From Kaistella soli (lineage in GTDB: Bacteria > Bacteroidota > Bacteroidia > Flavobacteriales > Weeksellaceae), in assembly GCF_019038595.1 (NCBI RefSeq), contig NZ_JAHOPF010000007.1, forward strand, positions 1-64,000: DNA of 64,000 nucleotides. Reading direction: 5' to 3'. The position numbers and the translations under genes were made by a program. Positions 1 to 64,000 of this stretch are shown here, piece after piece. The notes beneath the pieces are model-generated. The model saw only the letters and a program-made list of their open reading frames with translations, searched no databases and had not been told where the DNA came from. How positions within the stretch are numbered: the first letter of the stretch is position 1; the number at the start of each line of letters is the position of its first letter.

Positions 1-4
1 AAAT

Positions 5-80
5 AAGAGAAAGTAGAGGACTAATGCGGCAGATAAGTCGTAGAACTTAGCGCGAATCATAGTTCACCTCTACTTCTCTT
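5..80. repeat. Imperfect inverted repeat at window start
   Basis: The arm at 5-19 (AAGAGAAAGTAGAGG) is matched by its reverse complement at 67-80 with one extra A in the left arm. The arms are separated by about 47 bases. The role is unknown; it lies just upstream of RAYT-derived sequence and could be a small mobile or REP-type element. The window edge prevents seeing its context. Confidence 0.4.
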
Positions 81-126
81 TCTAAAGATAAGGTTTTACA
101 TTTATTTATAGAATACAAAGTAAAGG

Positions 127-142
127 CGCGAATCCTTTCGCG
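127..142. repeat. REP-like hairpin, left copy
   Basis: CGCGAA (127-132) pairs with TTCGCG (137-142) around a 4-base loop. A related sequence with its own GCAAAT/ATTTGC stem lies at 1067-1090, after the next gene; both share CTTTCGCG followed by a GCAC tail. A reversed relative (CGAAAGGATT) occurs near 2315. It sits about 55 bases ahead of a RAYT start-like remnant, which fits a REP of that transposase family; this is inference. Confidence 0.4.
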
Positions 143-196
143 TTAGCACAATAATATCAGCAGAATTTTCTATTTTTAAGTATAGCATAATGGCAA

Positions 197-286
197 ATGA
201 GCCGAAACTATAAATTCCATCCTGTAGGTATTTATTTTATCAGCTTCGCAGTAGTGGGCTGTCAGAAGTCGGCAGAAAGTTATTAA
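197..286 (+). pseudogene. RAYT N-terminal remnant (second family)
   Basis: ATG at 197 opens a 29-codon frame. Its first 21 residues (MSRNYKFHPVGIYFISFAVV plus G) resemble the start of Bacteroidetes REP-associated tyrosine transposases, which typically continue with W-[IL]-D-x-F-x-R. Here similarity ends at about 258-262 and the frame stops at 284. The sequence after the break belongs, in another frame, to the upstream open part of the next gene. I read this as a truncated transposase joined to an unrelated gene. Family assignment is from memory of RAYT N-termini. Confidence 0.45.
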
Positions 287-375
287 TTCATGCAATTGAT
301 TATGAACGTGAATTTTCGGAGGACGCACAAAAATGCATCGAAAAATTAAGAAATTGCATATTAGAGAAACACATT

Positions 376-1047
376 ATGGATGATACAAGAAAATTAGAGA
401 AAGAATTTAATCGGATAAAGAAATCTACATTTCTAACGTTACAACAATTAGGCGTACCGACAGTTGAACTTGAAAATGATTTTATCAATTCAAATATAGA
501 GGCTGGCAATGTTAGAGCATTAAGAGACTTTATATGGTATCAATTCAACAAACACCTGCAGAGAGAAGCCAAGGACTCCGATTTACAGTCACGAATTTAT
601 TATGCAATGGCAATGTTCCGATTTAATTATGAAGAAGGAAAAGACGTTGACAGACTTAAACAGCAGTCTATTGATGCAAAAAAAACACATTACAAAATAT
701 CACAAACAGGCACAGGGGTGGTTATGGATGCTAAAATTTATAATTCGATCAAAAATTGTTGCCCTGAATGTACAGCAGACGATGGAAAAGCTTTTGATTT
801 AGACGAATTTTTGGATAGCGACAGATTACCACATAAAAATTGCACTTGTGAAGGTTTTGGTTGTGGTTGTAGTTTTGGCGTGGTGGCAAGGAGAGATGAA
901 AATGGTCTATTAATTTTTATCGAAAATGACACCAAGCCGACCACATCGAATAAACCACTAAAGACAAAATCAACTTCAACAATGTTGCAAAATGAAGGTG
1001 CGAAAAGCATTTTAAGCATTTTTAATGTCTTCAAAAAGAAGCGATAA
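376..1047 (+). CDS. Hypothetical Cys-rich protein, 5'-truncated
   Basis: I do not recognise this 223-residue protein as a named family. The C-terminal part (about residues 126-180) has a Cys-rich pattern: CCPEC, then D-D-G-K-x-F, then LPHKNCTCEGFGCGC. This resembles the metal-binding tails seen in some phage head-morphogenesis (SPP1 gp7/Mu F-like) proteins, a weak resemblance only. The reading frame stays open upstream to 214 and encodes plausible protein (LLIHAIDYEREFSEDAQKCI), but it holds no ATG, GTG or TTG, and it begins next to a RAYT remnant. The gene has therefore probably lost its original start, and ATG 376 may be only a fallback start or the gene may be dead. The region is AT-rich compared with the pectin locus. 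Confidence 0.5.
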   Translation: MDDTRKLEKEFNRIKKSTFLTLQQLGVPTVELENDFINSNIEAGNVRALRDFIWYQFNKHLQREAKDSDLQSRIYYAMAMFRFNYEEGKDVDRLKQQSIDAKKTHYKISQTGTGVVMDAKIYNSIKNCCPECTADDGKAFDLDEFLDSDRLPHKNCTCEGFGCGCSFGVVARRDENGLLIFIENDTKPTTSNKPLKTKSTSTMLQNEGAKSILSIFNVFKKKR

Positions 1048-1066
1048 ATTCACCCCCACCGCTACC

Positions 1067-1090
1067 GCAAATTCTTTCGCGTATTTGCAC
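1067..1090. repeat. REP-like hairpin, right copy
   Basis: GCAAAT (1067-1072) pairs with ATTTGC (1083-1088), with CTTTCGCG in between. The sequence is similar to 126-149, and together the two copies bracket the truncated gene at 376-1047. Confidence 0.35.
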
Positions 1091-1164
1091 TAATATTTAC
1101 TATCTAACGCTTAATTTGAAAGTGGTTAAAATGTTTGCTAGGGAGAAAAAATAAATCATAAATT

Positions 1165-1593
1165 ATGGATGATATAATCAAGACTTTTCATTTTCAATCC
1201 GAAAATGTAGAATTGCATTTACATATAAAGAAAAGTTTATTTAAAGGGAGATTAAAAATGTTTATTGAGGGTAATCTTATAACCTCAGATAAAGAATTAC
1301 AGATTGACCGATCTAGTAATGGAACATCAAATGATACGTCACTCGTTTATAAGAATAAGGTCATGTTTTGGATGAGTTCCAATAAATGGAAAGGGTTGAG
1401 ATGGGCTAATTATAGCAACGAAACGAAATTTTCAACATATAATAGTGTGAAAGAGATGAAAGAGAAATATATACATGAACGGGAATTTATAACGCCTATT
1501 TCAGAATATTTTTATGATTGCATGAAAAATTATAAAAGAATTAGGCTGCTTTATGAAACGTCGATTGATGACATCATTTCTGATGATGAATAA
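1165..1593 (+). CDS. Hypothetical protein, 142 aa
   Basis: No family is recognised. The protein is soluble, rich in Lys, Ser and Asn, and has no signal peptide or membrane segment. It ends in an acidic tail (DDIISDDE). The gene is AT-rich like its left neighbour and ends six bases before the left REP of the intact RAYT unit. It stands alone; the gap of 117 bases from the previous gene shows no clear promoter. Confidence 0.6.
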   Translation: MDDIIKTFHFQSENVELHLHIKKSLFKGRLKMFIEGNLITSDKELQIDRSSNGTSNDTSLVYKNKVMFWMSSNKWKGLRWANYSNETKFSTYNSVKEMKEKYIHEREFITPISEYFYDCMKNYKRIRLLYETSIDDIISDDE

Positions 1594-1598
1594 CCTCC

Positions 1599-1625
1599 GC
1601 TGCGCAAAGTCTCCTGACTTTGAGC
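1599..1625 (+). repeat. REP hairpin, left copy flanking RAYT
   Basis: This 27-nt sequence recurs perfectly in inverted orientation at 2278-2304. Inside it CAAAGT and ACTTTG form a hairpin around CTCCTG. Paired inverted REPs around a RAYT gene are the hallmark of this transposase class (established for RAYT/BIME systems). The right end (TTTGAGC) falls where the -33 element of the RAYT promoter would lie. Confidence 0.85.
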
Positions 1626-1640
1626 CTTCTAAAAAATTAT

Positions 1641-1648
1641 TATCTTTG
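1641..1648 (+). promoter_or_regulatory. -7 box TATCTTTG of RAYT
   Basis: This matches the Bacteroidetes -7 consensus TAnnTTTG, 13 bases ahead of the RAYT ATG. A TTG at 1620-1622 inside the REP is about 18 bases upstream, in the usual -33 position. The same block, box plus ATAAAACACAACC leader, is repeated at 2623-2644 before the chimeric gene. Confidence 0.55.
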
Positions 1649-1661
1649 ATAAAACACAACC

Positions 1662-2267
1662 ATGAAAGCCGGATACATCATCAGGGATCAGGAAAAACCT
1701 CACTTTGTTACTTGTACAATAGTAGACTGGATCGATATTTTCACAAGGAAAAACTATCGCGACATCATCATGAACTGTTTCGAGTTCTGCATCAAAAATA
1801 AAGGGATGGTTTTATTTGGATACGTAATTATGAGCAATCATATTCATTTGATTGCGCAGAGCAAAGAGGGTAAACTTTCAGACCTTATCCGCGACTTTAA
1901 AAAATTTACAGCCACCGAAATCCTCAAACAACTGCAGACCGAACCGGAAAGCAGACGGGAATGGATTTTGGAAAGGTTTGCAAAAGCTACAGAAACGCAT
2001 ACTAGAAATAAGAATTTTCAGGTTTGGCAATACGGTAATCACGCAGAGGAAATTTTTACGTTAAAGTTTATGTGGGATAAACTCAATTATATTCATCTTA
2101 ATCCTGTACGTGCAGGAATTGTAGAAAAGGCTAACCACTATTTGTATTCATCAGCAGCTAATTATTCTTTTGACAAAGGACTTATCTATATTGAAATTGC
2201 AGAAAACCCTGTCATTGATGTGTTGGGAAAGAAGGAGTTTTGGAAATATAATAATTATGAAGAGTAG
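1662..2267 (+). CDS. REP-associated tyrosine transposase (RAYT, Y1 family)
   Basis: This is a single-domain Y1/HUH transposase of the IS200-like superfamily, which nicks single-stranded REP hairpins through a tyrosine. The HUH pair is H60-I-H62 in MSNHIHL, and the likely catalytic tyrosine is Y143 in LNYIHLNPVRAG, the signature of RAYTs. At 201 residues it is full length for the class. It lies between perfect inverted REPs (1599-1625 and 2278-2304) and has its own promoter. RAYTs are usually single-copy domesticated enzymes rather than self-mobile IS elements. The remnant at 2645-2752 is a diverged relative, not a recent copy: its encoded residues differ at about a third of positions. Confidence 0.92.
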   Translation: MKAGYIIRDQEKPHFVTCTIVDWIDIFTRKNYRDIIMNCFEFCIKNKGMVLFGYVIMSNHIHLIAQSKEGKLSDLIRDFKKFTATEILKQLQTEPESRREWILERFAKATETHTRNKNFQVWQYGNHAEEIFTLKFMWDKLNYIHLNPVRAGIVEKANHYLYSSAANYSFDKGLIYIEIAENPVIDVLGKKEFWKYNNYEE

Positions 2268-2277
2268 GTTTTTAAAT

Positions 2278-2304
2278 GCTCAAAGTCAGGAGACTTTGCG
2301 CAGC
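2278..2304 (-). repeat. REP hairpin, right copy flanking RAYT
   Basis: This is the exact reverse complement of 1599-1625, starting ten bases after the RAYT stop codon. The same CAAAGT/ACTTTG hairpin is present. It may also end transcription of the RAYT, although no T-run follows. Confidence 0.85.
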
Positions 2305-2382
2305 AGTAGCCGCACGAAAGGATTGACTTGATCTAAAATTCATTTCTTGCCGCTGCGAGGAAATTAATTCAAAATAGATAAT

Positions 2383-2571
2383 ATGGATACCGTTTTTTGG
2401 ATATGTGTAAAACTCATGCAGGTAATGAGCAATATGCTTGGGATTACCTATCAGCAATTAAATGTTGTTTTGTTTGTAATAGTCCATCCATCCATTACTT
2501 TAATTTTGTTTTTGAAATTCAGAAAATATAAAAGACTTTGGACAGAACAGCAAAACATAAAAAATACCTAA
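2383..2571 (+). CDS. Small one- or two-helix membrane protein, 62 aa
   Basis: The frame encodes a hydrophobic stretch at about residues 26-46 (LNVVLFVIVHPSITLILFLKF) followed by a basic segment (RKYKRLWTEQ), consistent with an inner-membrane miniprotein with a cytoplasmic tail. Similar small proteins occur in related flavobacteria as far as I recall, but I cannot name a family. No clear TAnnTTTG box is seen upstream. It sits between the intact RAYT unit and the decayed one. Confidence 0.45.
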   Translation: MDTVFWICVKLMQVMSNMLGITYQQLNVVLFVIVHPSITLILFLKFRKYKRLWTEQQNIKNT

Positions 2572-2581
2572 TCAAGGGAAT

Positions 2582-2608
2582 GCTGTACAAAGACTTCTGA
2601 TTTAAGCC
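2582..2608 (+). repeat. Decayed REP upstream of chimeric gene
   Basis: This aligns with the REP at 1599-1626 with several substitutions and one base missing (GCTG, CAAAG, CT, CTGA, TT and AGCC blocks retained). The hairpin is weakened. It is followed by the same promoter block and RAYT start as in the intact unit, so it marks a second, decayed REP-RAYT unit. Confidence 0.6.
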
Positions 2609-2752
2609 ATCTAAAAAATCACTATCTTTGATAAAACACAACCCATGAAAGCCGGCTGCGTCATCAGGGATCAGGAGCAACCACATTGGGTAACTCCTGC
2701 TGTGGTGGACTGGATTAATATGTTCACCGGAAAAAACCGGCGTGACCTTATA
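2609..2752 (+). pseudogene. RAYT 5' remnant: promoter plus 36 codons
   Basis: The promoter block (TATCTTTG at 2623-2630), leader and first 36 codons match the RAYT at 1662 (MKAG-x-x-IRDQE-x-PH-x-VT ... VDWI-x-x-FT-x-KN-x-RD). Similarity ends at about 2752, where the frame runs straight into a lipoprotein signal sequence. The remaining 80 percent of the transposase is missing. Confidence 0.8.
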
Positions 2753-3766
2753 CCATTTTTCACGATCTCTTTTTTGTGGTTAAGTACTATAGCCTGCAAT
2801 GGCGGCAAAACGGACGAAACGGACGAAACGGTAAACCGAACAGAGAAACCGGAAACCGTAAAAGAGAATTCTGTAGAGAAAAAAACAGCACACCCTATTA
2901 ATATTGATACGGCCGATTTCAATAAAAGAATACTCGCTTTAAGCAACAGCGACACCAGCGGCAGATGGCCCGTAAAAGCGCCTTATCCTTTGCCCGGAGC
3001 GTTATTGCCTTACCATAGGATCGTTGCCTTTTACGGAAATTTATATTCGGCAAGAATGGGAATCTTAGGCGAACTTCCCCGAAAAGAAATGCTGGCGAAA
3101 TTAGAGGGCGAAATAGTCAAATGGAAAGCGGCAGATTCTACGGTACAGACCATTCCTGCTTTGCACTATATTGCGGTTACGGCTCAGGGCGAACCGGGAA
3201 AAAATAACATGCACCGCCTGCGAATGCCTTTTCACCAGATCGACACGATCATCAGTTGGGCAAAACCCATGAATGCGCTGGTGTTTCTGGATATTCAGGT
3301 AGGACACAGCTCCGTGAAAGCGGAAGTTACAGAACTGGAACCATACCTTTCTCTGCCCAACGTACATCTGGGAATAGATCCCGAATTTTCGATGAAAAAA
3401 GGAGAGCGGCCGGGTTCAGTAATTGGATATTTTACTGCCGCCGATATTAATGATGCCATTGATATCTTAGCAGACATCGTACGCAAAAACAAACTGCCTC
3501 CGAAAATACTGGTGGTACACCGGTTTACTCAGGGAATGGTGAAAAATTATAAAGAAATCAAAACCGTTCCCGAAGTGCAGATTGTCATGAACATGGATGG
3601 TTTTGGAAACAGAAGCTTAAAGAAAGACTCTTATGTGAGTTATATCTACAGAGAACCGGTGCAGTTTACCGGTTTCAAATTATTCTATAAAAATGATCAG
3701 AAAATGTACACGCCCGAAGAAATAATGAAATTCACGCCGATACCGATTTACATCCAGTACCAGTAA
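2645..3766 (+). CDS. Lipoprotein of unknown function with RAYT-derived N-terminus
   Basis: The first 36 codons come from a RAYT and are fused in frame to a secreted protein. Read from an internal ATG at 2720 (residue 26), the product would begin MFTGKNRRDLIPFFTISFLW, then LSTIAC: a basic n-region, hydrophobic core and lipobox with Cys as lipid site. Translation from 2720 would therefore give a proper lipoprotein, whereas the start at 2645 would bury the signal. The mature part has a Lys/Glu/Thr-rich linker and a domain of about 310 residues with repeated beta-alpha character (LVFLDIQVG, HLGIDPEFS, ILVVHRFTQ, QIVMNMDG), suggestive of a TIM barrel; I cannot name the family. A polysaccharide deacetylase gene follows 15 bases downstream, so a shared role in envelope glycans is plausible. 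Confidence 0.75.
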   Translation: MKAGCVIRDQEQPHWVTPAVVDWINMFTGKNRRDLIPFFTISFLWLSTIACNGGKTDETDETVNRTEKPETVKENSVEKKTAHPINIDTADFNKRILALSNSDTSGRWPVKAPYPLPGALLPYHRIVAFYGNLYSARMGILGELPRKEMLAKLEGEIVKWKAADSTVQTIPALHYIAVTAQGEPGKNNMHRLRMPFHQIDTIISWAKPMNALVFLDIQVGHSSVKAEVTELEPYLSLPNVHLGIDPEFSMKKGERPGSVIGYFTAADINDAIDILADIVRKNKLPPKILVVHRFTQGMVKNYKEIKTVPEVQIVMNMDGFGNRSLKKDSYVSYIYREPVQFTGFKLFYKNDQKMYTPEEIMKFTPIPIYIQYQ

Positions 3767-3781
3767 TATACTTTTTGACTG

Positions 3782-4621
3782 ATGAAAAATATTGTTGAGT
3801 CCGTTTTTGTTGGGTTGTTTTTATGGGCAGGCTGTCAGCCGGAACCCGGCAAAATAACTTCAGGGCCGCCACTTATTGAGGCTCCTGCGAAAACTGGAGT
3901 ACCCAAAAAAGTCATGGCAGATGCGGCGGCTGTTCTTTCAAAAAAAGAAGTGCCTGTTTTATGCTATCATAATATTAAGGATTTCGGCGCCAATGCGGGT
4001 GCAAATACCAAAGTGTACACCGTAAAACCTGCTGCTTTTGCAGAACAGATGAAAGCTTTGGCCGATGCCGGATATCAAACCGTTTTGCCGGAGCAGCTGT
4101 ATAACTATTTAGTTTTTGACGGCCCATTACCCGAAAAACCAATCATGATCACCTTTGATGATACGCGGGAAGCACAGTTCAGTATTGGCGCAGCCGAAAT
4201 GAAAAAATACGGTTTCAAAGGGGTATTTTTTATCATGACCGTTTCTATGAACCGTCCCGGATATATGAGCACAGAGCAAATCAAAAGCTTATCGGATGGC
4301 GGCCATGTTATAGGCGCACACACCTGGGATCACCACATGGTGACTAAATATGCTGGAAACGACTGGGCTGCACAATTAGTCAAACCAAAAGCCACCCTGG
4401 AGGAAATCACAGGTAAACGGGTAACGGATTTTGCTTATCCAAATGGAGTATGGAATACCGCAGCCATCGCTGAAATAAAAAAGAGTGATTATAAAATGGC
4501 TTATATTCTGTCTACCAAAAGAGATCCTGCAGATCCATTATACACCATCAGACGTATTATTGTTTCCGGAAGCTGGTCAACTCAAGGTATGATGAACGCT
4601 GTGCATTCTTCATTTCACTGA
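3782..4621 (+). CDS. Polysaccharide deacetylase lipoprotein (NodB/CE4 fold)
   Basis: Predicted metal-dependent de-N-acetylase acting on an envelope or extracellular glycan. A signal peptide ends in the lipobox LWAGC (C18). The NodB domain spans about residues 55-265: VPVLCYHNI start, motif 1 TFDD (124-127) with the catalytic base and metal Asp, motif 2 H180-TWD-H184 with the metal histidines, then FAYPNG. Length (279) is normal. It is probably co-transcribed with the preceding lipoprotein. The substrate cannot be read from the sequence. Confidence 0.88.
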   Translation: MKNIVESVFVGLFLWAGCQPEPGKITSGPPLIEAPAKTGVPKKVMADAAAVLSKKEVPVLCYHNIKDFGANAGANTKVYTVKPAAFAEQMKALADAGYQTVLPEQLYNYLVFDGPLPEKPIMITFDDTREAQFSIGAAEMKKYGFKGVFFIMTVSMNRPGYMSTEQIKSLSDGGHVIGAHTWDHHMVTKYAGNDWAAQLVKPKATLEEITGKRVTDFAYPNGVWNTAAIAEIKKSDYKMAYILSTKRDPADPLYTIRRIIVSGSWSTQGMMNAVHSSFH

Positions 4622-4717
4622 AAGAATCAGGATTTAGGGCCCGCCGCGTGAAATGAAACTGGACGAAGTCAATCTCTCGTGTCATCATACAATAAAACTA
4701 AAACTTCCCCGCCCTAA

Positions 4718-4754
4718 CAAAAAAAACTGCCCAAAGCCTTAAGACTTTGAGCAG
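4718..4754 (-). terminator. Terminator of T9SS protein gene, REP-like
   Basis: CTGCCCAAAG (4727-4736) pairs with CTTTGAGCAG (4745-4754) with one mismatch. On the minus strand the stem is followed by a run of T. It lies 44 bases after the stop of the 4798-5952 gene. The stem matches the RAYT REP at 21 of 26 positions, so a REP copy may have become a terminator. Confidence 0.8.
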
Positions 4755-4797
4755 TGGAAACTGATTGCTAACCAATCATTCTGTTTTTAAACAGATT

Positions 4798-5952
4798 TTA
4801 ATTTTTGATAAAACGGACAGATTTGGTCTGGCCATCGACAGAAAGCATCAAAGTATAAACCCCGTTGGTAAGATTTCTGATATCCACCTGATTTCCGTTG
4901 GTAACCGATTTTGCTACCGTTCTGCCGGAAGCATCCACAATGACATACTCCGTATTTTTTACTGAACTGCCTTTGAAGTTAAGGAAGTCTGAACTTGGGT
5001 TAGGATAAGCAGACAGTTCTGCAGCAGAAACATCCGCAAGACTCAAATTGCTCGCAGAAGCAAGCCACATCACCGCATTGAGCAGCAACGGCTTGTGATT
5101 GCCGTTCGCATCTCCCGTATATCCGTTATAGAGGGTATTTCCTGAATTTCCGGTTCCGTCATCAGGAATCGAACTGTCCCCAAGCGCCACTACCTTTCCT
5201 GTTCCGTAAGTTGCTGTGGAAACAAGGGCATTCGTGGTGCCGAAAGTTCCTGTCGTAAACATCAGGCCCTGTACCGAAGAATTTTTTGCCGTGTTCAGCG
5301 TCATCGAAGTTCCGTTGGAAAGCATGATCATAGAAGGATTTCCTGCGGTTCCGTGTAAAACAGGATTCGTTGGAAGATTGGCAATATTGGTATAGGTTCC
5401 GGACAGATTCTTCAGGTCGAAAGTAATTCCGAAAGGATTGGAAAGAACCGTATTATTCGACATCAGATCATTCCATATTGCAGGAGAATCCCATCCGTCG
5501 TTGTTTCGGTCACTGATGGTGTGATCACTGATCATGAAAAGGCCGCCTCCGTTCTTTACAAAATTTACAATCGCATTGCTTTCTGCTACGGTAAATTTAG
5601 TATTGGGTTCGTCAACGATATATACTTTATAGTTGGACAGATCCTGAGGATTGGTACTGTCACCGTAAGTGATCTTTCCGGACGCAGGAAGTGTTTCCAG
5701 AATATAATTGGGATTGGTCTTCACCAGATCAACTCCCCATGCGCTCAGCGCTCCTTTCCAGTAGGTTTCGGATGTTGAAGAAGTGATACCGCTTTGCGCG
5801 GGTGTTGGGGTGCGCTGCGCAGTTCCTCCATCGGAATCAATAACCCAGTCAGCATTTCCGGCCATTTCAGCCTTCGTATTATCAAATAGAATTTTTTGGG
5901 AACTGAACAGGTTCAGACCCAAAAATAAAAACAGTAAAGAAAACTTTCTCAT
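4798..5952 (-). CDS. T9SS-secreted protein with glutamine-amidotransferase-like fold
   Basis: The signal peptide (MRKFSLLFLFLGLNLFSSQ) is followed by a domain of about 270 residues and a C-terminal type IX sorting domain (about 305-384: SAYPNPSSDFLNFKG ... GVYTLMLSVDGQTKSVRFIKN). In the main domain, YKVYIVDEPN, FVKNGGGLFMISDH and GKVVALGDSS with a late LLLNAVMWLA resemble DUF4350/ThuA-like proteins, which share a class-I amidotransferase fold often without catalytic residues. No substrate can be assigned. It is transcribed alone from a TACATTTG promoter and ends at a REP-like terminator. Confidence 0.75.
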   Translation of the reverse strand: MRKFSLLFLFLGLNLFSSQKILFDNTKAEMAGNADWVIDSDGGTAQRTPTPAQSGITSSTSETYWKGALSAWGVDLVKTNPNYILETLPASGKITYGDSTNPQDLSNYKVYIVDEPNTKFTVAESNAIVNFVKNGGGLFMISDHTISDRNNDGWDSPAIWNDLMSNNTVLSNPFGITFDLKNLSGTYTNIANLPTNPVLHGTAGNPSMIMLSNGTSMTLNTAKNSSVQGLMFTTGTFGTTNALVSTATYGTGKVVALGDSSIPDDGTGNSGNTLYNGYTGDANGNHKPLLLNAVMWLASASNLSLADVSAAELSAYPNPSSDFLNFKGSSVKNTEYVIVDASGRTVAKSVTNGNQVDIRNLTNGVYTLMLSVDGQTKSVRFIKN

Positions 5953-5974
5953 GAATTTTTAAAATTTAAGGATG

Positions 5975-5982
5975 CAAATGTA
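5975..5982 (-). promoter_or_regulatory. -7 box (TACATTTG) for T9SS protein gene
   Basis: On the minus strand TACATTTG matches TAnnTTTG, 22 bases before the ATG of the 5952 gene. No clean -33 TTG is obvious in the AT-rich sequence upstream. Confidence 0.45.
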
Positions 5983-6210
5983 ATTATAATCACCATATAC
6001 ATTCTGAATTTTTAAATAATTTTAACCTGATTTTAATTTTCCTTAAAATTTAACAGATGAATATTGGGAAAATCATATTTTAGAGAATGAATTTTTCCGG
6101 TTTCGGCAATCGTTCAGGGCAACAGAAGGCGGTGTGATCACAAGAGAAAATGACGGATATATTTTTTATATATTTTTTATACATTTCTCATATTAAATTC
6201 GATTTATTTA

Positions 6211-6218
6211 TATATTTG
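6211..6218 (+). promoter_or_regulatory. -7 box (TATATTTG) for the 6239 gene
   Basis: TATATTTG matches TAnnTTTG, 20 bases ahead of the ATG at 6239. The surroundings are very AT-rich, typical of flavobacterial promoters. Confidence 0.5.
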
Positions 6219-6238
6219 ATATCATAAAATACCGAACC

Positions 6239-6793
6239 ATGAAAACACTTCTATCTTTTGTCCTTTTTCTTTCTTTTACGCTATTCCATTCTCAGCTGAA
6301 AAAAGTTGGAGTGGTTGATTTTTACAACTGGACGGCTAATGACGGTGTGCATTATCAGTTTATCCTTGCTGCCGGGGATGTGGCTGGCCTCGATGTGGAA
6401 CAGCCAGCTGTGGTACGGGTACGCTACTCTACCGATGGCGGGGTTTCGTACAGACTCGTGGAATTTGATGCGACCTTAAGATTCATGACCGACAAAAACA
6501 ATTCGGAAAACCTCATCGCTTATCTGAACGGCGCCTCCACGGCGAAAATCATAGAGAATGCCACGGGCTACACTCCGGATAACTTCGTGCTGTACTACAC
6601 TAAAAGCGGTAATTTCATCAAGGGTTTTCAGGCAGATCACAACGAAATGGCAAAAAGCGAAGTGGAATATGCCAAAGTCTATATGACGCCAAGCAGCACT
6701 GCCGAGCAGCTTCGCAACCTGATCCGGCTGTATTATAAATCCACTGATCCGCTCTACCGTGACCTTATGGTATATGCGGCGCAGTATGATTAA
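6239..6793 (+). CDS. Secreted protein of unknown function, 184 aa
   Basis: A clear signal peptide (MKTLLSFVLFLSFTLFHSQ) precedes a mature part of about 165 residues beginning LKKVGVVDFYNWTANDGVHY. No family is recognised. The first half is beta-rich (VVRVRYSTDGGVSYRLVEFD), the second contains an alpha segment ending TDPLYRDLMVYAAQYD. There is no lipobox or T9SS tail, so it is probably periplasmic. It has its own promoter. Confidence 0.7.
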   Translation: MKTLLSFVLFLSFTLFHSQLKKVGVVDFYNWTANDGVHYQFILAAGDVAGLDVEQPAVVRVRYSTDGGVSYRLVEFDATLRFMTDKNNSENLIAYLNGASTAKIIENATGYTPDNFVLYYTKSGNFIKGFQADHNEMAKSEVEYAKVYMTPSSTAEQLRNLIRLYYKSTDPLYRDLMVYAAQYD

Positions 6794-6868
6794 AGAAAGC
6801 GGATACAGAAAATCTTTGAACCGGTAAATAACAGTAATGAAATTTGCGTTTAAAAACAATCAAAAGGG

Positions 6869-6884
6869 CAGCAAATTTGCTGCA
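6869..6884. repeat. Perfect 16-nt palindrome
   Basis: GCAGCAAATTTGCTGC is fully self-complementary, 75 bases after the stop of the 6239 gene. No T-run follows, so it is a poor terminator candidate; it could be a protein-binding site or a weak hairpin. Confidence 0.35.
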
Positions 6885-6996
6885 CTGTAAAAACAGATGA
6901 ATCGTTGAAAACATACAACACCAAAACAGCGGGATAAAAAACTGCTTCCCGGTTCCGCTGCTTTCTTTAAACCTTTGGCGGGAAGACAAAATCACA

Positions 6997-7176
6997 ATGA
7001 GCACCACGGTTTATTATGAGGCATTCATAATCCTCTTTCTGGCTTTCATCATTTTCAGCAGCTTTGAAATTCTAAAAAGTCCCTATAACACTTCCGGAAA
7101 ATTCCTATGGTTTTCTATGGTTCTGTTCATGCCGTTTTTAGGATCGATACTTTTTCACTGGTACAGAAAAGGGTAA
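6997..7176 (+). CDS. Small membrane protein, PLDc_N-like, 59 aa
   Basis: ATG 6997 to TAA 7176 encodes MSTTVYYEAFIILFLAFIIF, then SSFEILKSPYNTSGKFLWFS, then MVLFMPFLGSILFHWYRKG. Two hydrophobic helices flank a short loop, and the second half (LWFSMVLFMPFLGSILFHWY) resembles the PLDc_N/phospholipase_D-nuclease N-terminal small membrane family, whose consensus is LW-x(4)-P-x-G-x-x-x-Y. The ORF is short, but the helix pattern makes it credible. Confidence 0.6.
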   Translation: MSTTVYYEAFIILFLAFIIFSSFEILKSPYNTSGKFLWFSMVLFMPFLGSILFHWYRKG

Positions 7177-7399
7177 AACTTTTGCTGCCTGACCCGCGGA
7201 AAGGATTATTAAAAACTGCTGTGAAGTCTAAAGCAATTTTTGCGTCATTGTGGCAACCTTAGTGTTCTTTGTGGTTAAATAAACCACCCCATATCCTCCG
7301 TAAACTCCAGGGTTAAAAAATAATCCGAAAACGGTAAGATCCCGCACTACATTTTAAAATCCGAAAAAAAACAGATATATTGGCTTGATAATTCAAATC

Positions 7400-7726
7400 A
7401 TGCAAGATTTTTTAGAAAAATGCCTTTACTACAAAGGCGAAGAAAGCTGCCCTGCGGAGCTTAAAGCCCTTGGTTATAACGGAATCTGGTATTACGAGAT
7501 GCTCTGGGTAGAACGCGATGACCTTCGGGACGAAAACGGATTTAACATGCTGGAATACAAACACTACGGTCTTACACCATTTAATGAAAACGACGGCACA
7601 CCAATGACTCTGAAAGCACTGCTTTTTAACAGGCACATGCACTGGACGGGCGGCTGGGGACCGGAAAACGATGTGAAAAGCTTTAAACAATGGTATTTGG
7701 AGAATTATCTTGCGAAGCGACGGTAA
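7400..7726 (+). CDS. Hypothetical protein, 108 aa
   Basis: Start chosen at ATG 7400 (MQDFLEKCLYYKGEE); the open frame extends to a TTG at 7385, less likely. The protein is small, soluble, rich in aromatic residues (WYYEMLWVE, HMHWTGGWGPEND) and has no signal. No family is known to me. It stands alone, with no clear TAnnTTTG box. Confidence 0.6.
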   Translation: MQDFLEKCLYYKGEESCPAELKALGYNGIWYYEMLWVERDDLRDENGFNMLEYKHYGLTPFNENDGTPMTLKALLFNRHMHWTGGWGPENDVKSFKQWYLENYLAKRR

Positions 7727-7844
7727 GAATTGGATTTGCTTTCCGGAACTGTTAGCATCAGGGACAAAAGGAAAATCAGTATGGTCTAAAATTATGGTAC
7801 AACATTAGTTCCATATTGATGTCATAATTTTCGAATTTACCATC

Positions 7845-8228
7845 ATGCTCCGTGAGTTAAAAGAAAAAGTAAAAAAACTAAAACAGGAAACCGTTCCCAT
7901 CTATTATGCACTTTTCGACAGGCGCACGCCGCTGTCGGCAAAATTATTGGCGGCACTTACGGTAACCTACCTGCTCAGCCCTATCGATCTTATTCCTGAT
8001 TTTATTCCGGTTCTGGGCCTGCTGGACGACCTGATCATTGTTCCGCTGCTCATCACAGCAACCCTGAAACTGATTCCGCAATATGTGCTCGACGACATTA
8101 AAAGTAAAATAGACAGCAAAAAAAAACTGCCCACAAAATGGTATTATGCGTTGCCGGTGGTGGTGCTGTACGGATATCTGCTTTTGGTGATTTTCAGGCA
8201 TGCAAAGCAATGGTTTAACCTTTTCTAA
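7845..8228 (+). CDS. YkvA/DUF1232 family membrane protein
   Basis: The DUF1232 core is clear at about residues 30-66: PLSAKLLAALTVTYLLSPID, then LIPDFIPVLGLLDDLIIVP, the family's conserved S-P-[IL]-D-L-[IL]-P-D-F-[IL]-P-x-[IL]-G-x-[LI]-D-D signature. A further C-terminal hydrophobic helix (ALPVVVLYGYLLLVIF) follows. The function of this widespread family is unknown. Single-gene unit. Confidence 0.85.
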   Translation: MLRELKEKVKKLKQETVPIYYALFDRRTPLSAKLLAALTVTYLLSPIDLIPDFIPVLGLLDDLIIVPLLITATLKLIPQYVLDDIKSKIDSKKKLPTKWYYALPVVVLYGYLLLVIFRHAKQWFNLF

Positions 8229-8415
8229 ACCGTAAAACGTTTACAGGTTTTCACTGTTACTTCCGGCTCCGGTAGTCTTATGTCAGTGAATACTCAGGCT
8301 TTAACAATGGACCATCTGATCATTTTTCGGATTAATCTGTAACAAAAAAGGTACAGACGCTACCTATCTGCATTCACAGGATATTGACTTCTAAAAACTA
8401 ACCGAAACCATTTAA

Positions 8416-9126
8416 ATGATTCAGAAATTTATTATTTTCATTGGTGTATTTGCGCTTCTCCACAGCTGCAAAACCAATACCCGCAGCGTCTATATGCGTC
8501 CTACCCTCCACACCCTTCACCAGGTTAACAGCCAATACTCTTACATTCAGCTCAGGCAAACCGTGGCAGCACTGAAACCCGACCTTATTGCAGTAGAAAT
8601 ACGGTCTGAAGACCTAATGCAGGACTCACTGTATCTGAAAAAGAATTACCCGTACGAAATGTGGATGATGAAGCAATGGTTTCCTGCAGTACAGACAGCA
8701 GGTTTCGACTAGCTCGGAAGCGATATTGAAGGCCAACCCATACCTGAAAATTACTGGAAAGAAATATCTCCCATTAAAAAATACGAAAAAGCGCTTGCAG
8801 AAGATTCTGTTTACTCCAATAGAAAATCAAAATGCAGCCATTTCAATACCGAGCGCCTTCCCATCCTGAAAACCAAAAGTCTTGCGGAGATCCTGAGCAG
8901 CAATGACGCCCAACTTACCGGGAAGTTTTACAGCTGTCTCGCCGAAAGTCTGCATGGAAGCGTACATCAGCGAGTAACCGATTTCTATGACCAACGAAAC
9001 GATAAGCTGCTGGACAACATAAAAGACCTGATCGCTAAAAACAGAAACAAAAGGATCCTTATTATTACAGGAGACGATCATTATGCTTTCCTTAAAGACA
9101 AAATACCGCACAGGACCCATCAGTAA
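8416..9126 (+). pseudogene. TraB/DUF5694-like lipoprotein gene with nonsense codon
   Basis: The frame encodes 98 codons to a TAG at 8710-8712 and then continues in the same frame to TAA at 9124-9126 (237 codons in all). The sequence reads GFD-stop-LGSDIEG; a TGG to TAG change of Trp is the simplest explanation. The N-terminus is a lipoprotein signal (IIFIGVFALLHSC). The parts PDLIAVEIRSEDL, NDKLLDNIKDLI and RILIITGDDHYAFLKDKI resemble TraB/DUF5694-type proteins. No frameshifts are seen, so inactivation looks recent. Confidence 0.75.
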
Positions 9127-9190
9127 ACTTCATGCTTACAAAAACTAAATAACCATAACAGCGGTTTGTGCCGCATCAAATTCAATTTAC

Positions 9191-10105
9191 ATGAAAACAA
9201 TTCATTTATCTTTTTTAATGCTATTGGTGGCGAATTTATTTTCTGCCCAAATGTCTTCTAAAAAACCCGAAGCAACGGCTCCCTTTTTCACAGAGACTTC
9301 CGACGGCACGAAGCTTTTCACGAAAGTTTTGGGAAGCGGTGACCTTTGTATCTATGTTCACGGCGGTCCCGGGATGTGGAGCGATTCTTTTGAAAACCTC
9401 AAAGGTAAAAATCTCGAAAGCAAGCTCAGAATGGTGTATTACGACCAGCGCGGCAGCGGCCGTTCAGCCGGTTCAGTAACCAATGATTATTCCGTAAACA
9501 GAATGGTGGAAGACATCGAAGATATCCGCAAGAAACTGGGCGCAGGGAAAGTATATCTCATGTCGCACTCCTTCGGAGGGATTATCGCGACGGCTTACGC
9601 GGCGAAATACGGTGACCATCTGAAAGGGCTGATTCTGGTTAACAGCACCCTGTACCTCAACGATTCGGTGATGGGCCAGGTAGCCTACGCCAATGAACTT
9701 GCGGGAAGCCATATCGAAATTAAAGACGGCCAGTATATGCCGGCATTGGGCGAAGCCATGGGCGTACTGAATGACAAAGGGCTTATTTATAAACTGCTTA
9801 CTGACACCCAGGAGAATATGGATACCCTGAACAAGATCGATGCGAAGAGACCAGAGGAAAACGGCTTCCGCAATAACGTCTGGAACATCAGTGAATATTA
9901 CGGTGATTTCACCAAACTTACGCCGGAGATAAAAGTTCCTGTTTTGGTCATTAGCGGAACTCAGGATCACGCCGTAGGTCCGCAGCACTATAAACTGTTT
10001 AAATTCCCTAAACAGAAAGTGGTACAGATCAAGGGCGGACACTTGCTGTATTACGAAAACAATGATGAGTTTGTAAAGAGTGTTTTTTCATTCATCCAAA
10101 AATAA
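9191..10105 (+). CDS. Secreted alpha/beta hydrolase, proline iminopeptidase-like
   Basis: Predicted serine hydrolase of the S33 (prolyl aminopeptidase-like) group. A signal peptide (MKTIHLSFLMLLVANLFSAQ) precedes an alpha/beta hydrolase domain. HGGPG (57-61) forms the oxyanion site, YYDQRGSGRS follows, the nucleophile S127 lies in SHSFGG, and the acid and base are likely the Asp in ISGTQDHAVGP and the His in KGGHLLYYEN. Periplasmic location is inferred. The GNAT gene starts 19 bases after its stop and may share its transcript. Substrate unknown. Confidence 0.82.
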   Translation: MKTIHLSFLMLLVANLFSAQMSSKKPEATAPFFTETSDGTKLFTKVLGSGDLCIYVHGGPGMWSDSFENLKGKNLESKLRMVYYDQRGSGRSAGSVTNDYSVNRMVEDIEDIRKKLGAGKVYLMSHSFGGIIATAYAAKYGDHLKGLILVNSTLYLNDSVMGQVAYANELAGSHIEIKDGQYMPALGEAMGVLNDKGLIYKLLTDTQENMDTLNKIDAKRPEENGFRNNVWNISEYYGDFTKLTPEIKVPVLVISGTQDHAVGPQHYKLFKFPKQKVVQIKGGHLLYYENNDEFVKSVFSFIQK

Positions 10106-10124
10106 ACGGTTAAATCTTCTCTCC

Positions 10125-10976
10125 ATGGAAATAAAATCACTTGAAGACATCAGCTTCGAAGCGGTTTTTGCTGCCTTTAATCAAGCTTTCGCCGATTATG
10201 AAATGCAGCTCAACGCGGATGAACTGAAGAGCATGCTCATCCGCCGCGGCTACAGAGCGGAATTGTCTTTCGCAGCTTTTGAAGGCGAAAAGATCGTCGC
10301 CTTTACCCTGAACGGTACCGGAGATTTCAACGGACTCAAAATCGCTTACGATACCGGAACCGGAACGCTGAAAAGCCACAGAGGACAGAGTCTTGCCGGC
10401 AAAATATTCGAACACTCCATCCCTTATCTTCAGCATGCAGGCATTTCGCAATATCTGCTCGAAGTGCTTCAGCATAATACCGCGGCCGTTTCGGTATATC
10501 AAAAGGCAGGCTTTAAAATCACCCGCGAATTCAATTATTTCAGCTGGAACAACGAAGCGGTGAAAGCAGCTTTAGGAGACACCGCTGGGAAATTTCAAAT
10601 TAAACCGGTAACCGGCCGTTTGCCTGAAAAGGTGTCGGAATTTTGCGACTTTGAGCCTTCCTGGCAGAATACTTTTCAGTCGATTGAACGGGCGCAGGAA
10701 AATTTCGTGAATCTGGGTGCCTATGACGGTGAACAGTTGGTAGGCTACTGTATTTTTGAGCCGCTTTCGGGAGACCTTACCCAAATTGCCGTTCATCAGG
10801 ATCACCGCAGAAAAGGCGTAGGTTCATTACTGCTGCAGGAAATGACAAAACTGAATACCAATTCCCGGGCAAAACTCATCAATGCAGAAGTAAACTGTAC
10901 CGCAATCCTACACTTCCTGAAGTCTAAAAACATTGGGCTGACCGGAAAACAGTACGAGATGGTAAAGGAATTATAG
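10125..10976 (+). CDS. Tandem GNAT-family N-acetyltransferase
   Basis: Start chosen at ATG 10125 (MEIKSLEDISFEAVFAAFNQ), after the upstream hydrolase gene ends; a longer frame from 10080 overlaps that gene. Two GNAT modules are visible: residues about 1-150, with the acetyl-CoA loop replaced by HRGQSLAGKIFEHS, and about 160-283, with the classic QDHRRKGVGSLLLQEM motif. The second is probably the active site. Cytoplasmic; substrate unknown. Confidence 0.82.
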   Translation: MEIKSLEDISFEAVFAAFNQAFADYEMQLNADELKSMLIRRGYRAELSFAAFEGEKIVAFTLNGTGDFNGLKIAYDTGTGTLKSHRGQSLAGKIFEHSIPYLQHAGISQYLLEVLQHNTAAVSVYQKAGFKITREFNYFSWNNEAVKAALGDTAGKFQIKPVTGRLPEKVSEFCDFEPSWQNTFQSIERAQENFVNLGAYDGEQLVGYCIFEPLSGDLTQIAVHQDHRRKGVGSLLLQEMTKLNTNSRAKLINAEVNCTAILHFLKSKNIGLTGKQYEMVKEL

Positions 10977-11106
10977 TTCTTTATTTTTTCGCTGGAGATT
11001 TATAATCATATTGTTAATCTTTTAAGGGTTTCAAAAGCTACCCTATCTGAAAAACTTTATCTGATGTCATCGGAAAGTTATTGTGATTTAGGTTTCAATA
11101 AACGGC

Positions 11107-12963
11107 TTAGCGGTCAGTTTCAATCTCCAGGATCATGGCAGTTGCGGCAGGGATTTTCAGCGTATTTTCAAAACTAAACTCCTGGTCTGTAATAATATCC
11201 CTGGCTTTGAACTGCGTTGGGACTGCTTCGTGATACCGTTTTAAATCAATGGTAACCTCTTCTTCATTTTTATTGAGCAAAACCATAACCTGCTGTTGGT
11301 CATTGTACCGGAAATAGATATAGACATTGTTTTTTTGCGGAGCGTAGTGAAGAAATTTTCCGTTGGTAACAGCGGAGTTGGTTTTTCGCCAATTCAGTAA
11401 TTTCGAGAAGTAGGCCTTTGCTTCTTTTTCGCCGGTGGACAAACCCTTTTCTGTCAGGGTGTTTTTAGCATCTGTTTTCCAGCCGCCATAAAAGTCCCCT
11501 CGTCGCTGTCCGTCGCTTCCTGCTTTTTCGTTGGTCATCAGTACTTCAGTTCCGTAGAAAAACTGGGGAATTCCCCGCATGGTCATATACATCGCAATTC
11601 CGAGTTTCCAGTGTGAAAAGTTTTTGTTGATCCGGGAATAGAAACGGTCGATATCATGGTTGTCGGGAAAAATGAGCTGCTCATCGGGATGAGGATAGAA
11701 AAAATCTAAAGCCACGCCCTGATAAACATCGCGCCATGGCGAATACCAGTCATCCGTTCTGTTGAGGCTGGTTACAATATTGTCTGTCAAAGAAAAGTCC
11801 ATCACAGTGGGTAAATAAGATTGGTAACCATCGCTGTTTATTTTATCTTTTTGCCAGTAGGCGTTTTGAGCCGGAATTCTGGTCATTTCTTCACCGACGA
11901 TATTCATATTCGGATATTCATCAGTGATGGTTTTGGTCCAGACGGAAAGGAAATCTTTGTCCGCATCAGAAAAGGTATCTTCTCTAAGTCCCGAAATCCC
12001 TGCATATTCTACCCACCAAATGGTGTTCTGAATGAGGTATTTTGCGACCAAAGGGTTTTTCTGGTTAAGATCAGCCATATGGTCATCAAACCATCCATCG
12101 GTGTATTCTTTTTTATCAATTCCGGTAGCGTAGAGATCATTAACCGTTGATTTCAGATGATTGGTCCGGGTATGGGTGTCGGAAAAGTTAAGCCAGTCTT
12201 TAGAGGGCAGATCTTTCACGAAATAGTATTCGTTTCCGCAATGATTGAGAATGACGTCCCAAATGATTCCGATGTTTCTCTTTTTCGCTTCATGAGATAG
12301 TTTTTTGAAATCTTCATTGGTCCCAAAACGGGGATCTATTTTATATAAATCAGTCGCTGCATAGCCGTGATATGAGTATTGCGGCTGGTTGTTTTCTGTT
12401 AAAGGCGTGTTCCATATTTGGGTAAATCCCAGCGACTGTATATAATCTAAATGATTGACAATGCCATGGATATCGCCTCCGTGTCTTTTATCTTCACTGC
12501 TTCTGTTGACGGTTTTCTCATTCATCGTCGGAATCACGTCGTTATTTGCGTTTCCATTGGCGAAACGGTCGGGTACAATAAGGTAAATGGCATCTTTCTG
12601 AGAGAAACTTTCCCGGTTAGCGCTTTCTTTTTCCCTTTCCAGCAATGGGAACTTCTGAGTGATTTTCTTCCCGTTCTCTTTAAAGAAATCAATATTAAGA
12701 ATACCGGGTTTGGTGTGGTCGGATATTTTAAGTGTTAGAAAGAGGTAATTGGGATTTTCCACTTTTTTAGATGCTCCAAGCTGAACGCCGGGATAGGAGA
12801 TTTTAGGTTCCAGATTAGAAATGTCTTTTCCGTAAACGAGCAGGGTGACGGTATTGTATTTCATCCCGATCCACCAGTTGGCAGGTTCTATTCTTTCAAT
12901 TTTCTGGGAGTAAAAAAGTGTTGACAGTAAAAGAGCAACAAATAAGGGAAGTGTTTTTTTCAT
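11107..12963 (-). CDS. Secreted GH13 alpha-amylase/cyclomaltodextrinase (SusA-like)
   Basis: Hydrolyses alpha-1,4-glucans or maltooligosaccharides, likely in the periplasm. Start set at MKKTLPLFVALLLSTLFYSQ (12963), which gives a signal peptide; the frame opens upstream to 13077 without need. An N-terminal beta domain of cyclomaltodextrinase type (PANWWIGMKYNTVTLLVYG) precedes the GH13 barrel: DVILNHCGNE (region I), GLREDTF with the nucleophile Asp (II), VGEEMTR with the acid/base Glu (III), FPDNHD (IV). About 618 residues, full length. It is transcribed divergently from a membrane LytTR regulator. Confidence 0.9.
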   Translation of the reverse strand: MKKTLPLFVALLLSTLFYSQKIERIEPANWWIGMKYNTVTLLVYGKDISNLEPKISYPGVQLGASKKVENPNYLFLTLKISDHTKPGILNIDFFKENGKKITQKFPLLEREKESANRESFSQKDAIYLIVPDRFANGNANNDVIPTMNEKTVNRSSEDKRHGGDIHGIVNHLDYIQSLGFTQIWNTPLTENNQPQYSYHGYAATDLYKIDPRFGTNEDFKKLSHEAKKRNIGIIWDVILNHCGNEYYFVKDLPSKDWLNFSDTHTRTNHLKSTVNDLYATGIDKKEYTDGWFDDHMADLNQKNPLVAKYLIQNTIWWVEYAGISGLREDTFSDADKDFLSVWTKTITDEYPNMNIVGEEMTRIPAQNAYWQKDKINSDGYQSYLPTVMDFSLTDNIVTSLNRTDDWYSPWRDVYQGVALDFFYPHPDEQLIFPDNHDIDRFYSRINKNFSHWKLGIAMYMTMRGIPQFFYGTEVLMTNEKAGSDGQRRGDFYGGWKTDAKNTLTEKGLSTGEKEAKAYFSKLLNWRKTNSAVTNGKFLHYAPQKNNVYIYFRYNDQQQVMVLLNKNEEEVTIDLKRYHEAVPTQFKARDIITDQEFSFENTLKIPAATAMILEIETDR

Positions 12964-13026
12964 AATCGGTATTAATGTTTTTTGATGGAAGTAATCTTTC
13001 AGTCTTTTCATCATGAGTTTACAGAA

Positions 13027-13034
13027 CAAAAATA
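13027..13034 (-). promoter_or_regulatory. -7 box (TATTTTTG) for GH13 gene
   Basis: On the minus strand this matches TAnnTTTG, 63 bases upstream of the start at 12963, in the divergent intergenic region with the LytTR gene. Confidence 0.4.
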
Positions 13035-13135
13035 TTTCATAAAACCCAATGCGGAAAGCACCCGGTACATACAGCAACCCATGAGGGACGAACAGCAGGA
13101 TGTACGGCGAAAGCTGTTATTCAAGAATAAAACAC

Positions 13136-13143
13136 TATTTTTG
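13136..13143 (+). promoter_or_regulatory. -7 box (TATTTTTG) for LytTR gene
   Basis: Matches TAnnTTTG 25 bases ahead of the start at 13169. The box sequence is the same as that of the divergent GH13 gene about 100 bases away. Confidence 0.45.
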
Positions 13144-13168
13144 AATAAAGGATTTAAACTGTATTTAA

Positions 13169-13963
13169 ATGAACATTACCCAGTGCAGGCTTACCAACCA
13201 TATTTTATACTGGATGCTGTTTGTTCTGTTTTGGAGTTTTGTATGGGGCCTGTCCGATTATGATTTTCTCAGAAATATACTCATTCAGATATGCTGTCTT
13301 CCTTCCAGGATGCTTTTGGTTTATATCAGTCTGTATTTTCTGTATCCAGTGTTCTTTCTGAAAAAGAAATACCTGCTGTTCGCCCTTTACTACAGTTTAT
13401 TGGTGCTGTTTATAAGTGTACTTATTCAGCGGCCATTTATGATGTATTATATTCAGCCTCATTACATTCCGGGATATCAGAGTAACCACTTTTTTGAACC
13501 CTCAGAAATAATGAACACCGCACTGGATATTAATATCGCAGCCATTATTCCGTTAGGGTACACCATTTTGAAATCATTGGAAAGAGTAAACCGCGATAAT
13601 TCAGTGCTTGCGGAGCAGAATAACCTTTTGAAAACCGCCAAAGACCAGCATATCATCGAACTTAAAATTGACAAGTCAGTATATAAAATCCCTGTTGCTG
13701 AAATTGAATACATTGAAAGCCAAAGAAATAATGTGAGGATTAAATTGATCGGTTCGGAACTGATCGCGAGACAAAATATATCCTCACTTCAGGATCTGCT
13801 TCCGAAAGAACATTTCGTAAGAGTTCACCGCTCCTTTCTCATCAACAGAAGCCGGATAACCGCTTATTCAGCAAGTAAAATAGCGCTCAGCGATGTTACC
13901 GTCCCCATTGGCCGGAGCTATAAAGAAGCTGTTCTGAACAGCTTAGGGAGTGCTGGATCCTAA
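13169..13963 (+). CDS. Membrane-anchored LytTR DNA-binding regulator
   Basis: Four predicted membrane helices (about residues 11-130: ILYWMLFVLFWSFVWG, MLLVYISLYFLYPVFF, LLFALYYSLLVLFISVL, INIAAIIPLGYTI) precede a short coiled linker and a LytTR DNA-binding domain (about 165-258: YKIPVAEIEYIESQRNNVRI, then LLPKEHFVRVHRSFLINRSR). No receiver domain is present, so any signal must come through the membrane part. Direct control of the divergent GH13 gene is inference from position only. Confidence 0.85.
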   Translation: MNITQCRLTNHILYWMLFVLFWSFVWGLSDYDFLRNILIQICCLPSRMLLVYISLYFLYPVFFLKKKYLLFALYYSLLVLFISVLIQRPFMMYYIQPHYIPGYQSNHFFEPSEIMNTALDINIAAIIPLGYTILKSLERVNRDNSVLAEQNNLLKTAKDQHIIELKIDKSVYKIPVAEIEYIESQRNNVRIKLIGSELIARQNISSLQDLLPKEHFVRVHRSFLINRSRITAYSASKIALSDVTVPIGRSYKEAVLNSLGSAGS

Positions 13964-14116
13964 TATATACAATTTATTTTTGCCTCACTTCGGTTTCACC
14001 GCCACCCAAAAGTCTTCTCGCGCGGCCTATTGTTGATGACCACTGATTTTTCAAAATATTCTCAAAATTTTAAGGACTGGCATGTTTTTTTTATTACAGT
14101 TCATAAGTAACTGAAA

Positions 14117-14422
14117 ATGATTATGAAAAGCAAGATCCTTATCCTCGACAATAAAATATATTCCCTCTCTAAAGTTTCAAATTTTCTGAAACAAAAGAAA
14201 TTTGAAGTGGTGAAGCCTACGGAAACCCAAAGTGTGTTCAATATCTGTTCAAAGGCAGACGTTGCCGCGGTGATCATTGATCTGCGGCTTTTCGGCGAAA
14301 AATCCGCTGTTTTCATCAGGAATTTAAAAGAAAATGTACTTCCGGAACACGTGAAATTAATTACCATTTCCGATCATACTTCTCCCCGTCAGATCTTTCA
14401 AAAAATTACGTTGGATACCTGA
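14117..14422 (+). CDS. Stand-alone receiver-like domain protein, 101 aa
   Basis: Residues follow the beta-alpha pattern of a response-regulator receiver: KILILDN at the start, AVIIDLRL with the possible phospho-acceptor Asp, and VKLITISDHTS with the conserved Thr/Ser position. The acidic pair after strand 1 is reduced to D-N and the conserved lysine after the last strand is not evident, so phosphorylation is doubtful. Start could be ATG 14123 instead. No partner kinase is nearby. Confidence 0.55.
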   Translation: MIMKSKILILDNKIYSLSKVSNFLKQKKFEVVKPTETQSVFNICSKADVAAVIIDLRLFGEKSAVFIRNLKENVLPEHVKLITISDHTSPRQIFQKITLDT

Positions 14423-14475
14423 AAGTAAAAGCAGCTCGTCCAGAAAGCGGGTAAAATTCCCACAACGGGTCAGCA

Positions 14476-14519
14476 TCAAAGCAATGTCAAAGGAATGTCA
14501 AAGGAAAGTCAAAGCAATG
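14476..14519. repeat. Four 11-bp tandem repeats upstream of tex
   Basis: Units TCAAAGCAATG, TCAAAGGAATG, TCAAAGGAAAG and TCAAAGCAATG lie end to end, about 95 bases upstream of the tex ATG. A TACCTTTT sequence, a near match to TAnnTTTG, lies about 25 bases downstream of the array. The 11-bp period places each unit on the same helix face. Confidence 0.7.
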
Positions 14520-14614
14520 TATAACTAATGTCCGGAAGATTCCTACCTTTTTCCTTAAACCCTGTTGATTCATTCCTATAATTCTCCCTATTTTAGCGGT
14601 CTTAAAAATCTCCT

Positions 14615-16741
14615 ATGACCGCGACCGGCTTTATTCAAAAATCCCTTCCTCTTTCTGAGAAAAATATCAGTACAACCCTGAAACTTCTGGGCGAAGACTG
14701 TACCATCCCTTTTATTTCCCGATACCGGAAAGATGCCACGGGAAACCTCGACGAAGTTCAGATTGAGCAGATCGCCAAACTCAACACCCAGTTTGAGGAA
14801 ATTATTAAAAGGAAAGAAAGCATCCTTAAATCCATTGAAGAACAGAACTCCCTTTCCCCTGAATTAAAACAAAGGATTGAAACGAGTTTTGACCTTCAGG
14901 AACTGGAGGATCTGTACCTGCCTTTCAGGAAAAGAAGAAAAACCAAAGCCGACACCGCGAAAGAAAAAGGTCTGGAACCTTTGGCCAGAATCATTATGAG
15001 CCAGAAAGCCAATGACCTTCAGTTCCTTGCTTCCAAATACCTGAATGATGAGGTGACTTCGGTGGAAGATGCGCTTCAGGGCGCCAGAGACATTATGTCG
15101 GAATGGATTAATGAAAACGGATATGTCCGCAAAAACCTCAGACGCTTATTTCAGCGTAAGGCAATTATTTCTTCAAAAGTAGTAAAAGCTAAAAAAGATG
15201 AGGAAGCCGCACAGAAATTCTCCCAATATTTTGAATGGGAAGAAAGCCTGAACAGAATTCCTTCGCACCGCCTTTTGGCCATGCTCAGAGCGGAAGCTGA
15301 AGGTTTCGTGAAAACTAAAATTGATGTCGACAAGGACGAAGCCCTCGACCTTATCGAAAACGCCATCCTGAAATCCAATAATGAATGTACAGATCAGATT
15401 GCAATTGCAATCGGGGACAGTTATAAAAGATTGCTCGAACCCGCAATTTCCAACGAGGCCTTGCAGGAAGCAAAACAGAAGGCAGACGAAAAAGCGATCG
15501 GCATCTTTTCTGAAAACCTCAGACAGCTGCTGCTCGCGCCGCCTTTAGGCGAAAAACGGATTCTTGCCATCGATCCCGGTTACCGAAGCGGCTGCAAGGT
15601 GGTTTGTCTGGATGAAAAAGGTGACCTCCTGCACAACGAAACGATCTACCCTCACGCTCCGCAAAACGAGAGCGGAATGGCGATGAAGAAGATCCGCTCC
15701 ATGGTAAATGCCTATAATATTCAGGCGATCTCGATTGGAAACGGAACGGCAAGCCGGGAAACAGAATTCTTTATCAAGAAAATAGCTTTTGATACTCCGC
15801 CTCAGGTTTTTGTAGTTTCCGAAGCCGGCGCGTCGGTATATTCAGCAAGCAAGATTGCGAGGGATGAATTTCCATCTTTCGATGTCACGGTTCGCGGAGC
15901 CATTTCGATTGGCAGAAGACTTTCTGATCCTTTGGCAGAACTCGTAAAGATCGATGCGAAATCAATCGGTGTCGGACAGTATCAGCATGATGTAGACCAG
16001 ACTCAGCTGAAAAACGAACTGGATACTACCGTAATGAAATGCGTAAATTCTGTCGGAATCAATCTGAATACGGCAAGCAAATCGCTGTTGAGTTATGTCT
16101 CGGGAATCGGGGAAAAGATGGCAGAGAATATTGTGAATTACCGCGCAGAAAACGGAGCTTTTGAAGACAGAAAACAACTGAAAAAAGTACCGAGACTTGG
16201 AGAAAAGGCTTTTCAGCAGGCCGCAGCTTTTGTGAGAATTGCCAACAGCAAAAACCCGCTGGATAATTCAGCGGTTCACCCGGAAGCCTACCCTGTCGTG
16301 GAGAAAATGGCAAAAGATTTAAGTATTAAAACCGTTGACCTCATCGCTAATAAAGAAAAGATTGCTTTAATCACTCCTGAAAAATATGTAACCGAAACCA
16401 TTGGCATTTTAGGGATTAAAGATATTCTGAAAGAACTTGAAAAACCCGGTTTAGATCCCAGGAAAGCTGCGAAGGTTTTTGAGTTTGACCCTACCGTTAA
16501 AAGCATCAAAGATTTAAAAACCGGAATGATCCTTCCCGGCATCGTGAACAACATCACGGCATTTGGCTGTTTCGTAGATCTTGGGATCAAAGAAAGCGGA
16601 CTGGTGCATATCTCACAGCTGAAAGACGGTTTTGTTTCCGATGTGAATGAAGTGGTGAAACTGCATCAGCACGTTCAGGTAAGGGTGACAGAAGTGGATG
16701 AGGCAAGGAAAAGGGTGCAGCTGAGTATGATACTGAATTAG
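14615..16741 (+). CDS. tex: Tex family RNA-binding transcription accessory protein
   Basis: Cytoplasmic nucleic-acid-binding protein of the Tex/YhgF family, related to eukaryotic Spt6. Domains in order: N-terminal helical Tex domain (1-190), YqgF RNase-H-like fold (about 310-430, ILAIDPGYRSGCKVVCLDEK), helix-hairpin-helix pair (about 480-560, LLSYVSGIGEKMAENIVNYR), and S1 RNA-binding domain (about 635-708, GIVNNITAFGCFVDLGIKES). At 708 residues it is slightly shorter than E. coli Tex (773). Single gene, ends at a bidirectional hairpin. Confidence 0.95.
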   Translation: MTATGFIQKSLPLSEKNISTTLKLLGEDCTIPFISRYRKDATGNLDEVQIEQIAKLNTQFEEIIKRKESILKSIEEQNSLSPELKQRIETSFDLQELEDLYLPFRKRRKTKADTAKEKGLEPLARIIMSQKANDLQFLASKYLNDEVTSVEDALQGARDIMSEWINENGYVRKNLRRLFQRKAIISSKVVKAKKDEEAAQKFSQYFEWEESLNRIPSHRLLAMLRAEAEGFVKTKIDVDKDEALDLIENAILKSNNECTDQIAIAIGDSYKRLLEPAISNEALQEAKQKADEKAIGIFSENLRQLLLAPPLGEKRILAIDPGYRSGCKVVCLDEKGDLLHNETIYPHAPQNESGMAMKKIRSMVNAYNIQAISIGNGTASRETEFFIKKIAFDTPPQVFVVSEAGASVYSASKIARDEFPSFDVTVRGAISIGRRLSDPLAELVKIDAKSIGVGQYQHDVDQTQLKNELDTTVMKCVNSVGINLNTASKSLLSYVSGIGEKMAENIVNYRAENGAFEDRKQLKKVPRLGEKAFQQAAAFVRIANSKNPLDNSAVHPEAYPVVEKMAKDLSIKTVDLIANKEKIALITPEKYVTETIGILGIKDILKELEKPGLDPRKAAKVFEFDPTVKSIKDLKTGMILPGIVNNITAFGCFVDLGIKESGLVHISQLKDGFVSDVNEVVKLHQHVQVRVTEVDEARKRVQLSMILN

Positions 16742-16758
16742 TTTCTTTTGCCTTAAAA

Positions 16759-16798
16759 TAAAAGTTCCGTGATGAGAGTCATCCGGAACTTTTTTTAT
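16759..16798. terminator. Bidirectional terminator between tex and PfpI gene
   Basis: AAAGTTCCG at 16761 pairs with CGGAACTTT near 16792, with an inner GATGA/TCATC stem and a T-run on the plus strand (A-run on the other side). It serves the convergent genes on both sides. Confidence 0.85.
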
Positions 16799-16810
16799 GC
16801 TTTTGAATAT

Positions 16811-17491
16811 TTATTTCTGAAGCTTATTAAGTAAGATTTCCGCCACCTTTTCAGATGAAGCCGGATTTTGGCCGGTAATCAGCAGACCGTCTTCCAGAGC
16901 ATAAGGTTCGAAATCGCCTGCTTTCGAATAAATTCCTCCTTTTTCTTTCAGCATATTTTCAACGAGAAACGGAACCACGTCGGTGAGTTTCACAAGCTCT
17001 TCTTCCGTGTTAGTAAATCCGGTCACTTTTTTACCTTTTACCAGTGGCTCTCCCTCAGCATCATTCACATTTTTCAATACTCCCGGAGCATGGCATACAA
17101 AAGCTACAGGTTTTTCCATAGCGTAAAAACTTTCGATCAGCTTCGCTGAATCTTTGCTTTCAGCCAAATCCCAAAGTGGCCCGTGACCTCCCGGATAAAA
17201 TACCGCGTCATAGTCCTCCGCTTTTACTTCGGACAAAGGATGCGTTTTACCGAGTTTTTCCTGCAGTGCGTTATCAGCCTTGAAACGGATGGTGGCTTCA
17301 GTCTGGTTTTCCGGTTTATCACTGCTGGGATCAATGGGAGGCTGTCCTCCAGCAGGAGAAGCCAGGGTTACTTCTACCCCTTTATCCGTGAGATAGTAAT
17401 AGGGACTTGCAAACTCTTCGATCCAGAAACCGGTTTTCTCACCGGTATTTCCCAGTTTGTCATGGGAAGTTAATACAAACAGTACGTTCAT
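16811..17491 (-). CDS. DJ-1/PfpI family protein (Hsp31-like)
   Basis: Class-I amidotransferase-like fold protein, a likely glyoxalase III/deglycase-type or stress chaperone of the DJ-1/PfpI superfamily. Nucleophile C133 lies in FVCHAPGVL, followed by H134; the partner Glu is E25 in GFWIEEFASPYY; YPGGHGPLWDL is the conserved loop. Full length at 226 residues, cytoplasmic. Stands alone; the 269 bases upstream hold no clear consensus promoter. Confidence 0.88.
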   Translation of the reverse strand: MNVLFVLTSHDKLGNTGEKTGFWIEEFASPYYYLTDKGVEVTLASPAGGQPPIDPSSDKPENQTEATIRFKADNALQEKLGKTHPLSEVKAEDYDAVFYPGGHGPLWDLAESKDSAKLIESFYAMEKPVAFVCHAPGVLKNVNDAEGEPLVKGKKVTGFTNTEEELVKLTDVVPFLVENMLKEKGGIYSKAGDFEPYALEDGLLITGQNPASSEKVAEILLNKLQK

Positions 17492-17760
17492 TGCTTTTGT
17501 TTTTTTGGTTACTTTAGTCAGTAAAGAATGCAGGATATTTCATCCGTAACAAAGGTGAAATCGCAACATTTTTACTGCTGTTTCACGTCAATATCTGTTC
17601 CAATCTGTCAGGAGCATGATCGAAGATATAAATAGCGGCAATAGCATGACCGGCATCTTACCTCTTAAAAAATTAAGCAAATCTCAAATACTTTCCACGC
17701 ATTTGATAGCGACCTATTCGCAGCATGGATGATCTGTAGGACTAAAGACGTTATATTTTC

Positions 17761-18510
17761 CTACTTCAGATATTTCGCCAAAGGATGTTTCTGGCGCTTC
17801 AGTTCTTCAATAAAAAGTTTTGAAATTTCGTTGGCACCGAGTTCGGAAAGATGGGTATTGTCATCTTTTCCTTCAGGATAATAAGGAATTTCGCCTGGCT
17901 GGTAATGGAGGTGCAGCTTTTTAGAACCTTCCACTCCATAAGCGGTTTCGAGGTTTTCAGTCAGGTACTGCATATCGAAAAACGGCACTTTCATTTCATT
18001 GGCTACCATTCGGGCTACCAGAGTATAATTTCCATGCGCATCCAGCAGCACGCCTTCCTTATTGAACTTTCTTCTCGCTATGGAAGAAAAAAGAATGGGA
18101 ACCGCCCCTTTGGCTCTGGCTTCTTCAATATACCGGATTAAATTATAGCGGTAAGCCGTCTGGGGATTCGTATAACGCTCCGGATCGGTATCTTTACTGT
18201 CATTGTGCCCAAACTGTATAAACAGATAATCGCCGGGTTTTAAAGCTTCCAGAACAGGTTTCCAGTTGCCGCGCTCTCTGAAGCTTTTGGTGCTTCTTCC
18301 GTTAACGGCGTAATTCTTAATCTCAACCTGATCATTGAAATACTGTGGCAGAACCTGAACCCAGCCTCTTTCCGGATTTTTGTCGGGATCGGGCTTAATG
18401 GCCATGGTGGAATCGCCAATCGTATGAACTATAATTTTTTTATGAATATTGTTGGCCTTACAGCCCACTAAAAAGAACGCGGAAAGGAGGATTAATTTAT
18501 AGATTTTCAT
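17761..18510 (-). CDS. Rhamnogalacturonan acetylesterase-like lipoprotein (CE12, SGNH)
   Basis: Removes acetyl groups from pectin, by similarity to CE12 enzymes. Lipoprotein signal ending FFLVGC (C17). SGNH blocks: block I HTIGDST with S34, block II NYAVNGRSTKSF, block III FIQFGHNDSKD, block V DDNTHLSELGA with the Asp/His pair. 249 residues, usual length. It is the last gene of a five-gene pectin operon and overlaps the upstream PL10-CE8 gene by 14 bases, implying translational coupling. Confidence 0.92.
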   Translation of the reverse strand: MKIYKLILLSAFFLVGCKANNIHKKIIVHTIGDSTMAIKPDPDKNPERGWVQVLPQYFNDQVEIKNYAVNGRSTKSFRERGNWKPVLEALKPGDYLFIQFGHNDSKDTDPERYTNPQTAYRYNLIRYIEEARAKGAVPILFSSIARRKFNKEGVLLDAHGNYTLVARMVANEMKVPFFDMQYLTENLETAYGVEGSKKLHLHYQPGEIPYYPEGKDDNTHLSELGANEISKLFIEELKRQKHPLAKYLK

Positions 18511-20464
18511 ACCAGTTGCTGTTGATTTCGGTTTTTAAAATATTCTGTTTGGTGTATTTTTTTTCTTCTTTTCGGGAAAGCTGATGAGCCCATTTCACTC
18601 TCAAATCTGGTTTTGCTCCTTTCCCTGAATTGCTGAATTCCGCGAAGAAAGCGTTTTCTTCTGCTTCTTTTTTATTCCAGTTGTGCCAACCTTCAGTCGC
18701 GGTGGCTGCAGGTAATTCACTGTTTAAAAATACTGATTTTGCAAAACTGCGCCACGGTCTTCCCAGATAAATTTTGCTCACTTCTTCAGCTGCCGTCAGT
18801 CTGCAGTTATTAAAAACAAAACCAAACCTGCTGCCCTGAGGCGTGGAAGGTGCGGTGATGTAGGAATCTTTTTTGCTGTGCAGGACGCAGTTTTCAAAAT
18901 AAGCAGTTGCGCCTCCGAAAATATAGTCGGTGGTACCTTCCACATAGGAATCTTTAATATAAATTTTTCCTTCATTTCCAAGGTAAAGCGTATCCTGGTT
19001 GCCGGTCAGGCTGCAGTTGACCACCGCTACCCTGTCTGAAGTAATGCTCAGTGCAACGGCTTGTCCTACGTCACCTGCAGTATTCCTGATGGTGAGGTTT
19101 TCAAGGACAATGTCATTCGCTTCAACACTGAAAGTGGAGGTGAAAAATGTACTGTTTCTGCCCCGGTCTGCTTTATCAAAATAATCATCAAAAGTAATGA
19201 CGGTAGCATCACGGTCCTCTCCGATGATTGTAATATTCGTATTCCACTGCCGGATCTTTACTTTTTGATGGTACGTTCCCTTTTTAATGAACAGGGTAAT
19301 TCTTTCGTCGGGAAAAGATCTGCATTGATCAACAGCGTGCTGAATGCTTTCGAAATCCCCTGAACCATCTTTAGAAACGACATAATAATTTTTATCGGGA
19401 ATGGTTTTAACGAATTTCTTTTTCCATTGATCATATTTTTTAAGCACTTCAGCAGGTTCGTAAGTATACCAGGCATAACCGTTTCTGCGCTCAAAACCGA
19501 TGTCATCATACGAGCTTTTCCTGATTCCGTCCCGGTCCGAAACAAAAATCCGGTTGGTTTCGAGGTCATAAAATCTTCCCCAAATTGGCGGTGCCGTACC
19601 GTCAGCGATCAGTTTTTTATCTCCTGAAACTATTGCTTCTTTAAAACCTGTGACCTTATTCTGCTTAAACCATTTCACCGCATGTTCCACGGCATTAATG
19701 ACTTCAGCTGAAGGTTTTTCCAAAGACATCAGAAGCAAAACCAGTGTTGCAGATTCCTTCCCGCTGAGCGACGGAAATTCATAAGCCCGCGCTTTGGCTG
19801 GAAACAGGCTGAATTCGTCATGCTGCGCACACCAGATTGTAAGTTTTCCATTCTGTTTGTACTGGGTTTTTAGGATGATTTCAATACCTTTTGAAAAAGA
19901 ATATTCGATTTTTGACATCGTTTCTGACGGGATTTTCACAGGAAAGGTCTCCCTTTCATCCATGATTTTTTTTAACAGAAAAAGCACATTGGCCATCGCA
20001 TCATCATTATAGGTAATATGCGAACTGTAATTGTTCTGTAAGGGATAAAACTGAGGCCAGCCGCCGTTTTCGTACTGTGCTTCCAGAAGAAAACCCAGGC
20101 CTTTCAGAAAAGCAGCGCAGTAGGATTCGTTGGGGTGATACCGGTAGACATTCGCCAGAAAAGTAAGCTCCTGAACGGTCGCATTATTGTCAATCGTCGT
20201 TTCCTTCAGGTTGTTTTTGGACGCTGTAATCTCCTTTTTTTCCTGCGCAGAAAGTACTTTCTGCATGGCAATATTCTTTCCCCAGCCTCCGTTTGACTTT
20301 TGATACAGCAGAACATTCTCTGCAATGCGTACAGCTTCTTCAGAGGCAAGGAAAGCAGCGTCTTTAGAAAATGCTGTTTTACTCCACTTTTTTTCTAGAG
20401 ACTGCGCGTTCAGATGGTGCAGACTCAATATCAGAAGAAATAGTAAGGTGATCCGGTTTTTCAT
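18497..20464 (-). CDS. Pectate lyase PL10 - pectin methylesterase CE8 fusion
   Basis: Bifunctional secreted enzyme: the CE8 part demethylates homogalacturonan and the PL10 part cleaves the resulting polygalacturonate. Signal peptide MKNRITLLFLLILSLHHLNA. PL10 spans about residues 40-345 (QKSNGGWGKNIAM, TTIDNNATVQEL, YENGGWPQFYPL, ITYNDDAMANVL). CE8 spans about 355-620 (SKDGSGDFESIQHAV, GNQDTLYLG, TTDYIFGGA with catalytic Asp, LGRPWR). A short basic tail follows CE8. It starts three bases after GH105 ends in the same operon. No T9SS tail, so likely periplasmic. Confidence 0.93.
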   Translation of the reverse strand: MKNRITLLFLLILSLHHLNAQSLEKKWSKTAFSKDAAFLASEEAVRIAENVLLYQKSNGGWGKNIAMQKVLSAQEKKEITASKNNLKETTIDNNATVQELTFLANVYRYHPNESYCAAFLKGLGFLLEAQYENGGWPQFYPLQNNYSSHITYNDDAMANVLFLLKKIMDERETFPVKIPSETMSKIEYSFSKGIEIILKTQYKQNGKLTIWCAQHDEFSLFPAKARAYEFPSLSGKESATLVLLLMSLEKPSAEVINAVEHAVKWFKQNKVTGFKEAIVSGDKKLIADGTAPPIWGRFYDLETNRIFVSDRDGIRKSSYDDIGFERRNGYAWYTYEPAEVLKKYDQWKKKFVKTIPDKNYYVVSKDGSGDFESIQHAVDQCRSFPDERITLFIKKGTYHQKVKIRQWNTNITIIGEDRDATVITFDDYFDKADRGRNSTFFTSTFSVEANDIVLENLTIRNTAGDVGQAVALSITSDRVAVVNCSLTGNQDTLYLGNEGKIYIKDSYVEGTTDYIFGGATAYFENCVLHSKKDSYITAPSTPQGSRFGFVFNNCRLTAAEEVSKIYLGRPWRSFAKSVFLNSELPAATATEGWHNWNKKEAEENAFFAEFSNSGKGAKPDLRVKWAHQLSRKEEKKYTKQNILKTEINSNWYENL

Positions 20465-20467
20465 CGG

Positions 20468-21679
20468 TTATCGGTCAAGTTGCAGAGCGGCCAGAATAAA
20501 CGGTCCGGTACCTTTCGGATCGTTGTCTTTCTTTTTCTCATTGACATAATATTCGTATGAACCGTCTCTGTATGGTTTTCCGCCCAATCCCGCCACCGCA
20601 CAAACCTGGGTAAGGGTAACATAACCTTCCGGCGAAACGGTAATCAGGTTTTTAACCAGTCCGTCAAATGCTTTATTCGCAGCCGCTTTATAGGTTTTCG
20701 GCAGATAGCCCTTATTGGCGCCTTTGGCGAGCGCATACGCAAACATTGATGAACCTGAGGCTTCCAGATAATTGCCTTCACGTGTGCCCTGATCGGTTAC
20801 CTGATACCAAAGCCCTGTAGCATCCTGATATTTTACGATCGCTTTAGAAAGATCATTTAAATAAGAAATCAGTTCCGCTCTTTTTGGATGGTCTTTTGGA
20901 AAATAGTCAAGGACATCCACTAAAGCCATGGCGTACCAGCCCATCGATCTCGACCAGAAGTTTGGAGAATTTCCTGTCTTTTGATCTGCCCAGGGCATTT
21001 CGCGGCTTTCGTCCCAGCCGTGGAACAGCAAACCTGTCTTAGGGTCAACCATATTTTTCTGCACCAGCTCGAACTGCAAGGCCACATCATCCAGTTTATT
21101 ACCGTTTTCGAAGGTTGAATTGTATCTGGCGTAAAACGGAGAGCCCATATAAAGTCCGTCGAGCCACATCTGGTTCGGATAAATTTTCTTGTGCCAGAAA
21201 CCGCCTTCAGAAGTTCTGGGCTGGGTATCAAGCTGCGAACGTAAAGTTTTTAAAGCTGTAAGATAACGGTTGTCTTTGGTTTTAGCATATAAATCGAACA
21301 GATGATGACCGGCAATAATCATATCGATATTATAACTCGAGAATTTGTAGCTTGGGATATTTCCCTTCGCATCAATAGTGGCGTCTGCATAGCCTTTCAC
21401 ATAATTAAAATACGCGGGGTTTTTGGTTTTTGCATAGAGTTCCTCAAAACCTATCATGACCAACCCGTGAACATAGTCCCATTTAGGCTCGGTTTTGTCA
21501 TCGAGCATATAGGCTTCAGGATATTTTTTCATTAAAGTAAGCGCCATTCTTTCTGACCATTTTTTATCCGCAGGAACTTCCATACCGTTAACTGCAGTTT
21601 TGGAAATGGTTTTACATCCTGTCAGAACCAGAGCTCCAAAGAGAACCAGAGAAATACTTTTTATTGAAAATGAAATCAT
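20468..21679 (-). CDS. GH105 unsaturated galacturonyl hydrolase lipoprotein
   Basis: Releases 4,5-unsaturated galacturonate from the non-reducing end of pectin oligosaccharides made by lyases (YteR/YesR family). Lipobox VLTGC (C22). The (alpha/alpha)6 barrel shows WLDGLYMGSPFYARY with the catalytic Asp, HGWDESREMPWAD, FWSRSMGWYAMALVD and EASGSSMFAYALAKG. 403 residues including signal. Its product feeds kdgF and kduI in the sugar acid operon. Third gene of the operon, 5 bases after the DUF4861 gene. Confidence 0.93.
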   Translation of the reverse strand: MISFSIKSISLVLFGALVLTGCKTISKTAVNGMEVPADKKWSERMALTLMKKYPEAYMLDDKTEPKWDYVHGLVMIGFEELYAKTKNPAYFNYVKGYADATIDAKGNIPSYKFSSYNIDMIIAGHHLFDLYAKTKDNRYLTALKTLRSQLDTQPRTSEGGFWHKKIYPNQMWLDGLYMGSPFYARYNSTFENGNKLDDVALQFELVQKNMVDPKTGLLFHGWDESREMPWADQKTGNSPNFWSRSMGWYAMALVDVLDYFPKDHPKRAELISYLNDLSKAIVKYQDATGLWYQVTDQGTREGNYLEASGSSMFAYALAKGANKGYLPKTYKAAANKAFDGLVKNLITVSPEGYVTLTQVCAVAGLGGKPYRDGSYEYYVNEKKKDNDPKGTGPFILAALQLDR

Positions 21680-21684
21680 AAGCT

Positions 21685-22662
21685 TTACTTTAATTCGTTG
21701 GAGGTATTTAATTTCGCAAGGTTTTCATCCAGATACTTCAGGAATTCCGCTTCGGTTTTGATGCCGTTCGGTTCTTTTTCCCATGCGCCCAGAAAATAGA
21801 AAGTCACCTTTTCTGTTGTGGGTTTAAACTGAACTAAATGATCAGTTGCCCCTTCAAAAACTTTCTCCGCATCACTGGTTTTATAGAATACAGCCATCCC
21901 CAGGTTATCATTGAACAGCGTCTGTTTTCCGTAGGTTGCAATATACGCCCATTTCCCGTTACCACTGGTTTTTCTGATGGAAGGCAGTTTGTAAAGATTT
22001 ACAATTCCGGTAACAATTCCGTTAAGCGCTCTGCTGCTCTGTATCGTGTGTCTGGTATAACGCTGATCGGGGGAAGCCGTAAGTTCGGAACTCAGATCGG
22101 TGGTTTCTCCGTTGGTTTCCCAGCCTTTATAATTCACAAAAACTTTGGAGTTTGCTTTGGAATTCTCTACCCTGGCGGTGGTATTTTCCACTTTATTGAA
22201 ATGCTGAACTTCATTGTCCACAACCCTTCCGATGGAACCGATGCCAAGTCCTTTTCCTACTTTAAGAATATCGGCACCCCAGTCGCTCATTTCGTGATAG
22301 GAATCAAATCCGTCCTGTCCTACGCCCTGAAGCACCATCTCTTCGGTGAGTTTTCCGTAGATATCAATGGCATTTCGCCAGTCCAGATACAGACGGTACC
22401 CTATTTTATTACTTTCCCAGCCCGGCCCTTCGTAACGGATATAGTAAGAATGATCGGTATGGCTTGACGGCAGGGTTAAATTCTGAACATTTTTAAAAGT
22501 GCCGCCTTCATATTTTTTGCCTTTCCATTCGCCGCCTTCTTTTACTGAAAGTTCAGCATAAGTTTTAGCATTTTGGGAAGCCAGTGAAGTTGGTTTGGCC
22601 GCATTACAGTTCAGCAGTAAAGAAAGCACCGGGATGGCCAGAATGGGGTGTATAGATTTCAT
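21685..22662 (-). CDS. DUF4861 family lipoprotein
   Basis: Lipoprotein signal (MKSIHPILAIPVLSLLLNC) followed by a beta-rich domain of about 300 residues typical of DUF4861 (YIRYEGPGWESNKIGYRLYL, EMSDWGADILKVGKGLGIG, FYFLGAWE). DUF4861 proteins recur in uronic-acid polysaccharide loci, and one member, as I recall, was described as an ulvan lyase (PL40); activity on pectin is inference. The conserved W-G-x-D-[IL]-L segment is intact. Its place between an esterase and GH105 fits a side activity on pectin. Confidence 0.8.
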   Translation of the reverse strand: MKSIHPILAIPVLSLLLNCNAAKPTSLASQNAKTYAELSVKEGGEWKGKKYEGGTFKNVQNLTLPSSHTDHSYYIRYEGPGWESNKIGYRLYLDWRNAIDIYGKLTEEMVLQGVGQDGFDSYHEMSDWGADILKVGKGLGIGSIGRVVDNEVQHFNKVENTTARVENSKANSKVFVNYKGWETNGETTDLSSELTASPDQRYTRHTIQSSRALNGIVTGIVNLYKLPSIRKTSGNGKWAYIATYGKQTLFNDNLGMAVFYKTSDAEKVFEGATDHLVQFKPTTEKVTFYFLGAWEKEPNGIKTEAEFLKYLDENLAKLNTSNELK

Positions 22663-22691
22663 ATTATTTTTTTTATGATTAAATTTTAAAA

Positions 22692-23585
22692 TTATGGTTT
22701 GAACTGCTTATTCAGAAATTGCGTCACATATTTTACCGTCGGTTCAAACCAGGGATTGAACATCCAGAACGTATGCGGCGAATTTTCTATTTTTTCAGAA
22801 CGGGAATAGATGGAATATCGATTTAAGACTTCAGTCATATCTGTTCTGCCTGCCTGAAACCTTTCGTACTGACTGTTGATGAACAGCACCGGAACAGAAT
22901 TTCTGTCCACGTGACATAGCGGCGAAGCATCACTCCAGATCTCCGGTTTTTCCTGATAAGTTCCGCCAAGCCATTCAGCGGCCAAAGTTCCTTCCTTTGA
23001 CTGCGGATGACTGAATGCCAGAATTCCGTCGATATCGATGACAGCGCTCACCTGCCCCGAATATTTAGTCCCGGTCAAAGCTGCCATCTGCCCTCCCGAA
23101 GAAGTTCCCAGTACCGCAATTTTATAAGCATCAATATTAAACCTCGCTGCATTTGACTTTAAAAAACGGATCGCGTTCAGTACATCATCAATCCCTGCCG
23201 GATATTTTGCTTCCCCTGAAAGCCTGTACTCCACCGCAAAACATTGATATCCCTGCGAGGCAATACTTTGCGCGAGAGGCATCATCATTTCTTTATCTCC
23301 GGATTTCCATCCTCCGCCGTGAATAAGGATAACGGCGGGTTTCTTTCCTGCTGACTGATGAAGATAACCGTCCAGAAGAAGTTTTCTATCTCCTAAACTA
23401 TGATAGGGAATATCTTTAATCTCTTTTACATCAGCAGAAACTGGAGCTTTCGCCAGAGCAACCGACGGAAATTTCTTCAGCACTTTCTGCAGCTCCGATT
23501 CATTGGTGAAGGAGAGGTCTTTCTGGATTTGCGCAAAACCCAGAGAAAAGGAAATGAGAAAAACAACTGACACAAACAGTTTCAT
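22692..23585 (-). CDS. Secreted alpha/beta-hydrolase esterase of the pectin operon
   Basis: Start set at MKLFVSVVFLISFSLGFA (23585), giving a clean signal peptide. The fold is that of acetyl-xylan-esterase/BD-FAE-like hydrolases: oxyanion motif HGGGWKSGDKE, nucleophile in GTSSGGQMAA, acid near VLFINSQYERF, final His in NSPHTFWMF. Likely a pectin acetyl- or feruloyl-esterase. It is first in the five-gene operon 23585-17761 and is controlled by the operator at 23637-23650. Confidence 0.87.
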   Translation of the reverse strand: MKLFVSVVFLISFSLGFAQIQKDLSFTNESELQKVLKKFPSVALAKAPVSADVKEIKDIPYHSLGDRKLLLDGYLHQSAGKKPAVILIHGGGWKSGDKEMMMPLAQSIASQGYQCFAVEYRLSGEAKYPAGIDDVLNAIRFLKSNAARFNIDAYKIAVLGTSSGGQMAALTGTKYSGQVSAVIDIDGILAFSHPQSKEGTLAAEWLGGTYQEKPEIWSDASPLCHVDRNSVPVLFINSQYERFQAGRTDMTEVLNRYSIYSRSEKIENSPHTFWMFNPWFEPTVKYVTQFLNKQFKP

Positions 23586-23636
23586 AAAACACACAAATTG
23601 GGCGGTCCTGATGTTGAGAAAATTGCCAAATAAATT

Positions 23637-23658
23637 AGCAATCGATTACACAAATATA
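23637..23658 (-). promoter_or_regulatory. LacI-type operator plus -7 box, esterase-CE12 operon
   Basis: On the minus strand TATATTTG (23651-23658) is directly followed by TGTAATCGATTGCT (23637-23650), a 12/14 match to TGTAATCGATTACA. An operator at this place would cover the transcription start. Confidence 0.8.
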
Positions 23659-23849
23659 TAACTTTTATTGACGTATTGAACTTAAAAACAGATTTAAACG
23701 CAGATTTCGAAGGTTAAAATAATGTTAAATTCAACTCACAAAATAAGTTTCCTAACACGCGAATCCATTCAAAAACCCTTTTAATATTACATTTTTAATG
23801 ACAATAATCAGAAATATTAATTATTTCTTGCGCATATTAATATTTCATA

Positions 23850-23871
23850 TAACTTTGTGTAATCCATTACA
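23850..23871 (+). promoter_or_regulatory. LacI-type operator plus -7 box, PL1 gene
   Basis: TAACTTTG (23850-23857) is directly followed by TGTAATCCATTACA (23858-23871), one centre base off the perfect palindrome. It drives the PL1 gene at 23905. The rest of the 319-base intergenic region is AT-rich spacer between the two divergent promoters. Confidence 0.8.
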
Positions 23872-23904
23872 TAAATTATAATTATTAAACAAATTTATTG
23901 AATT

Positions 23905-26397
23905 ATGACTAAATTTTTATCCATCCTGAGTTGGCTGTTTACCGCAGTGCTGATCAGCGCACAGGGAGTAAACATCACTGCAGAAGCCGGTTCGCTGGAA
24001 AGCGCCTACGTAAAATGGGATCCGGTAAGCGATGCAGACAGCTATAATGTATATTATTCCGGTGCCGGAATTACCGACCGCAAAATTGACACCCAGCTGA
24101 TCAGAAGTTACGGGACTTATTTCCGTGCAGATCTGCCGGGACTTGCAGCAGGCAATTATACCATTAAAGTAGCTCCGGTAAAAGCAGGCACAGAAGGCAC
24201 AGCCTCCGTATCCAATACGGTAACTGTTCTTGCACACGACCGTAACGGCTTTGCCCACGAAGGCGGAAGAATACCGGGAGCGTACAATATGGACGGTACC
24301 CTGAAAAGCAACGCCGTGGTCATTTATATTACTCAGAATACCAAAAACACCGTATCGATGAATGTTACGGGCGCTACTGCAAACCCGTGTGTAGGTCTGC
24401 AGACGATTCTGGACGGATTCAAAAAAGGAAAAGACAACCGTCCTTTGGCGGTAAGACTGATTGGAAACATCACCGATCCGAGCTACCTTCTGAGCGGCGA
24501 CTTGGTGATCGAAAATAATAACTTCGCCGCAGGTTCCATTACCCTTGAAGGAATTGGAGACGATGCTTACGCCAACGGATGGGGAGTACGGATCAAGAAT
24601 GCCTCAAATATTGAAGTCCGTAATTTAGGATTTATGCTGACTGACGCTGCCGAAGGTGACAATGTTGGTTTGCAGCAGTCCAACGATCATGTTTGGGTTC
24701 ATAACAATGATATGTTTTACGGAAAAGCAGGCGGTGATGCCGATCAGGTAAAAGGAGACGGCGCCCTGGATGTAAAAAAATCAACGTTTGTAACGCTGTC
24801 TTACAACCACTTTTGGGACAGCGGAAAAGCCAACCTTTTGGGATTAAGCGAAGGAACTACGGCAGGTCTTTATGTGACTTACCACCACAACTGGTACGAT
24901 CATTCAGATTCAAGACATCCGAGAGTAAGATACTATTCCGCGCACGTGTATAACAATTATTTTGACGGAAATTCTAAATATGGTGCAGGATCTACAATGG
25001 GTTCTTCCCTCTTTCTTGAAGGAAATTTTTTCAGAAACTGTAAATATCCGATGCTGATCTCCATGCAGGGAACTGATACCTTCACCGGTCCCGGAACTTT
25101 CTCCAGCGAAAACGGCGGCATCATTAAAGCATTTAACAATACAATGAGCGGGCAAAACCGTTTTATTGCTTATGATGCAGTGAATTACCCTGTAGAATTT
25201 GACGCATATGTGGCCAGTTCACGAGGTGAAACGGTTGCCAATACGGTAAAAGCAAAAAAAGGTGCAGGGGTTTATAATAATTTTGATACCGATGCTGCTT
25301 TATATGTGAAAAATTTGGTGGTTGATGAACCCGAAGCAGCAAAAACCAAAGTAATGCAGTATGCCGGACGCGTTGACGGCGGAGACATGAAATGGACTTT
25401 CACCGCTGCGGATGATACTTCCTACGACATCAATGCAGGTTTAAAAGCAATGCTCGTTAATTACACCAGTCCTATGGTTTATGTTCAGGGAGAAACTCCG
25501 GTGGTAGTCAGCACCCAGACGCTTGATATCCCTGCAAATAATGACCAGACTGTCGCTGCAGGAAGCCCAATTGAAAACATGGTATTTACCTGGGGCGGAA
25601 CTGCCACAGATGTAACCGTTGACGGTTTACCGGCTTCAGGACTGACATTCGTTAAAAATATTGCAGCAAAAACAGTAACGGTTACCGGTACACCGACTAC
25701 AGATGTTTCATTTACTTTGACAACGTCAGGATCCTCAGGAACGCCTGTATCTGGATCAGGAAATGTAGCTTTGGGCGAGCCTTCAGCTGAAACCACATTT
25801 ATACATAATTTTACAACTGACGGAAAAGTAAGCACTTACTACACAATCTCAGGAAATATGAATTCAACCGACGGATCGACAAATTATGACGGCAATACGC
25901 TTACGAAAAGGCTGAAAATTGAAACCGCGACCTTCATCAATTATACCACAGCAAAAACCTCAACCCTGACACTGGTTTTTGATCCGGCATTTGCAGGTAA
26001 AATTAAGCTTAACGGGACAACTTATACCGTACCGGCCGGAGCAAACGGTGTGATCAGCATTCCTAATGTACCAGCCGGAGCCAATGCGATCCTGAAAGGA
26101 GACACCGCGAATCTGTTTTATATTAAAACGGTTTATGACACTCAGGTTCTGGCTGCCGGTGAGCAGAACAGAAAGAATCAGCTGACCGTTTATCCTAACC
26201 CGACAGTGGACAAAGTATTAATCCAGTCTGCCGAAGAAGTACAGAATATCAGTATCTTCAGTGCAAACGGAAGTTTGGTGAGAACTGTTACTGGCAATAT
26301 AAAATCAGTGGATCTGCAGCATCTGAATGCGGGAATCTATCTGATGAAAATCACTACAAAATCCGGAAGCACCACCCAGAAGATTATTAAAAAGTAA
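23905..26397 (+). CDS. Pectate lyase PL1, multidomain, T9SS-secreted
   Basis: Cleaves polygalacturonate outside the cell by beta-elimination. Order: signal peptide (1-20), FN3-like domain (about 22-112), PL1 beta-helix (about 125-480) with VKGDGALDVKKSTFVTLSYN, GTTAGLYVTYHHNWYDHSDS and RHPRVR (catalytic Arg region), Ig-like domain (about 535-625), a CBM-like module ending NLFYIKTVYD (about 630-750), and T9SS sorting domain (LTVYPNPTVDKVLIQSAE ... TQKIIKK). 830 residues. Transcribed alone, divergent from the esterase operon, with an operator at its promoter. Confidence 0.93.
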   Translation: MTKFLSILSWLFTAVLISAQGVNITAEAGSLESAYVKWDPVSDADSYNVYYSGAGITDRKIDTQLIRSYGTYFRADLPGLAAGNYTIKVAPVKAGTEGTASVSNTVTVLAHDRNGFAHEGGRIPGAYNMDGTLKSNAVVIYITQNTKNTVSMNVTGATANPCVGLQTILDGFKKGKDNRPLAVRLIGNITDPSYLLSGDLVIENNNFAAGSITLEGIGDDAYANGWGVRIKNASNIEVRNLGFMLTDAAEGDNVGLQQSNDHVWVHNNDMFYGKAGGDADQVKGDGALDVKKSTFVTLSYNHFWDSGKANLLGLSEGTTAGLYVTYHHNWYDHSDSRHPRVRYYSAHVYNNYFDGNSKYGAGSTMGSSLFLEGNFFRNCKYPMLISMQGTDTFTGPGTFSSENGGIIKAFNNTMSGQNRFIAYDAVNYPVEFDAYVASSRGETVANTVKAKKGAGVYNNFDTDAALYVKNLVVDEPEAAKTKVMQYAGRVDGGDMKWTFTAADDTSYDINAGLKAMLVNYTSPMVYVQGETPVVVSTQTLDIPANNDQTVAAGSPIENMVFTWGGTATDVTVDGLPASGLTFVKNIAAKTVTVTGTPTTDVSFTLTTSGSSGTPVSGSGNVALGEPSAETTFIHNFTTDGKVSTYYTISGNMNSTDGSTNYDGNTLTKRLKIETATFINYTTAKTSTLTLVFDPAFAGKIKLNGTTYTVPAGANGVISIPNVPAGANAILKGDTANLFYIKTVYDTQVLAAGEQNRKNQLTVYPNPTVDKVLIQSAEEVQNISIFSANGSLVRTVTGNIKSVDLQHLNAGIYLMKITTKSGSTTQKIIKK

Positions 26398-26421
26398 ATT
26401 TCTGACTGACCGGATTTATAT

Positions 26422-26450
26422 AACCTTCTCCTTTTGGGGAAGGTTTTTTT
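26422..26450 (+). terminator. Terminator of PL1 gene
   Basis: AACCTTC (26422-26428) pairs with GAAGGTT (26439-26445), followed by T7. The next 300 bases to about 26755 carry no feature I can recognise; they are AT-rich non-coding sequence between convergent genes. Confidence 0.9.
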
Positions 26451-26753
26451 GTGAATCATTCCGACTGGTTCAAGACCAAAAATCAGTTAATGAAACATTT
26501 TAGAATCGACCCTAACACCTTTAACTGTTATGAATAACGTTTAAAGCGATTCAGATAACCGATGTGTTACGGTAAAAAGACGCATCAAAAGCTACTTCCT
26601 GATTCAGAAACACTATGCGGAATAAAAGGTCTTTTTTGTTGTTTTAAACCATCCGCAACAGGAAAAGATATTAAATCCATACCATTATTTTCTACTCAAT
26701 AATCACGGAACACAAAACTTCAAAAGGAGAAAGGTATTTCTAAATAGACTTGC

Positions 26754-26816
26754 CATAAAAAAATGCCCATGGATGTCCCACAGGCAACAAAAAAAACAGC
26801 ATTCCGAAAAATGCTG
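26754..26816 (-). terminator. Tandem terminators of CBM-like protein gene
   Basis: Read on the minus strand, a CAGCATT/AATGCTG hairpin (26797-26816) with a T-run is followed by a second stem (TGCCTGTGG with CCATGGGCA, including G-U pairs, about 26764-26786) with another T-run. They protect the convergent PL1 gene from read-through. Confidence 0.75.
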
Positions 26817-26844
26817 CTTCCTGTATAAATAAATGATCCTAAAT

Positions 26845-27663
26845 TTATTTCACGATAACCTTTTGGGATTTTACTCCTTTATCCGACTGTACGTTTACGA
26901 TATAAACACCGGTTTTCAAATCAAAATTAACATCAGATTTGGTGTTAAGTGATTTTACCAGTCCGCCTGCGGTATTGTACACATTTACTTTGGTGTCGCC
27001 TGCTACTTTCGAAACGTGAACTCTGCTGCCTTCTGAGAAGATCACAGTGGAATTCTTATTTGCTGAAGTTTCAGAAGCAGCTAAAGTATTGGACGCTAAA
27101 GTGGTAATTACCGTAGCACCGCTCACCTCAATTTTGTAAAAATTAATCGCAGCATCAGTATAGATATAGAACGTTCCTGCTGATGGGATACTCGCAGTAA
27201 GAATCGCAGTATCAGCTGGCGTCGCAGAAGGACTTGTTGCCGCTGAACCGTAGAGCGTCATATCTCCGTTACTAACATAAGCTGTTCTTACAGCTCCTCC
27301 GCTTCCGCTCTTGTACCAAGCTTTTACAGTACATGCTCCATTCGTCTGAATGAAGAAATAACGTTGGGTCGGATGATAAGTTCCTGCAGATACAGCACCT
27401 CCCCCGTTGGTTTGAAATCTGTTTCCTGTACCGACATAACCGTCGGAAAAAGTAACCTGAGAAGAGTTGGTAATCGCCCCGAAATTGGAGTTGCTTGAAA
27501 TAGGATTAAGTCCTAAGCCCGCTTTTACGATTGGCGTTGTCCCAATCCCTGCATTGATCGGCCAGTTGGTTGCATCATTACTGAAGTCCCATGAGGTAGT
27601 CTGCGCATTTGCAGAGAAAACCGACAGCAGACTTGCGAATGCAACAAGTAATGTTTTTTTCAT
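26845..27663 (-). CDS. Small T9SS-secreted CBM-like protein, copy 1
   Basis: Start set at MKKTLLVAFASLLSVFSANA (27663). A module of about 170 residues (WDFSNDATNWPINAGIG ... FYIYTDAAINFYKIEVSG) precedes a T9SS sorting tail (RVHVSKVAGDTKVNVYN ... KGVKSQKVIVK). No catalytic signature is visible. The module recurs in its neighbour at 27945 and, in related form, in the PL1 and CE8 proteins, so it is probably a carbohydrate-binding module, perhaps for pectin. It has its own operator-promoter. Confidence 0.75.
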   Translation of the reverse strand: MKKTLLVAFASLLSVFSANAQTTSWDFSNDATNWPINAGIGTTPIVKAGLGLNPISSNSNFGAITNSSQVTFSDGYVGTGNRFQTNGGGAVSAGTYHPTQRYFFIQTNGACTVKAWYKSGSGGAVRTAYVSNGDMTLYGSAATSPSATPADTAILTASIPSAGTFYIYTDAAINFYKIEVSGATVITTLASNTLAASETSANKNSTVIFSEGSRVHVSKVAGDTKVNVYNTAGGLVKSLNTKSDVNFDLKTGVYIVNVQSDKGVKSQKVIVK

Positions 27664-27708
27664 AATTAATGAATTTAATAAGTTGATTTTTTTGTTATTC
27701 TGATTTAA

Positions 27709-27730
27709 TACAATCGATTGCACAAATATA
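27709..27730 (-). promoter_or_regulatory. LacI-type operator plus -7 box, CBM-like gene 1
   Basis: On the minus strand TATATTTG (27723-27730) is followed at once by TGCAATCGATTGTA (27709-27722), itself a near-perfect palindrome and a variant of TGTAATCGATTACA. Confidence 0.78.
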
Positions 27731-27879
27731 ATAACTATTTTCATACCGACTTTAATTCTGCACAATTATTTTACATTCTTCCATAAAATGTAAGATCAGT
27801 TAAGGATTCAGAAGTAATTGTGCAGACCCCAGGGATCAACCTGAATTTCTCATATTCAGCACGCTGTCATTTTTGACAA

Positions 27880-27917
27880 CAAAAAAAAGAAGCGGTATTC
27901 ATCTGAATACCACTTCT
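27880..27917 (-). terminator. Terminator of CBM-like gene 2
   Basis: Minus-strand stem GAAGTGGTATTC/GAATACCGCTTC (27889-27916) followed by T8. It separates the two paralogous genes into different transcripts. Confidence 0.85.
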
Positions 27918-27944
27918 TTATAAAACCAATAGCAAAATTTTGTA

Positions 27945-28739
27945 TTATTTCACAATTACTTTCTGAGATTTTGATCCTTTTACGGATGTTGTATTGACGA
28001 GGTAAATACCAGGCTTCAGGTCAAACGAAACATCAGATTTCGAATGCAGAGAATTCACCAAAGCTCCATTCATGGTATACACCGAAATAGCGGTAGGAAC
28101 TGAAACTTTTGAGACATATACAGTTTTACCGTTGGTGAATACTTTTTCCGCAGCCTGAGCACTCTCACCTGTCGCTAATGTGGTGGCAGTAACGGTAATC
28201 TTGGAGATATTACAGGCACTGTCTCCGTAGACATAAAGCCGTTCTGTACCTGCACTGGTTTTCTTTGCCGTGAAGATTTCTCCGGTACCTGCAGCATCAG
28301 TAATTCTCTGCCCTAAAACCGTTGAACCGTCAGTAACGAACACTGTTCTGGCAGAGCTGTTGCTTCCTGATCTGAACCACACCGTTACCGTAACGGGACC
28401 CGAAACATCAAAATAAAGATATCTTTGGCTCGGAGTGGTTGTAAATCCGCTGCTTGGATAACCTGCGCCGTTGAGCTGCAGACGGTTGACACCGGAATAA
28501 CCGTCGGTATAAGTGTAAGATGTTGCAGTAATCGCCCCAAAATTGGTAATGGTTCCGTCACCCTTGCTGAAAAGTCCCAGCTGATCAATGGTTTTGTCGG
28601 CAACTCCGGTTCCGGAATTCAGCGGCCAGTTGGTGGTGTCATTTGCAAAATCCCAGGTTTTGGGAAGGGCAATCTGCGCTTTCATGGTGAAGGTGGTGCT
28701 CATCACCCCTACCAACATAAGAAGTAAGGTTTTTTTCAT
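27945..28739 (-). CDS. Small T9SS-secreted CBM-like protein, copy 2
   Basis: Start set at MKKTLLLMLVGVMSTTFTMK (28739). It is a paralogue of the 26845 protein over its full length: WDFANDTTNWPLNSGTG, NFGAITATSYTYTDGYSG, PSQRYLYFDVSGPVTVTVW, then a T9SS tail ending KGSKSQKVIVK. As in the first copy, no catalytic motif is visible. Tandem duplication with divergence suggests two ligand specificities or dosage. Own operator-promoter and terminator. Confidence 0.75.
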   Translation of the reverse strand: MKKTLLLMLVGVMSTTFTMKAQIALPKTWDFANDTTNWPLNSGTGVADKTIDQLGLFSKGDGTITNFGAITATSYTYTDGYSGVNRLQLNGAGYPSSGFTTTPSQRYLYFDVSGPVTVTVWFRSGSNSSARTVFVTDGSTVLGQRITDAAGTGEIFTAKKTSAGTERLYVYGDSACNISKITVTATTLATGESAQAAEKVFTNGKTVYVSKVSVPTAISVYTMNGALVNSLHSKSDVSFDLKPGIYLVNTTSVKGSKSQKVIVK

Positions 28740-28782
28740 AAACATTTTTTTAAAGTACTGATTTGTTGTTATTTATATTTAA

Positions 28783-28804
28783 TACAATCGATTACACAAA
28801 TATA
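28783..28804 (-). promoter_or_regulatory. LacI-type operator plus -7 box, CBM-like gene 2
   Basis: On the minus strand TATATTTG (28797-28804) is directly followed by TGTAATCGATTGTA (28783-28796), a 12/14 match to the consensus palindrome. Confidence 0.8.
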
Positions 28805-28923
28805 GATACTTTTTTGATTTTATTGGCTTTTTATTCACTTTTTTCTGCTGTTATTAAGCATCAAGCTTGCGGCTGGCGCAAAACCCCACGTCACAACATC
28901 CATAATATCTAAACATGTAGAAA

Positions 28924-28953
28924 CAAAAAAGTGCATTCTCATTGGAATGCACT
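28924..28953 (-). terminator. Terminator of GH28-SusCD-CE8-PL1 operon
   Basis: Minus-strand stem AGTGCATTC/GAATGCACT with a following T-run, 25 bases after the PL1 stop at 28978. It closes the long operon that starts at 40005. Confidence 0.85.
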
Positions 28954-28977
28954 CATTGAAGAAAATTAAAATCCGTT

Positions 28978-30318
28978 TTAGTCTTTAATAAATTTTAAGG
29001 GAAAAGATTGGTCTCCAGCCCGCAGCCTTCCAAAATAAGTGCCTTTCGGAAGGTGAGCAACATCAACGGTCATCGTCTTACCAGAAGTATTCGGCACAGA
29101 TCCTGAATAAACCTTCCTTCCTTCTGGGTTGTAGATTTCCAGATTCATCAGTCTGTTGCGATTGACCGGAAGTTCAATATTCAGTACATCCTTTACCGGT
29201 ACAGGAAATAATTTTAACTCAGGAGTTTTTCCCGTGCTGCCTACTCCCATATTGGCACACTGTCCCGGCGTAATAACCCCGGACTCAGTCACCTGCAATG
29301 TCGCACCTGCGCCACAGCCAGGATCAGGCACGTAAGCAGCCACATTTTCTGTAGGAATGACGGTATATGCATAATTGGGCGGACTTACCGTACCGATATT
29401 GGACCCACCGCCGATCGCGCCAGCTCCGGAAAGGCTGTTGATATAATTTACGGCAATGCTGCCCCCGTCTGTGGACACATAACTTTTGAAAAATGTACTG
29501 ATTTTAGCATAGTTTGTATTTTCAACATATACCGTGGAATTTTTAGTACCGCCGCCAAGACCTAACCCTACAGCACCGGAAACATTCGTGTTGTAATAGC
29601 AGTTCAGAATATGCAGCTCAGCATTCCTTGCGCGGGGCATCCTTTCCCGGCAACCGTCGGCCCAGTAACAGCTTTGATAGGTAATGCTGTAATGTCCGTC
29701 CGCAGGCGCATCTGTGGCACTGGAACCTACAAGATTCGAAAAACGGTGATCGTTGCTTCCGCCTACTCCCCCTGCAATAGGCGCCTTCAGGTAAGTAAAT
29801 TTACACCACGAAATAGTGACATTGTCTGCAGATCCTACATTGTCAAAATTGCCGTCCTGCCCGTCCTGAAATTCACAGTGATCCACCCAGATATTGGTAC
29901 CGCCTTGGTTGGTAAGGTTATCATTTCCGTTGATGTCGTAGGCACCGGGACCTACAAAAATCAGATTTCTGATGATAACATTATTAGAGCCGCTTTTCAA
30001 ATTAAGAATCCCGGCACCGGTTTGGTTTTCATTAACCAGTTTAGCACCCGGCAGTCCGATAATAGATTTGTTGGTAATCACTGCGCTGATCTGCTGTCCT
30101 GAAGGAATCTGAATGGTTCCCGATACCAGAATGACCTTTGACCCAGCGGAAGTAATATTGGATCTTAAACTGGTAAAATCTGTCACTGTTACCGGAGCTG
30201 CATTGCCGCCACCCGTGGCCGCGGCACCAAATCCTTCAGGCGCTGCCTGATAGTAAACCTGACTGTTCATTACAGAAAATCCCATCAGCCAGATCATCAT
30301 TAAAAATACCTTTCTCAT
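28978..30318 (-). CDS. Pectate lyase PL1, T9SS-secreted
   Basis: Extracellular pectate lyase. Signal peptide (MRKVFLMMIWLMGFSVMNSQ), PL1 beta-helix (about 35-340) with GTNIWVDHCEFQDGQDG (Ca-binding Asp region), VTISWCKFTYL and CRERMPRARNAELHILNCYY (catalytic Arg), then a sorting domain (LKLFPVPVKDVLNIELPV ... FPLKFIKD). 446 residues. It is the last gene of the SusCD operon, 56 bases after the CE8 gene. The second PL1 enzyme (23905) carries extra modules absent here. Confidence 0.92.
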   Translation of the reverse strand: MRKVFLMMIWLMGFSVMNSQVYYQAAPEGFGAAATGGGNAAPVTVTDFTSLRSNITSAGSKVILVSGTIQIPSGQQISAVITNKSIIGLPGAKLVNENQTGAGILNLKSGSNNVIIRNLIFVGPGAYDINGNDNLTNQGGTNIWVDHCEFQDGQDGNFDNVGSADNVTISWCKFTYLKAPIAGGVGGSNDHRFSNLVGSSATDAPADGHYSITYQSCYWADGCRERMPRARNAELHILNCYYNTNVSGAVGLGLGGGTKNSTVYVENTNYAKISTFFKSYVSTDGGSIAVNYINSLSGAGAIGGGSNIGTVSPPNYAYTVIPTENVAAYVPDPGCGAGATLQVTESGVITPGQCANMGVGSTGKTPELKLFPVPVKDVLNIELPVNRNRLMNLEIYNPEGRKVYSGSVPNTSGKTMTVDVAHLPKGTYFGRLRAGDQSFPLKFIKD

Positions 30319-30374
30319 ACTAAGTTGTTTAAATTGAATGGATCAGATCCATTCTGCTTATATTTATTTAATTA

Positions 30375-33300
30375 TTAATCAGTTCTCAGTTTTACCGACT
30401 TTGTTCCTTTTGAATTCTGAAGGTGGATCAGCCAAATTCCTGCCGGTAGTTCAAAACTACTGTCCGATGAAACAGCAAAAGACCTCATTAAGGAGCCGTT
30501 CACTGCATATACTTTTACGGCAGTGGTGTTTTTAACATCATCAATATATACGGTGTTTCTGACGGAAAAAACCCTGGTATCCAAAACAGGTTTCACTGAA
30601 GCGCTTCCCAAAACAGTTTCGGAAAACGGATCCCAGCCGTCATTCCCTTTGGTGAAATTCAGGGTGGTAATCGCGGTTCCGTCAGTAAGTTGTGGCAGCG
30701 TCAAAAATGTTGCCCAGGCAGCCCGGTTTCCTGAATTATTCACTCCGGAAACTTCAGTGGTCCCGTATTCATACATTCCGGACGAAGTTCCGCCAAGGGT
30801 ATTTTGCCATCCAAGCGGCATAATAAGGGAAGTTCCGACAGATCCGGGGAAATCTGACACTTCAACAGTTGTATTATAAAATACGGCTTCACTGGTATTT
30901 GCAGCCCATGGACGTCCAAAATAACCGGGTTTCGAGCGGTAAACAGACGCGGTCTGAACCAGAGGCTGAGCACTGGTAACCTTACAGTTGTACATGAGGT
31001 ATCCTCTTCCTGACGTCTGCTGTGGCGCGGTAATATAAGAAAGATCGCTGCCCTGGTCGCTCGTGTTCATCACCAGATTGGTCTGATAAAACACCGCCGT
31101 CATTCCTCCGAAAATAAAATCAACTGCACCCATAACATCACCTTTGTACAGGGCGACTCTCGCTCCCTGAGCTCCGTAAAACGAATCCTGACGTCCGACA
31201 ATTCTGCAGTTTTTCAGGAAACTGCGGTCTCCGCTTCCGGTGATAGCAAGTGCAGCAGCTCTTTCTACAAGGGATTTATTCTGAACGGAAGTGTTTTTCA
31301 GATCCGTCGGTCTGGCACCAGGACTTCCTGAAGTCCACGGCACCACTACATCCTGCGATTCTTTTGCTGAAACATATTGGTTGAATGAATTCTCGAAAAT
31401 AATGCCGTCAGCTTCGAATCCTTTTGCATTCACGACCACTGTGGCATTCCAGAACGAACCGTTGGTGGTTCCGGAACCAGCGTTGGCGTATGAAAAACTT
31501 CCGTTCTCTTTATTGACATTAAGAACTTCCTGACTCCATTTCTGGTTGCTGCCCATTGAATAATAATGATATCCATGTCCGTAATAAGAGGTGATGCGCA
31601 CGGCATTGGGTGAAATATCAGTTCCTTTGTTCAGAATGGCAGTATCGGGAGAACCGGCCGCATTTTTCAAGGTGATATTCGGCTGAGATACCACAAGCAT
31701 CTCTTCATAATTTCCCGGATCAACCAGTACCGTGACTCTTTGGGTATCATTTCTGCTCATATTGGAAACAGCATTTAAAGCGGCATTAATGGTTTGAAAC
31801 TGCTTCCCGGATCCTACGGTAATTTCAGAGGCATACGCAACATTCTGAACGGTACGGATTTCAGTGAAATACGAAGTAGATCCTGCAGCGCCGCCAACGG
31901 TGATGGTCACGTTTCCGGGAACGGATCCCGGATAAACATACTCAGCCCATTCCGTTATGGATGTTGAATTGGAAGCGGTAGAATAAGTCGCACCGCCTTC
32001 GATCGAGAAGTTAGCAGAGTAATAATAGGAAACAATCACCTTCTGTCCCGGATTTACCGGAACTAGGATCGTCGCCCCTGGTTTTGCCGTTAAATGACCG
32101 GATGCAGGCACTGTTGTAACCTGTCCGTTAAGCTGCATCCCTTTATAATAAACAGTGGTAACAGAATTAACTTGCTGATCATCAAAAGACCACACATTCA
32201 CCGGATTAAAAACCAGATTTTTGGACGCCGGAGCGCCGTTGATATTCAGGTTTGAAGCAAGTGCAAGTTCCACGGGAAAATTATTCAAACCCGAAAACGA
32301 AATGCTGTATTTACCGTTTCTGAGGTTAATATTGGAAAGATCCGAAAAACTGTATGAGTATCCCGTTTCGTTAATATTCGTAAAACTAAGATTCAGTGCA
32401 TTCTGCTGTGTGGGATTTAAACCCGAAACATTTAAACTCACCAAATATTGAGGTTTGGGGCTGAAATTAATTGGAAATGTCGTATTACCCGCTACCGTTA
32501 TAATATTATTGGTGATTTGAAAATCATTGACTCCCTGTGATGAAATGGTATACTGCACCCCCGGAACAAGCTGCACCGAATAAGTGGAATTTGCCGTATT
32601 GATAACAGGATTCGGAACATAAATGCTTCCGCTTCCTGCATCCGGAGTGAACGTTAATCCTGCATTGGTAATGTTACCGCCTAAACCGGTAATACTTCCG
32701 CTAACTTCAGCCAAACTTACCGACGAAACCGAAATCAGATGCGTGAATGTTGAGGACGCTCCCACTGTGCTGAATGTTTCCCCTGTCGTGATAATATATC
32801 CGCTCGCATTGGCGAGACTTACGGTATAGGAATAACCGACCGGCAGATTAATCTGATAAGCATTCGAATTCACAGGAACATTCCAGGTTTTTCCAGCCAC
32901 ATTGGTGAAAACCAGGGAATATCCCGCAGGAATCCCACTGGCCTGACTCACATCTATGTTTCCGGAAACACTGGTATATACCGCTGCTTTCCTGTAAATC
33001 CTGTAGAAACTGGCTTTGGCCAGTGCATCATAAATAAAATAATTCCCCGCAGTTTTTGCAACAAAATTAGCTTCTGTTACCGCACCGGATGCAGCAGTGG
33101 TTGACACATTATCACTTTGCGAAGCCGGATTGGATGCATAACTGAAAGTCAGCTTTCCGGCGGTATCACCTCGGGCAATCACTTTAATTTCATCATCTTC
33201 ATTAAGATTGATTTTAAAATATCTTGCGTTCGGCTGCCCTGCGGTAACAGTAGGGATAGCGTTGCAATAAAGGCGCCCGTTATAACCGGTAACCGATGCG

Positions 33301-33593
33301 ATATTTTCATCATATCGGGTTAAAGCAGTATTGGTCGTTCTTAATCTGTCATTGTTTCCGCCGGTCCAAACCAGGTCTACAGCTGTAAAATTTGCAGGAA
33401 AGACGTTTGCTGTACTGGAACTTCCGGGCGTTATCACCGGATTGTACCAGGAATTAATAACGTTGGCATTCAGTCTATTGTTGTACTGAGCAGCATCAAG
33501 CTGCTGTCCTCCAAAATCCCATACATCGGTAAGCTGTCCGAAAACGCTCATCACCGGGAAAAGGAGAAAGAACAAGTAGAAGTTTTTTTTCAT
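30375..33593 (-). CDS. Large pectin methylesterase CE8 with CBM-like modules, T9SS
   Basis: Extracellular demethylation of pectin. Signal peptide, then a CBM-like module (about 22-205, VWDFGGQQLDA ... NYFIYDALAKASFYRIYRK), a set of beta domains (205-455), a second module (about 460-585, VWSFDDQQVNSV), CE8 beta-helix (about 590-960) with GRQDSFYG, GAVDFIFGG (catalytic Asp) and YFGRPW, and a T9SS tail (VYIDDVKNTTAVKVYAVN). At 1072 residues it is far longer than single-domain CE8 enzymes. An intrinsic terminator lies 22 bases before its ATG, between it and susD. Confidence 0.9.
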   Translation of the reverse strand: MKKNFYLFFLLFPVMSVFGQLTDVWDFGGQQLDAAQYNNRLNANVINSWYNPVITPGSSSTANVFPANFTAVDLVWTGGNNDRLRTTNTALTRYDENIASVTGYNGRLYCNAIPTVTAGQPNARYFKINLNEDDEIKVIARGDTAGKLTFSYASNPASQSDNVSTTAASGAVTEANFVAKTAGNYFIYDALAKASFYRIYRKAAVYTSVSGNIDVSQASGIPAGYSLVFTNVAGKTWNVPVNSNAYQINLPVGYSYTVSLANASGYIITTGETFSTVGASSTFTHLISVSSVSLAEVSGSITGLGGNITNAGLTFTPDAGSGSIYVPNPVINTANSTYSVQLVPGVQYTISSQGVNDFQITNNIITVAGNTTFPINFSPKPQYLVSLNVSGLNPTQQNALNLSFTNINETGYSYSFSDLSNINLRNGKYSISFSGLNNFPVELALASNLNINGAPASKNLVFNPVNVWSFDDQQVNSVTTVYYKGMQLNGQVTTVPASGHLTAKPGATILVPVNPGQKVIVSYYYSANFSIEGGATYSTASNSTSITEWAEYVYPGSVPGNVTITVGGAAGSTSYFTEIRTVQNVAYASEITVGSGKQFQTINAALNAVSNMSRNDTQRVTVLVDPGNYEEMLVVSQPNITLKNAAGSPDTAILNKGTDISPNAVRITSYYGHGYHYYSMGSNQKWSQEVLNVNKENGSFSYANAGSGTTNGSFWNATVVVNAKGFEADGIIFENSFNQYVSAKESQDVVVPWTSGSPGARPTDLKNTSVQNKSLVERAAALAITGSGDRSFLKNCRIVGRQDSFYGAQGARVALYKGDVMGAVDFIFGGMTAVFYQTNLVMNTSDQGSDLSYITAPQQTSGRGYLMYNCKVTSAQPLVQTASVYRSKPGYFGRPWAANTSEAVFYNTTVEVSDFPGSVGTSLIMPLGWQNTLGGTSSGMYEYGTTEVSGVNNSGNRAAWATFLTLPQLTDGTAITTLNFTKGNDGWDPFSETVLGSASVKPVLDTRVFSVRNTVYIDDVKNTTAVKVYAVNGSLMRSFAVSSDSSFELPAGIWLIHLQNSKGTKSVKLRTD

Positions 33594-33615
33594 AATTATA
33601 TTTTTGAGATTGGTA

Positions 33616-33662
33616 TAAAAAAAATTGCTGTCTGATTCTTATGAAATGTAAGAACAGACAGC
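33616..33662 (-). terminator. Internal terminator between susD and CE8 gene
   Basis: Minus-strand stem GCTGTCTG/CAGACAGC (33627-33662), extended by TTCTTA/TAAGAA, followed by T8. It lies inside an otherwise same-strand gene series, and no TAnnTTTG box is seen between it and the next ATG, so partial read-through is likely. Confidence 0.75.
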
Positions 33663-33688
33663 AATTGATACTGATTTATAAATATTTT

Positions 33689-35500
33689 CTAGTAACCATA
33701 GTCATTGGTGAGCGTATTGTTACTTGCGTCAAGAAATACCTGCCAGATTGGCCAGAATTGTCTGGTATCCGGATTTTTTCTGTAAAGTGCAGCGATCTTG
33801 GAATCTGAAAGTGCAGTCCAGTCCACGGACAGCCAGCCCGCACCCGGATCTGAAGTTTCCCCTCTGTTCAGTCCGTAAATAATCAGTGTTTCTTTGTCTG
33901 CGGCGTATTTGTAATAAAGTACACTTGGAACATCTGCATAAGCGCCAATTCTGTTTTTCAGATCTGTCATCGCGAGTTTTGCTTCGGCCATTTTCGCACC
34001 AAGAAGGTTCCAGCGGATCAGTGCCTGTCTTCTTTCCATTTCACCGGTAAATTCAAATTCATGTTCCTTTACTATTGCATTAAACATTGCAGTTTTACTG
34101 GAAAGTGAATTTACGTAAGCCTCCACTTTTACCGCCTGATCTGCAGGTGAGAAAGCACGCTTGCGAAGCATCTTCAGATAAACCGCAGCGGAAGCGGGAC
34201 CTTCGAGTTCATTGGCTGTTTCCGCGGCCATCAATACGACTTCACCGTAACGCATATACATTTTGTTAACACCGTCATCATTCGTTGAAGTTACTCTTCT
34301 GTTCATCCACTCGTATCTGTATTTACCAAAATACCAGCGGTTTAAAACTCCTAACTCCTGTTTTGCCGTAGGAAAACCATTGGTAAGCACTGTAGAACTT
34401 GGGTTTCCCCATTTGTACGGAACGCAGGTAACATCTCTGCGAAGATCTTTCACATCATAGTTGTAGAAAACGGTAGGGAGCGGACCGCCCTGTCCACCTT
34501 TATTGGAACCGTTTGCCTGATACTGGTCCACATTGGCATGGTTAACCGCGAAGGTAAATAACATTCTACCTCTACCTGCGCCGAAGGGGATTTCCCAAAG
34601 AGATTCTCCACCAGCGGCGGTATTTTCCTGATTGTATTTTTTCCAAAGTCCTTCAAACGACGGTTCCAGTTTTGCGGTTCCGCTATTGATCACATCCCTG
34701 CTTTCCTGCAAGGCCAAAGTGTACATTTTCTGCACGGAAAGTTCTGGATCGTTACTTCTTCGTACACCATCGGGATATTGCTGATATCCGGAAGCCGCCA
34801 AGGCCAGTCGTGCGCGCAGTCCTTTTACAAAAGCTTTATTAATTCTTTCAACAGAGGCTGTTGCAGCATTGCCATTGGGCCAGGGAACCAGCGTTTCAGC
34901 TTCGCCAAGATCTGCAATAATCTGTTTGTAAATAATATCTCTGTTGGATTTTGGCAAGTAAACAGTTTCCGGACTGATCGGTTCGAATCTTGCGGGAACA
35001 TCACCCCAGGCTTTTAAAAGGTCGGCATAATAAACCGCGCGTAAAGTAAGAGATTCTCCCAGAAGATATCCCAGTTCAGAACCCGGAGTTGGATTCCCAT
35101 AAGTTCTTAAACCACGAATACAGATGTTGGCTCTTTCAATCCCCGCATACATTCCTGTGGCCCAAACATTAGTAACTTTGTTCATTTCACTGTTGTTCGG
35201 CTTTGCATCATAAGTCGCCAAATCCGCTTTATCATTGGAGGTAGATTCCGAAGAGTTGTACCATTCCGTATCGGTATTCATACCGTACCATGGCAAAAAA
35301 CGCCCGCGGTAGGATTCGGTGTCACCAAAAGGAATTTTTACACCGTCCACTGCACCGGCTGCCAAACCTGGCGTAGAGAAGATCTTAGCTTCATCTAAAG
35401 ACGAGGGAGATTCCGTGGTGAGAAAATCATCGGCTAAATTGGAGCAGGACGCAAAAAGAGAGGTGAGCGCGAGTCCTGATATTATTAAATAATTTTTCAT
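33689..35500 (-). CDS. SusD-like pectin oligosaccharide-binding lipoprotein
   Basis: Surface glycan-binding partner of the SusC transporter. Lipoprotein signal MKNYLIISGLALTSLFASC, then the RagB/SusD fold with the TPR-containing N-terminal part (AEALTLR-type helix GESLTLRAVYYADLLKAWGD, a family hallmark) and a C-terminal segment VLMAAETANEL and ERRQALIRWNLLG. 603 residues, usual length. It starts 19 bases after susC and is co-transcribed. Ligand inferred as oligogalacturonides from context. Confidence 0.93.
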   Translation of the reverse strand: MKNYLIISGLALTSLFASCSNLADDFLTTESPSSLDEAKIFSTPGLAAGAVDGVKIPFGDTESYRGRFLPWYGMNTDTEWYNSSESTSNDKADLATYDAKPNNSEMNKVTNVWATGMYAGIERANICIRGLRTYGNPTPGSELGYLLGESLTLRAVYYADLLKAWGDVPARFEPISPETVYLPKSNRDIIYKQIIADLGEAETLVPWPNGNAATASVERINKAFVKGLRARLALAASGYQQYPDGVRRSNDPELSVQKMYTLALQESRDVINSGTAKLEPSFEGLWKKYNQENTAAGGESLWEIPFGAGRGRMLFTFAVNHANVDQYQANGSNKGGQGGPLPTVFYNYDVKDLRRDVTCVPYKWGNPSSTVLTNGFPTAKQELGVLNRWYFGKYRYEWMNRRVTSTNDDGVNKMYMRYGEVVLMAAETANELEGPASAAVYLKMLRKRAFSPADQAVKVEAYVNSLSSKTAMFNAIVKEHEFEFTGEMERRQALIRWNLLGAKMAEAKLAMTDLKNRIGAYADVPSVLYYKYAADKETLIIYGLNRGETSDPGAGWLSVDWTALSDSKIAALYRKNPDTRQFWPIWQVFLDASNNTLTNDYGY

Positions 35501-35519
35501 TTTAAATTGAATTTAGTAA

Positions 35520-38516
35520 TTAGAAATTGACATTTAATCCCAAAACATACATTCTGCTTTTTGGATAAGGCGAATAATCAACACCAGGAGTTAAAGCTGT
35601 TTTCCTTCTTGTAGAAACTTCAGGATCTAAACCGGAATATTTGGTTAAGACAAAAACGTTGTTGGCAGTAGCGTAAATCCTGATTTTCGACAGACCGATC
35701 TGTGAGGTGAAAGACTGCGGTACGCTGTATCCCAGCGTTAAGGTATTTAATCTGAGGAACGAACCATCTTCGATCGCCCAGTCTGTAAGGACAAACCGCT
35801 GCATAAACGGGGACCACATGGTGGTGTTCGCGTTCAGGGCTGCAAGCGCAGTAGGATCTGTAACTAAACTACCGGTATTAGGATCAATATTCGTCCATCT
35901 TACACCGTCCATCTGCTCAGTTGTTAAATTCCGGAACTGACCGTTTGGCGAGGAAGGAGTTGAACTTGTATTTTCGATTTTATTGGCATTGTAAATATCA
36001 TTTCCAACGGTAAAGTTAAAAGCTGCTCCAAAATCAAAATTCTTATAAGTTGCGTTTAAATTAAAACCGCCGGAATATTTTGGATTGGTATCAGCGATGA
36101 TTGTTCTGTCTAACGCATCAACTTTCCCGTCGCCATTCAAGTCGCGGAGCTTCATGGAACCCGGACGTACCGCACCTACAATAACAGAAGAATTCACTAC
36201 ACCCGCTTTCAGCGTATATGCACCTGTTGTAGAGTTGTAATCAAAATCTGAAACTTCATACCTCCCATCATTGAGATAGCCATAAATCTGTCCGATCGGT
36301 TCGCCCACTTTTAACTGATATTCGGCGCCGATCGCGGGATTCCAGCCGCTCGGGTAGTATTGAGAAACCAGAGGTCCCAGATCATTAATTTTATTTCTGT
36401 TTACACCAACATTCAGAGAGAAGTTCACCGTAGTGTCTCCTTTCCGAAGTACATCAACACTTACGGAAGCTTCAATCCCTTTGTTTTCGTTTTCGCCAAT
36501 GTTTTGGTATTGCCCGTCGTAACCGGAACCTGGCAATGGGAATAAAATTAGAAGGTCTTTGGTGAGATTTTTATAAAGCTCGACCGAACCGCTTATCCGA
36601 CCCTTGAATAAATCGAAGTCGATACCGAAGTTCTGAGTTACGGTATTTTCCCATCTAAGATCTGAATTATAGAGAATTTTATCGACGGCCCAGTAATTCG
36701 TTACATTATTGATCCAGCTGCTTGGCAAGTTCGAAAATGTTTGAATCTGCTGACCTGCAGGAATGTTGTTGTTCCCCGCTTCGCCGTAGCTCAACCGGAA
36801 TTTCAGGAGATTCATCCAGGCTACATCTTTCAGGAAACTTTCTTCATTAGCTTTCCAGGCAAATGCAAGGGAAGGGAAGTATCCCCATTTGTTATCCGTA
36901 GAAAATTTACTGGAACCATCGGCTCTCATAGTAGCGGTGAATAAATACCTGTTTTTGAAGTCGTAATTCACACGGCCAAAGAAAGACAGTAAACGGTCAT
37001 CGGGATCGGTTACGTTTCCAACAGATTGCGGAATTCCCTGTGTAGTAATATTCAGAGCATCATTAAAGGTGAAGAATTTTGGGAAACCATGAACTACATT
37101 TGTAACTGTAGTTCTTTGGCTAAGGATCATTTCCTGACCGAGCAGTAAATTAAGTTTATGGTCAGAACTCAACATCCCTTTGAAATCATAACTCAAGGTA
37201 TTTGAGTTTCTAAATCTGCGGTCTTCTCGGTTATTGGTAACCAAAGCCGGCATTCCCTGGAATGCTGCCAACGGCACGTTTTTTACGTAATACGTTCCTT
37301 TTCCGTAGAAGCGTGCATCTTTGTAGCGGGTAAAATCTACACCGAGATCAGATTTAAACTGAAGGTTTTTAATGATCTTATAACCGATGCTTCCCTGGAT
37401 ATTGTAATTTCTTCTTTCCTGTGTACGATCGTTATCAGAAACCGAAGTGTAGGGATTGATCAGCGTGTCATCTTCGGTATCGTCAGCATCTTCTACCGTT
37501 AAACCCGGAACGTAAAATGGTGTATACAATACGGAGTTTTTTAATCGGGAATCGGAGGAAGAAGATTCATTCTGTTCATTGGTTCCACCCCCATGAATCA
37601 CGGTGTTGGAATGACGCAAAGTTACCGAAAGATCTAACTTATCCATCGGTTTGCTTTTCAAGTTAAAGGCAATATTTTCTCTTTTCAGATCAGAACCGAG
37701 CATAATTGCGTTTTCGTCATATCTTGCCAGGTTGATGTTGTAACTCGTTTTCTCGCTGCCTGCTCTAATGGAAATGTCGTTGCTTAAAACTGTACCAGTG
37801 CGGCCATAAATTTCTTTTTGCCAGTCGATCGGTGTTGCGGCTGCAAAATTTCCGATTTGGCTGTAGGGTCCAAAATATTTGGTATACTTATCCATCGAAT
37901 TGTCCAGTGTGGCATATTCGTATTGCCATTTCACATAATCCAGTGGCGAGAGCACATCCAGCCTGTTTGCTTTTTCTTTAAAACCGCTGTAAGTATTAAA
38001 GTTAACTTGAATTTTTCCTGTTTTACCACTTTTTGTAGTGATCAGAATTACACCGTAAGCTCCTCTTGAACCGTAAATTGCAGTAGAAGAGGCATCTTTC
38101 AGCACGGTTAAACTTTCAATATCCGAAGGTGAGATATCCGACATGCTGTTCACCGGAAAACCATCAACAATAATAAGTGGTGAACTGTCCTGCGTAATTG
38201 AACCGCCCCCACGGATCCGGATACTTACCTCGGAGTCGGGTGAACCCTCAGTCGTGGTGATTTTCACACCGGCAATTTTTCCGGTAAGCGCTTCGGCCAC
38301 GTTTGAAACCGGAATTTTAACCAGATCCGCACCTTTCAGGTTGGAGACAGAACCCGTAAGATCACCTTTCTTTGCAGTACCGTAACCGATCATGATCACC
38401 TCTTCTATCTTCTTTTCTTTGAGAGCAGTATCCTGTACTTTCTTCTGTGCACTCATGTTGATTCCAAGAAAAAACATGGCTGCAATGCAGGTTACTGTGG
38501 TTGTATTTCTCTTCAT
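35520..38516 (-). CDS. SusC-like TonB-dependent transporter
   Basis: Outer-membrane importer for oligogalacturonides, working with SusD. Signal peptide (MKRNTTTVTCIAAMFFLGIN), then almost directly the plug (EEVIMIGYGTAKKGDLTGSV, GVKITTTEGSPDSEVSIRIR, GSRGAYGVILITTKSG) and a large beta-barrel ending in YVLGLNVNF. The usual N-terminal CarboxypepD_reg-like domain of SusC proteins is missing: only about 20 residues separate signal and plug. 998 residues. Gap to the upstream GH28 gene is 4 bases. Confidence 0.95.
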   Translation of the reverse strand: MKRNTTTVTCIAAMFFLGINMSAQKKVQDTALKEKKIEEVIMIGYGTAKKGDLTGSVSNLKGADLVKIPVSNVAEALTGKIAGVKITTTEGSPDSEVSIRIRGGGSITQDSSPLIIVDGFPVNSMSDISPSDIESLTVLKDASSTAIYGSRGAYGVILITTKSGKTGKIQVNFNTYSGFKEKANRLDVLSPLDYVKWQYEYATLDNSMDKYTKYFGPYSQIGNFAAATPIDWQKEIYGRTGTVLSNDISIRAGSEKTSYNINLARYDENAIMLGSDLKRENIAFNLKSKPMDKLDLSVTLRHSNTVIHGGGTNEQNESSSSDSRLKNSVLYTPFYVPGLTVEDADDTEDDTLINPYTSVSDNDRTQERRNYNIQGSIGYKIIKNLQFKSDLGVDFTRYKDARFYGKGTYYVKNVPLAAFQGMPALVTNNREDRRFRNSNTLSYDFKGMLSSDHKLNLLLGQEMILSQRTTVTNVVHGFPKFFTFNDALNITTQGIPQSVGNVTDPDDRLLSFFGRVNYDFKNRYLFTATMRADGSSKFSTDNKWGYFPSLAFAWKANEESFLKDVAWMNLLKFRLSYGEAGNNNIPAGQQIQTFSNLPSSWINNVTNYWAVDKILYNSDLRWENTVTQNFGIDFDLFKGRISGSVELYKNLTKDLLILFPLPGSGYDGQYQNIGENENKGIEASVSVDVLRKGDTTVNFSLNVGVNRNKINDLGPLVSQYYPSGWNPAIGAEYQLKVGEPIGQIYGYLNDGRYEVSDFDYNSTTGAYTLKAGVVNSSVIVGAVRPGSMKLRDLNGDGKVDALDRTIIADTNPKYSGGFNLNATYKNFDFGAAFNFTVGNDIYNANKIENTSSTPSSPNGQFRNLTTEQMDGVRWTNIDPNTGSLVTDPTALAALNANTTMWSPFMQRFVLTDWAIEDGSFLRLNTLTLGYSVPQSFTSQIGLSKIRIYATANNVFVLTKYSGLDPEVSTRRKTALTPGVDYSPYPKSRMYVLGLNVNF

Positions 38517-38520
38517 ATAA

Positions 38521-40005
38521 TTATTTTTTATAGTCCGGAATATATTCGGTTTTCACACCGTTGATTGTTGTATTGATGAGTTTCAGATTCTCCACAGACT
38601 TTACATTGAAATTTGCTTTCACTTTGTCGATGGTGACATTTTTAAAGGTGATGTTCTGAATCTTTGAGTTTTCAAGACCTTCCGCAAAAATGGCATATTT
38701 ACCGCCGTTTTTTACGGTGACGTCTTCGAGGAGAATGTTTCGGATCTGCGGAATGGCATTTCCGGTACGGTTCGAATAGTCTTTGTAATTCATCGTAATA
38801 TGAAGAACAGCTTCCTTTACTTCTCCTACCGTGATATTCTTAACATAGAGCCCGTCTACCGTTCCTCCTCTTACTGAATTTGTTTTTAAGCGGATCGCTC
38901 GGTCCAGTTCCGGTGAATCCATGTGGTTGTTATACACAAATACGTTTTTCACGCCTGCCGACATTTCGCTTCCGATGACAACACCGCCGTGACCGTCGAT
39001 CATTTTGCAGTCTCTGACGATGATATTTTCTGTCATAATTCCAACTCTTCTTCCCTCTTCATCTCTTCCTGCTTTAATGGCGATACAGTCGTCTCCGGTA
39101 TTGAATACTGAGTTTTTAATCAGAACATTCTGTGAATATTCCGGATCGCAGCCGTCATTGTTCGGGCCGTGACTTTTAATATGCACCCCGTCAACAATCA
39201 CATTTTTGCTTTTCATAGGATGAAGAATCCAGAACGGGGCGTTGATGATGGTGACTCCCTGAATCAATACATTCTCACACTCGAAAGGCTCGATAAAGTT
39301 GGGACGAAGATATCTGCCGTTCCCGAAAGTCCTTTGGGAAACCGGCACATTTTTGTCTGCCATTTCCATTAATGCGGGAAGATTATTCTCGTCCAGCTGG
39401 CTGGGCATTCCCTTTTGAAAACCGTAGGCTGCGCTGCCTTTCCATGTCCACCAGTTATCATTGCCGGCCTGTCCGTTAAGCGTGCCTTTTCCGGTAACTG
39501 CAATGTTTTTTTTGTTATTGGCATAAATCAGCGGCGAATAGTTCATCAGCTCCATTCCTTCAAAAGAAGTGTGAACCAAAGGATAAAAATCATCCGGATT
39601 GGTACTGAAAAGAATCTCGGAACCTTCTTCAAGATGAAGATTCACATTGTTTTCAAGATGGATCGGTCCGCTCAAAAATTTACCTGCCGGAACAATCACT
39701 TTTCCGCCTCCGTTTTCAGAGCAGGCTACAATTGCCTTTCTGATGCTTTCAGTAGCCATTGTTTTGCCGTCCGCGATTGCACCAAAATTCAGAATATTGT
39801 AACTTGCATTACGGAATTTCGGTTCTTTGATTGATTTTTCAAGCTGCACCATTCTTTCCATCGGGAAGCGGTCAACGGCCAGATTCTCATCAGACTGTGT
39901 TTTTTTGATTCCGCATCCGTAGATAAAAGCTAATGCAGAAACCGCAAGGACCAAAATAGATGCCCGCGATTTAGTACTGTTCACGCTGTTAATAAGATTA
40001 TTCAT
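38521..40005 (-). CDS. GH28 polygalacturonase lipoprotein
   Basis: Hydrolyses polygalacturonate or rhamnogalacturonan oligomers. A hydrophobic segment ends in FIYGC, a lipobox about 30 residues in, so the signal has a long n-region. The GH28 beta-helix covers about 65-480: YNILNFGAIADGKTMATESI, SHGPNNDGCDPEYSQNV (catalytic NxD), NTGDDCIAIKAGRD (DD), GHGGVVIGSEMSAGV (GHG) and RAIRLKTN (RxK). First gene of the SusCD operon, with a perfect operator at its promoter. Confidence 0.93.
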   Translation of the reverse strand: MNNLINSVNSTKSRASILVLAVSALAFIYGCGIKKTQSDENLAVDRFPMERMVQLEKSIKEPKFRNASYNILNFGAIADGKTMATESIRKAIVACSENGGGKVIVPAGKFLSGPIHLENNVNLHLEEGSEILFSTNPDDFYPLVHTSFEGMELMNYSPLIYANNKKNIAVTGKGTLNGQAGNDNWWTWKGSAAYGFQKGMPSQLDENNLPALMEMADKNVPVSQRTFGNGRYLRPNFIEPFECENVLIQGVTIINAPFWILHPMKSKNVIVDGVHIKSHGPNNDGCDPEYSQNVLIKNSVFNTGDDCIAIKAGRDEEGRRVGIMTENIIVRDCKMIDGHGGVVIGSEMSAGVKNVFVYNNHMDSPELDRAIRLKTNSVRGGTVDGLYVKNITVGEVKEAVLHITMNYKDYSNRTGNAIPQIRNILLEDVTVKNGGKYAIFAEGLENSKIQNITFKNVTIDKVKANFNVKSVENLKLINTTINGVKTEYIPDYKK

Positions 40006-40015
40006 AAATTATTAA

Positions 40016-40035
40016 TGTAATCGATTACAAATATA
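40016..40035 (-). promoter_or_regulatory. Perfect LacI-type operator, GH28-SusCD operon
   Basis: TGTAATCGATTACA (40016-40029) is a perfect 14-base palindrome. The minus-strand -7 box TATATTTG (40028-40035) overlaps it by two bases. It lies 11 bases upstream of the GH28 ATG and 160 bases upstream of the lacI-type gene on the other strand. Confidence 0.85.
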
Positions 40036-40080
40036 TATAAATTTATTCATAGATTTACCAAATAAAAAATCTTTTTTATT

Positions 40081-40088
40081 TACTTTTG
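40081..40088 (+). promoter_or_regulatory. -7 box (TACTTTTG) for LacI-family gene
   Basis: Matches TAnnTTTG 101 bases upstream of the ATG at 40190. The operator at 40016-40029 lies about 50 bases upstream of it, so autoregulation is possible but not obvious. Confidence 0.4.
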
Positions 40089-40189
40089 CGCAATACTTCC
40101 GGGAGAAAACATCTGCTGCTTTAAAAAAAAGTCGTAAAATTGTATGTTGCTGAAGGTCAGGGATTATTTTTTGAACCAAACTCATTTTA

Positions 40190-41212
40190 ATGAATAATAA
40201 AGTTACTATTTACGACATCGCCAAAGAACTGAATATCACCGCTGCAACGGTTTCCAGAGCGCTGAACGGGAATCCGAATATCAGCGAGAAAACACGAAAT
40301 AAAGTGCTTGCCAAGGCGAATGAAATGGATTACAAACAGAACAAACTGGCTCTGGCACTCAAAAGCGGTAAAAGTAACTACATTGGGGTAATTGTCCCCA
40401 GAATCAATACCAATTTTTTCGGATCCGTGATCCGTGGTCTTGAAGAGGAACTCAATGTGAAGGGCTACAGCATCATCATCTGTCAGAGTCATAATGACGA
40501 AAAACAGGAGGCAAAAAACATTGAAACGCTCATCGATTCCCACGTAGACGCCATTTTCATATCTTCTTCCAGTAAAAGCTCCGCAGCGCTGCAGAAAATA
40601 CTGGACAGTAAAATCCCGCTGATCTTCTTTGACAGACGCAAAATTATGGACAATGTAAGTTCCGTAACCATTGACGATTATGCGGGCGGATATCTCGCGA
40701 CCAAACATCTTATTGACACCGGTTGCAAAAAAATTGCACACATTGTTTCCGGACCTATCGAACTTGAAATCTTCAGGGAGCGTCACAGAGGCTATCAGCA
40801 GGCATTGGCTGATCATAATATCGATTACAGAAAAGAGTGGGTTTTAAAGACTAACAGTAGCATTGAAGAGGGTAAAAGAGCGGTTGACATCCTGTTCAGC
40901 CTGCCGGAAAAGCCCGACGCTATATTTTCTGCCAGTGATTTTGTTGCACTGGGTGCTATACAGGAACTGCAGGCCAGAAACATTAAAGTTCCGGATGAAG
41001 TTTCTGTGATCGGTTTTGCAAATGAGCCTTTTACCGATTTCCTCGAACTTTCGATCACTACAGTGGACCAGTTCCCTCTCGAAATGGGTAAAACCGCAGC
41101 CCGGGTATATCTGACACAGGGAGGCAACGGGGAGGAAGACGGAAACATTCAGAGAAAAGTAGTGCTGGAACCGAAACTGATCCTCAGAAAATCAACTAAG
41201 AATATTCAATAA
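40190..41212 (+). CDS. LacI-family regulator of the pectin regulon
   Basis: The N-terminal HTH (VTIYDIAKELNITAATVSRA, then LNGNPNISEKTRNKVLAKAN) is the classic LacI/GalR DNA-binding domain with hinge, followed by a periplasmic-binding-like sensor domain (about 60-335: IGVIVPRINTNFFGSVIRGL, DAIFISSSSKSSAALQK, VSVIGFANEPFTDFLE). 340 residues, full length. It is the only transcription factor in the locus, located between the two main operons, and the repeated TGTAATCGATTACA sites have the form LacI proteins bind. The inducer is probably a pathway intermediate such as 2-keto-3-deoxygluconate; that is inference. Confidence 0.93.
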   Translation: MNNKVTIYDIAKELNITAATVSRALNGNPNISEKTRNKVLAKANEMDYKQNKLALALKSGKSNYIGVIVPRINTNFFGSVIRGLEEELNVKGYSIIICQSHNDEKQEAKNIETLIDSHVDAIFISSSSKSSAALQKILDSKIPLIFFDRRKIMDNVSSVTIDDYAGGYLATKHLIDTGCKKIAHIVSGPIELEIFRERHRGYQQALADHNIDYRKEWVLKTNSSIEEGKRAVDILFSLPEKPDAIFSASDFVALGAIQELQARNIKVPDEVSVIGFANEPFTDFLELSITTVDQFPLEMGKTAARVYLTQGGNGEEDGNIQRKVVLEPKLILRKSTKNIQ

Positions 41213-41228
41213 AAACATCCCATAAAAT

Positions 41229-41262
41229 AAAATCCGTTTAAATAATTTAAACGGATTTTTTA
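41229..41262. terminator. Bidirectional terminator between lacI-type gene and uxaA
   Basis: AAATCCGTTTAAA pairs with TTTAAACGGATTT around a very short loop, with T-runs on both strands. It ends both convergent transcripts. Confidence 0.9.
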
Positions 41263-41280
41263 TGAAAAATATAACCTGAA

Positions 41281-42894
41281 TTATAATGAAACTCCGCGTT
41301 TCCACGGGATAAAGACATCCTGTTTCAGCACATCGGCCTTGGTTTCTACCAGTCCGCTGGCGAGGTCGATGATATAATCTACAATTTCTTCCCCCACTTC
41401 CTGAATGGTTTTTTCTCCGGTGATTACCGTTCCGGCATTGATATCGATGATATCCGGCATTTTTTCAACCACAGTGGTGTTTGAAGCAATTTTCACTACA
41501 GGTGCAATCGGATTTCCCATCGGATTTCCTAAACCGGTTGTAAACAGAACTACAGTTGCTCCCGCTCCTACCAGTCCGGTGGTGCATTCAGCGTCATTTC
41601 CCGGGGTATTTAAAAGATTCAGTCCGGGTTTTGAAATATATTCGCCGTAATCGAGCACATCAACGATAGGTGCTGTTCCGCCTTTTTTGGCAGCTCCCGC
41701 AGATTTCATCGCATCAGTAATCAGTCCGTCTTTGATATTTCCCGGGGACGGATTCATATCAAATCCTGAACCTGCGTCCACCACCGATTTTTCAAAGGCT
41801 TTCATCAGACTTAGGAATTTATCTGCTTTTTCCGCATCAACACATCGGTTCATGAGTTCCTGCTCTACTCCGCAAAGTTCAGGGAACTCCGCTAAAATGG
41901 TTTTTCCGCCAAGCGCTGCAAAAATATCCGAAACTATACCCAGTGCAGGGTTTGCCGAAATACCGGAAAATCCGTCGGAACCCCCGCATTCCAGACCAAT
42001 GCTCAGTTTGGAGAGCGGTGCAGGCTGTCTCTGGATCTGGTTGGCGCGTTTAATGGCTTCAAACGAATCTTTAATCACCATCTGGAACATCTTATCGGTC
42101 GTCCCGATCTGCTGCTGTTCATAAATAAGCACTTCCTTGTTGCTGTCCGGACTCATTTCCCTCAGCGCATCACGGAAAATATCGATCTGTAGATTCTGGC
42201 AGCCCAAACTCAATACGGTAGCTCCCGCAACGTTCGGATTGTTCACATATCCTGCAAGCAGTTTTGCAAGCAGTTCAGAATCCTGTCTGATACCGCCGCA
42301 TCCGCCCTGATGATTGATGAATTTCACTTCAATATTGTCAAGCAGATGGGTGTCCGGTTCTTTTGCTGCAACTTCTTCAACGCTTTTTTCTTCAATCAGC
42401 GAACGCAGAAACCGTTTATAGGTATCTTCTTTTTTAGGCAGTAGTTCGTTTTCAAAAATTTCTTTGAGCTTCTCGATATTCTTGTTTTCACAGAAAACTA
42501 GCGGAAAAAAGAGCCACACATTTTTGGTCCCAACCTGTCCGTCAGCACGGTGATATCCCATAAAGGTGCGGTCTTTCCAGCGGTCCACATTAGGGATATT
42601 CCACCCAAGTGTATCGTTTTTACCGGAAACTTCTTCACTTTGATGTTTTACGTTTTCGGTGGTAATTACTTCTCCCTTTTTGATCGGCAGGCAGGCTTTC
42701 CCCACCAGAACACCGTACATCATGATGCTGTCGCCGGGTGCAAAGTCTATTTCAGCCATTTTATGTTTGGCTTTCACAAGAGTCTGCGCGGTAAAATCAG
42801 TTCCTTCAAATTTTACAGTTTCCCCCTGGGACACGTCTGCCAAAGCAACCAGCACATTATCTTTAGGGTTTACCTTAATGAGTTTGTTTTCCAT
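41281..42894 (-). CDS. uxaA: Altronate dehydratase
   Basis: Converts D-altronate to 2-keto-3-deoxygluconate. An N-terminal SAF domain (about 10-95) is followed by the large UxaA domain (GYHRADGQVGTKNVWLFFPL, INHQGGCGGIRQDSELLAKL, GLECGGSDGFSGISANPALG with metal-binding Cys). 537 residues, slightly longer than E. coli UxaA (495). Last gene of the sugar acid operon, 11 bases after uxaB. Confidence 0.93.
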   Translation of the reverse strand: MENKLIKVNPKDNVLVALADVSQGETVKFEGTDFTAQTLVKAKHKMAEIDFAPGDSIMMYGVLVGKACLPIKKGEVITTENVKHQSEEVSGKNDTLGWNIPNVDRWKDRTFMGYHRADGQVGTKNVWLFFPLVFCENKNIEKLKEIFENELLPKKEDTYKRFLRSLIEEKSVEEVAAKEPDTHLLDNIEVKFINHQGGCGGIRQDSELLAKLLAGYVNNPNVAGATVLSLGCQNLQIDIFRDALREMSPDSNKEVLIYEQQQIGTTDKMFQMVIKDSFEAIKRANQIQRQPAPLSKLSIGLECGGSDGFSGISANPALGIVSDIFAALGGKTILAEFPELCGVEQELMNRCVDAEKADKFLSLMKAFEKSVVDAGSGFDMNPSPGNIKDGLITDAMKSAGAAKKGGTAPIVDVLDYGEYISKPGLNLLNTPGNDAECTTGLVGAGATVVLFTTGLGNPMGNPIAPVVKIASNTTVVEKMPDIIDINAGTVITGEKTIQEVGEEIVDYIIDLASGLVETKADVLKQDVFIPWKRGVSL

Positions 42895-42905
42895 GATTTT
42901 AAATT

Positions 42906-44375
42906 TTAAGAAAAATGACTGATGAAATTCTGATATCCTTTTTCAATACCGTTTTCTTCAGCATTTTTTATCGCATAAGTGATCGCGCTGTGCAGACCGG
43001 GAATACTGTTAAGGTCTTGATCCCAGAATCCGGTGTTCGCCAGAATTTCTTCTACCGTCGCTTCCAGACTGGTGTTTTTCCAGGCTTGATCAAATGTTTC
43101 TACAATATCTTTAGAATCCTTCACCGGCAAAGATTTCCCGTTCCAGCTTCCTTTATAGTAACGGATCATACATGCAAAACCAAAAACCAGGTGATAAGGC
43201 AGTTTTCCGTTCTTTTCAAAATATTCAAGAATCGTCGGAAGCACCCTAACTTTAAACTTGGATACAGAATTTAATACAATATCCGAAAGCTGATGACGGA
43301 TGAACGGATTTCTGAACCGGTCCAGAACTTCTTCTGTAAAGCTTTTCAGTTCTTCCTTATCCATGTCCAGCGTAGGTACAATTTCGTTGAATGCGATTTC
43401 ACTAACATACTTCATCGTGAAAGGGCTTACCACGGTTTCCTGTACGGTTTCATTGCCATACATCATGGAGAACGGAACCATCGCAGTATGAATACCGTTG
43501 AGAATCCTCACTTTTCGGTTGCGGTACGGCTGCATGTCGGACACAATTTTTACATCCAGACTGGTTTTGTCGAAAGGTAATTTTTCTTTTAACTGGTCAT
43601 CGCCTTCAATCACCCAAAGGAAAAAAGGTTCGGCGGTGACCATGAATTTATCCTGATAATCAAGTTTATTGCTGAATTCTTCCTCTTCATCTCTCGGATA
43701 TCCGGGAACAATTCTGTCCACCAGAGTATTATGGAAAGTACAGGCTTCATTGATCCATGCGGCAAAGTCTGCTTCAAGCTTCCAAAGTTCGCAATACTGC
43801 AGAAGGACTTTTTTCAGCGTATCTGCATTATGGTTGATCAGTTCACACGGAATGACCGTTAAACCTTTGCTGCGGTCGCCTTTAAAGTGATTGTATCTTT
43901 CGTAAAGTACGGCAACCACTTTGGCGGGAAAAGATTTCGGACTTTCTTCAGAAAGCACGTCGCTATCCACAAATTCGATTCCGGCTTCTGTCGTATTGGA
44001 AATGATAAATTCCAGACTGTCAAGTTTTGCAACATCCAGAAGTGCCTTAAAATCTTTGTAAGGATTGATGCACTTTACAATATTATCGATCAGGTGATTT
44101 TCCTGAATTTTCTTTCCGTTTTTAATTCCGTTCAGGAAAACAGTGTATAAGGCATCCTGTTCGTCCAGTTGCTCAACCATTCCTCCGGGAAGCGGCTGCA
44201 CGACGGCTACGCCGGCATTGAAACCAATTTCTTTGTTAAGGGTATGAAAAGCATAATCTACAAACGCTCTTAAAAAATTTCCTTCTCCAAACTGAAGAAT
44301 TTTTACCGGCAGTTCGGCTCCGCTACCATAAGCTTCACGGTTTAATCTGGGTTTGGTATTAGTATCTGTTGTCAT
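42906..44375 (-). CDS. uxaB: Tagaturonate reductase (altronate oxidoreductase)
   Basis: NADH-dependent reduction of D-tagaturonate to D-altronate, of the mannitol dehydrogenase superfamily. N-terminal Rossmann part with ILQFGEGNFLRAFVDYAF, followed by the C-terminal domain containing KVRILNGIHTAMVPFSMMYG (catalytic Lys and Asn-Gly-x-His motif). 489 residues, as expected. It starts 2 bases after the transporter gene. Confidence 0.94.
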   Translation of the reverse strand: MTTDTNTKPRLNREAYGSGAELPVKILQFGEGNFLRAFVDYAFHTLNKEIGFNAGVAVVQPLPGGMVEQLDEQDALYTVFLNGIKNGKKIQENHLIDNIVKCINPYKDFKALLDVAKLDSLEFIISNTTEAGIEFVDSDVLSEESPKSFPAKVVAVLYERYNHFKGDRSKGLTVIPCELINHNADTLKKVLLQYCELWKLEADFAAWINEACTFHNTLVDRIVPGYPRDEEEEFSNKLDYQDKFMVTAEPFFLWVIEGDDQLKEKLPFDKTSLDVKIVSDMQPYRNRKVRILNGIHTAMVPFSMMYGNETVQETVVSPFTMKYVSEIAFNEIVPTLDMDKEELKSFTEEVLDRFRNPFIRHQLSDIVLNSVSKFKVRVLPTILEYFEKNGKLPYHLVFGFACMIRYYKGSWNGKSLPVKDSKDIVETFDQAWKNTSLEATVEEILANTGFWDQDLNSIPGLHSAITYAIKNAEENGIEKGYQNFISHFS

Positions 44376-44377
44376 TA

Positions 44378-45910
44378 TTAATCTTTTATTACTTTATATT
44401 TTGGAACTAAGCCTTTCATTACAAACCATGCGACAAGATAAGCGACGGCACAGATGGAGAAAATAATCATGTAACCGGTATTGATTCCGTCGGAAATCAC
44501 CGCTCCTGAAGCCTTGAGATTCGCAAAGAAATCATCAGGAATTCTTTCGGTATTGAACTGCGGATATTTCTGAAGCAAAGGAACGCCGTCAACAGTGGTC
44601 CAGTTCTTATGGGAAAAATCGAATAATACACCGGAACCTTTATTGATCAGGAACGAGCCGATTCCTCCCGCCATTCCGCCAATTCCTGTTACAGTTGCGA
44701 TGGCTCTTTTAGGGAACATATCACCAACGGTGGAAAAAATATTGGCTGACCACGCCTGATGCGCGGCTCCTGCAACTCCGATGATTAAAACCGGAATCCA
44801 GTAACTGAGGTGCCCGCCCGGCTGAGCCAAAAGTGCAAGGAGTGGGAAAAATGCAAAAATCAGCATCGCACGCATTCTTCCTGCATAAGGATCAAGTCCT
44901 AGTTTATTCACAAAATATTTTGGAAGCCAGCCGCCAATAATCGCAAGCAGCGTAATGACGTAGAGTACGAACAGCGGTAAAGCACTTTCGGTACTGTCCA
45001 TTCCGTACACAGAGCTTAGATAAGCCGGTGTCCAGAACAGGTAAAACCACCACACACCGTCCGTCATGAACTTTCCGAAAGCAAATGCCCAGGTTTGTCT
45101 GTATTTAAAACATTCTTTAAAAGTGAATTTTTTACCAATGCCTTCACCGTTTTCATTTACAGCCTGGTCATCATGATCCTGCTGAATGTAATCAAGTTCA
45201 CACTGGTTTACTTTTTTGTTTTGATGAGGCTTTTTATAGTAAAATATCCAGAATCCCATCCATACGAAACCTAATGCTCCAATAATGATGAATGCCATTT
45301 CCCAGCCATAAGCTTTCGCGATAAACGGAATACTTACGGGCGCTGCCAAAGCTCCTACGGTCGCACCGGCATTGAAAATACTGGTGGCGAACGCACGGTC
45401 TTTCTTAGGAAAATATTCTGCTGTTGTTTTAATTGCTGCAGGAAAGTTACCGGCTTCCCCAATCGCAAGAACGAAACGCGCAAAAATAAACAGGGTAACA
45501 CTGGTGCTGATCACAAGCGATACATTGTTCACGGTTGCAATCGATTCTTTTGCTCCTTCAAAACCTACGAACCAGTTTCCTGTAAGCATCCCTGAAGTCG
45601 CAATTCCGCAGAATGCATGAAGAACCGCTCCGATGGACCAGATAAAAATGGCCCAGAGAAATCCTTTCTTGGTATCCATCCAGTCGATAAATTTCCCGGC
45701 AAACATCATACTTACCGCATAGAAAATAGAGAACAGCGCCGTGATGTTACCGTAATCGGTATTGTCCCAGTGGAACTCGGGCTGCAGATAATCTTTCCAG
45801 GTAAGGGAAAGCACCTGCCTGTCAAGGTAATTGATAGTCGTGGCAAAGAAAAGCAAAACACAGATGGACCATCTGACATTGGTAGACTTGGTATTCGTAC
45901 TCTGATTCAT
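44378..45910 (-). CDS. MFS hexuronate transporter
   Basis: Predicted inner-membrane symporter for galacturonate or unsaturated uronates, close to the ExuT/anion:cation symporter branch of the MFS. About twelve helices; first-loop signature NYLDRQVLSL and GKFIDWMDTKKGFLWA, and AIGEAGNFPAAIKTTAEYFP in helix 4-5, typical of the family. A cytoplasmic loop near 235-260 is charged. 510 residues, slightly long because of extra loops. Operon position between eda and uxaB supports a galacturonate substrate. Confidence 0.9.
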   Translation of the reverse strand: MNQSTNTKSTNVRWSICVLLFFATTINYLDRQVLSLTWKDYLQPEFHWDNTDYGNITALFSIFYAVSMMFAGKFIDWMDTKKGFLWAIFIWSIGAVLHAFCGIATSGMLTGNWFVGFEGAKESIATVNNVSLVISTSVTLFIFARFVLAIGEAGNFPAAIKTTAEYFPKKDRAFATSIFNAGATVGALAAPVSIPFIAKAYGWEMAFIIIGALGFVWMGFWIFYYKKPHQNKKVNQCELDYIQQDHDDQAVNENGEGIGKKFTFKECFKYRQTWAFAFGKFMTDGVWWFYLFWTPAYLSSVYGMDSTESALPLFVLYVITLLAIIGGWLPKYFVNKLGLDPYAGRMRAMLIFAFFPLLALLAQPGGHLSYWIPVLIIGVAGAAHQAWSANIFSTVGDMFPKRAIATVTGIGGMAGGIGSFLINKGSGVLFDFSHKNWTTVDGVPLLQKYPQFNTERIPDDFFANLKASGAVISDGINTGYMIIFSICAVAYLVAWFVMKGLVPKYKVIKD

Positions 45911-45931
45911 GAGCTAAGTTTTTAAATCTGT

Positions 45932-46597
45932 TTATGCATTTTTTACCGACTGCACGGTTTCCAGAACCTTTCTGGTTTCAGATTCCATTTCGGAATAATT
46001 CTGTTCGGACATCAGTTTTTTACTGATCAGCTTACTTCCCATTCCTACTGCTGAAACGCCGGCTTTGAACCAGCCTTCGATGTTTTCACGGGTGGTATCC
46101 ACGCCGCCTGTGGGCATAAATAACAGATTCGGGAAGATATCTTTTATTCCGCTTAAAAAATCAGGGCCGAGCATATTCCCCGGGAAAAGTTTGATAAACT
46201 TCACGCCCGCATTTTCTGCCGCGATGATTTCAGTAGGCGTCATACAGCCCGGGCTGTAAAACTTGTCCTGGCTGATAAGAAATTCTGCAACTTCCGGTAC
46301 AAAACCCGGACTGATAAAGAAATCAGCGCCGGCTTCCACAAAATCTTTGGCCTGCTGAAGGTTTTTGATGGTACCGATTCCCAGAAGCAGATCCTGCATT
46401 TCGGAATCTCTGGTTTCCACCATTTTTTTGAAATTATTCAACGCGGCTTCACCACGGTTGGTATATTCTACGGCACGGATTCCGGCGCGGTAAATCGCAC
46501 GCAGGGTTTCAATGGTTACCGTTGCATCGGCATTGAAATATAAGGGCAAGATTCCCTGCTTTACTACGGCATCGGAAACTTTCTGAATATTGCTCAT
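45932..46597 (-). CDS. eda: KDPG/KHG aldolase
   Basis: Cleaves 2-keto-3-deoxy-6-phosphogluconate to pyruvate and glyceraldehyde 3-phosphate. TIM-barrel class I aldolase; the Schiff-base lysine is in GVKFIKLFPGNMLGP, and the family signatures AVEYTNRGE (with catalytic Glu position), GADFFISPGF and PTGGV are present. 221 residues, normal. Cytoplasmic; last enzymatic step of the pectin route. Confidence 0.95.
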   Translation of the reverse strand: MSNIQKVSDAVVKQGILPLYFNADATVTIETLRAIYRAGIRAVEYTNRGEAALNNFKKMVETRDSEMQDLLLGIGTIKNLQQAKDFVEAGADFFISPGFVPEVAEFLISQDKFYSPGCMTPTEIIAAENAGVKFIKLFPGNMLGPDFLSGIKDIFPNLLFMPTGGVDTTRENIEGWFKAGVSAVGMGSKLISKKLMSEQNYSEMESETRKVLETVQSVKNA

Positions 46598-46607
46598 TTG
46601 ATCTGAA

Positions 46608-47057
46608 TTAAATTTTTACTTTAAATACTAATTTCCTGATTTCATCATCACCAATCATCGGTGCATGGACGTCATCCGGATAAAAAATCACAAACTGACG
46701 GTCTTTTAAACTGAAAAACATATCCGGCTCGTCCTCAAAAAAGAGAACATCCTTTGCCGGATCATACTCGCCTTTCGGTGAAGCGCAGGTTTCGCGGGGT
46801 TTCCACCCGATAGTTTCATTACCTTTTACACAAACCTGAATGTCGATATTGGTATTGTGACATTCAAATTTCTTTAAACTTTCTTCTGCGGTTTTTCCGG
46901 TTTTCTGGCTGACAATTACTTTCAGCCCTTCTTCGATCTGTACCGTTCCGTCTGGCAAAGCCATCAGATCATTTTCCTGAATAAATTTAAAAGCACTCGA
47001 AAACAAAGGATGCAGCCCGAAATATTTCTCCGCGTTATGTAGTGAATCTATAATCAT
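46608..47057 (-). CDS. YhcH/YjgK/YiaL (DUF386) family protein
   Basis: Small cupin-like protein of the YhcH/YjgK/YiaL family, seen next to sugar acid or sialic acid genes in many bacteria. Motifs CHNTNIDIQVCVKGNETIGW, FFEDEPDMFFSLKDRQFVIF and FYPDDVHAPMI match the family. The exact reaction is not established; an aid in uronate isomer handling (mutarotase-like) is inference. 149 residues, full length, 12 bases after kdgK. Confidence 0.88.
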   Translation of the reverse strand: MIIDSLHNAEKYFGLHPLFSSAFKFIQENDLMALPDGTVQIEEGLKVIVSQKTGKTAEESLKKFECHNTNIDIQVCVKGNETIGWKPRETCASPKGEYDPAKDVLFFEDEPDMFFSLKDRQFVIFYPDDVHAPMIGDDEIRKLVFKVKI

Positions 47058-47069
47058 TGTTAAAGAATT

Positions 47070-48110
47070 TTATCTTGCAACACGTCCGGAAGCGTCGCCG
47101 CCCATCAGTTTGGTTACTTCATCTACGGTCACCAGGTTGGCATCGCCTTTAATGGTATGTTTAAGACATGAGGCGGCTACCGCGAAATCCAGTGCGTTCT
47201 GGTCATCCTCAGGATAAGTCAACAGTCCGTAGATCAGTCCGCCCATGAAAGAGTCTCCTCCGCCGACACGGTCAACGATATCGGTGATCTGATACTGTCT
47301 TGTCTGCAGCATTTCCTTACCGTCATATAAAACTCCGGCCCAGGTATTGTGGGAAGCCGAGATGGAACCTCTTAACGTAGTAATTACTTTTTTGGCTTTC
47401 GGGAACTTCTGCATCATCTGCTGACAAACGGATAAAAACGCTTCCGCCTTTACATCGTGACCGTGAGTCTGCACCGCCGCACCGTCGGGTTTGATACCGA
47501 AATGCATTTCCGCGTCTTCTTCGTTTCCGAGGATGATGTCGCAGTAAGAAGTAAGTTCGGTCATGATTTTTTCTCTGTCTCCGCCATATTTCCAGAGTTT
47601 GGCTCTGTAATTCAGGTCGGTGGAGATGGTAAGTCCAAGTTTGCTTGCAGCTTTTACAGCTTCAAGACACACATCAGCCGAACTCTGTGAAATCGCCGGC
47701 GTAATTCCGGTCCAGTGGAACCATTCCGCTCCTGCAAAAACCTCTTCCCAGTTCACCATTCCCGGCTGAATTTCAGCCATCGCGGAATGGGCTCTGTCGT
47801 AAACCACTTTGCTTCCTCTGGAAACAGCACCGGTTTCAAGGAAATAAATTCCCAAACGGTCTCCGCCCCAGACAATTTTATCTACACCTACGCCTCTTTT
47901 ACGCATCTCCATCATAGCGCACTGGCCGATATCGTTTTTTGGCAAACGGGTTACGAAATCTACAGGAATTCCATAATTCGCCAATGATACTGCTACATTG
48001 GATTCGCCTCCGCCGTAAACAACATCGAAATTATCAGCCTGCGAAAATCTTAAAAATCCCTGTGGTGCAAGCCTAAGCATTATTTCACCGAAAGTAACTA
48101 CTCTACTCAT
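47070..48110 (-). CDS. kdgK: 2-keto-3-deoxygluconate kinase
   Basis: Phosphorylates KDG to KDPG. PfkB/ribokinase fold: GEIMLRLAPQGFLRFSQADN at the N-terminus, VYGGGESNVAVSLANYG substrate loop, and the C-terminal signature DRVGGGDSFMGGLIYG with the catalytic Asp. 346 residues, normal. It joins the unsaturated and saturated uronate branches, which both end in KDG. Confidence 0.93.
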   Translation of the reverse strand: MSRVVTFGEIMLRLAPQGFLRFSQADNFDVVYGGGESNVAVSLANYGIPVDFVTRLPKNDIGQCAMMEMRKRGVGVDKIVWGGDRLGIYFLETGAVSRGSKVVYDRAHSAMAEIQPGMVNWEEVFAGAEWFHWTGITPAISQSSADVCLEAVKAASKLGLTISTDLNYRAKLWKYGGDREKIMTELTSYCDIILGNEEDAEMHFGIKPDGAAVQTHGHDVKAEAFLSVCQQMMQKFPKAKKVITTLRGSISASHNTWAGVLYDGKEMLQTRQYQITDIVDRVGGGDSFMGGLIYGLLTYPEDDQNALDFAVAASCLKHTIKGDANLVTVDEVTKLMGGDASGRVAR

Positions 48111-48135
48111 CTGTATATATTTTTAATGTATAATT

Positions 48136-48462
48136 TTATCTGTTTAAAAAGTCTTCACGCATTGGGCTGAAAGACTCGATTAGAACGCCGTCTTCCAGGC
48201 AGACAACACCGTGCATAATATCGGTGGGCAGGAAAAATGAATCTCCTGTTTTCAGAACTTTTTTATTTTCTTCGATCTGAACTTCAAATGATCCGGAAGC
48301 GATATAAGCGGCCTGCGAATGAATATGCTGATGCAGTTTGCCAATTCCGCCTTTTTTAAAACGCACAATGGTCAGCATCAGTGAATCATCAAAACCGACA
48401 ACTGCCCGGTCTAAATTTTCATCGATTTTCTCCCACTTATAATTGCTTTGCTCTAAAAACAT
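48136..48462 (-). CDS. kdgF: KdgF-type cupin, unsaturated uronate linearisation
   Basis: KdgF proteins convert 4,5-unsaturated galacturonate to the linear 5-keto-4-deoxyuronate (established for Yersinia KdgF). The single cupin barrel of 108 residues shows the metal site H-x-H with FKKGGIGKLHQHIHSQAAYI and the second motif PTDIMHGV. It sits between uxaC and kdgK with GH105 products as likely substrate. Length matches the family. Confidence 0.88.
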   Translation of the reverse strand: MFLEQSNYKWEKIDENLDRAVVGFDDSLMLTIVRFKKGGIGKLHQHIHSQAAYIASGSFEVQIEENKKVLKTGDSFFLPTDIMHGVVCLEDGVLIESFSPMREDFLNR

Positions 48463-48475
48463 TTGGTTTTAAATT

Positions 48476-49876
48476 TTAGAAATTGAAATATTCTTTCGCA
48501 TTGTGATAACTGATGTCCGAAACGATTTTGCCAATCCATTCCATATCATTCGGAAGTTCACCCCGCTGGATTTCATCACCGAGAAGATTACAGAGTACAC
48601 GTCTGAAATATTCATGTCTTGGGAAAGAAAGGAAACTTCTGGAATCCGTCAGCATCCCGATGAAACAGCTTAAAAGTCCCATATTGGAAAGGGCATTCAT
48701 CTGTTTCGTCATGCCGTCTTTCTGATCCAGAAACCACCAGCCGGAACCGAACTGTACTTTTCCTTTTACACTGCCGTCATTGAAGTTCCCGATCATGGTC
48801 GCGAATACTTCATTATCAGCAGGATTAAGATTATAAATAATTGTTTTGGTCAGTTTGTCATTAGAATCCAGACGGTTTAAGAAGGCGGAAAGCTGCCGTG
48901 CCTGAGAAAGATCGCCGATGGAATCCCATCCTGTATCAGGTCCGAGAATTCGGTGCATTCTCGCATTATTATTTCTCAGAGCTCCAAGGTGGAACTGCTG
49001 CACCCAGTCAAAACTGTGGTAAGATTCTGCAAGGAAAATAAGGATTGCGCTCTGGAATTTCAATGCTTCCTCCCCGGAAATCTGATCTCCGTCTCTGCGT
49101 TTTCTGAATATTGCCGAGATTTCATTTTCTGTAAATTCTGCGGAAAAAATCTGGTCAAGCCCGTGATCGGAAAGCCTGCATCCGTTGTCGTTGAAATAAG
49201 AAATTCTTTTGGTTAAAGCTTCACACAGATCGGCGTAGGTATTGATCTCAATTCCTGCAGCCTCAGCCAAAGTATTCACATATTCATTATAGCCTTCATT
49301 CTCAATCAGGATCGCTTTGTCCGGCCTGAAAGCAGTGCTTACTTTAATATTGAAATCGCTTGCTGCTATTTTTTTGTGGTGCTCTAAGCTGTCCACAGGA
49401 TCTTCCGTAGTACACACCAGTTCAGCATTCATTTTCCTCAAAAGGTTTTGCGTGCTGTATTCGGGCGAACTGATCTTTTCAGAAGCTTCGGCATAGATTT
49501 TCTCTGCCGTATTTTCATTCAGTAAATCATAGATATCGAAATATCGCGCCAGTTCCAGATGCGTCCAGTGAAACAGAGGATTCCTCAGCGTGTAGGGAAC
49601 TGTTTTTCCCCACTGAAGAAATTTGTCTTTTGCAGCCGCATCTCCGGTAATGAAATTTTCATTCACCCCTAAAGTCCGCATTGCGCGCCATTTGTAATGA
49701 TCACCGTTGATCCAGGCTTCTGTAATATTTCCGAAAACATGGTTATCCGCAATCAGTGCCGGTGAAAGGTGATTGTGATAATCAATAATCGGCTGGTTTT
49801 TCGAAAAGTTGTGGTACAGCTCTTCGGCATATTTGTTTTCAAGGAGAAAGTTGTCGTGAATAAAATTTGTTTTCAT
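48476..49876 (-). CDS. uxaC: Glucuronate/galacturonate isomerase
   Basis: Isomerises D-galacturonate to D-tagaturonate. Family signatures include PIIDYHNHLSPALIADNH near residue 30 (metal-binding His), FHWTHLELARYFDI, and a late GMLTDSRSFLSFPRHEYFRR. 466 residues, as in E. coli UxaC (470). Cytoplasmic. It starts 12 bases after kduD. Confidence 0.96.
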   Translation of the reverse strand: MKTNFIHDNFLLENKYAEELYHNFSKNQPIIDYHNHLSPALIADNHVFGNITEAWINGDHYKWRAMRTLGVNENFITGDAAAKDKFLQWGKTVPYTLRNPLFHWTHLELARYFDIYDLLNENTAEKIYAEASEKISSPEYSTQNLLRKMNAELVCTTEDPVDSLEHHKKIAASDFNIKVSTAFRPDKAILIENEGYNEYVNTLAEAAGIEINTYADLCEALTKRISYFNDNGCRLSDHGLDQIFSAEFTENEISAIFRKRRDGDQISGEEALKFQSAILIFLAESYHSFDWVQQFHLGALRNNNARMHRILGPDTGWDSIGDLSQARQLSAFLNRLDSNDKLTKTIIYNLNPADNEVFATMIGNFNDGSVKGKVQFGSGWWFLDQKDGMTKQMNALSNMGLLSCFIGMLTDSRSFLSFPRHEYFRRVLCNLLGDEIQRGELPNDMEWIGKIVSDISYHNAKEYFNF

Positions 49877-49888
49877 TTTTAATAATGA

Positions 49889-50674
49889 TTAATCTTCATT
49901 CGAAGGTTTTCCGATGGTGGCTAAAATTCCGCCATCTACATAAATAATCTGTCCGTTTACAAAATTGCTGGCTGCCGATGCGAGAAAAACCGCAGCACCG
50001 CCCAGATCTTCCGGATTTCCCCATCTTCCCGCAGGAGTTCTGCTGATGATGAATTCATTAAAGGGATTTCCGTCGACGCGGATAGGCTCAGTCTGCGAGG
50101 TCGCAAAATAACCCGGACCGATTCCGTTAACCTGAATATTATGCTTAGCCCATTCTGTCGCCAGGTTTCTGGTGAGCATTTTTAAACCTCCTTTTGCGGC
50201 GGCATAGGCGGAAACACTGTTTCTTCCGAGCTCGCTCATCATGGAGCAGATATTGATAATCTTGCCTTCATTTCGCTCGATCATCTGTTTCGCAACCAGT
50301 TGAGACATAACAAAAGGCCCTACAAGATCCACATCGATCACACGTCTGAAATCTGTAACCGACATAGAAATGGCCGGCTCACGTTTGATAATTCCGGCAT
50401 TATTCACCAGAATATGGATTCCTCCGGCTTCTTCAGTAATCAGATCTACATATTTCGCGGCTTCATTTTCGTCGGTAACGTCAAAAAGATATCCTTTTGC
50501 GTCATAACCTTTGGAGTGATAGTAAGCCAAGGCATCCTCCATTTTCTGCGGCGTAGTGCCGGTGATGAGGAGTTTTGCACCAGCGATTGCCAGAGCTTCA
50601 GCCATCGCCATTCCGAGACCGTGTGTGCCGCCGGTAATGAGCGCATTTTTATTTTTTAAACTGAATAATTCCAT
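49889..50674 (-). CDS. kduD: 2-dehydro-3-deoxy-D-gluconate 5-dehydrogenase (KduD-type SDR)
   Basis: Reduces 2,5-diketo-3-deoxygluconate to KDG. Short-chain dehydrogenase: NAD(P) loop ITGGTHGLGMAMAEAL, NNAG motif VNNAGII, catalytic Ser in ICSMMSELGRNS and Y-x-x-x-K in AYAAAKGG. 261 residues. SDR members are hard to tell apart from gluconate 5-dehydrogenase by sequence alone, but the direct position after kduI decides. Confidence 0.9.
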   Translation of the reverse strand: MELFSLKNKNALITGGTHGLGMAMAEALAIAGAKLLITGTTPQKMEDALAYYHSKGYDAKGYLFDVTDENEAAKYVDLITEEAGGIHILVNNAGIIKREPAISMSVTDFRRVIDVDLVGPFVMSQLVAKQMIERNEGKIINICSMMSELGRNSVSAYAAAKGGLKMLTRNLATEWAKHNIQVNGIGPGYFATSQTEPIRVDGNPFNEFIISRTPAGRWGNPEDLGGAAVFLASAASNFVNGQIIYVDGGILATIGKPSNED

Positions 50675-50676
50675 GT

Positions 50677-51519
50677 TTATCTTAATTCGTTGGGAGCACA
50701 GATATCCATATCGCCGTAATCTAAATTTTCACCTGCCATTCCCCAGATAAAGGAATAGTTGGAAGTGCCCGCTCCGCTGTGGATCGACCATTCCGGTGAT
50801 AATACCGCTTCGTTGTTCTGCATGAAAATATGTCGCGTCTGTTGTGGCTCGCCCATAAAATGGGAAATCGTCTGCCCTTCTTCCAGATCGAAATAGAAAT
50901 AAGCCTCCATTCTTCTGGAATGGGTGTGCGCAGGCATCGTGTTCCAGATATTTCCGGGAAGCAGCTCTGTAAGCCCCATCTGAAGCTGGTTGGTTTCAAC
51001 AATGCTGTTGACGATCAGTTTGTTCAGAACTCTCCGGTTGGCTGATTTTTCTTCACCAAGCTGAATCACTTCTGCATTTTCTTTTCCAACTTTTTTGGTC
51101 GGAAATTTTTCATGAGCAGGAGCAGAATTAAGATAAAACAAAGCTGGATTGCTGCTGTCTTTACTTACAAACAATACCTCCTTCACTCCTTTTCCGATAT
51201 AAAGCGCTTCTTTTTTGTCAAGTTCGAACACTTCGCCGTCTGCATGTACCTCTCCGCTTCCGCCTACATTGATGATTCCGAGTTCTCTGCGGTCGAGGAA
51301 GTTTTCGGACTTAAGGTAAGGGATGGTTTCAAGGGTAAGTTTTTCATTGATCGGCATTGCACCGCCCACAATGAATCTGTCATACATGGAATACACAAGA
51401 TTCACCTCGTTCTCCGTAAAAAGATTCTGCATTAAAAACTCGCTGCGGAGTTTATCGGTATCATAGGATTTTACATCTGCAGGATTCGCTGCGTACCTGA
51501 AACTGAAATTGGTCTTCAT
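50677..51519 (-). CDS. kduI: 5-keto-4-deoxyuronate isomerase
   Basis: Converts 5-keto-4-deoxyuronate (DKI) to 2,5-diketo-3-deoxygluconate (DKII). Cupin-fold zinc enzyme: MPAHTHSRRMEAYFYFDLEE carries the zinc His and Glu ligands. Start set at MKTNFSFRYAANPADVKSYD (51519), which leaves the operator at 51530 outside the gene; the frame opens upstream without a better start. 280 residues, as in E. coli KduI (278). First gene of the ten-gene operon. Confidence 0.95.
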   Translation of the reverse strand: MKTNFSFRYAANPADVKSYDTDKLRSEFLMQNLFTENEVNLVYSMYDRFIVGGAMPINEKLTLETIPYLKSENFLDRRELGIINVGGSGEVHADGEVFELDKKEALYIGKGVKEVLFVSKDSSNPALFYLNSAPAHEKFPTKKVGKENAEVIQLGEEKSANRRVLNKLIVNSIVETNQLQMGLTELLPGNIWNTMPAHTHSRRMEAYFYFDLEEGQTISHFMGEPQQTRHIFMQNNEAVLSPEWSIHSGAGTSNYSFIWGMAGENLDYGDMDICAPNELR

Positions 51520-51529
51520 AATAATTATC

Positions 51530-51551
51530 TGTAATCGATTACACAAAGATA
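51530..51551 (-). promoter_or_regulatory. Perfect LacI-type operator, kduI-uxaA operon
   Basis: TGTAATCGATTACA (51530-51543), a perfect palindrome, is directly downstream of the minus-strand -7 box TATCTTTG (51544-51551). It lies 10 bases before the kduI ATG. Confidence 0.85.
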
Positions 51552-51741
51552 TATATTTTTTTTAAATGGGGAGAAAATTTTCTCTAAAAATTAAGAACTT
51601 CTTTCAGTACCGGTAATCACAGGCTATACGCTAAGTACGGCAGCCAAAAAGATCCTCCTGAACTTTCACCGTTTTAGCAGCACTTCATTTGTAATTTATT
51701 AAATTAAGTTACAAACTGATGCTGTGTTCTAAAATAATATG

Positions 51742-51749
51742 TAATTTTG
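51742..51749 (+). promoter_or_regulatory. -7 box (TAATTTTG) for GH28 gene
   Basis: Matches TAnnTTTG 64 bases ahead of ATG 51814. Unlike the other pectin promoters it has no operator next to it; an operator-like site lies inside the coding region at 51869. Confidence 0.45.
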
Positions 51750-51813
51750 ACCCGAAATAATTTTTGTTTCACCCGTTTTACTAAGATTCTAATATTCATT
51801 AACACTTCCTGTT

Positions 51814-53331
51814 ATGCATTTCGACCTCAGAAAAAAAATACTCGTTTCTATAGTGGCTGTATGCAGCCTGCAATCGATTAACTCTCAAACTCCTGAATGG
51901 CAGCCCTACCTGGATAAGGCACCGTTTAAAATCATTCTTCCGGAGCTTCCTAAAAACACAGCGCAGAAAAACATCTCCGTGGTTTCATTCGGTGCGGTGG
52001 CGGACGGCAAAACTTTAAATACCGCAGCTTTTCAGAAAGCCATCGACCAAAGCAGCAAAGACGGCAATACTGTCATCAATGTTCCCGCAGGAACCTGGCT
52101 TCTGGGTCCCATTGAGCTTAAAAGCAACATCACCCTTCACCTGAGCAAAGGTGCCCTGATGCAGTTTACAAAAGACCGTTCACAGTATCCGCTGATCGCA
52201 AAAAATTCTGCCGGAACTGAGTATTTCGTTATGTCTCCGGTATATGCCCGCGATGTTCAGAATGTGGCGATTACTGGCGAAGGCACGATCGACGGCGGCG
52301 GTGACAGTTGGCGGCCGGTAAAAAAAGGAAAAGTAAGCCCCGAATTCTGGGAAAACCTCATCAGAACAGGAGTCTTAAGCGAAGACAAAAAAGTGTGGTG
52401 GCCTTCCGCTGACGCCATGAACGGCGAAAAAATCATTGAATCCCTGAAAAAGAAAACCAGTCCTGTGGCAGCGGATTTCGAAAGAACCCGCGATTATCTC
52501 CGTCCATACATGATGAACCTCATCAACTGCAAAAACTTAAGGATTCAGGGAATCACCATACAGAACTCCCCGAAACTGACTGTTTACGTTTCCCAGTCCG
52601 ACGGCGTTCTGCTGACTGATCTGAAGGTACTCAACCCTAAATATGGACAGAATACCGATGGAATCGACATCAGCGGCTCCAGAAATGTGCTGGTATACAA
52701 CTGTACCGTGGATGTTGGCGACGACGGAATCTGCATGAAAAGCAGCAGCTCTAAAAACAGTGACGGTCCGCGTCTGGAAAATATCATCATTGCTAAGTCA
52801 ACAGTACTGCAGGCTCACGGCGGCTTCTCCATCGGATCGAATACCGATGGCGGCATGAACAATATTTTTGTGACCGACTGCTATTTTGACGGTACCGACA
52901 TCGGAATCCGTGTAAAGAGCAATCAGGGCATCGGCGGTAAGGTGAGCAATATTTATATTGAAAACATCACCATGAACAACATTGTGGATGAAGCTATTTA
53001 TCTGACTTCATTTTACGAGAACAGACAGGTCGGCAAAACGCCGGTAGTTTACGACAACCCTCTGGAAGAAAAAATCCCTGAATATTCAAATTTCTATTTT
53101 AAAAACATCACCGTTAACGGTGCAGAAACCGCTGTAAAACTGATTGGTCTTGAAAATTCCCCCATCCATGATCTCTTTTTCGAAAATGTAAACATCAAGG
53201 CAAACAAAGGTTTCACAGCAGAAAACGCAAAGAACATTACCATGAAAAACACGCAGCTTCAGGTACCCGGAAACCAATTCACTTTAAAGAATACTTCGAA
53301 TATTGTGAAGGAGGGGAAAATGGTGAAATAA
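51814..53331 (+). CDS. GH28 polygalacturonase, secreted
   Basis: Hydrolyses polygalacturonate. A signal-like N-terminus with basic n-region (MHFDLRKKILVSIVAVCSLQ, then SINSQTPEW) is followed by a GH28 beta-helix: SVVSFGAVADGKTLNTAAFQ, GQNTDGIDISGSRN (NTD), VDVGDDGICMKSSSS (DD), AHGGFSIGSNTDGG (HGG) and GIRVKSN (RxK). 505 residues. It is single-gene and divergent from kduI. Its 3' end exists again, decayed, at 54575-54797. Lack of T9SS tail or lipobox suggests a periplasmic site. Confidence 0.93.
   Translation: MHFDLRKKILVSIVAVCSLQSINSQTPEWQPYLDKAPFKIILPELPKNTAQKNISVVSFGAVADGKTLNTAAFQKAIDQSSKDGNTVINVPAGTWLLGPIELKSNITLHLSKGALMQFTKDRSQYPLIAKNSAGTEYFVMSPVYARDVQNVAITGEGTIDGGGDSWRPVKKGKVSPEFWENLIRTGVLSEDKKVWWPSADAMNGEKIIESLKKKTSPVAADFERTRDYLRPYMMNLINCKNLRIQGITIQNSPKLTVYVSQSDGVLLTDLKVLNPKYGQNTDGIDISGSRNVLVYNCTVDVGDDGICMKSSSSKNSDGPRLENIIIAKSTVLQAHGGFSIGSNTDGGMNNIFVTDCYFDGTDIGIRVKSNQGIGGKVSNIYIENITMNNIVDEAIYLTSFYENRQVGKTPVVYDNPLEEKIPEYSNFYFKNITVNGAETAVKLIGLENSPIHDLFFENVNIKANKGFTAENAKNITMKNTQLQVPGNQFTLKNTSNIVKEGKMVK
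51869..51882. promoter_or_regulatory. Operator-like site inside GH28 gene
   Basis: TGCAATCGATTAAC matches 11 of 14 positions of TGTAATCGATTACA, 55 bases after the ATG, in codons 19-23. It might act as a downstream roadblock site, or be chance; a similar partial match occurs in the MFS gene at about 45537. Confidence 0.3.
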
Positions 53332-53406
53332 TCACGCTGTAACACTGCTCCCGCAACTGTTTATTATTTTAAACCCATGTGTTTTTAGGAAAACCAACTT
53401 AAGTTG

Positions 53407-53443
53407 AGGCTTGGATTTATAAAATCCGGGCCTTTCTTTTTTA
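53407..53443 (+). terminator. Terminator of GH28 gene
   Basis: AGGC-TT-GGATTT pairs with AAATCC-GG-GCCT around ATA, followed by TTTCTTTTTT. The remaining 200 bases to the next gene show no feature that I recognise. Confidence 0.75.
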
Positions 53444-53647
53444 ATCTTTTTCCTTTAACTTAAAAATTAAAGGCTGCCTTTTAAGAAAGCCAGTCAAATG
53501 AATTAACGGGAACAAATTGACCAGCTGATTTTCGAACTGTTTTCATGCAGTAAGAAGGTGGGAAATTTCCTCATATTTAAGCCAAATTCGCTTCAATAAA
53601 TAATGAAGCTAAATAGGGCAACACATATCTTATCTCTGTAAAATGCT

Positions 53648-54508
53648 TTATTTTCTCCAGGCCACTAGATATTTAAGCGCTCCCTTTTCTTCATAGCCCT
53701 TGGCCAGAAAAGGACGGTATCCTTTGCTCTCCAAATTTTTCACAGAAGCCTCCAGTTCTTTCATACTAAGTCCGGTACTGATTTCCAAATCAGTCGGAGC
53801 TGCAAGTTTAAGCATGAGGGCAGCTACTTTGGTCTTATTTCCTTTATGGTAAACCGAAAGATTCAGGGGCAGATAGCTTTGCGCTCTGAATTTTTCAAAT
53901 TCCTGTGAGACCTTATCTAGGGCGATATCATAATAAACACTCGTTTTTTCGGCTGGAGAATCATAGGTCTGCAAAACAAATGCGACCTGATTCTCTCCAT
54001 TCGGCATATCATACACAGCCAGAGAATTTATCCAGTATGCCCCATATTCCGCTTGCGGAGCAGTCAAAGCACTGAATAGGGGCAAAATGTTTTCTTTCGC
54101 GCTAAGGGAGTAGGAAATTTCGTAGTCGGTACTCCACCCCTTAAACCAAAGAGCGCCAAACCGAAGTTCACCCTTAGGGTTAAAATAAGGAGTAACAGCA
54201 TACGGCATGAGCTCGTGTTCCTGCATACCTTTATCGAAGGTATCAAAATCATCTGAGCTCAGCTCATGGCGGGCCTGCCAGGGCCGACCTTCGTTATTCT
54301 TATAGAAAATTACTGAAAAACGGTTCTCTTTTCCAACTGTTGTGACATTTATATCAACGGGAATATAGTTGGTGGCGTACTGATCGAAGGCTTTCTGATA
54401 GTCAGACTCAGAGAGGTTGTACTTAAAAATCCAGTTCTGTGCCCGAAGAAATGTACAGCAGGACAAAAGAGTAAATAAAGAAAAGATAAACACCTTTAAA
54501 GTTTTCAT
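53648..54508 (-). CDS. Secreted BTRD1-repeat protein
   Basis: A signal peptide (MKTLKVFIFSLFTLLSCCTF, then LRAQ) precedes several repeats of about 45-60 residues: YNLSESDYQKAFDQYATNYI then PVDINVTTVGKENRFSVIFY; HELSSDDFDTFDKGMQEHEL; YSLSAKENILPLFSAL; LSMKELEASVKNLESKGYRP. The pattern LS-x(2)-[DE]-[YF] ... Y-x-P-x-x-[IVL] with a beta pair resembles the bacterial tandem repeat domain 1 seen near beta-lactamase-like peptidases. Function unknown. It lies between the GH28 gene and the decayed copy of its 3' end, so it may have arrived with that duplication event. Confidence 0.75.
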   Translation of the reverse strand: MKTLKVFIFSLFTLLSCCTFLRAQNWIFKYNLSESDYQKAFDQYATNYIPVDINVTTVGKENRFSVIFYKNNEGRPWQARHELSSDDFDTFDKGMQEHELMPYAVTPYFNPKGELRFGALWFKGWSTDYEISYSLSAKENILPLFSALTAPQAEYGAYWINSLAVYDMPNGENQVAFVLQTYDSPAEKTSVYYDIALDKVSQEFEKFRAQSYLPLNLSVYHKGNKTKVAALMLKLAAPTDLEISTGLSMKELEASVKNLESKGYRPFLAKGYEEKGALKYLVAWRK

Positions 54509-54574
54509 AATTCGTTTTTATATAATGTGAAATTAAATATTTTTGAGAACATTATAAAAAAATAATTGAATTCA

Positions 54575-54797
54575 ATTACCGTCAACAGCGCGGAAACCGC
54601 TGTAAAACTGATTGTATTGGAAAGCTCCCGATTCATGATCTGTTTTTCGAAAATGTAAACATCAAGGTGAAGAATAGTTTAACAGCAGAAAACGCAAAGA
54701 ACATTATCTTAAAAAACACGCAGTTTCAGGTACCCGGAAACCAATTCACTTTAAAGAATATTACGAATATTGTAAAGGATAGGAAAATGGTGAAATA
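54575..54797 (+). pseudogene. Duplicated, decayed 3' end of GH28 gene
   Basis: About 223 bases match the last 224 bases of the GH28 gene (53108-53331) with substitutions, a one-base deletion near 54614-54632 that breaks the frame, and loss of the stop (TAA to TAT). Stretches such as TTTTTCGAAAATGTAAACAT and CAGGTACCCGGAAACCAATT are identical. No 5' part exists. It occupies most of the otherwise empty 409-base gap 54509-54917. Confidence 0.88.
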
Positions 54798-54917
54798 TAT
54801 ATTTTCAGCATGCGAGGGCATACTTCAGCTAAGTCAATTCCGATAATTCCTACTGTTTTACTTGTGGGAGCTTATATAACGGCATTCATTTCGGCTTAAG
54901 ATCTTTAAGGATTTAAT

Positions 54918-55556
54918 CTATTGTATTATAATATTTGTTCCCCGCTTTGTATTAACTTTCGAGCCATAAAACTTTGGTTTTCTGTTTACGAGACAGTCAG
55001 CATAGGCTTTGATACTAGCAAACCATTCCCGCAAAAAATACCTTTTCTTACCTGTTGCTGAAGAGGAAAAACCTACAGCATTTATCCCCTTTTGTTGAGC
55101 CAAATAGACGGAGCGGCTCAAATGAAATTTTTGGGTGACGATCACCGCATTCTTTATATCAAATATATTTTTCCCTCTTGCCATTGTAGAATAGGTATCA
55201 AACCCAGCATAATCCCCAAAAATCACATCCTGCTCAATCCCTTTTTCAATCAGATAACCGTTCATTACACTGATTTCATCGTAGGATTTTTTTCCGTTAT
55301 CACCGGAGATCAGGATTTTCTGTACTTTCTTATCCTTGTATAATTTTACGGCATCATCGAGTCTCTGCTTTAAGAAGTTTCCGGGAGTTCCATTCTTTCT
55401 AATTCCGGCTCCCAGCACAATTGCAAATTCTTTTTTGGGCACATTATTCACATTGCTGTACAAAGAAGTTCTTACAGAATGTCTTACAAAAAACGGCATA
55501 ACCAAAATCATTAAAACGAGTACGACAACGACAACAACAATTTTAAGTAATTTCAT
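54918..55556 (-). CDS. SanA/ElyC-like DUF218 membrane-anchored protein
   Basis: One N-terminal helix (LLKIVVVVVVLVLMILVMPF) anchors a periplasmic DUF218 domain: FAIVLGAGIRKNGTPGNFLK, RLDDAVKLYKDKKVQKILIS, GDNGKKSYDEISVMNGYLIE, TYSTMARGKNIF and AVIVTQKFHLSRSVYLAQ. This is the SanA pattern; SanA affects envelope permeability in E. coli, mechanism unclear. 212 residues, close to family length. Separated by 140 bases from the DUF4407 operon upstream, so probably its own unit. Confidence 0.87.
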   Translation of the reverse strand: MKLLKIVVVVVVLVLMILVMPFFVRHSVRTSLYSNVNNVPKKEFAIVLGAGIRKNGTPGNFLKQRLDDAVKLYKDKKVQKILISGDNGKKSYDEISVMNGYLIEKGIEQDVIFGDYAGFDTYSTMARGKNIFDIKNAVIVTQKFHLSRSVYLAQQKGINAVGFSSSATGKKRYFLREWFASIKAYADCLVNRKPKFYGSKVNTKRGTNIIIQ

Positions 55557-55696
55557 AGGGTTTTATCAAAATTTATGATTGATTTAATTCCCGGATTTTT
55601 CTAAGGCTGTATAAGTATCGACAGAAAGAAGACATAAATTAGCAAGGTGACTCTTCCGAAATTATAATATCAATTCTCAGAAAATACTACAGGAAA

Positions 55697-56314
55697 TTAA
55701 TATCTTACAGTAGAAATATAGTAAACAACGGAATAGTCACCCATCAAATTTTCAGATCCAGCGTAGTTGTATCCGCAAGCGTTAGCAGCTACACTGTATC
55801 TACCGCTTCCCAACGAGATTTTCCTTTTTGAATTTGGAGCTATTATAATTCTTTTTGCATCATTTCCGCTGTATAGCAGCGTCAAGTCGCAAGAGGTATT
55901 ATTTTCAACATCAATGGTAGAAATTGCAGAACTGGAAGAACCTACCCTTTCTGCTTCAGGCATTTGGCCGGTATTTGAATCTGCAGCTATTTCTCTTACT
56001 TCTGCACGAATAATATTATCCTCAATTTGCTGCTTTTTATTGTAATCGGGATTATCAATCAGGAACTGCTTCCATGCAGCAGAGGAATTGACTCGACTTG
56101 CTTCATCAAATGTCATTATTGCAGAAGTTTCAACCACACTTGAGGAATCAGTTAATGTGTCCATATTAACTGCGGCATCGATAGCCACAGCGCTACTGTC
56201 AACAGTTAAAACTGTAGAATCAGTCGACGAAACAAGGGAGCTCTGGTCAATTTCTTTTTTAAAACAGGAGTTCATCGCAAACAAGGCGATTAAAAACAGT
56301 ATTGTATTTTTCAT
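55697..56314 (-). CDS. Lipoprotein with DUF6759-like C-terminal domain
   Basis: Signal with lipobox FAMNSC, then about 60 residues rich in Ser, Thr, Val and Asp (low-complexity linker), a charged middle and a C-terminal beta domain (about 133-205: ISTIDVENNTSCDLTLLYSG ... SGRYSVAANACGYNYAGSEN ... YYISTVRY). The end resembles DUF6759-type proteins of flavobacteria, as far as I recall. Last of a six-gene operon, 2 bases after the small membrane protein gene, so probably the periplasmic or outer-membrane partner of the complex. Confidence 0.75.
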   Translation of the reverse strand: MKNTILFLIALFAMNSCFKKEIDQSSLVSSTDSTVLTVDSSAVAIDAAVNMDTLTDSSSVVETSAIMTFDEASRVNSSAAWKQFLIDNPDYNKKQQIEDNIIRAEVREIAADSNTGQMPEAERVGSSSSAISTIDVENNTSCDLTLLYSGNDAKRIIIAPNSKRKISLGSGRYSVAANACGYNYAGSENLMGDYSVVYYISTVRY

Positions 56315-56316
56315 AT

Positions 56317-56826
56317 CTAATTAATTTTTGGGGTATCTAAAATCAAATAAAAATTATCTAAAATAAAACTAAGTACCGGATAGAAGGCTACGGAAATACA
56401 TAGCAGAATGACCCCTTCAAAAATCTTAAAGTTTAAATCATCTACTGCAAAAAATTTCTTTGCTATAATTTTTGAGAATAAAGAAATAATTAATACCCAC
56501 ACAAACGCTAATGCCATGTATATAGTTGTGATTTTAAGCATTTCAATGCTGAATCCAAAATTATAATTGCCGGCTGTAAAAAGTTTTATAAAGTCAAAAT
56601 CAAGAAAATACTGATCGATGACGTCATACAGGTAAATAACTTTTTGAAACACAAGGTTAAGAATTATACTCACTGAAATAAAAATCGCAGAGAGCTTAAT
56701 AAATTCTTTCGTAACCAAATCGTTATGGTCTGATCGTTCTTTTAAAACTCTTTTAGCAAGTATAATGCAGACCGCAAAGCAGGGTATGGAGAAGAGCAGA
56801 ATTGAAAAAATTTTTAAAGTATTCAT
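56317..56826 (-). CDS. Four-helix membrane protein, 169 aa
   Basis: No family is recognised. Four hydrophobic segments: about 6-25 (FSILLFSIPCFAVCIILAKR), 47-66, 98-118 (TTIYMALAFVWVLIISLF) and 135-160. The loop between helices 2 and 3 carries many Asp and Phe residues (DQYFLDFDFIKLF). Tight spacing with its neighbours (6 and 2 bases) suggests that it belongs to the same membrane complex. Confidence 0.7.
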   Translation of the reverse strand: MNTLKIFSILLFSIPCFAVCIILAKRVLKERSDHNDLVTKEFIKLSAIFISVSIILNLVFQKVIYLYDVIDQYFLDFDFIKLFTAGNYNFGFSIEMLKITTIYMALAFVWVLIISLFSKIIAKKFFAVDDLNFKIFEGVILLCISVAFYPVLSFILDNFYLILDTPKIN

Positions 56827-56832
56827 ATTTTA

Positions 56833-58518
56833 TTATTTTAAAGAGATATCCCAATAGTTCAGGTTCATCACCTCAGGAGGTAAAATCCCTGGCTTGAATC
56901 CACGATCAGTAGTTTCCCAAAGCGTATATTTACCATCACCTGATTCATAGGTCAAACCGTTGTATGGCAATGAAATCCCTAAGATTGAGTGCCGGTAAAC
57001 CTCGCTGCTCAAAACCGCTACATTGTATCGATAATGCTTAAATACGGTATAGAGTAAAACAGTTCTGGAATCACAGTCACCTTGACTGTTACTAAGAAAT
57101 TCAAGTGGTGTTGTTATCCCAAATTTCTGATTCGGCAAACATCTTCCTGCATTTTCTTTAAGCAGGTTCCTTATGCTTCTGTCTGTGTATTCATTAGGGT
57201 TACAACTGCCCTCGACAATTGCGTGATAAGGAATATACTGAACAAATGAAACAATCATTTCGGCAAATTGCTTATTATTCAGGTTACGATCAGACCGAAT
57301 TTTATCAAACATGCTATAAAGTCCTCCCAATTTATCTGAATCGAAAGCTGAAATATTATAAATTATATTATTATACCCTATGTTGGCATTCAAACTGTTT
57401 TTAAGATTTCGTGATGCATCCAAATCAGACTTCATGAGACTAAATGTTCCTGAGTACGCCTCACCATTGTACCCACTCCATTTCAATTGCCTTTGTATTT
57501 GAATGTCGTTGACTTTTCCATTTTTAATTAAAGTGATAACTTTAATTAACTGAGGTTTTTCAACAATTTTCTGCACGGGATGAGGCACATATGCAACAGC
57601 TTTGTTGTGCCAGTTGGTATTCGCAATTGAATAAACCAAACCAATTAAAAACAGGAAAGCAAAAAAGTATGTGAAGTATCGCAGCCAATGAAAAAAACAT
57701 GTATAAACCACATAAAACAACCAGATCAATCCTATGACGAACAAAGGGGTAAAACCTATAAGTCCAGAAATGATTGTAACCAGAAGCGATAAGATTAAGT
57801 TTCTAAAACATGGAGAAAATCTTTCGTAAAAAGGTCGTGGTGGATCAGAAATAACAATTGTACCTCCGGGGCCCTTTTGAATTTCTTTATCCATCCAATC
57901 ACCCCAATAGGTCTTTTTGTTTCCTTTACAAAAATACTCCTCCCGGTAAGCGCCAGTTTTTGTTTCTGTATTACCTGTCTTTATACCTGTTTTGATGCAA
58001 TCCAGACATTCAATAAGATTTATTTTTCGGTATCTCTTTCTGTATCTTTTTTCTTCTGTAAAGTCTGTTAGGTAACCATAAAAATCTGCTTCAATAGTCC
58101 CAAACGCTTCGTCACCTTCATTTTGCTGAAGTTTTGAAACAAATCCGAAATTGTGAAACAGCGGATTTTCAAATTTTAAATCATAATATTGTTTTCTGCC
58201 TTCAACAGTTTCAAAAAAGTAAACTTTTTCTGGCATTTGGTGTGCCGCTACCTTAATTGCGTCTTCCTCCTCTGCAATTTTTTCTTGAATTCTGCTTTTG
58301 TGACTAATTTCAACTTCTGCCTCATAGATTTTAAAATGGTAATATTCGGATCTTTCATCTGGTGTTTTTTGAAGGTCAGAATAAAACTTCCCTGTAAATC
58401 TTCCAGAAACATAGGTATAACGAGGAATATGCCTAATAAAACGTTCTTTTTTAAACATTCTGCCATCAGACTCGTAGTATAACTTTTCGTGATCAGCTTC
58501 ATTCATCTCTCCAAACAT
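56833..58518 (-). CDS. Membrane transglutaminase-like protein
   Basis: Residues 1-230 form a cytoplasmic-looking domain rich in Lys, Glu and Tyr with a CxxC pair (IECLDCIKTG). About 240-310 hold three membrane helices (ILSLLVTIISGLIGFTPLFV ... YFTYFFAFLFLIGLVY). The C-terminal part, about 400-561, is transglutaminase-like: FVQYIPYHA, the catalytic-type Cys in SQGDCDSRTVLLY, His in VYRHSILGIS and Asp in WETTDRG. The full Cys-His-Asp triad is therefore present. It overlaps the preceding gene by 20 bases. Role unknown. Confidence 0.8.
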   Translation of the reverse strand: MFGEMNEADHEKLYYESDGRMFKKERFIRHIPRYTYVSGRFTGKFYSDLQKTPDERSEYYHFKIYEAEVEISHKSRIQEKIAEEEDAIKVAAHQMPEKVYFFETVEGRKQYYDLKFENPLFHNFGFVSKLQQNEGDEAFGTIEADFYGYLTDFTEEKRYRKRYRKINLIECLDCIKTGIKTGNTETKTGAYREEYFCKGNKKTYWGDWMDKEIQKGPGGTIVISDPPRPFYERFSPCFRNLILSLLVTIISGLIGFTPLFVIGLIWLFYVVYTCFFHWLRYFTYFFAFLFLIGLVYSIANTNWHNKAVAYVPHPVQKIVEKPQLIKVITLIKNGKVNDIQIQRQLKWSGYNGEAYSGTFSLMKSDLDASRNLKNSLNANIGYNNIIYNISAFDSDKLGGLYSMFDKIRSDRNLNNKQFAEMIVSFVQYIPYHAIVEGSCNPNEYTDRSIRNLLKENAGRCLPNQKFGITTPLEFLSNSQGDCDSRTVLLYTVFKHYRYNVAVLSSEVYRHSILGISLPYNGLTYESGDGKYTLWETTDRGFKPGILPPEVMNLNYWDISLK

Positions 58519-59998
58519 CGTTTATCAATTTTTGACCAGAAAACTCGACTATCGTATTTTTAACGGGCTTAAGATTAAACGGAGGATCAAGATATTTTTC
58601 ATAAAAAACAATCCTGTTTATCTTTTTTAATTCACTTAATTCCCCTGAAGAAAAACCATATTTTCGGTATATTTCATTTTCCGAAATATCAACATATGGG
58701 AAAAATTTCGCGATTAGTTCTTTTTCAATTTTTTGAGCCACTTCAGGTTTATACGCTCTGAGTTTCACCATAGACAACTCTAAATTCTCCTTAATACGTA
58801 CGAAAGACCTGTGCTGTCGCTGAGCGAATTTCCTTTCAAAATTGGTTTTAAAAGTCTGGTAGTTAAGATTAACAAAATTCAGTTCTTTTTCCTTTTTAAA
58901 GTAGTAGAAGCTTTGGGCATTCGTTTTCGGTTTAATTTTTCTGATTTGAAACTTCACATAAATCGGGAACAGAAAAAGAATTAATGAAAAGACATTTAAA
59001 AAAAAGGCACCAGGAACTAAGGTGTTGATGACGATGATCCTTCTTAAATAAAAGGAATTATTATCTATTAAATTATAGACATATTTATTATTTGTAACTT
59101 TATCTTCAATTATTTTGTTAAAATTTTTCTTGAAAACATTGAATTCATATTTAGAATAGGTTTCAATTTCAGCAGATTTGGAAAGAAACTCTTCATCACT
59201 GGCAATTTCATTTTGAATTTCTGAATTTAGCTCCACAATAAAATCATCTTTTTTACTGCGCTTCACTTTTTTATCTATGATTATACCTTTTAGATTTTTA
59301 GATTTCTCCAAAAAAGACTTGTCGTATTGTACTTTTTCAATTATTGGGTTAATGTTTTTCGAAATTTCTGTATAATCCTCTTTCGGCAACGCATTTATAT
59401 GCACTGTTCTTAGATAATCTTCCAGTAAGTTTATTTCCTGCTCAATCTTGGACTGATCTGTCTCCAAAATAATTTCAGACTTATAGTGGGATTTATAAAG
59501 GTCTAAATCGTTTTGTATAAGTGACGTAAAAAGCATTACGTTAAAAGGCTGTACCGTAATGATGGCAAAAAGTCCAATGAAAATAATACGCAGCGACATT
59601 GATAAAGTGAGCCAATCACTAAAATTTTTCAGATTTTCAGATTCAAAAAGAAATTTCTTCTTACTTTTTTCAACACCTTTATTTTTTTTGTTGAACATCT
59701 TTTTATCCACGAGTAAGGGCGGAGAAATGGTGTACAATAGAAGCAAATATATGGTAGTCACAGCAAAGCCCCAGAAGATTCCAATAGGCACACTTCCAAT
59801 TTTTCCAATGCCACTTAAAATGTTGAAGGAAAATATAACCGCGCTTACAAAACAGAGGATGCATATAAACATTACTGCAAAACCAATAAAATTAAAGTTA
59901 CGGTTTATCTTGGGATGATCCAGCTGTTTAATCATCTCTCCGTCTTCACCTGAAAACAGGTGAAGGATCGGGTTTGCTTTGGATATTTTAACCGCCAT
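58499..59998 (-). CDS. DUF4407-like membrane coiled-coil protein, diverged
   Basis: Helices at about 35-60, 70-92, 137-160 and 320-345 flank a long charged region (165-315: SKIEQEINLLEDYLRTVHIN ... NFNKIIEDKVTNNKYVY) likely to be coiled coil. This layout copies that of the DUF4407 protein encoded just upstream (60005-61291), although sequence identity is low, so it may be a distant paralogue. Residues 370-499 form a cytoplasmic, Lys- and Glu-rich tail. 499 residues. Confidence 0.7.
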   Translation of the reverse strand: MAVKISKANPILHLFSGEDGEMIKQLDHPKINRNFNFIGFAVMFICILCFVSAVIFSFNILSGIGKIGSVPIGIFWGFAVTTIYLLLLYTISPPLLVDKKMFNKKNKGVEKSKKKFLFESENLKNFSDWLTLSMSLRIIFIGLFAIITVQPFNVMLFTSLIQNDLDLYKSHYKSEIILETDQSKIEQEINLLEDYLRTVHINALPKEDYTEISKNINPIIEKVQYDKSFLEKSKNLKGIIIDKKVKRSKKDDFIVELNSEIQNEIASDEEFLSKSAEIETYSKYEFNVFKKNFNKIIEDKVTNNKYVYNLIDNNSFYLRRIIVINTLVPGAFFLNVFSLILFLFPIYVKFQIRKIKPKTNAQSFYYFKKEKELNFVNLNYQTFKTNFERKFAQRQHRSFVRIKENLELSMVKLRAYKPEVAQKIEKELIAKFFPYVDISENEIYRKYGFSSGELSELKKINRIVFYEKYLDPPFNLKPVKNTIVEFSGQKLINDVWRDE

Positions 59999-60004
59999 AA
60001 AAAT

Positions 60005-61291
60005 TTAGGCGTTTTTTCTTATATATTCATCTAGATTCTCGTCGATGTTCCTTCTCTCCCTTTCTTTATATTTTTCAAGCGCATAATCTGTTAATTCTTT
60101 CTGGATTTTAGAAAGTTGAGACTTCTCATACATAAGGTTTTCGGCGTCATGGTTAATCACTAGGTGTCGCTCTAAGCCATCTTTATCGGTATAATAATCG
60201 TATTGAACTTCAATACCGTTTTCAGCTCTTATTTCATCCTCCAGATTTTCTTTCATGTAATCATATGGGGATTTTATGAGCATCATCTTAAAAAATACGG
60301 GCGTCAACTCGATTGACAGGAACAAAAGCGTTATAAATATTGTAATCCACGGAAATCCTTTTGTTCCATCTTCTCTGGTGGATGCTATTTCGTCCGCCAA
60401 CTGAATTCTTCGCAACAAACCATCTTCAGATGCTGCTTTCTTTTCTGCCTGCTCTCTTTCGTTATCTCTTACGTCAACTGCTTTCTTCAGCTCCACCTGC
60501 AAATCTTTAAAATCCTGGGATTCTTTTAGCTGATTTAATCTAACTATAATTCCATCTCTTTGTTTTTCCAGCGCTTGGGCTATAGGACCTACTCCTGGTC
60601 CGGAGCTACCTCCTCTTTTACCTGTTGTTTCCTCAGCAATTTGCTGGTCCAAATCTTTTATTTGGGATTCATAATTTGTTATTTTAGAATCTAAGTCCTT
60701 CATTTTCCCTTTAGCCTCACTTACTTTTCTAAAGTAGGCAGCATCTGCATCTTTAACAGCTTCATCCTTTTTCTGCGCCTGATATTTTGCTAAAGCGGCG
60801 TCAATTTCAGATTTAAACATCTTTATTTCTACAGGTTTAGAAATCGTCAAAGCAATTATAGAACCCATAACAAGCCTTGGTAGTGCTCCCTTAAATTCCT
60901 GCCATGTAATTTTTTCAGTGCCGTCACCTTTACCTGTTGCGGCAACAATAAATTTGTCAATATTAAAAATAATCAGGCCCCAAACAATTCCAAAAACTAT
61001 TGAATACAAAACAGTAGGTAAATGGATTGGCGCTTCTGTTACGCCGTTAACCATCACTTGCTTATCAAGAACATTCGCAGTTTTTGGGGCAAAAATCGTA
61101 TAAAAAGCATAGCCTCCAGCCAAAGATGCAAGCACTCGAGTCGTTAAGACAATGCCTCCTAAGCACATATATTTTACCTGGTCTGAATAGGTAGCTCTTT
61201 CTAATAAAAATTTATCTCCCCCTGCACAACTCCATAAAAATTGCATAAATTTTCCAGCCCTTGGCATTCTGTACGATTCATTGTTTTTCAT
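60005..61291 (-). CDS. DUF4407 membrane coiled-coil protein
   Basis: DUF4407 hallmarks are clear: FLWSCAGGDKFLLERATYSD near the N-terminus, IFNIDKFIVAATGKGDG, PRLVMGSIIALTISKPVEIK, then a coiled coil (about 165-300: KMKDLDSKITNYESQIKDLD and LEKQRDGIIVRLNQLKESQD), and a last helix ITLLFLSIELTPVFFKMML. Such proteins occur widely in Bacteroidetes; function unestablished. 428 residues. Second gene of the operon, overlapping the first by ATGA. Confidence 0.88.
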   Translation of the reverse strand: MKNNESYRMPRAGKFMQFLWSCAGGDKFLLERATYSDQVKYMCLGGIVLTTRVLASLAGGYAFYTIFAPKTANVLDKQVMVNGVTEAPIHLPTVLYSIVFGIVWGLIIFNIDKFIVAATGKGDGTEKITWQEFKGALPRLVMGSIIALTISKPVEIKMFKSEIDAALAKYQAQKKDEAVKDADAAYFRKVSEAKGKMKDLDSKITNYESQIKDLDQQIAEETTGKRGGSSGPGVGPIAQALEKQRDGIIVRLNQLKESQDFKDLQVELKKAVDVRDNEREQAEKKAASEDGLLRRIQLADEIASTREDGTKGFPWITIFITLLFLSIELTPVFFKMMLIKSPYDYMKENLEDEIRAENGIEVQYDYYTDKDGLERHLVINHDAENLMYEKSQLSKIQKELTDYALEKYKERERRNIDENLDEYIRKNA

Positions 61292-61821
61292 AAATAATCT
61301 GTTTTACTGAAGTGTTTGAAGTTAATATCTTTAATTTTAGTTGCTAAAGTGACTGAAGATGTAGATTTACTGAAAAAGAATTTATTATTTATTAAGCAGG
61401 TAATTCTACCCGGCATTTCTTTTTTCCGATACAAAATGTTAAAACTTTTGAAGTAATTGATTTTATATTTTGCGGAGTTTAAGATTAACCCATCGTTCTC
61501 TTTTTCAATAACATATTTTCTGATACCTTTAGCTAATTTCACGGTAATGATATAAGGAAACTGAAGCTTATTTGAATTTAGTGTTATACTGCCATTCGAA
61601 AATTTTTTGCCCACTTCAGGGAAGTTAATCCATAAAAGTTGCGAGAAGTGAAAGTCGATTTTTAATAAGGAGTTTGAAAAGGTGAAATCTTTGTCGATGA
61701 TAAAAAAATCATTGGCGTTTGAGTAATTAGAATTAGAAAAAGCAAATACAAGTCTTCTGTAGAGTAGTAGAAAGAAAGTTGATATGTATTTTTGCAATAA
61801 AAAAATGTAGTTATTCTTCAA
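61288..61821 (-). CDS. Hypothetical protein heading the DUF4407 operon, 177 aa
   Basis: No family is recognised. The first helix (FLLQKYISTFFLLLYRRLVF) may be a membrane anchor. The rest is rich in Phe, Asn, Lys and Ser with beta pattern (SNSLLKIDFHFSQLLWINF, SITLNSNKLQFPYIITVKLA). Its stop overlaps the DUF4407 start by four bases (ATGA), so the two are translationally coupled. Confidence 0.65.
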   Translation of the reverse strand: MKNNYIFLLQKYISTFFLLLYRRLVFAFSNSNYSNANDFFIIDKDFTFSNSLLKIDFHFSQLLWINFPEVGKKFSNGSITLNSNKLQFPYIITVKLAKGIRKYVIEKENDGLILNSAKYKINYFKSFNILYRKKEMPGRITCLINNKFFFSKSTSSVTLATKIKDINFKHFSKTDYL

Positions 61822-62336
61822 ATAGTTATAATTCTGGGTTATAATGAATCACATGCTCTTAAAAAGGTTATGATTTAATTACGGATAGTTTTTCTGCTGG
61901 TGAAAATTAGAAAGAATAATCTACCCTGCATTACGGTTTCCCGTAATGATACCAAATTCAATAATTTATTTAAAAAAAAACTACACTTCCATCAAAATAA
62001 ATTATAGATTTTAAGCATATCCAAAACAGCAATAGAAAATACACGAAGATGGTTATAACAAGCCTATTTAGTTCTTCGAAAAATAACGACCGAGCTGAAT
62101 CCATAGTTATTTTTGGACTCATCGCCAATAATTAGGTCTGTCAGAATTAGAAAGCGGTTCCGGTTTTCCGGATTCCATCCGTCCGTCTCACGATTTATCG
62201 CACGGTTCTAAGTAAATAAAAAACTTTTCTAGATTGCCCTGCTCCTGCTTATCGTTTTTCACGTTTCAAGCCGCCTTCCATCGAATGCATAGGCGAACAG
62301 CCCTCCACAGCCCACTCAGTACAGCAACTCCGGATA
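61822..62336. other. 515-base gap without a gene
   Basis: I see no convincing gene. A hairpin CATTACGG/CCGTAATG lies at 61929-61948, without a following T-run. The stretch 62220-62330 is more GC-rich and matches no family. A promoter for the 61821 operon must lie here, but no clear TAnnTTTG box is found on the minus strand. Confidence 0.5.
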
Positions 62337-63014
62337 CTACCCCATCACCACCGCCGTTTTTCCGGGTAGCTGGAAACCCTTTCCGTCAAAAAACCGGATC
62401 AGCGCGAATTTAAGATAGCCCTCATAAGCCGGGTTAAATTCACTGTCCTCAGAAATAAAAAACTCAGGACCCGGAAGCGGAACCTCAAAAACAATATCCT
62501 GAAACTCCAGCGAGTCCTGCCCCTCCTCGGGATTGATGAACCTCAGCGTAACTTCCGCCTTCGTACTCCGTGCAGGAATACGGTCAAAAAACAGCATGCG
62601 CTTGTCATAATCGTAGCGGCATCTTTTTCCGTCGGCGGTGTTCCATGAAAAAGCGCCCAGAATTGTAGCGCTTTCAGCATGTAGCAGCCCATGCTGTACC
62701 GTCCGTTCACCCTTAGGGGATAACTTATCAAGTTTCATGAGATCGTACAGCATCTTGGCCATTCTCCCGTGAAGAACAGGATCATTGAGATCCTTAACAA
62801 AAGGTTGAAGTGCCCGCCGGAGTTTTCCGCCAAATTTGGAGCAGCGTCCAAATTCAGACGCATTCATTCTGACATTCGCATATTTTTCATCCTTCCGGAT
62901 CTTTTCCCCGTCAAACCCTCCCGGATTTCTTACGATAATCTTGCCGTTCATTTTATAAAACGAAAGCCCGCCAAGCTTTCCGCTAATTTTAAGGATACCT
63001 TTAAGTTCAGCCAT
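62337..63014 (-). CDS. Bacteroidetes protein of unknown function, 225 aa
   Basis: Begins MAELKGILKISGKLGGLSFY then KMNGKIIVRNPGGFD, the typical start of a protein family found in flavobacteria and sphingobacteria in several copies per genome (from memory). Middle: EFGRCSKFGGKLRRALQPF. The C-terminal half is beta-rich (AEVTLRFINPE, QDIVFEVPLPGPEF). No signal peptide or catalytic motif. Single-gene unit with a clear -7 box and phased repeats upstream. Higher GC than its left neighbours. Confidence 0.8.
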   Translation of the reverse strand: MAELKGILKISGKLGGLSFYKMNGKIIVRNPGGFDGEKIRKDEKYANVRMNASEFGRCSKFGGKLRRALQPFVKDLNDPVLHGRMAKMLYDLMKLDKLSPKGERTVQHGLLHAESATILGAFSWNTADGKRCRYDYDKRMLFFDRIPARSTKAEVTLRFINPEEGQDSLEFQDIVFEVPLPGPEFFISEDSEFNPAYEGYLKFALIRFFDGKGFQLPGKTAVVMG

Positions 63015-63037
63015 AGTGTTAGGATTAGGATGATACC

Positions 63038-63045
63038 CAAAGATA
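63038..63045 (-). promoter_or_regulatory. -7 box (TATCTTTG) for the 63014 gene
   Basis: On the minus strand TATCTTTG matches TAnnTTTG, 23 bases ahead of the ATG. The 11-bp repeat array starts 23 bases further upstream. Confidence 0.55.
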
Positions 63046-63068
63046 ATAAATATTCACCCACTGTAGGA

Positions 63069-63112
63069 TATAGTATGGATATAGTATGCTTATAGTATGG
63101 ATACAGTATAAA
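63069..63112. repeat. Four 11-bp tandem repeats upstream of the 63014 gene
   Basis: Units TATAGTATGGA, TATAGTATGCT, TATAGTATGGA and TACAGTATAAA lie end to end. The array is placed like the one before tex (14476-14519): four units of 11 bases just upstream of a likely promoter. The remaining bases to 63529 hold no gene that I can support. Confidence 0.7.
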
Positions 63113-63529
63113 ATATTGCCGGCCTCCTGTAACATAACTTACACTAAAGGATAGGAGAATGAATACGATACATCAAGAACAACATCGCCGGTAGCTTTTA
63201 GGTAGACAGTCGCGCTACAAGTAAATCATTACAAATTAGATTTCGGGAAGAGAATGGAGATTAGAATTAAAATTGGGTCACGTCTTAATATGAAAGCGCT
63301 GGCTTTTTCCGAATAAAACGTGAATAATCTGGATGTAAGAGCAATTGTTGATTTAATTCCTAAAAGAACGCTTTTTGCGTCAAGGTGAGATTGAACGAAA
63401 CGCTTGATCCAGTTAAGAGCGGAAGAACAATAAAGCAGCTTAAAAGCAGTATTCCCACAGAAAACATTGTAGCCTAAATCACATTTTGCTTTATACCGAA
63501 CCCGAGAATCTAAATAAAGAATATAACAA

Positions 63530-63562
63530 TAAAAAAAGCCCCAATAAATTGGGGCTTTTTTG
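63530..63562 (-). terminator. Terminator after tRNA-Asp genes
   Basis: AGCCCC at 63537-63542 and GGGGCT at 63551-63556 form a stem (AATAAATT between, itself partly paired) with T-runs on both sides, just downstream of the tRNA on the minus strand. Confidence 0.9.
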
Positions 63563-63565
63563 TTG

Positions 63566-63639
63566 CGATCCGGACGGGACTCGAACCCGCGACCTCCGCC
63601 GTGACAGGGCGGCATTCTAACCAGCTGAACTACCGGATC
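63566..63639 (-). tRNA. tRNA-Asp (GTC), copy 2
   Basis: 74 nt. Acceptor stem GATCCGG/CCGGATC with G73; anticodon arm CCGCC-CTGTCAC-GGCGG with anticodon GTC; T arm GCGGG-TTCGAGT-CCCGT region normal. CCA is not encoded. The gene copy is identical to the one at 63672-63745. Confidence 0.96.
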
Positions 63640-63671
63640 AATTTTTTGAAAAGTAATTGATAAACTTTATG

Positions 63672-63745
63672 CGATCCGGACGGGACTCGAACCCGCGACC
63701 TCCGCCGTGACAGGGCGGCATTCTAACCAGCTGAACTACCGGATC
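63672..63745 (-). tRNA. tRNA-Asp (GTC), copy 1
   Basis: 74 nt, identical to 63566-63639, 32 bases upstream of it on the minus strand. The two are probably one transcript, ending at the hairpin near 63540. Confidence 0.96.
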
Positions 63746-63876
63746 AATATTTTTTGTAAAAGAACTTCTTTCGTTTTGGTGAGTGCAAAAGTACGCTTTT
63801 TAAGCAATCTACAAAACTTTTTTATAAAAAAAATGCTTCCTTTTATAGAAAGCACTGATTCTGACGTCATTATTTT

Positions 63877-64000
63877 TTATAAATGTGCAGATAATTTTTC
63901 TGCAATCGTCTCTTTTGATGCTACACCAACAATTTTATCCACGACCTGACCGTTTTTGAAAATCAAAACTGTAGGGATATTTCTGATGCCATAGTCTACA
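63877..64000 (-). CDS. trxA: Thioredoxin, C-terminal part (cut by window edge)
   Basis: The minus strand encodes VDYGIRNIPTVLIFKNGQVV then DKIVGVASKETIAEKLSAHL and a stop. The cis-proline motif RNIPT and the strand LIFKNGQVVDKIVG are diagnostic of thioredoxin. The active-site CGPC part lies beyond the window. The protein would reduce disulfides in the cytoplasm. Confidence 0.9.
   Translation of the reverse strand, partial: VDYGIRNIPTVLIFKNGQVVDKIVGVASKETIAEKLSAHL

Follow-up and report, generated by a model that had tools for sequence, protein, structure and literature searches.

The closest described systems are found in the same phylum. According to the sections of PMC3878776 and PMC4052901 drawn on here, the Bacteroides proteins UxaR (BT0824), KdgR (BT0487) and UxuR (BT1434) are predicted LacI-family regulators of galacturonate, glucuronate and KDG catabolism, and the LacI protein described below is likened to them by role. 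The same sections of PMC3878776 place uronate catabolism in Bacteroides mostly apart from the HTCS-controlled pectin PULs, with HTCS predicted for rhamnogalacturonan loci. The Bacteroides KdgR regulon holds few extracellular or periplasmic genes, whereas one predicted LacI regulator here spans secreted enzymes, SusCD and catabolism. The ManR regulon has a similar reach, with one regulator over a SusCD operon, extracellular enzymes and cytoplasmic catabolism, but ManR is a GntR-family protein concerned with mannosides (PMC3878776, same sections). The HTCS_Rgu pectin regulons also combine pectin enzymes with SusCD, but under a hybrid two-component activator that uses direct-repeat sites (PMC3878776, same sections). 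Here, no HTCS-type Y_Y_Y sensor domain rises above the Pfam cut-off genome-wide, and the one sub-cut-off match (21.7 versus 26.6 bits) lies on another contig. An earlier note on this DNA had contrasted the locus with Bacteroides pectin loci on this ground; the genome search agrees with that, but the contrast is partial because uronate catabolism is LacI-predicted in Bacteroides as well (PMC3878776, same sections).

In acting at or close to the transcription start, the predicted repression resembles lac-type systems generally, and the control of a pectin regulon by a single repressor resembles that of Dickeya KdgR. The Dickeya protein belongs to the IclR family, and so to a different family from the LacI protein here. 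The promoters here, moreover, are of the TAnnTTTG type.

The analysis establishes a motif, its promoter geometry, its uniqueness in the genome, its conservation and its co-occurrence with a lacI gene. On this sequence evidence, the LacI protein encoded at 40190, KdgR/UxaR-like in role, would repress six pectin promoters by covering the transcription start (probability about 0.86). Nearly all pectin-degrading genes of this Chryseobacterium-like bacterium thereby appear to come under one repressor, and the predicted regulon is a well-supported further example of a kind already known. It would provide a compact and testable Flavobacteriales case in which a lac-type repressor, not a hybrid two-component sensor, runs every stage of polysaccharide use, beginning with the secreted lyase and ending with catabolism in the cytoplasm. 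In listings and selected passages of the open-access literature, this operator is nowhere described for flavobacteria; in the available portion of a paper on pectin PULs of Gramella flava (PMC5306329), LacI is mentioned once, in a figure legend.

Genes and candidate operators in the window

The window is the whole 64-kb stretch of DNA that was analyzed. Its features are as follows.

17761..23594, −, operon: BD-FAE esterase, DUF4861, GH88/105, PL10-CE8, GDSL esterase (Pfam; start of first gene uncertain, GTG)
23637..23658, −, candidate operator TGTAATCGATTGCT with -7 box TATATTTG before it, gap 0; upstream of the esterase operon; gap 0 in 11/11 genomes
23850..23871, +, -7 box TAACTTTG and candidate operator TGTAATCCATTACA with changed centre, gap 0; upstream of PL1-CBM77; CC centre in 10/11 genomes
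23905..26397, +, PL1-CBM77 with T9SS tail (Pfam)
26845..27663, −, secreted protein A, T9SS tail (Pfam/NCBIfam)
27709..27730, −, candidate operator TGCAATCGATTGTA and box TATATTTG, gap 0; upstream of secreted protein A
27945..28745, −, secreted protein B, T9SS tail, 48% identity to A (Pfam/NCBIfam)
28783..28804, −, candidate operator TGTAATCGATTGTA and box TATATTTG, gap 0; upstream of secreted protein B
28978..40005, −, operon: GH28, SusC, SusD, CE8, PL1 (Pfam)
40016..40035, −, perfect candidate operator with two-base overlap with box TATATTTG; upstream of GH28-SusC-SusD-CE8-PL1; offset -2 in 12/12 genomes
40081..40088, +, -7 box TACTTTTG of lacI, no abutting operator
40190..41212, +, LacI-family regulator (Pfam; sole PF00356 match in the genome)
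41281..51519, −, operon: kduI, SDR (kduD), uxaC, cupin (kdgF-like), pfkB (kdgK), yhcH, KDPG aldolase, MFS, uxaB, uxaA (Pfam)
51530..51551, −, perfect candidate operator and box TATCTTTG, gap 0; upstream of the kduI-uxaA operon; gap 0 in 12/12 genomes
51742..53331, +, second GH28 gene, box TAATTTTG without operator, outside the regulon (Pfam)

Gene names in the 41281..51519 operon were read from Pfam matches and gene order, and kduI from NCBIfam. The TAnnTTTG box of the second GH28 gene (at 51814), like that of lacI, has no abutting operator. A wide inverted repeat before this gene (about 51686-51713) was discarded as a candidate element; inspection by eye of the upstream regions in four relatives did not reveal it.

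The six palindromes that the earlier note placed at 23637, 23858, 27709, 28783, 40016 and 51530 were all recovered at these coordinates and with the quality it gave them. The sites at 40016 and 51530 are perfect, the one at 23858 has a changed centre base, and those at 23637, 27709 and 28783 have altered outer bases. Also as described there, the palindrome abuts the TAnnTTTG -7 box in five of the six (offset 0) and overlaps it by two bases at 40016 (offset -2). This box, present in 6/6 modules, is of the sigma-ABfr type, the promoter consensus being taken from the part of PMC7366714 used here; a -33 TTG at 18-21 spacing is found only at PL1-CBM77 among the six. Five of the six operators are even palindromes with a central CG, and the PL1-CBM77 operator has CC. 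Start codons lie 11-49 bases downstream of the palindromes in the window. Palindrome matches at ≤3 mismatches number 14 in the window against a shuffle mean of 3.77, and 14 was reached in 0/100 shuffles. TAnnTTTG occurs within -2 to +2 of such a site 6 times, compared to a mean of 0.09 and a maximum of 3 in 300 dinucleotide shuffles.

The modules precede the esterase-CE12, PL1, GH28-SusCD and kduI-uxaA genes or operons, as had been claimed, but the label "CBM-like" for the other two genes did not hold. Secreted proteins A and B match the T9SS sorting tail only and no CBM family (Pfam, NCBIfam), and B has a weak, below-cut-off match to a T9SS surface endonuclease family. The recognized CBM of the locus is CBM77, in the PL1 gene at 23905. 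A carbohydrate-binding role of secreted protein A may still apply; its predicted structure, based on an alignment of two sequences, has a mean pLDDT of 55 and is too weak for a fold search.

Genomic distribution and promoter-specific deviations of the candidate operator

The 3.10-Mb genome (99.98% complete) was searched for the motif. The strict motif TRYAATCGATTRYA occurs at 4 places, all 4 inside the window (reversed control, 0), which rules out the random genome-wide scatter that the earlier note had named as refuting its proposal. At ≤1 mismatch, TGTAATCGATTACA has three sites in the genome, each inside the window. At ≤2 mismatches it has 18 (reversed control, 6): 6 in the window, namely five operators and one site within lacI, and 12 elsewhere, each with exactly 2 mismatches. 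A search for the gap-0 module at ≤3 mismatches recovered all six, the 51530 site read in reverse and, outside the window, C16:82080. The last has 3 mismatches, precedes a nitroreductase-like frame named by eye and was attributed to chance, with one hit likewise in the reversed control. The offset -2 pattern at ≤3 mismatches gave 15 rows genome-wide, 9 of them in the window, and all off-window rows carry at least 2 mismatches.

The module arrangement is kept in 11/20 relatives; in the remaining 9/20 the module is absent or present only at the easier offset -2, and 3/25 further regions have no module. Across 12 genomes the offset is fixed by promoter class, being 0 everywhere except at GH28-SusCD, where it is -2 in 12/12. 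Offset -2 arises more easily by chance than 0 because the palindrome itself supplies TG, and of six 4-mismatch sites having a box, none is at 0 but five are at -2. Support for offset -2 comes from the GH28 promoter in the 12 genomes. This fixed promoter-operator offset provides a search pattern for such regulons.

Departures from the operator consensus are promoter-specific and conserved, an observation that is new here. The CC centre is found at no other promoter among 65 sites, and the PL1-CBM77 operator in G006, G428 and G432 has a CG centre, restricting CC to the nearer clade. With LacI as the binding protein, it is nearly an even bet that these deviations (CC centre, altered downstream ends) are due not to tuned affinity but to some other constraint, for example common ancestry or demands on the first transcribed bases. 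Almost all fall in the downstream half of the palindrome, which would be transcribed (65 mismatches versus 10 in the other half), and the CC centre of the nearer clade also fits one inherited change. However, the deviations were kept while the flanks diverged (majority base 97-99% in operator columns versus 54-74% in flanks), and, with initial sequences differing from promoter to promoter, a single shared rule of initiation cannot account for the deviations.

The tentative counterpart, which we rather doubt, is that repressor affinity is tuned promoter by promoter and maintained from species to species. Leaky expression of the secreted PL1-CBM77 lyase, whose operator centre is always altered, would then provide a scout enzyme, while lacI and the second GH28 gene would escape repression. 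The tightest control would fall on the operons for import and catabolism, whose sites are perfect or nearly so. The cell would probe for pectin ahead of committing, and confining variation to the downstream half would allow affinity to be set with the promoter undisturbed. The conserved deviations form a series of natural variants with which to ask if selection on operator strength orders the expression of genes.

The LacI-family regulator and the predicted repression

The earlier note reported one LacI-family gene, at 40190, and a genome-wide search with PF00356 for other LacI proteins bore this out. The protein combines a LacI helix-turn-helix (PF00356, 49.2 bits; cut-off 27) with a periplasmic-binding-protein-like sugar domain (PF13377, 117 bits; cut-off 26.5), and its closest solved chains are CcpA and PurR.

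A LacI dimer would bind the six palindromes. With the operator directly after the -7 box or two bases into it, bound repressor would cover the predicted start and exclude polymerase. A uronate intermediate from pectin would release LacI; 2-keto-3-deoxygluconate is our guess because both catabolic branches meet there. Release would turn on six transcripts together, for secreted enzymes, the SusCD importer and the cytoplasmic pathway.

Assignment to LacI is supported by the confinement of the strict palindrome to the locus, the single LacI gene in the genome, the CG-centred even palindrome, the fixed class offsets in 12 genomes, the high conservation of operator columns relative to flanks and lacI-motif co-occurrence. 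In 296 Flavobacteriales, the exact gap-0 module occurs in 24/50 genomes with this lacI (26/50 are without it) versus 2/246 that lack the gene. The motif is found in 10/10 genomes with lacI versus 1/26 without in the genus, and in 41/62 versus 3/135 in the family; these counts come from related genomes that are not independent. Co-occurrence alone cannot name the binding protein because lacI and the locus travel together. The 26/50 and 2/246 genomes count against the assignment, as do the 9/20 relatives and 3/25 regions mentioned above. In its favour, Lutibacter, Arenibacter, Wocania and a Paludibacter MAG carry modules before kduI, GH28 and uxaB, and the lacI relatives next to them share 54-58% identity.

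Alternatively, the palindromes might be bound by a regulator from a different family, with the neighboring lacI coincidental or controlling something else. The two order-level genomes with one module each but without this lacI, and the three family genomes (of 135) that show two or more palindromes without it, would fit such a regulator. We consider it improbable, given the strong co-occurrence at three taxonomic levels, the embedding of lacI in the locus in relatives, and a CG-centred even palindrome, the LacI-family signature, which the available part of PMC4052901 records for 1173 of the LacI-family regulators it counts. That the palindrome acts as a leader RNA element and not as a DNA operator is very improbable: its distance to the start codons probably puts at least part of it in the mRNA, but the adjoining -7 box would leave its first half largely untranscribed and the conserved deviations disrupt outer pairing in several promoters.

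For the LacI gene itself, autoregulation through an abutting operator was rejected. A TAnnTTTG box lies within 230 bases upstream in 10/12 genomes (G172 and G075 are without one), and 0/10 box-bearing genomes show such an operator. In 10/12 genomes lacI has the operator of the divergent GH28 promoter 161-183 bases upstream, and this site may affect it indirectly. Auxiliary operators inside lacI (40321; 40816) were also rejected, the best internal match varying in place and quality (1 to 5 mismatches) across 12 genomes. The operator-like sites within lacI are taken as a coding coincidence, and the match 623-626 bases into the gene corresponds to codons for NIDY, GIDY or GIEY.

Operator-promoter modules in the pectin locus

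The genome (3.10 Mb, 20 contigs, 99.98% complete) is that of a Chryseobacterium-like bacterium. Its nearest named relative by LacI protein is Chryseobacterium sp. HSC-36S06 (99%), from a list of relatives that may omit the source genome itself. The pectin locus extends from ~17.7 to 53.3 kb of the window. Its pectin side has Pfam matches to PL10-CE8, GH88/105, GDSL and BD-FAE esterases, PL1-CBM77, PL1, CE8, two GH28 proteins, SusC and SusD. The uronate pathway consists of kduI (by NCBIfam) and, by Pfam, SDR, uxaC, cupin, pfkB, yhcH, KDPG aldolase, MFS, a mannitol-dehydrogenase type (uxaB) and an altronate-dehydratase type (uxaA); the short gene names are a reading from Pfam and gene order. PL10 and CE8 are fused into a single protein, and the CE8 part alone is matched at this place in G158, G176, G155 and G006. 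The features are:

18497-20464, PL10-CE8 fusion protein
23637, 23858, 27709, 28783, 40016 and 51530, palindromes (putative LacI operators)
26845-28745, two small secreted T9SS-tail proteins (A and B) sharing 48% identity, each having a separate operator-promoter module
40190 (+), LacI-family gene (lacI)
51686-51713, wide inverted repeat TTTGTAA ... TTACAAA
51742-53331 (+), second GH28 gene (GH28b)
53648-54508, BTRD1 protein (polyglycine-hydrolase-like structural repeats) at the locus edge

No catalytic or CBM family was recognised in the T9SS-tail proteins. All six palindromes of the earlier note are present, with the geometry it described: TAnnTTTG lies directly before the palindrome in five (offset 0) and overlaps the sixth by two bases (offset -2). 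TAnnTTTG is the phylum's -7 consensus; in Flavobacterium johnsoniae it has reportedly been confirmed, with no -33 motif (PMC7366714). Allowing up to 3 mismatches and offsets of -2 to +2, the window contains 6 modules versus a mean of 0.09 and a maximum of 3 in 300 dinucleotide shuffles. The motif is not scattered at random, as all four genome-wide occurrences of the strict palindrome lie within the window. At ≤2 mismatches there are 18 places, six in the window (a site within lacI plus five of the operators) and 12 outside, the latter each at exactly 2 mismatches; the reversed-motif control gives 6.

Conservation of the geometry and of lacI

Regions of ~40 kb around lacI (less at contig ends) were taken from 20 of the family genomes found to carry a lacI relative. 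Modules precede the same kinds of gene in 11 of these 20 as in the window. Counting sites with a TAnnTTTG box within -3 to +3 at ≤3 mismatches, and leaving sites with another box uncounted, the offset is 0 at the esterase operon and at PL1-CBM77 (11/11 genomes each; the G075 contig stops short of both), kduI (12/12 genomes), the T9SS-tail proteins (17/17 sites) and CE8 (2/2), and is -2 at GH28-SusCD (12/12 genomes). The majority base reaches 97-99% in operator columns versus 54-74% in the flanks. The other nine relatives (G055, G121, G099, G183, G185, G054, G144, G132, G037) have palindromes, and none has an exact TAnnTTTG at offset 0 in the stretches scanned; G121 and G099 match at -2 only, and by eye TTTG without TA abuts the palindrome at four sites in G054, G144 and G132. 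A further 25 regions comprised 14 stretch groups from 11 genomes, most picked for a module or lacI already detected there, and 11 named loci; six are Arenibacter loci, which are close relatives. Offset 0 accounts for 35 of their sites, -2 for three, -1 for two and +2 for one, and the G254, G360 and G282 regions have no modules. Modules in G325, of the same order, also precede SusC-SusD and GH28-like genes at distant loci (L121-L124), so the regulon appears scattered there.

The motif co-occurs with lacI. In the genus, at least 2 strict palindromes occur in 10/10 genomes with lacI versus 1/26 without (Fisher p 4e-8, a type of value that overstates independence because genomes are related and genes travel together), and a single palindrome is present in another six of the 26. 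Family counts are 41/62 with lacI (E up to 1e-100) versus 3/135 without. For the exact gap-0 module in the order they are 24/50 where this lacI is present (E up to 1e-80) versus 2/246 where it is not, with 0 for the reversed control among the rows listed.

Regulators and the proposed mechanism

The regulators sought were LacI and Y_Y_Y domain proteins. PF00356 matches only the gene at 40190 in the genome, leaving no second LacI-family protein by this domain as a competitor. PF07495 (Y_Y_Y) gave one genome match, below cut-off, in agreement with the proposed absence of hybrid two-component regulators (HTCS). Two lacI matches each occur in G006 (C6:203777 and 204895; L101), G198, G321 and G392, adjoining in G006, G198 and G392.

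With the box centred at -7, an abutting operator would span roughly -3 to +11, and a LacI dimer bound to it would keep polymerase from the transcription start. KDG may be the inducer, a guess from the pathway. In the window the operators end 11, 11, 34, 38, 43 and 49 bases upstream of the annotated start codons, the 43 depending on an uncertain GTG start. Two operators are thus closer than usual, since >75% of LacI-family sites tallied in PMC4052901 lie 140 to 30 bases before the start codon.

lacI has its own -7 box without an abutting operator in 10/12 genomes, the 10 where a box was found, and by eye GH28b has a TAnnTTTG box without an operator in five (window, G172, G075, G168, G048). Expression of both genes therefore probably proceeds with no action of this repressor at their start. 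GH28b looks deliberately outside the regulon and is a candidate constitutive exo-enzyme. The inverted repeat upstream of GH28b, not seen in relatives by eye, is a possible site for another regulator.

The earlier note's view that typical Bacteroides pectin loci are HTCS-driven is partly right: HTCS are predicted for rhamnogalacturonan loci, and LacI-family UxaR, UxuR and KdgR for uronate catabolism (PMC3878776; PMC4052901). Bacteroides ManR already spans SusCD and catabolism together (PMC3878776), so this kind of regulon is already known. The open-access literature searched yielded no description of the flavobacterial regulon, its start-site geometry or the conserved operator deviations.

Promoter-specific operator deviations

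The operator centre is CG in 55 of 65 sites from 12 genomes. The other 10 all belong to PL1-CBM77 and read CC in the direction of transcription. The eleventh PL1-CBM77 site (G006) has CG, as do those of G428 and G432 outside the family, which places the CC form in the nearer clade. The operator ends in GCT at the esterase operon in 8/11 genomes and in GTA at secreted protein A in 6/6. When operators were shuffled 5000 times among the four main promoters inside each of 11 genomes, the within-class difference averaged 306 (minimum 233) versus 134 observed. Mismatches to the consensus number 65 in the downstream half and 10 in the half beside the -7 box.
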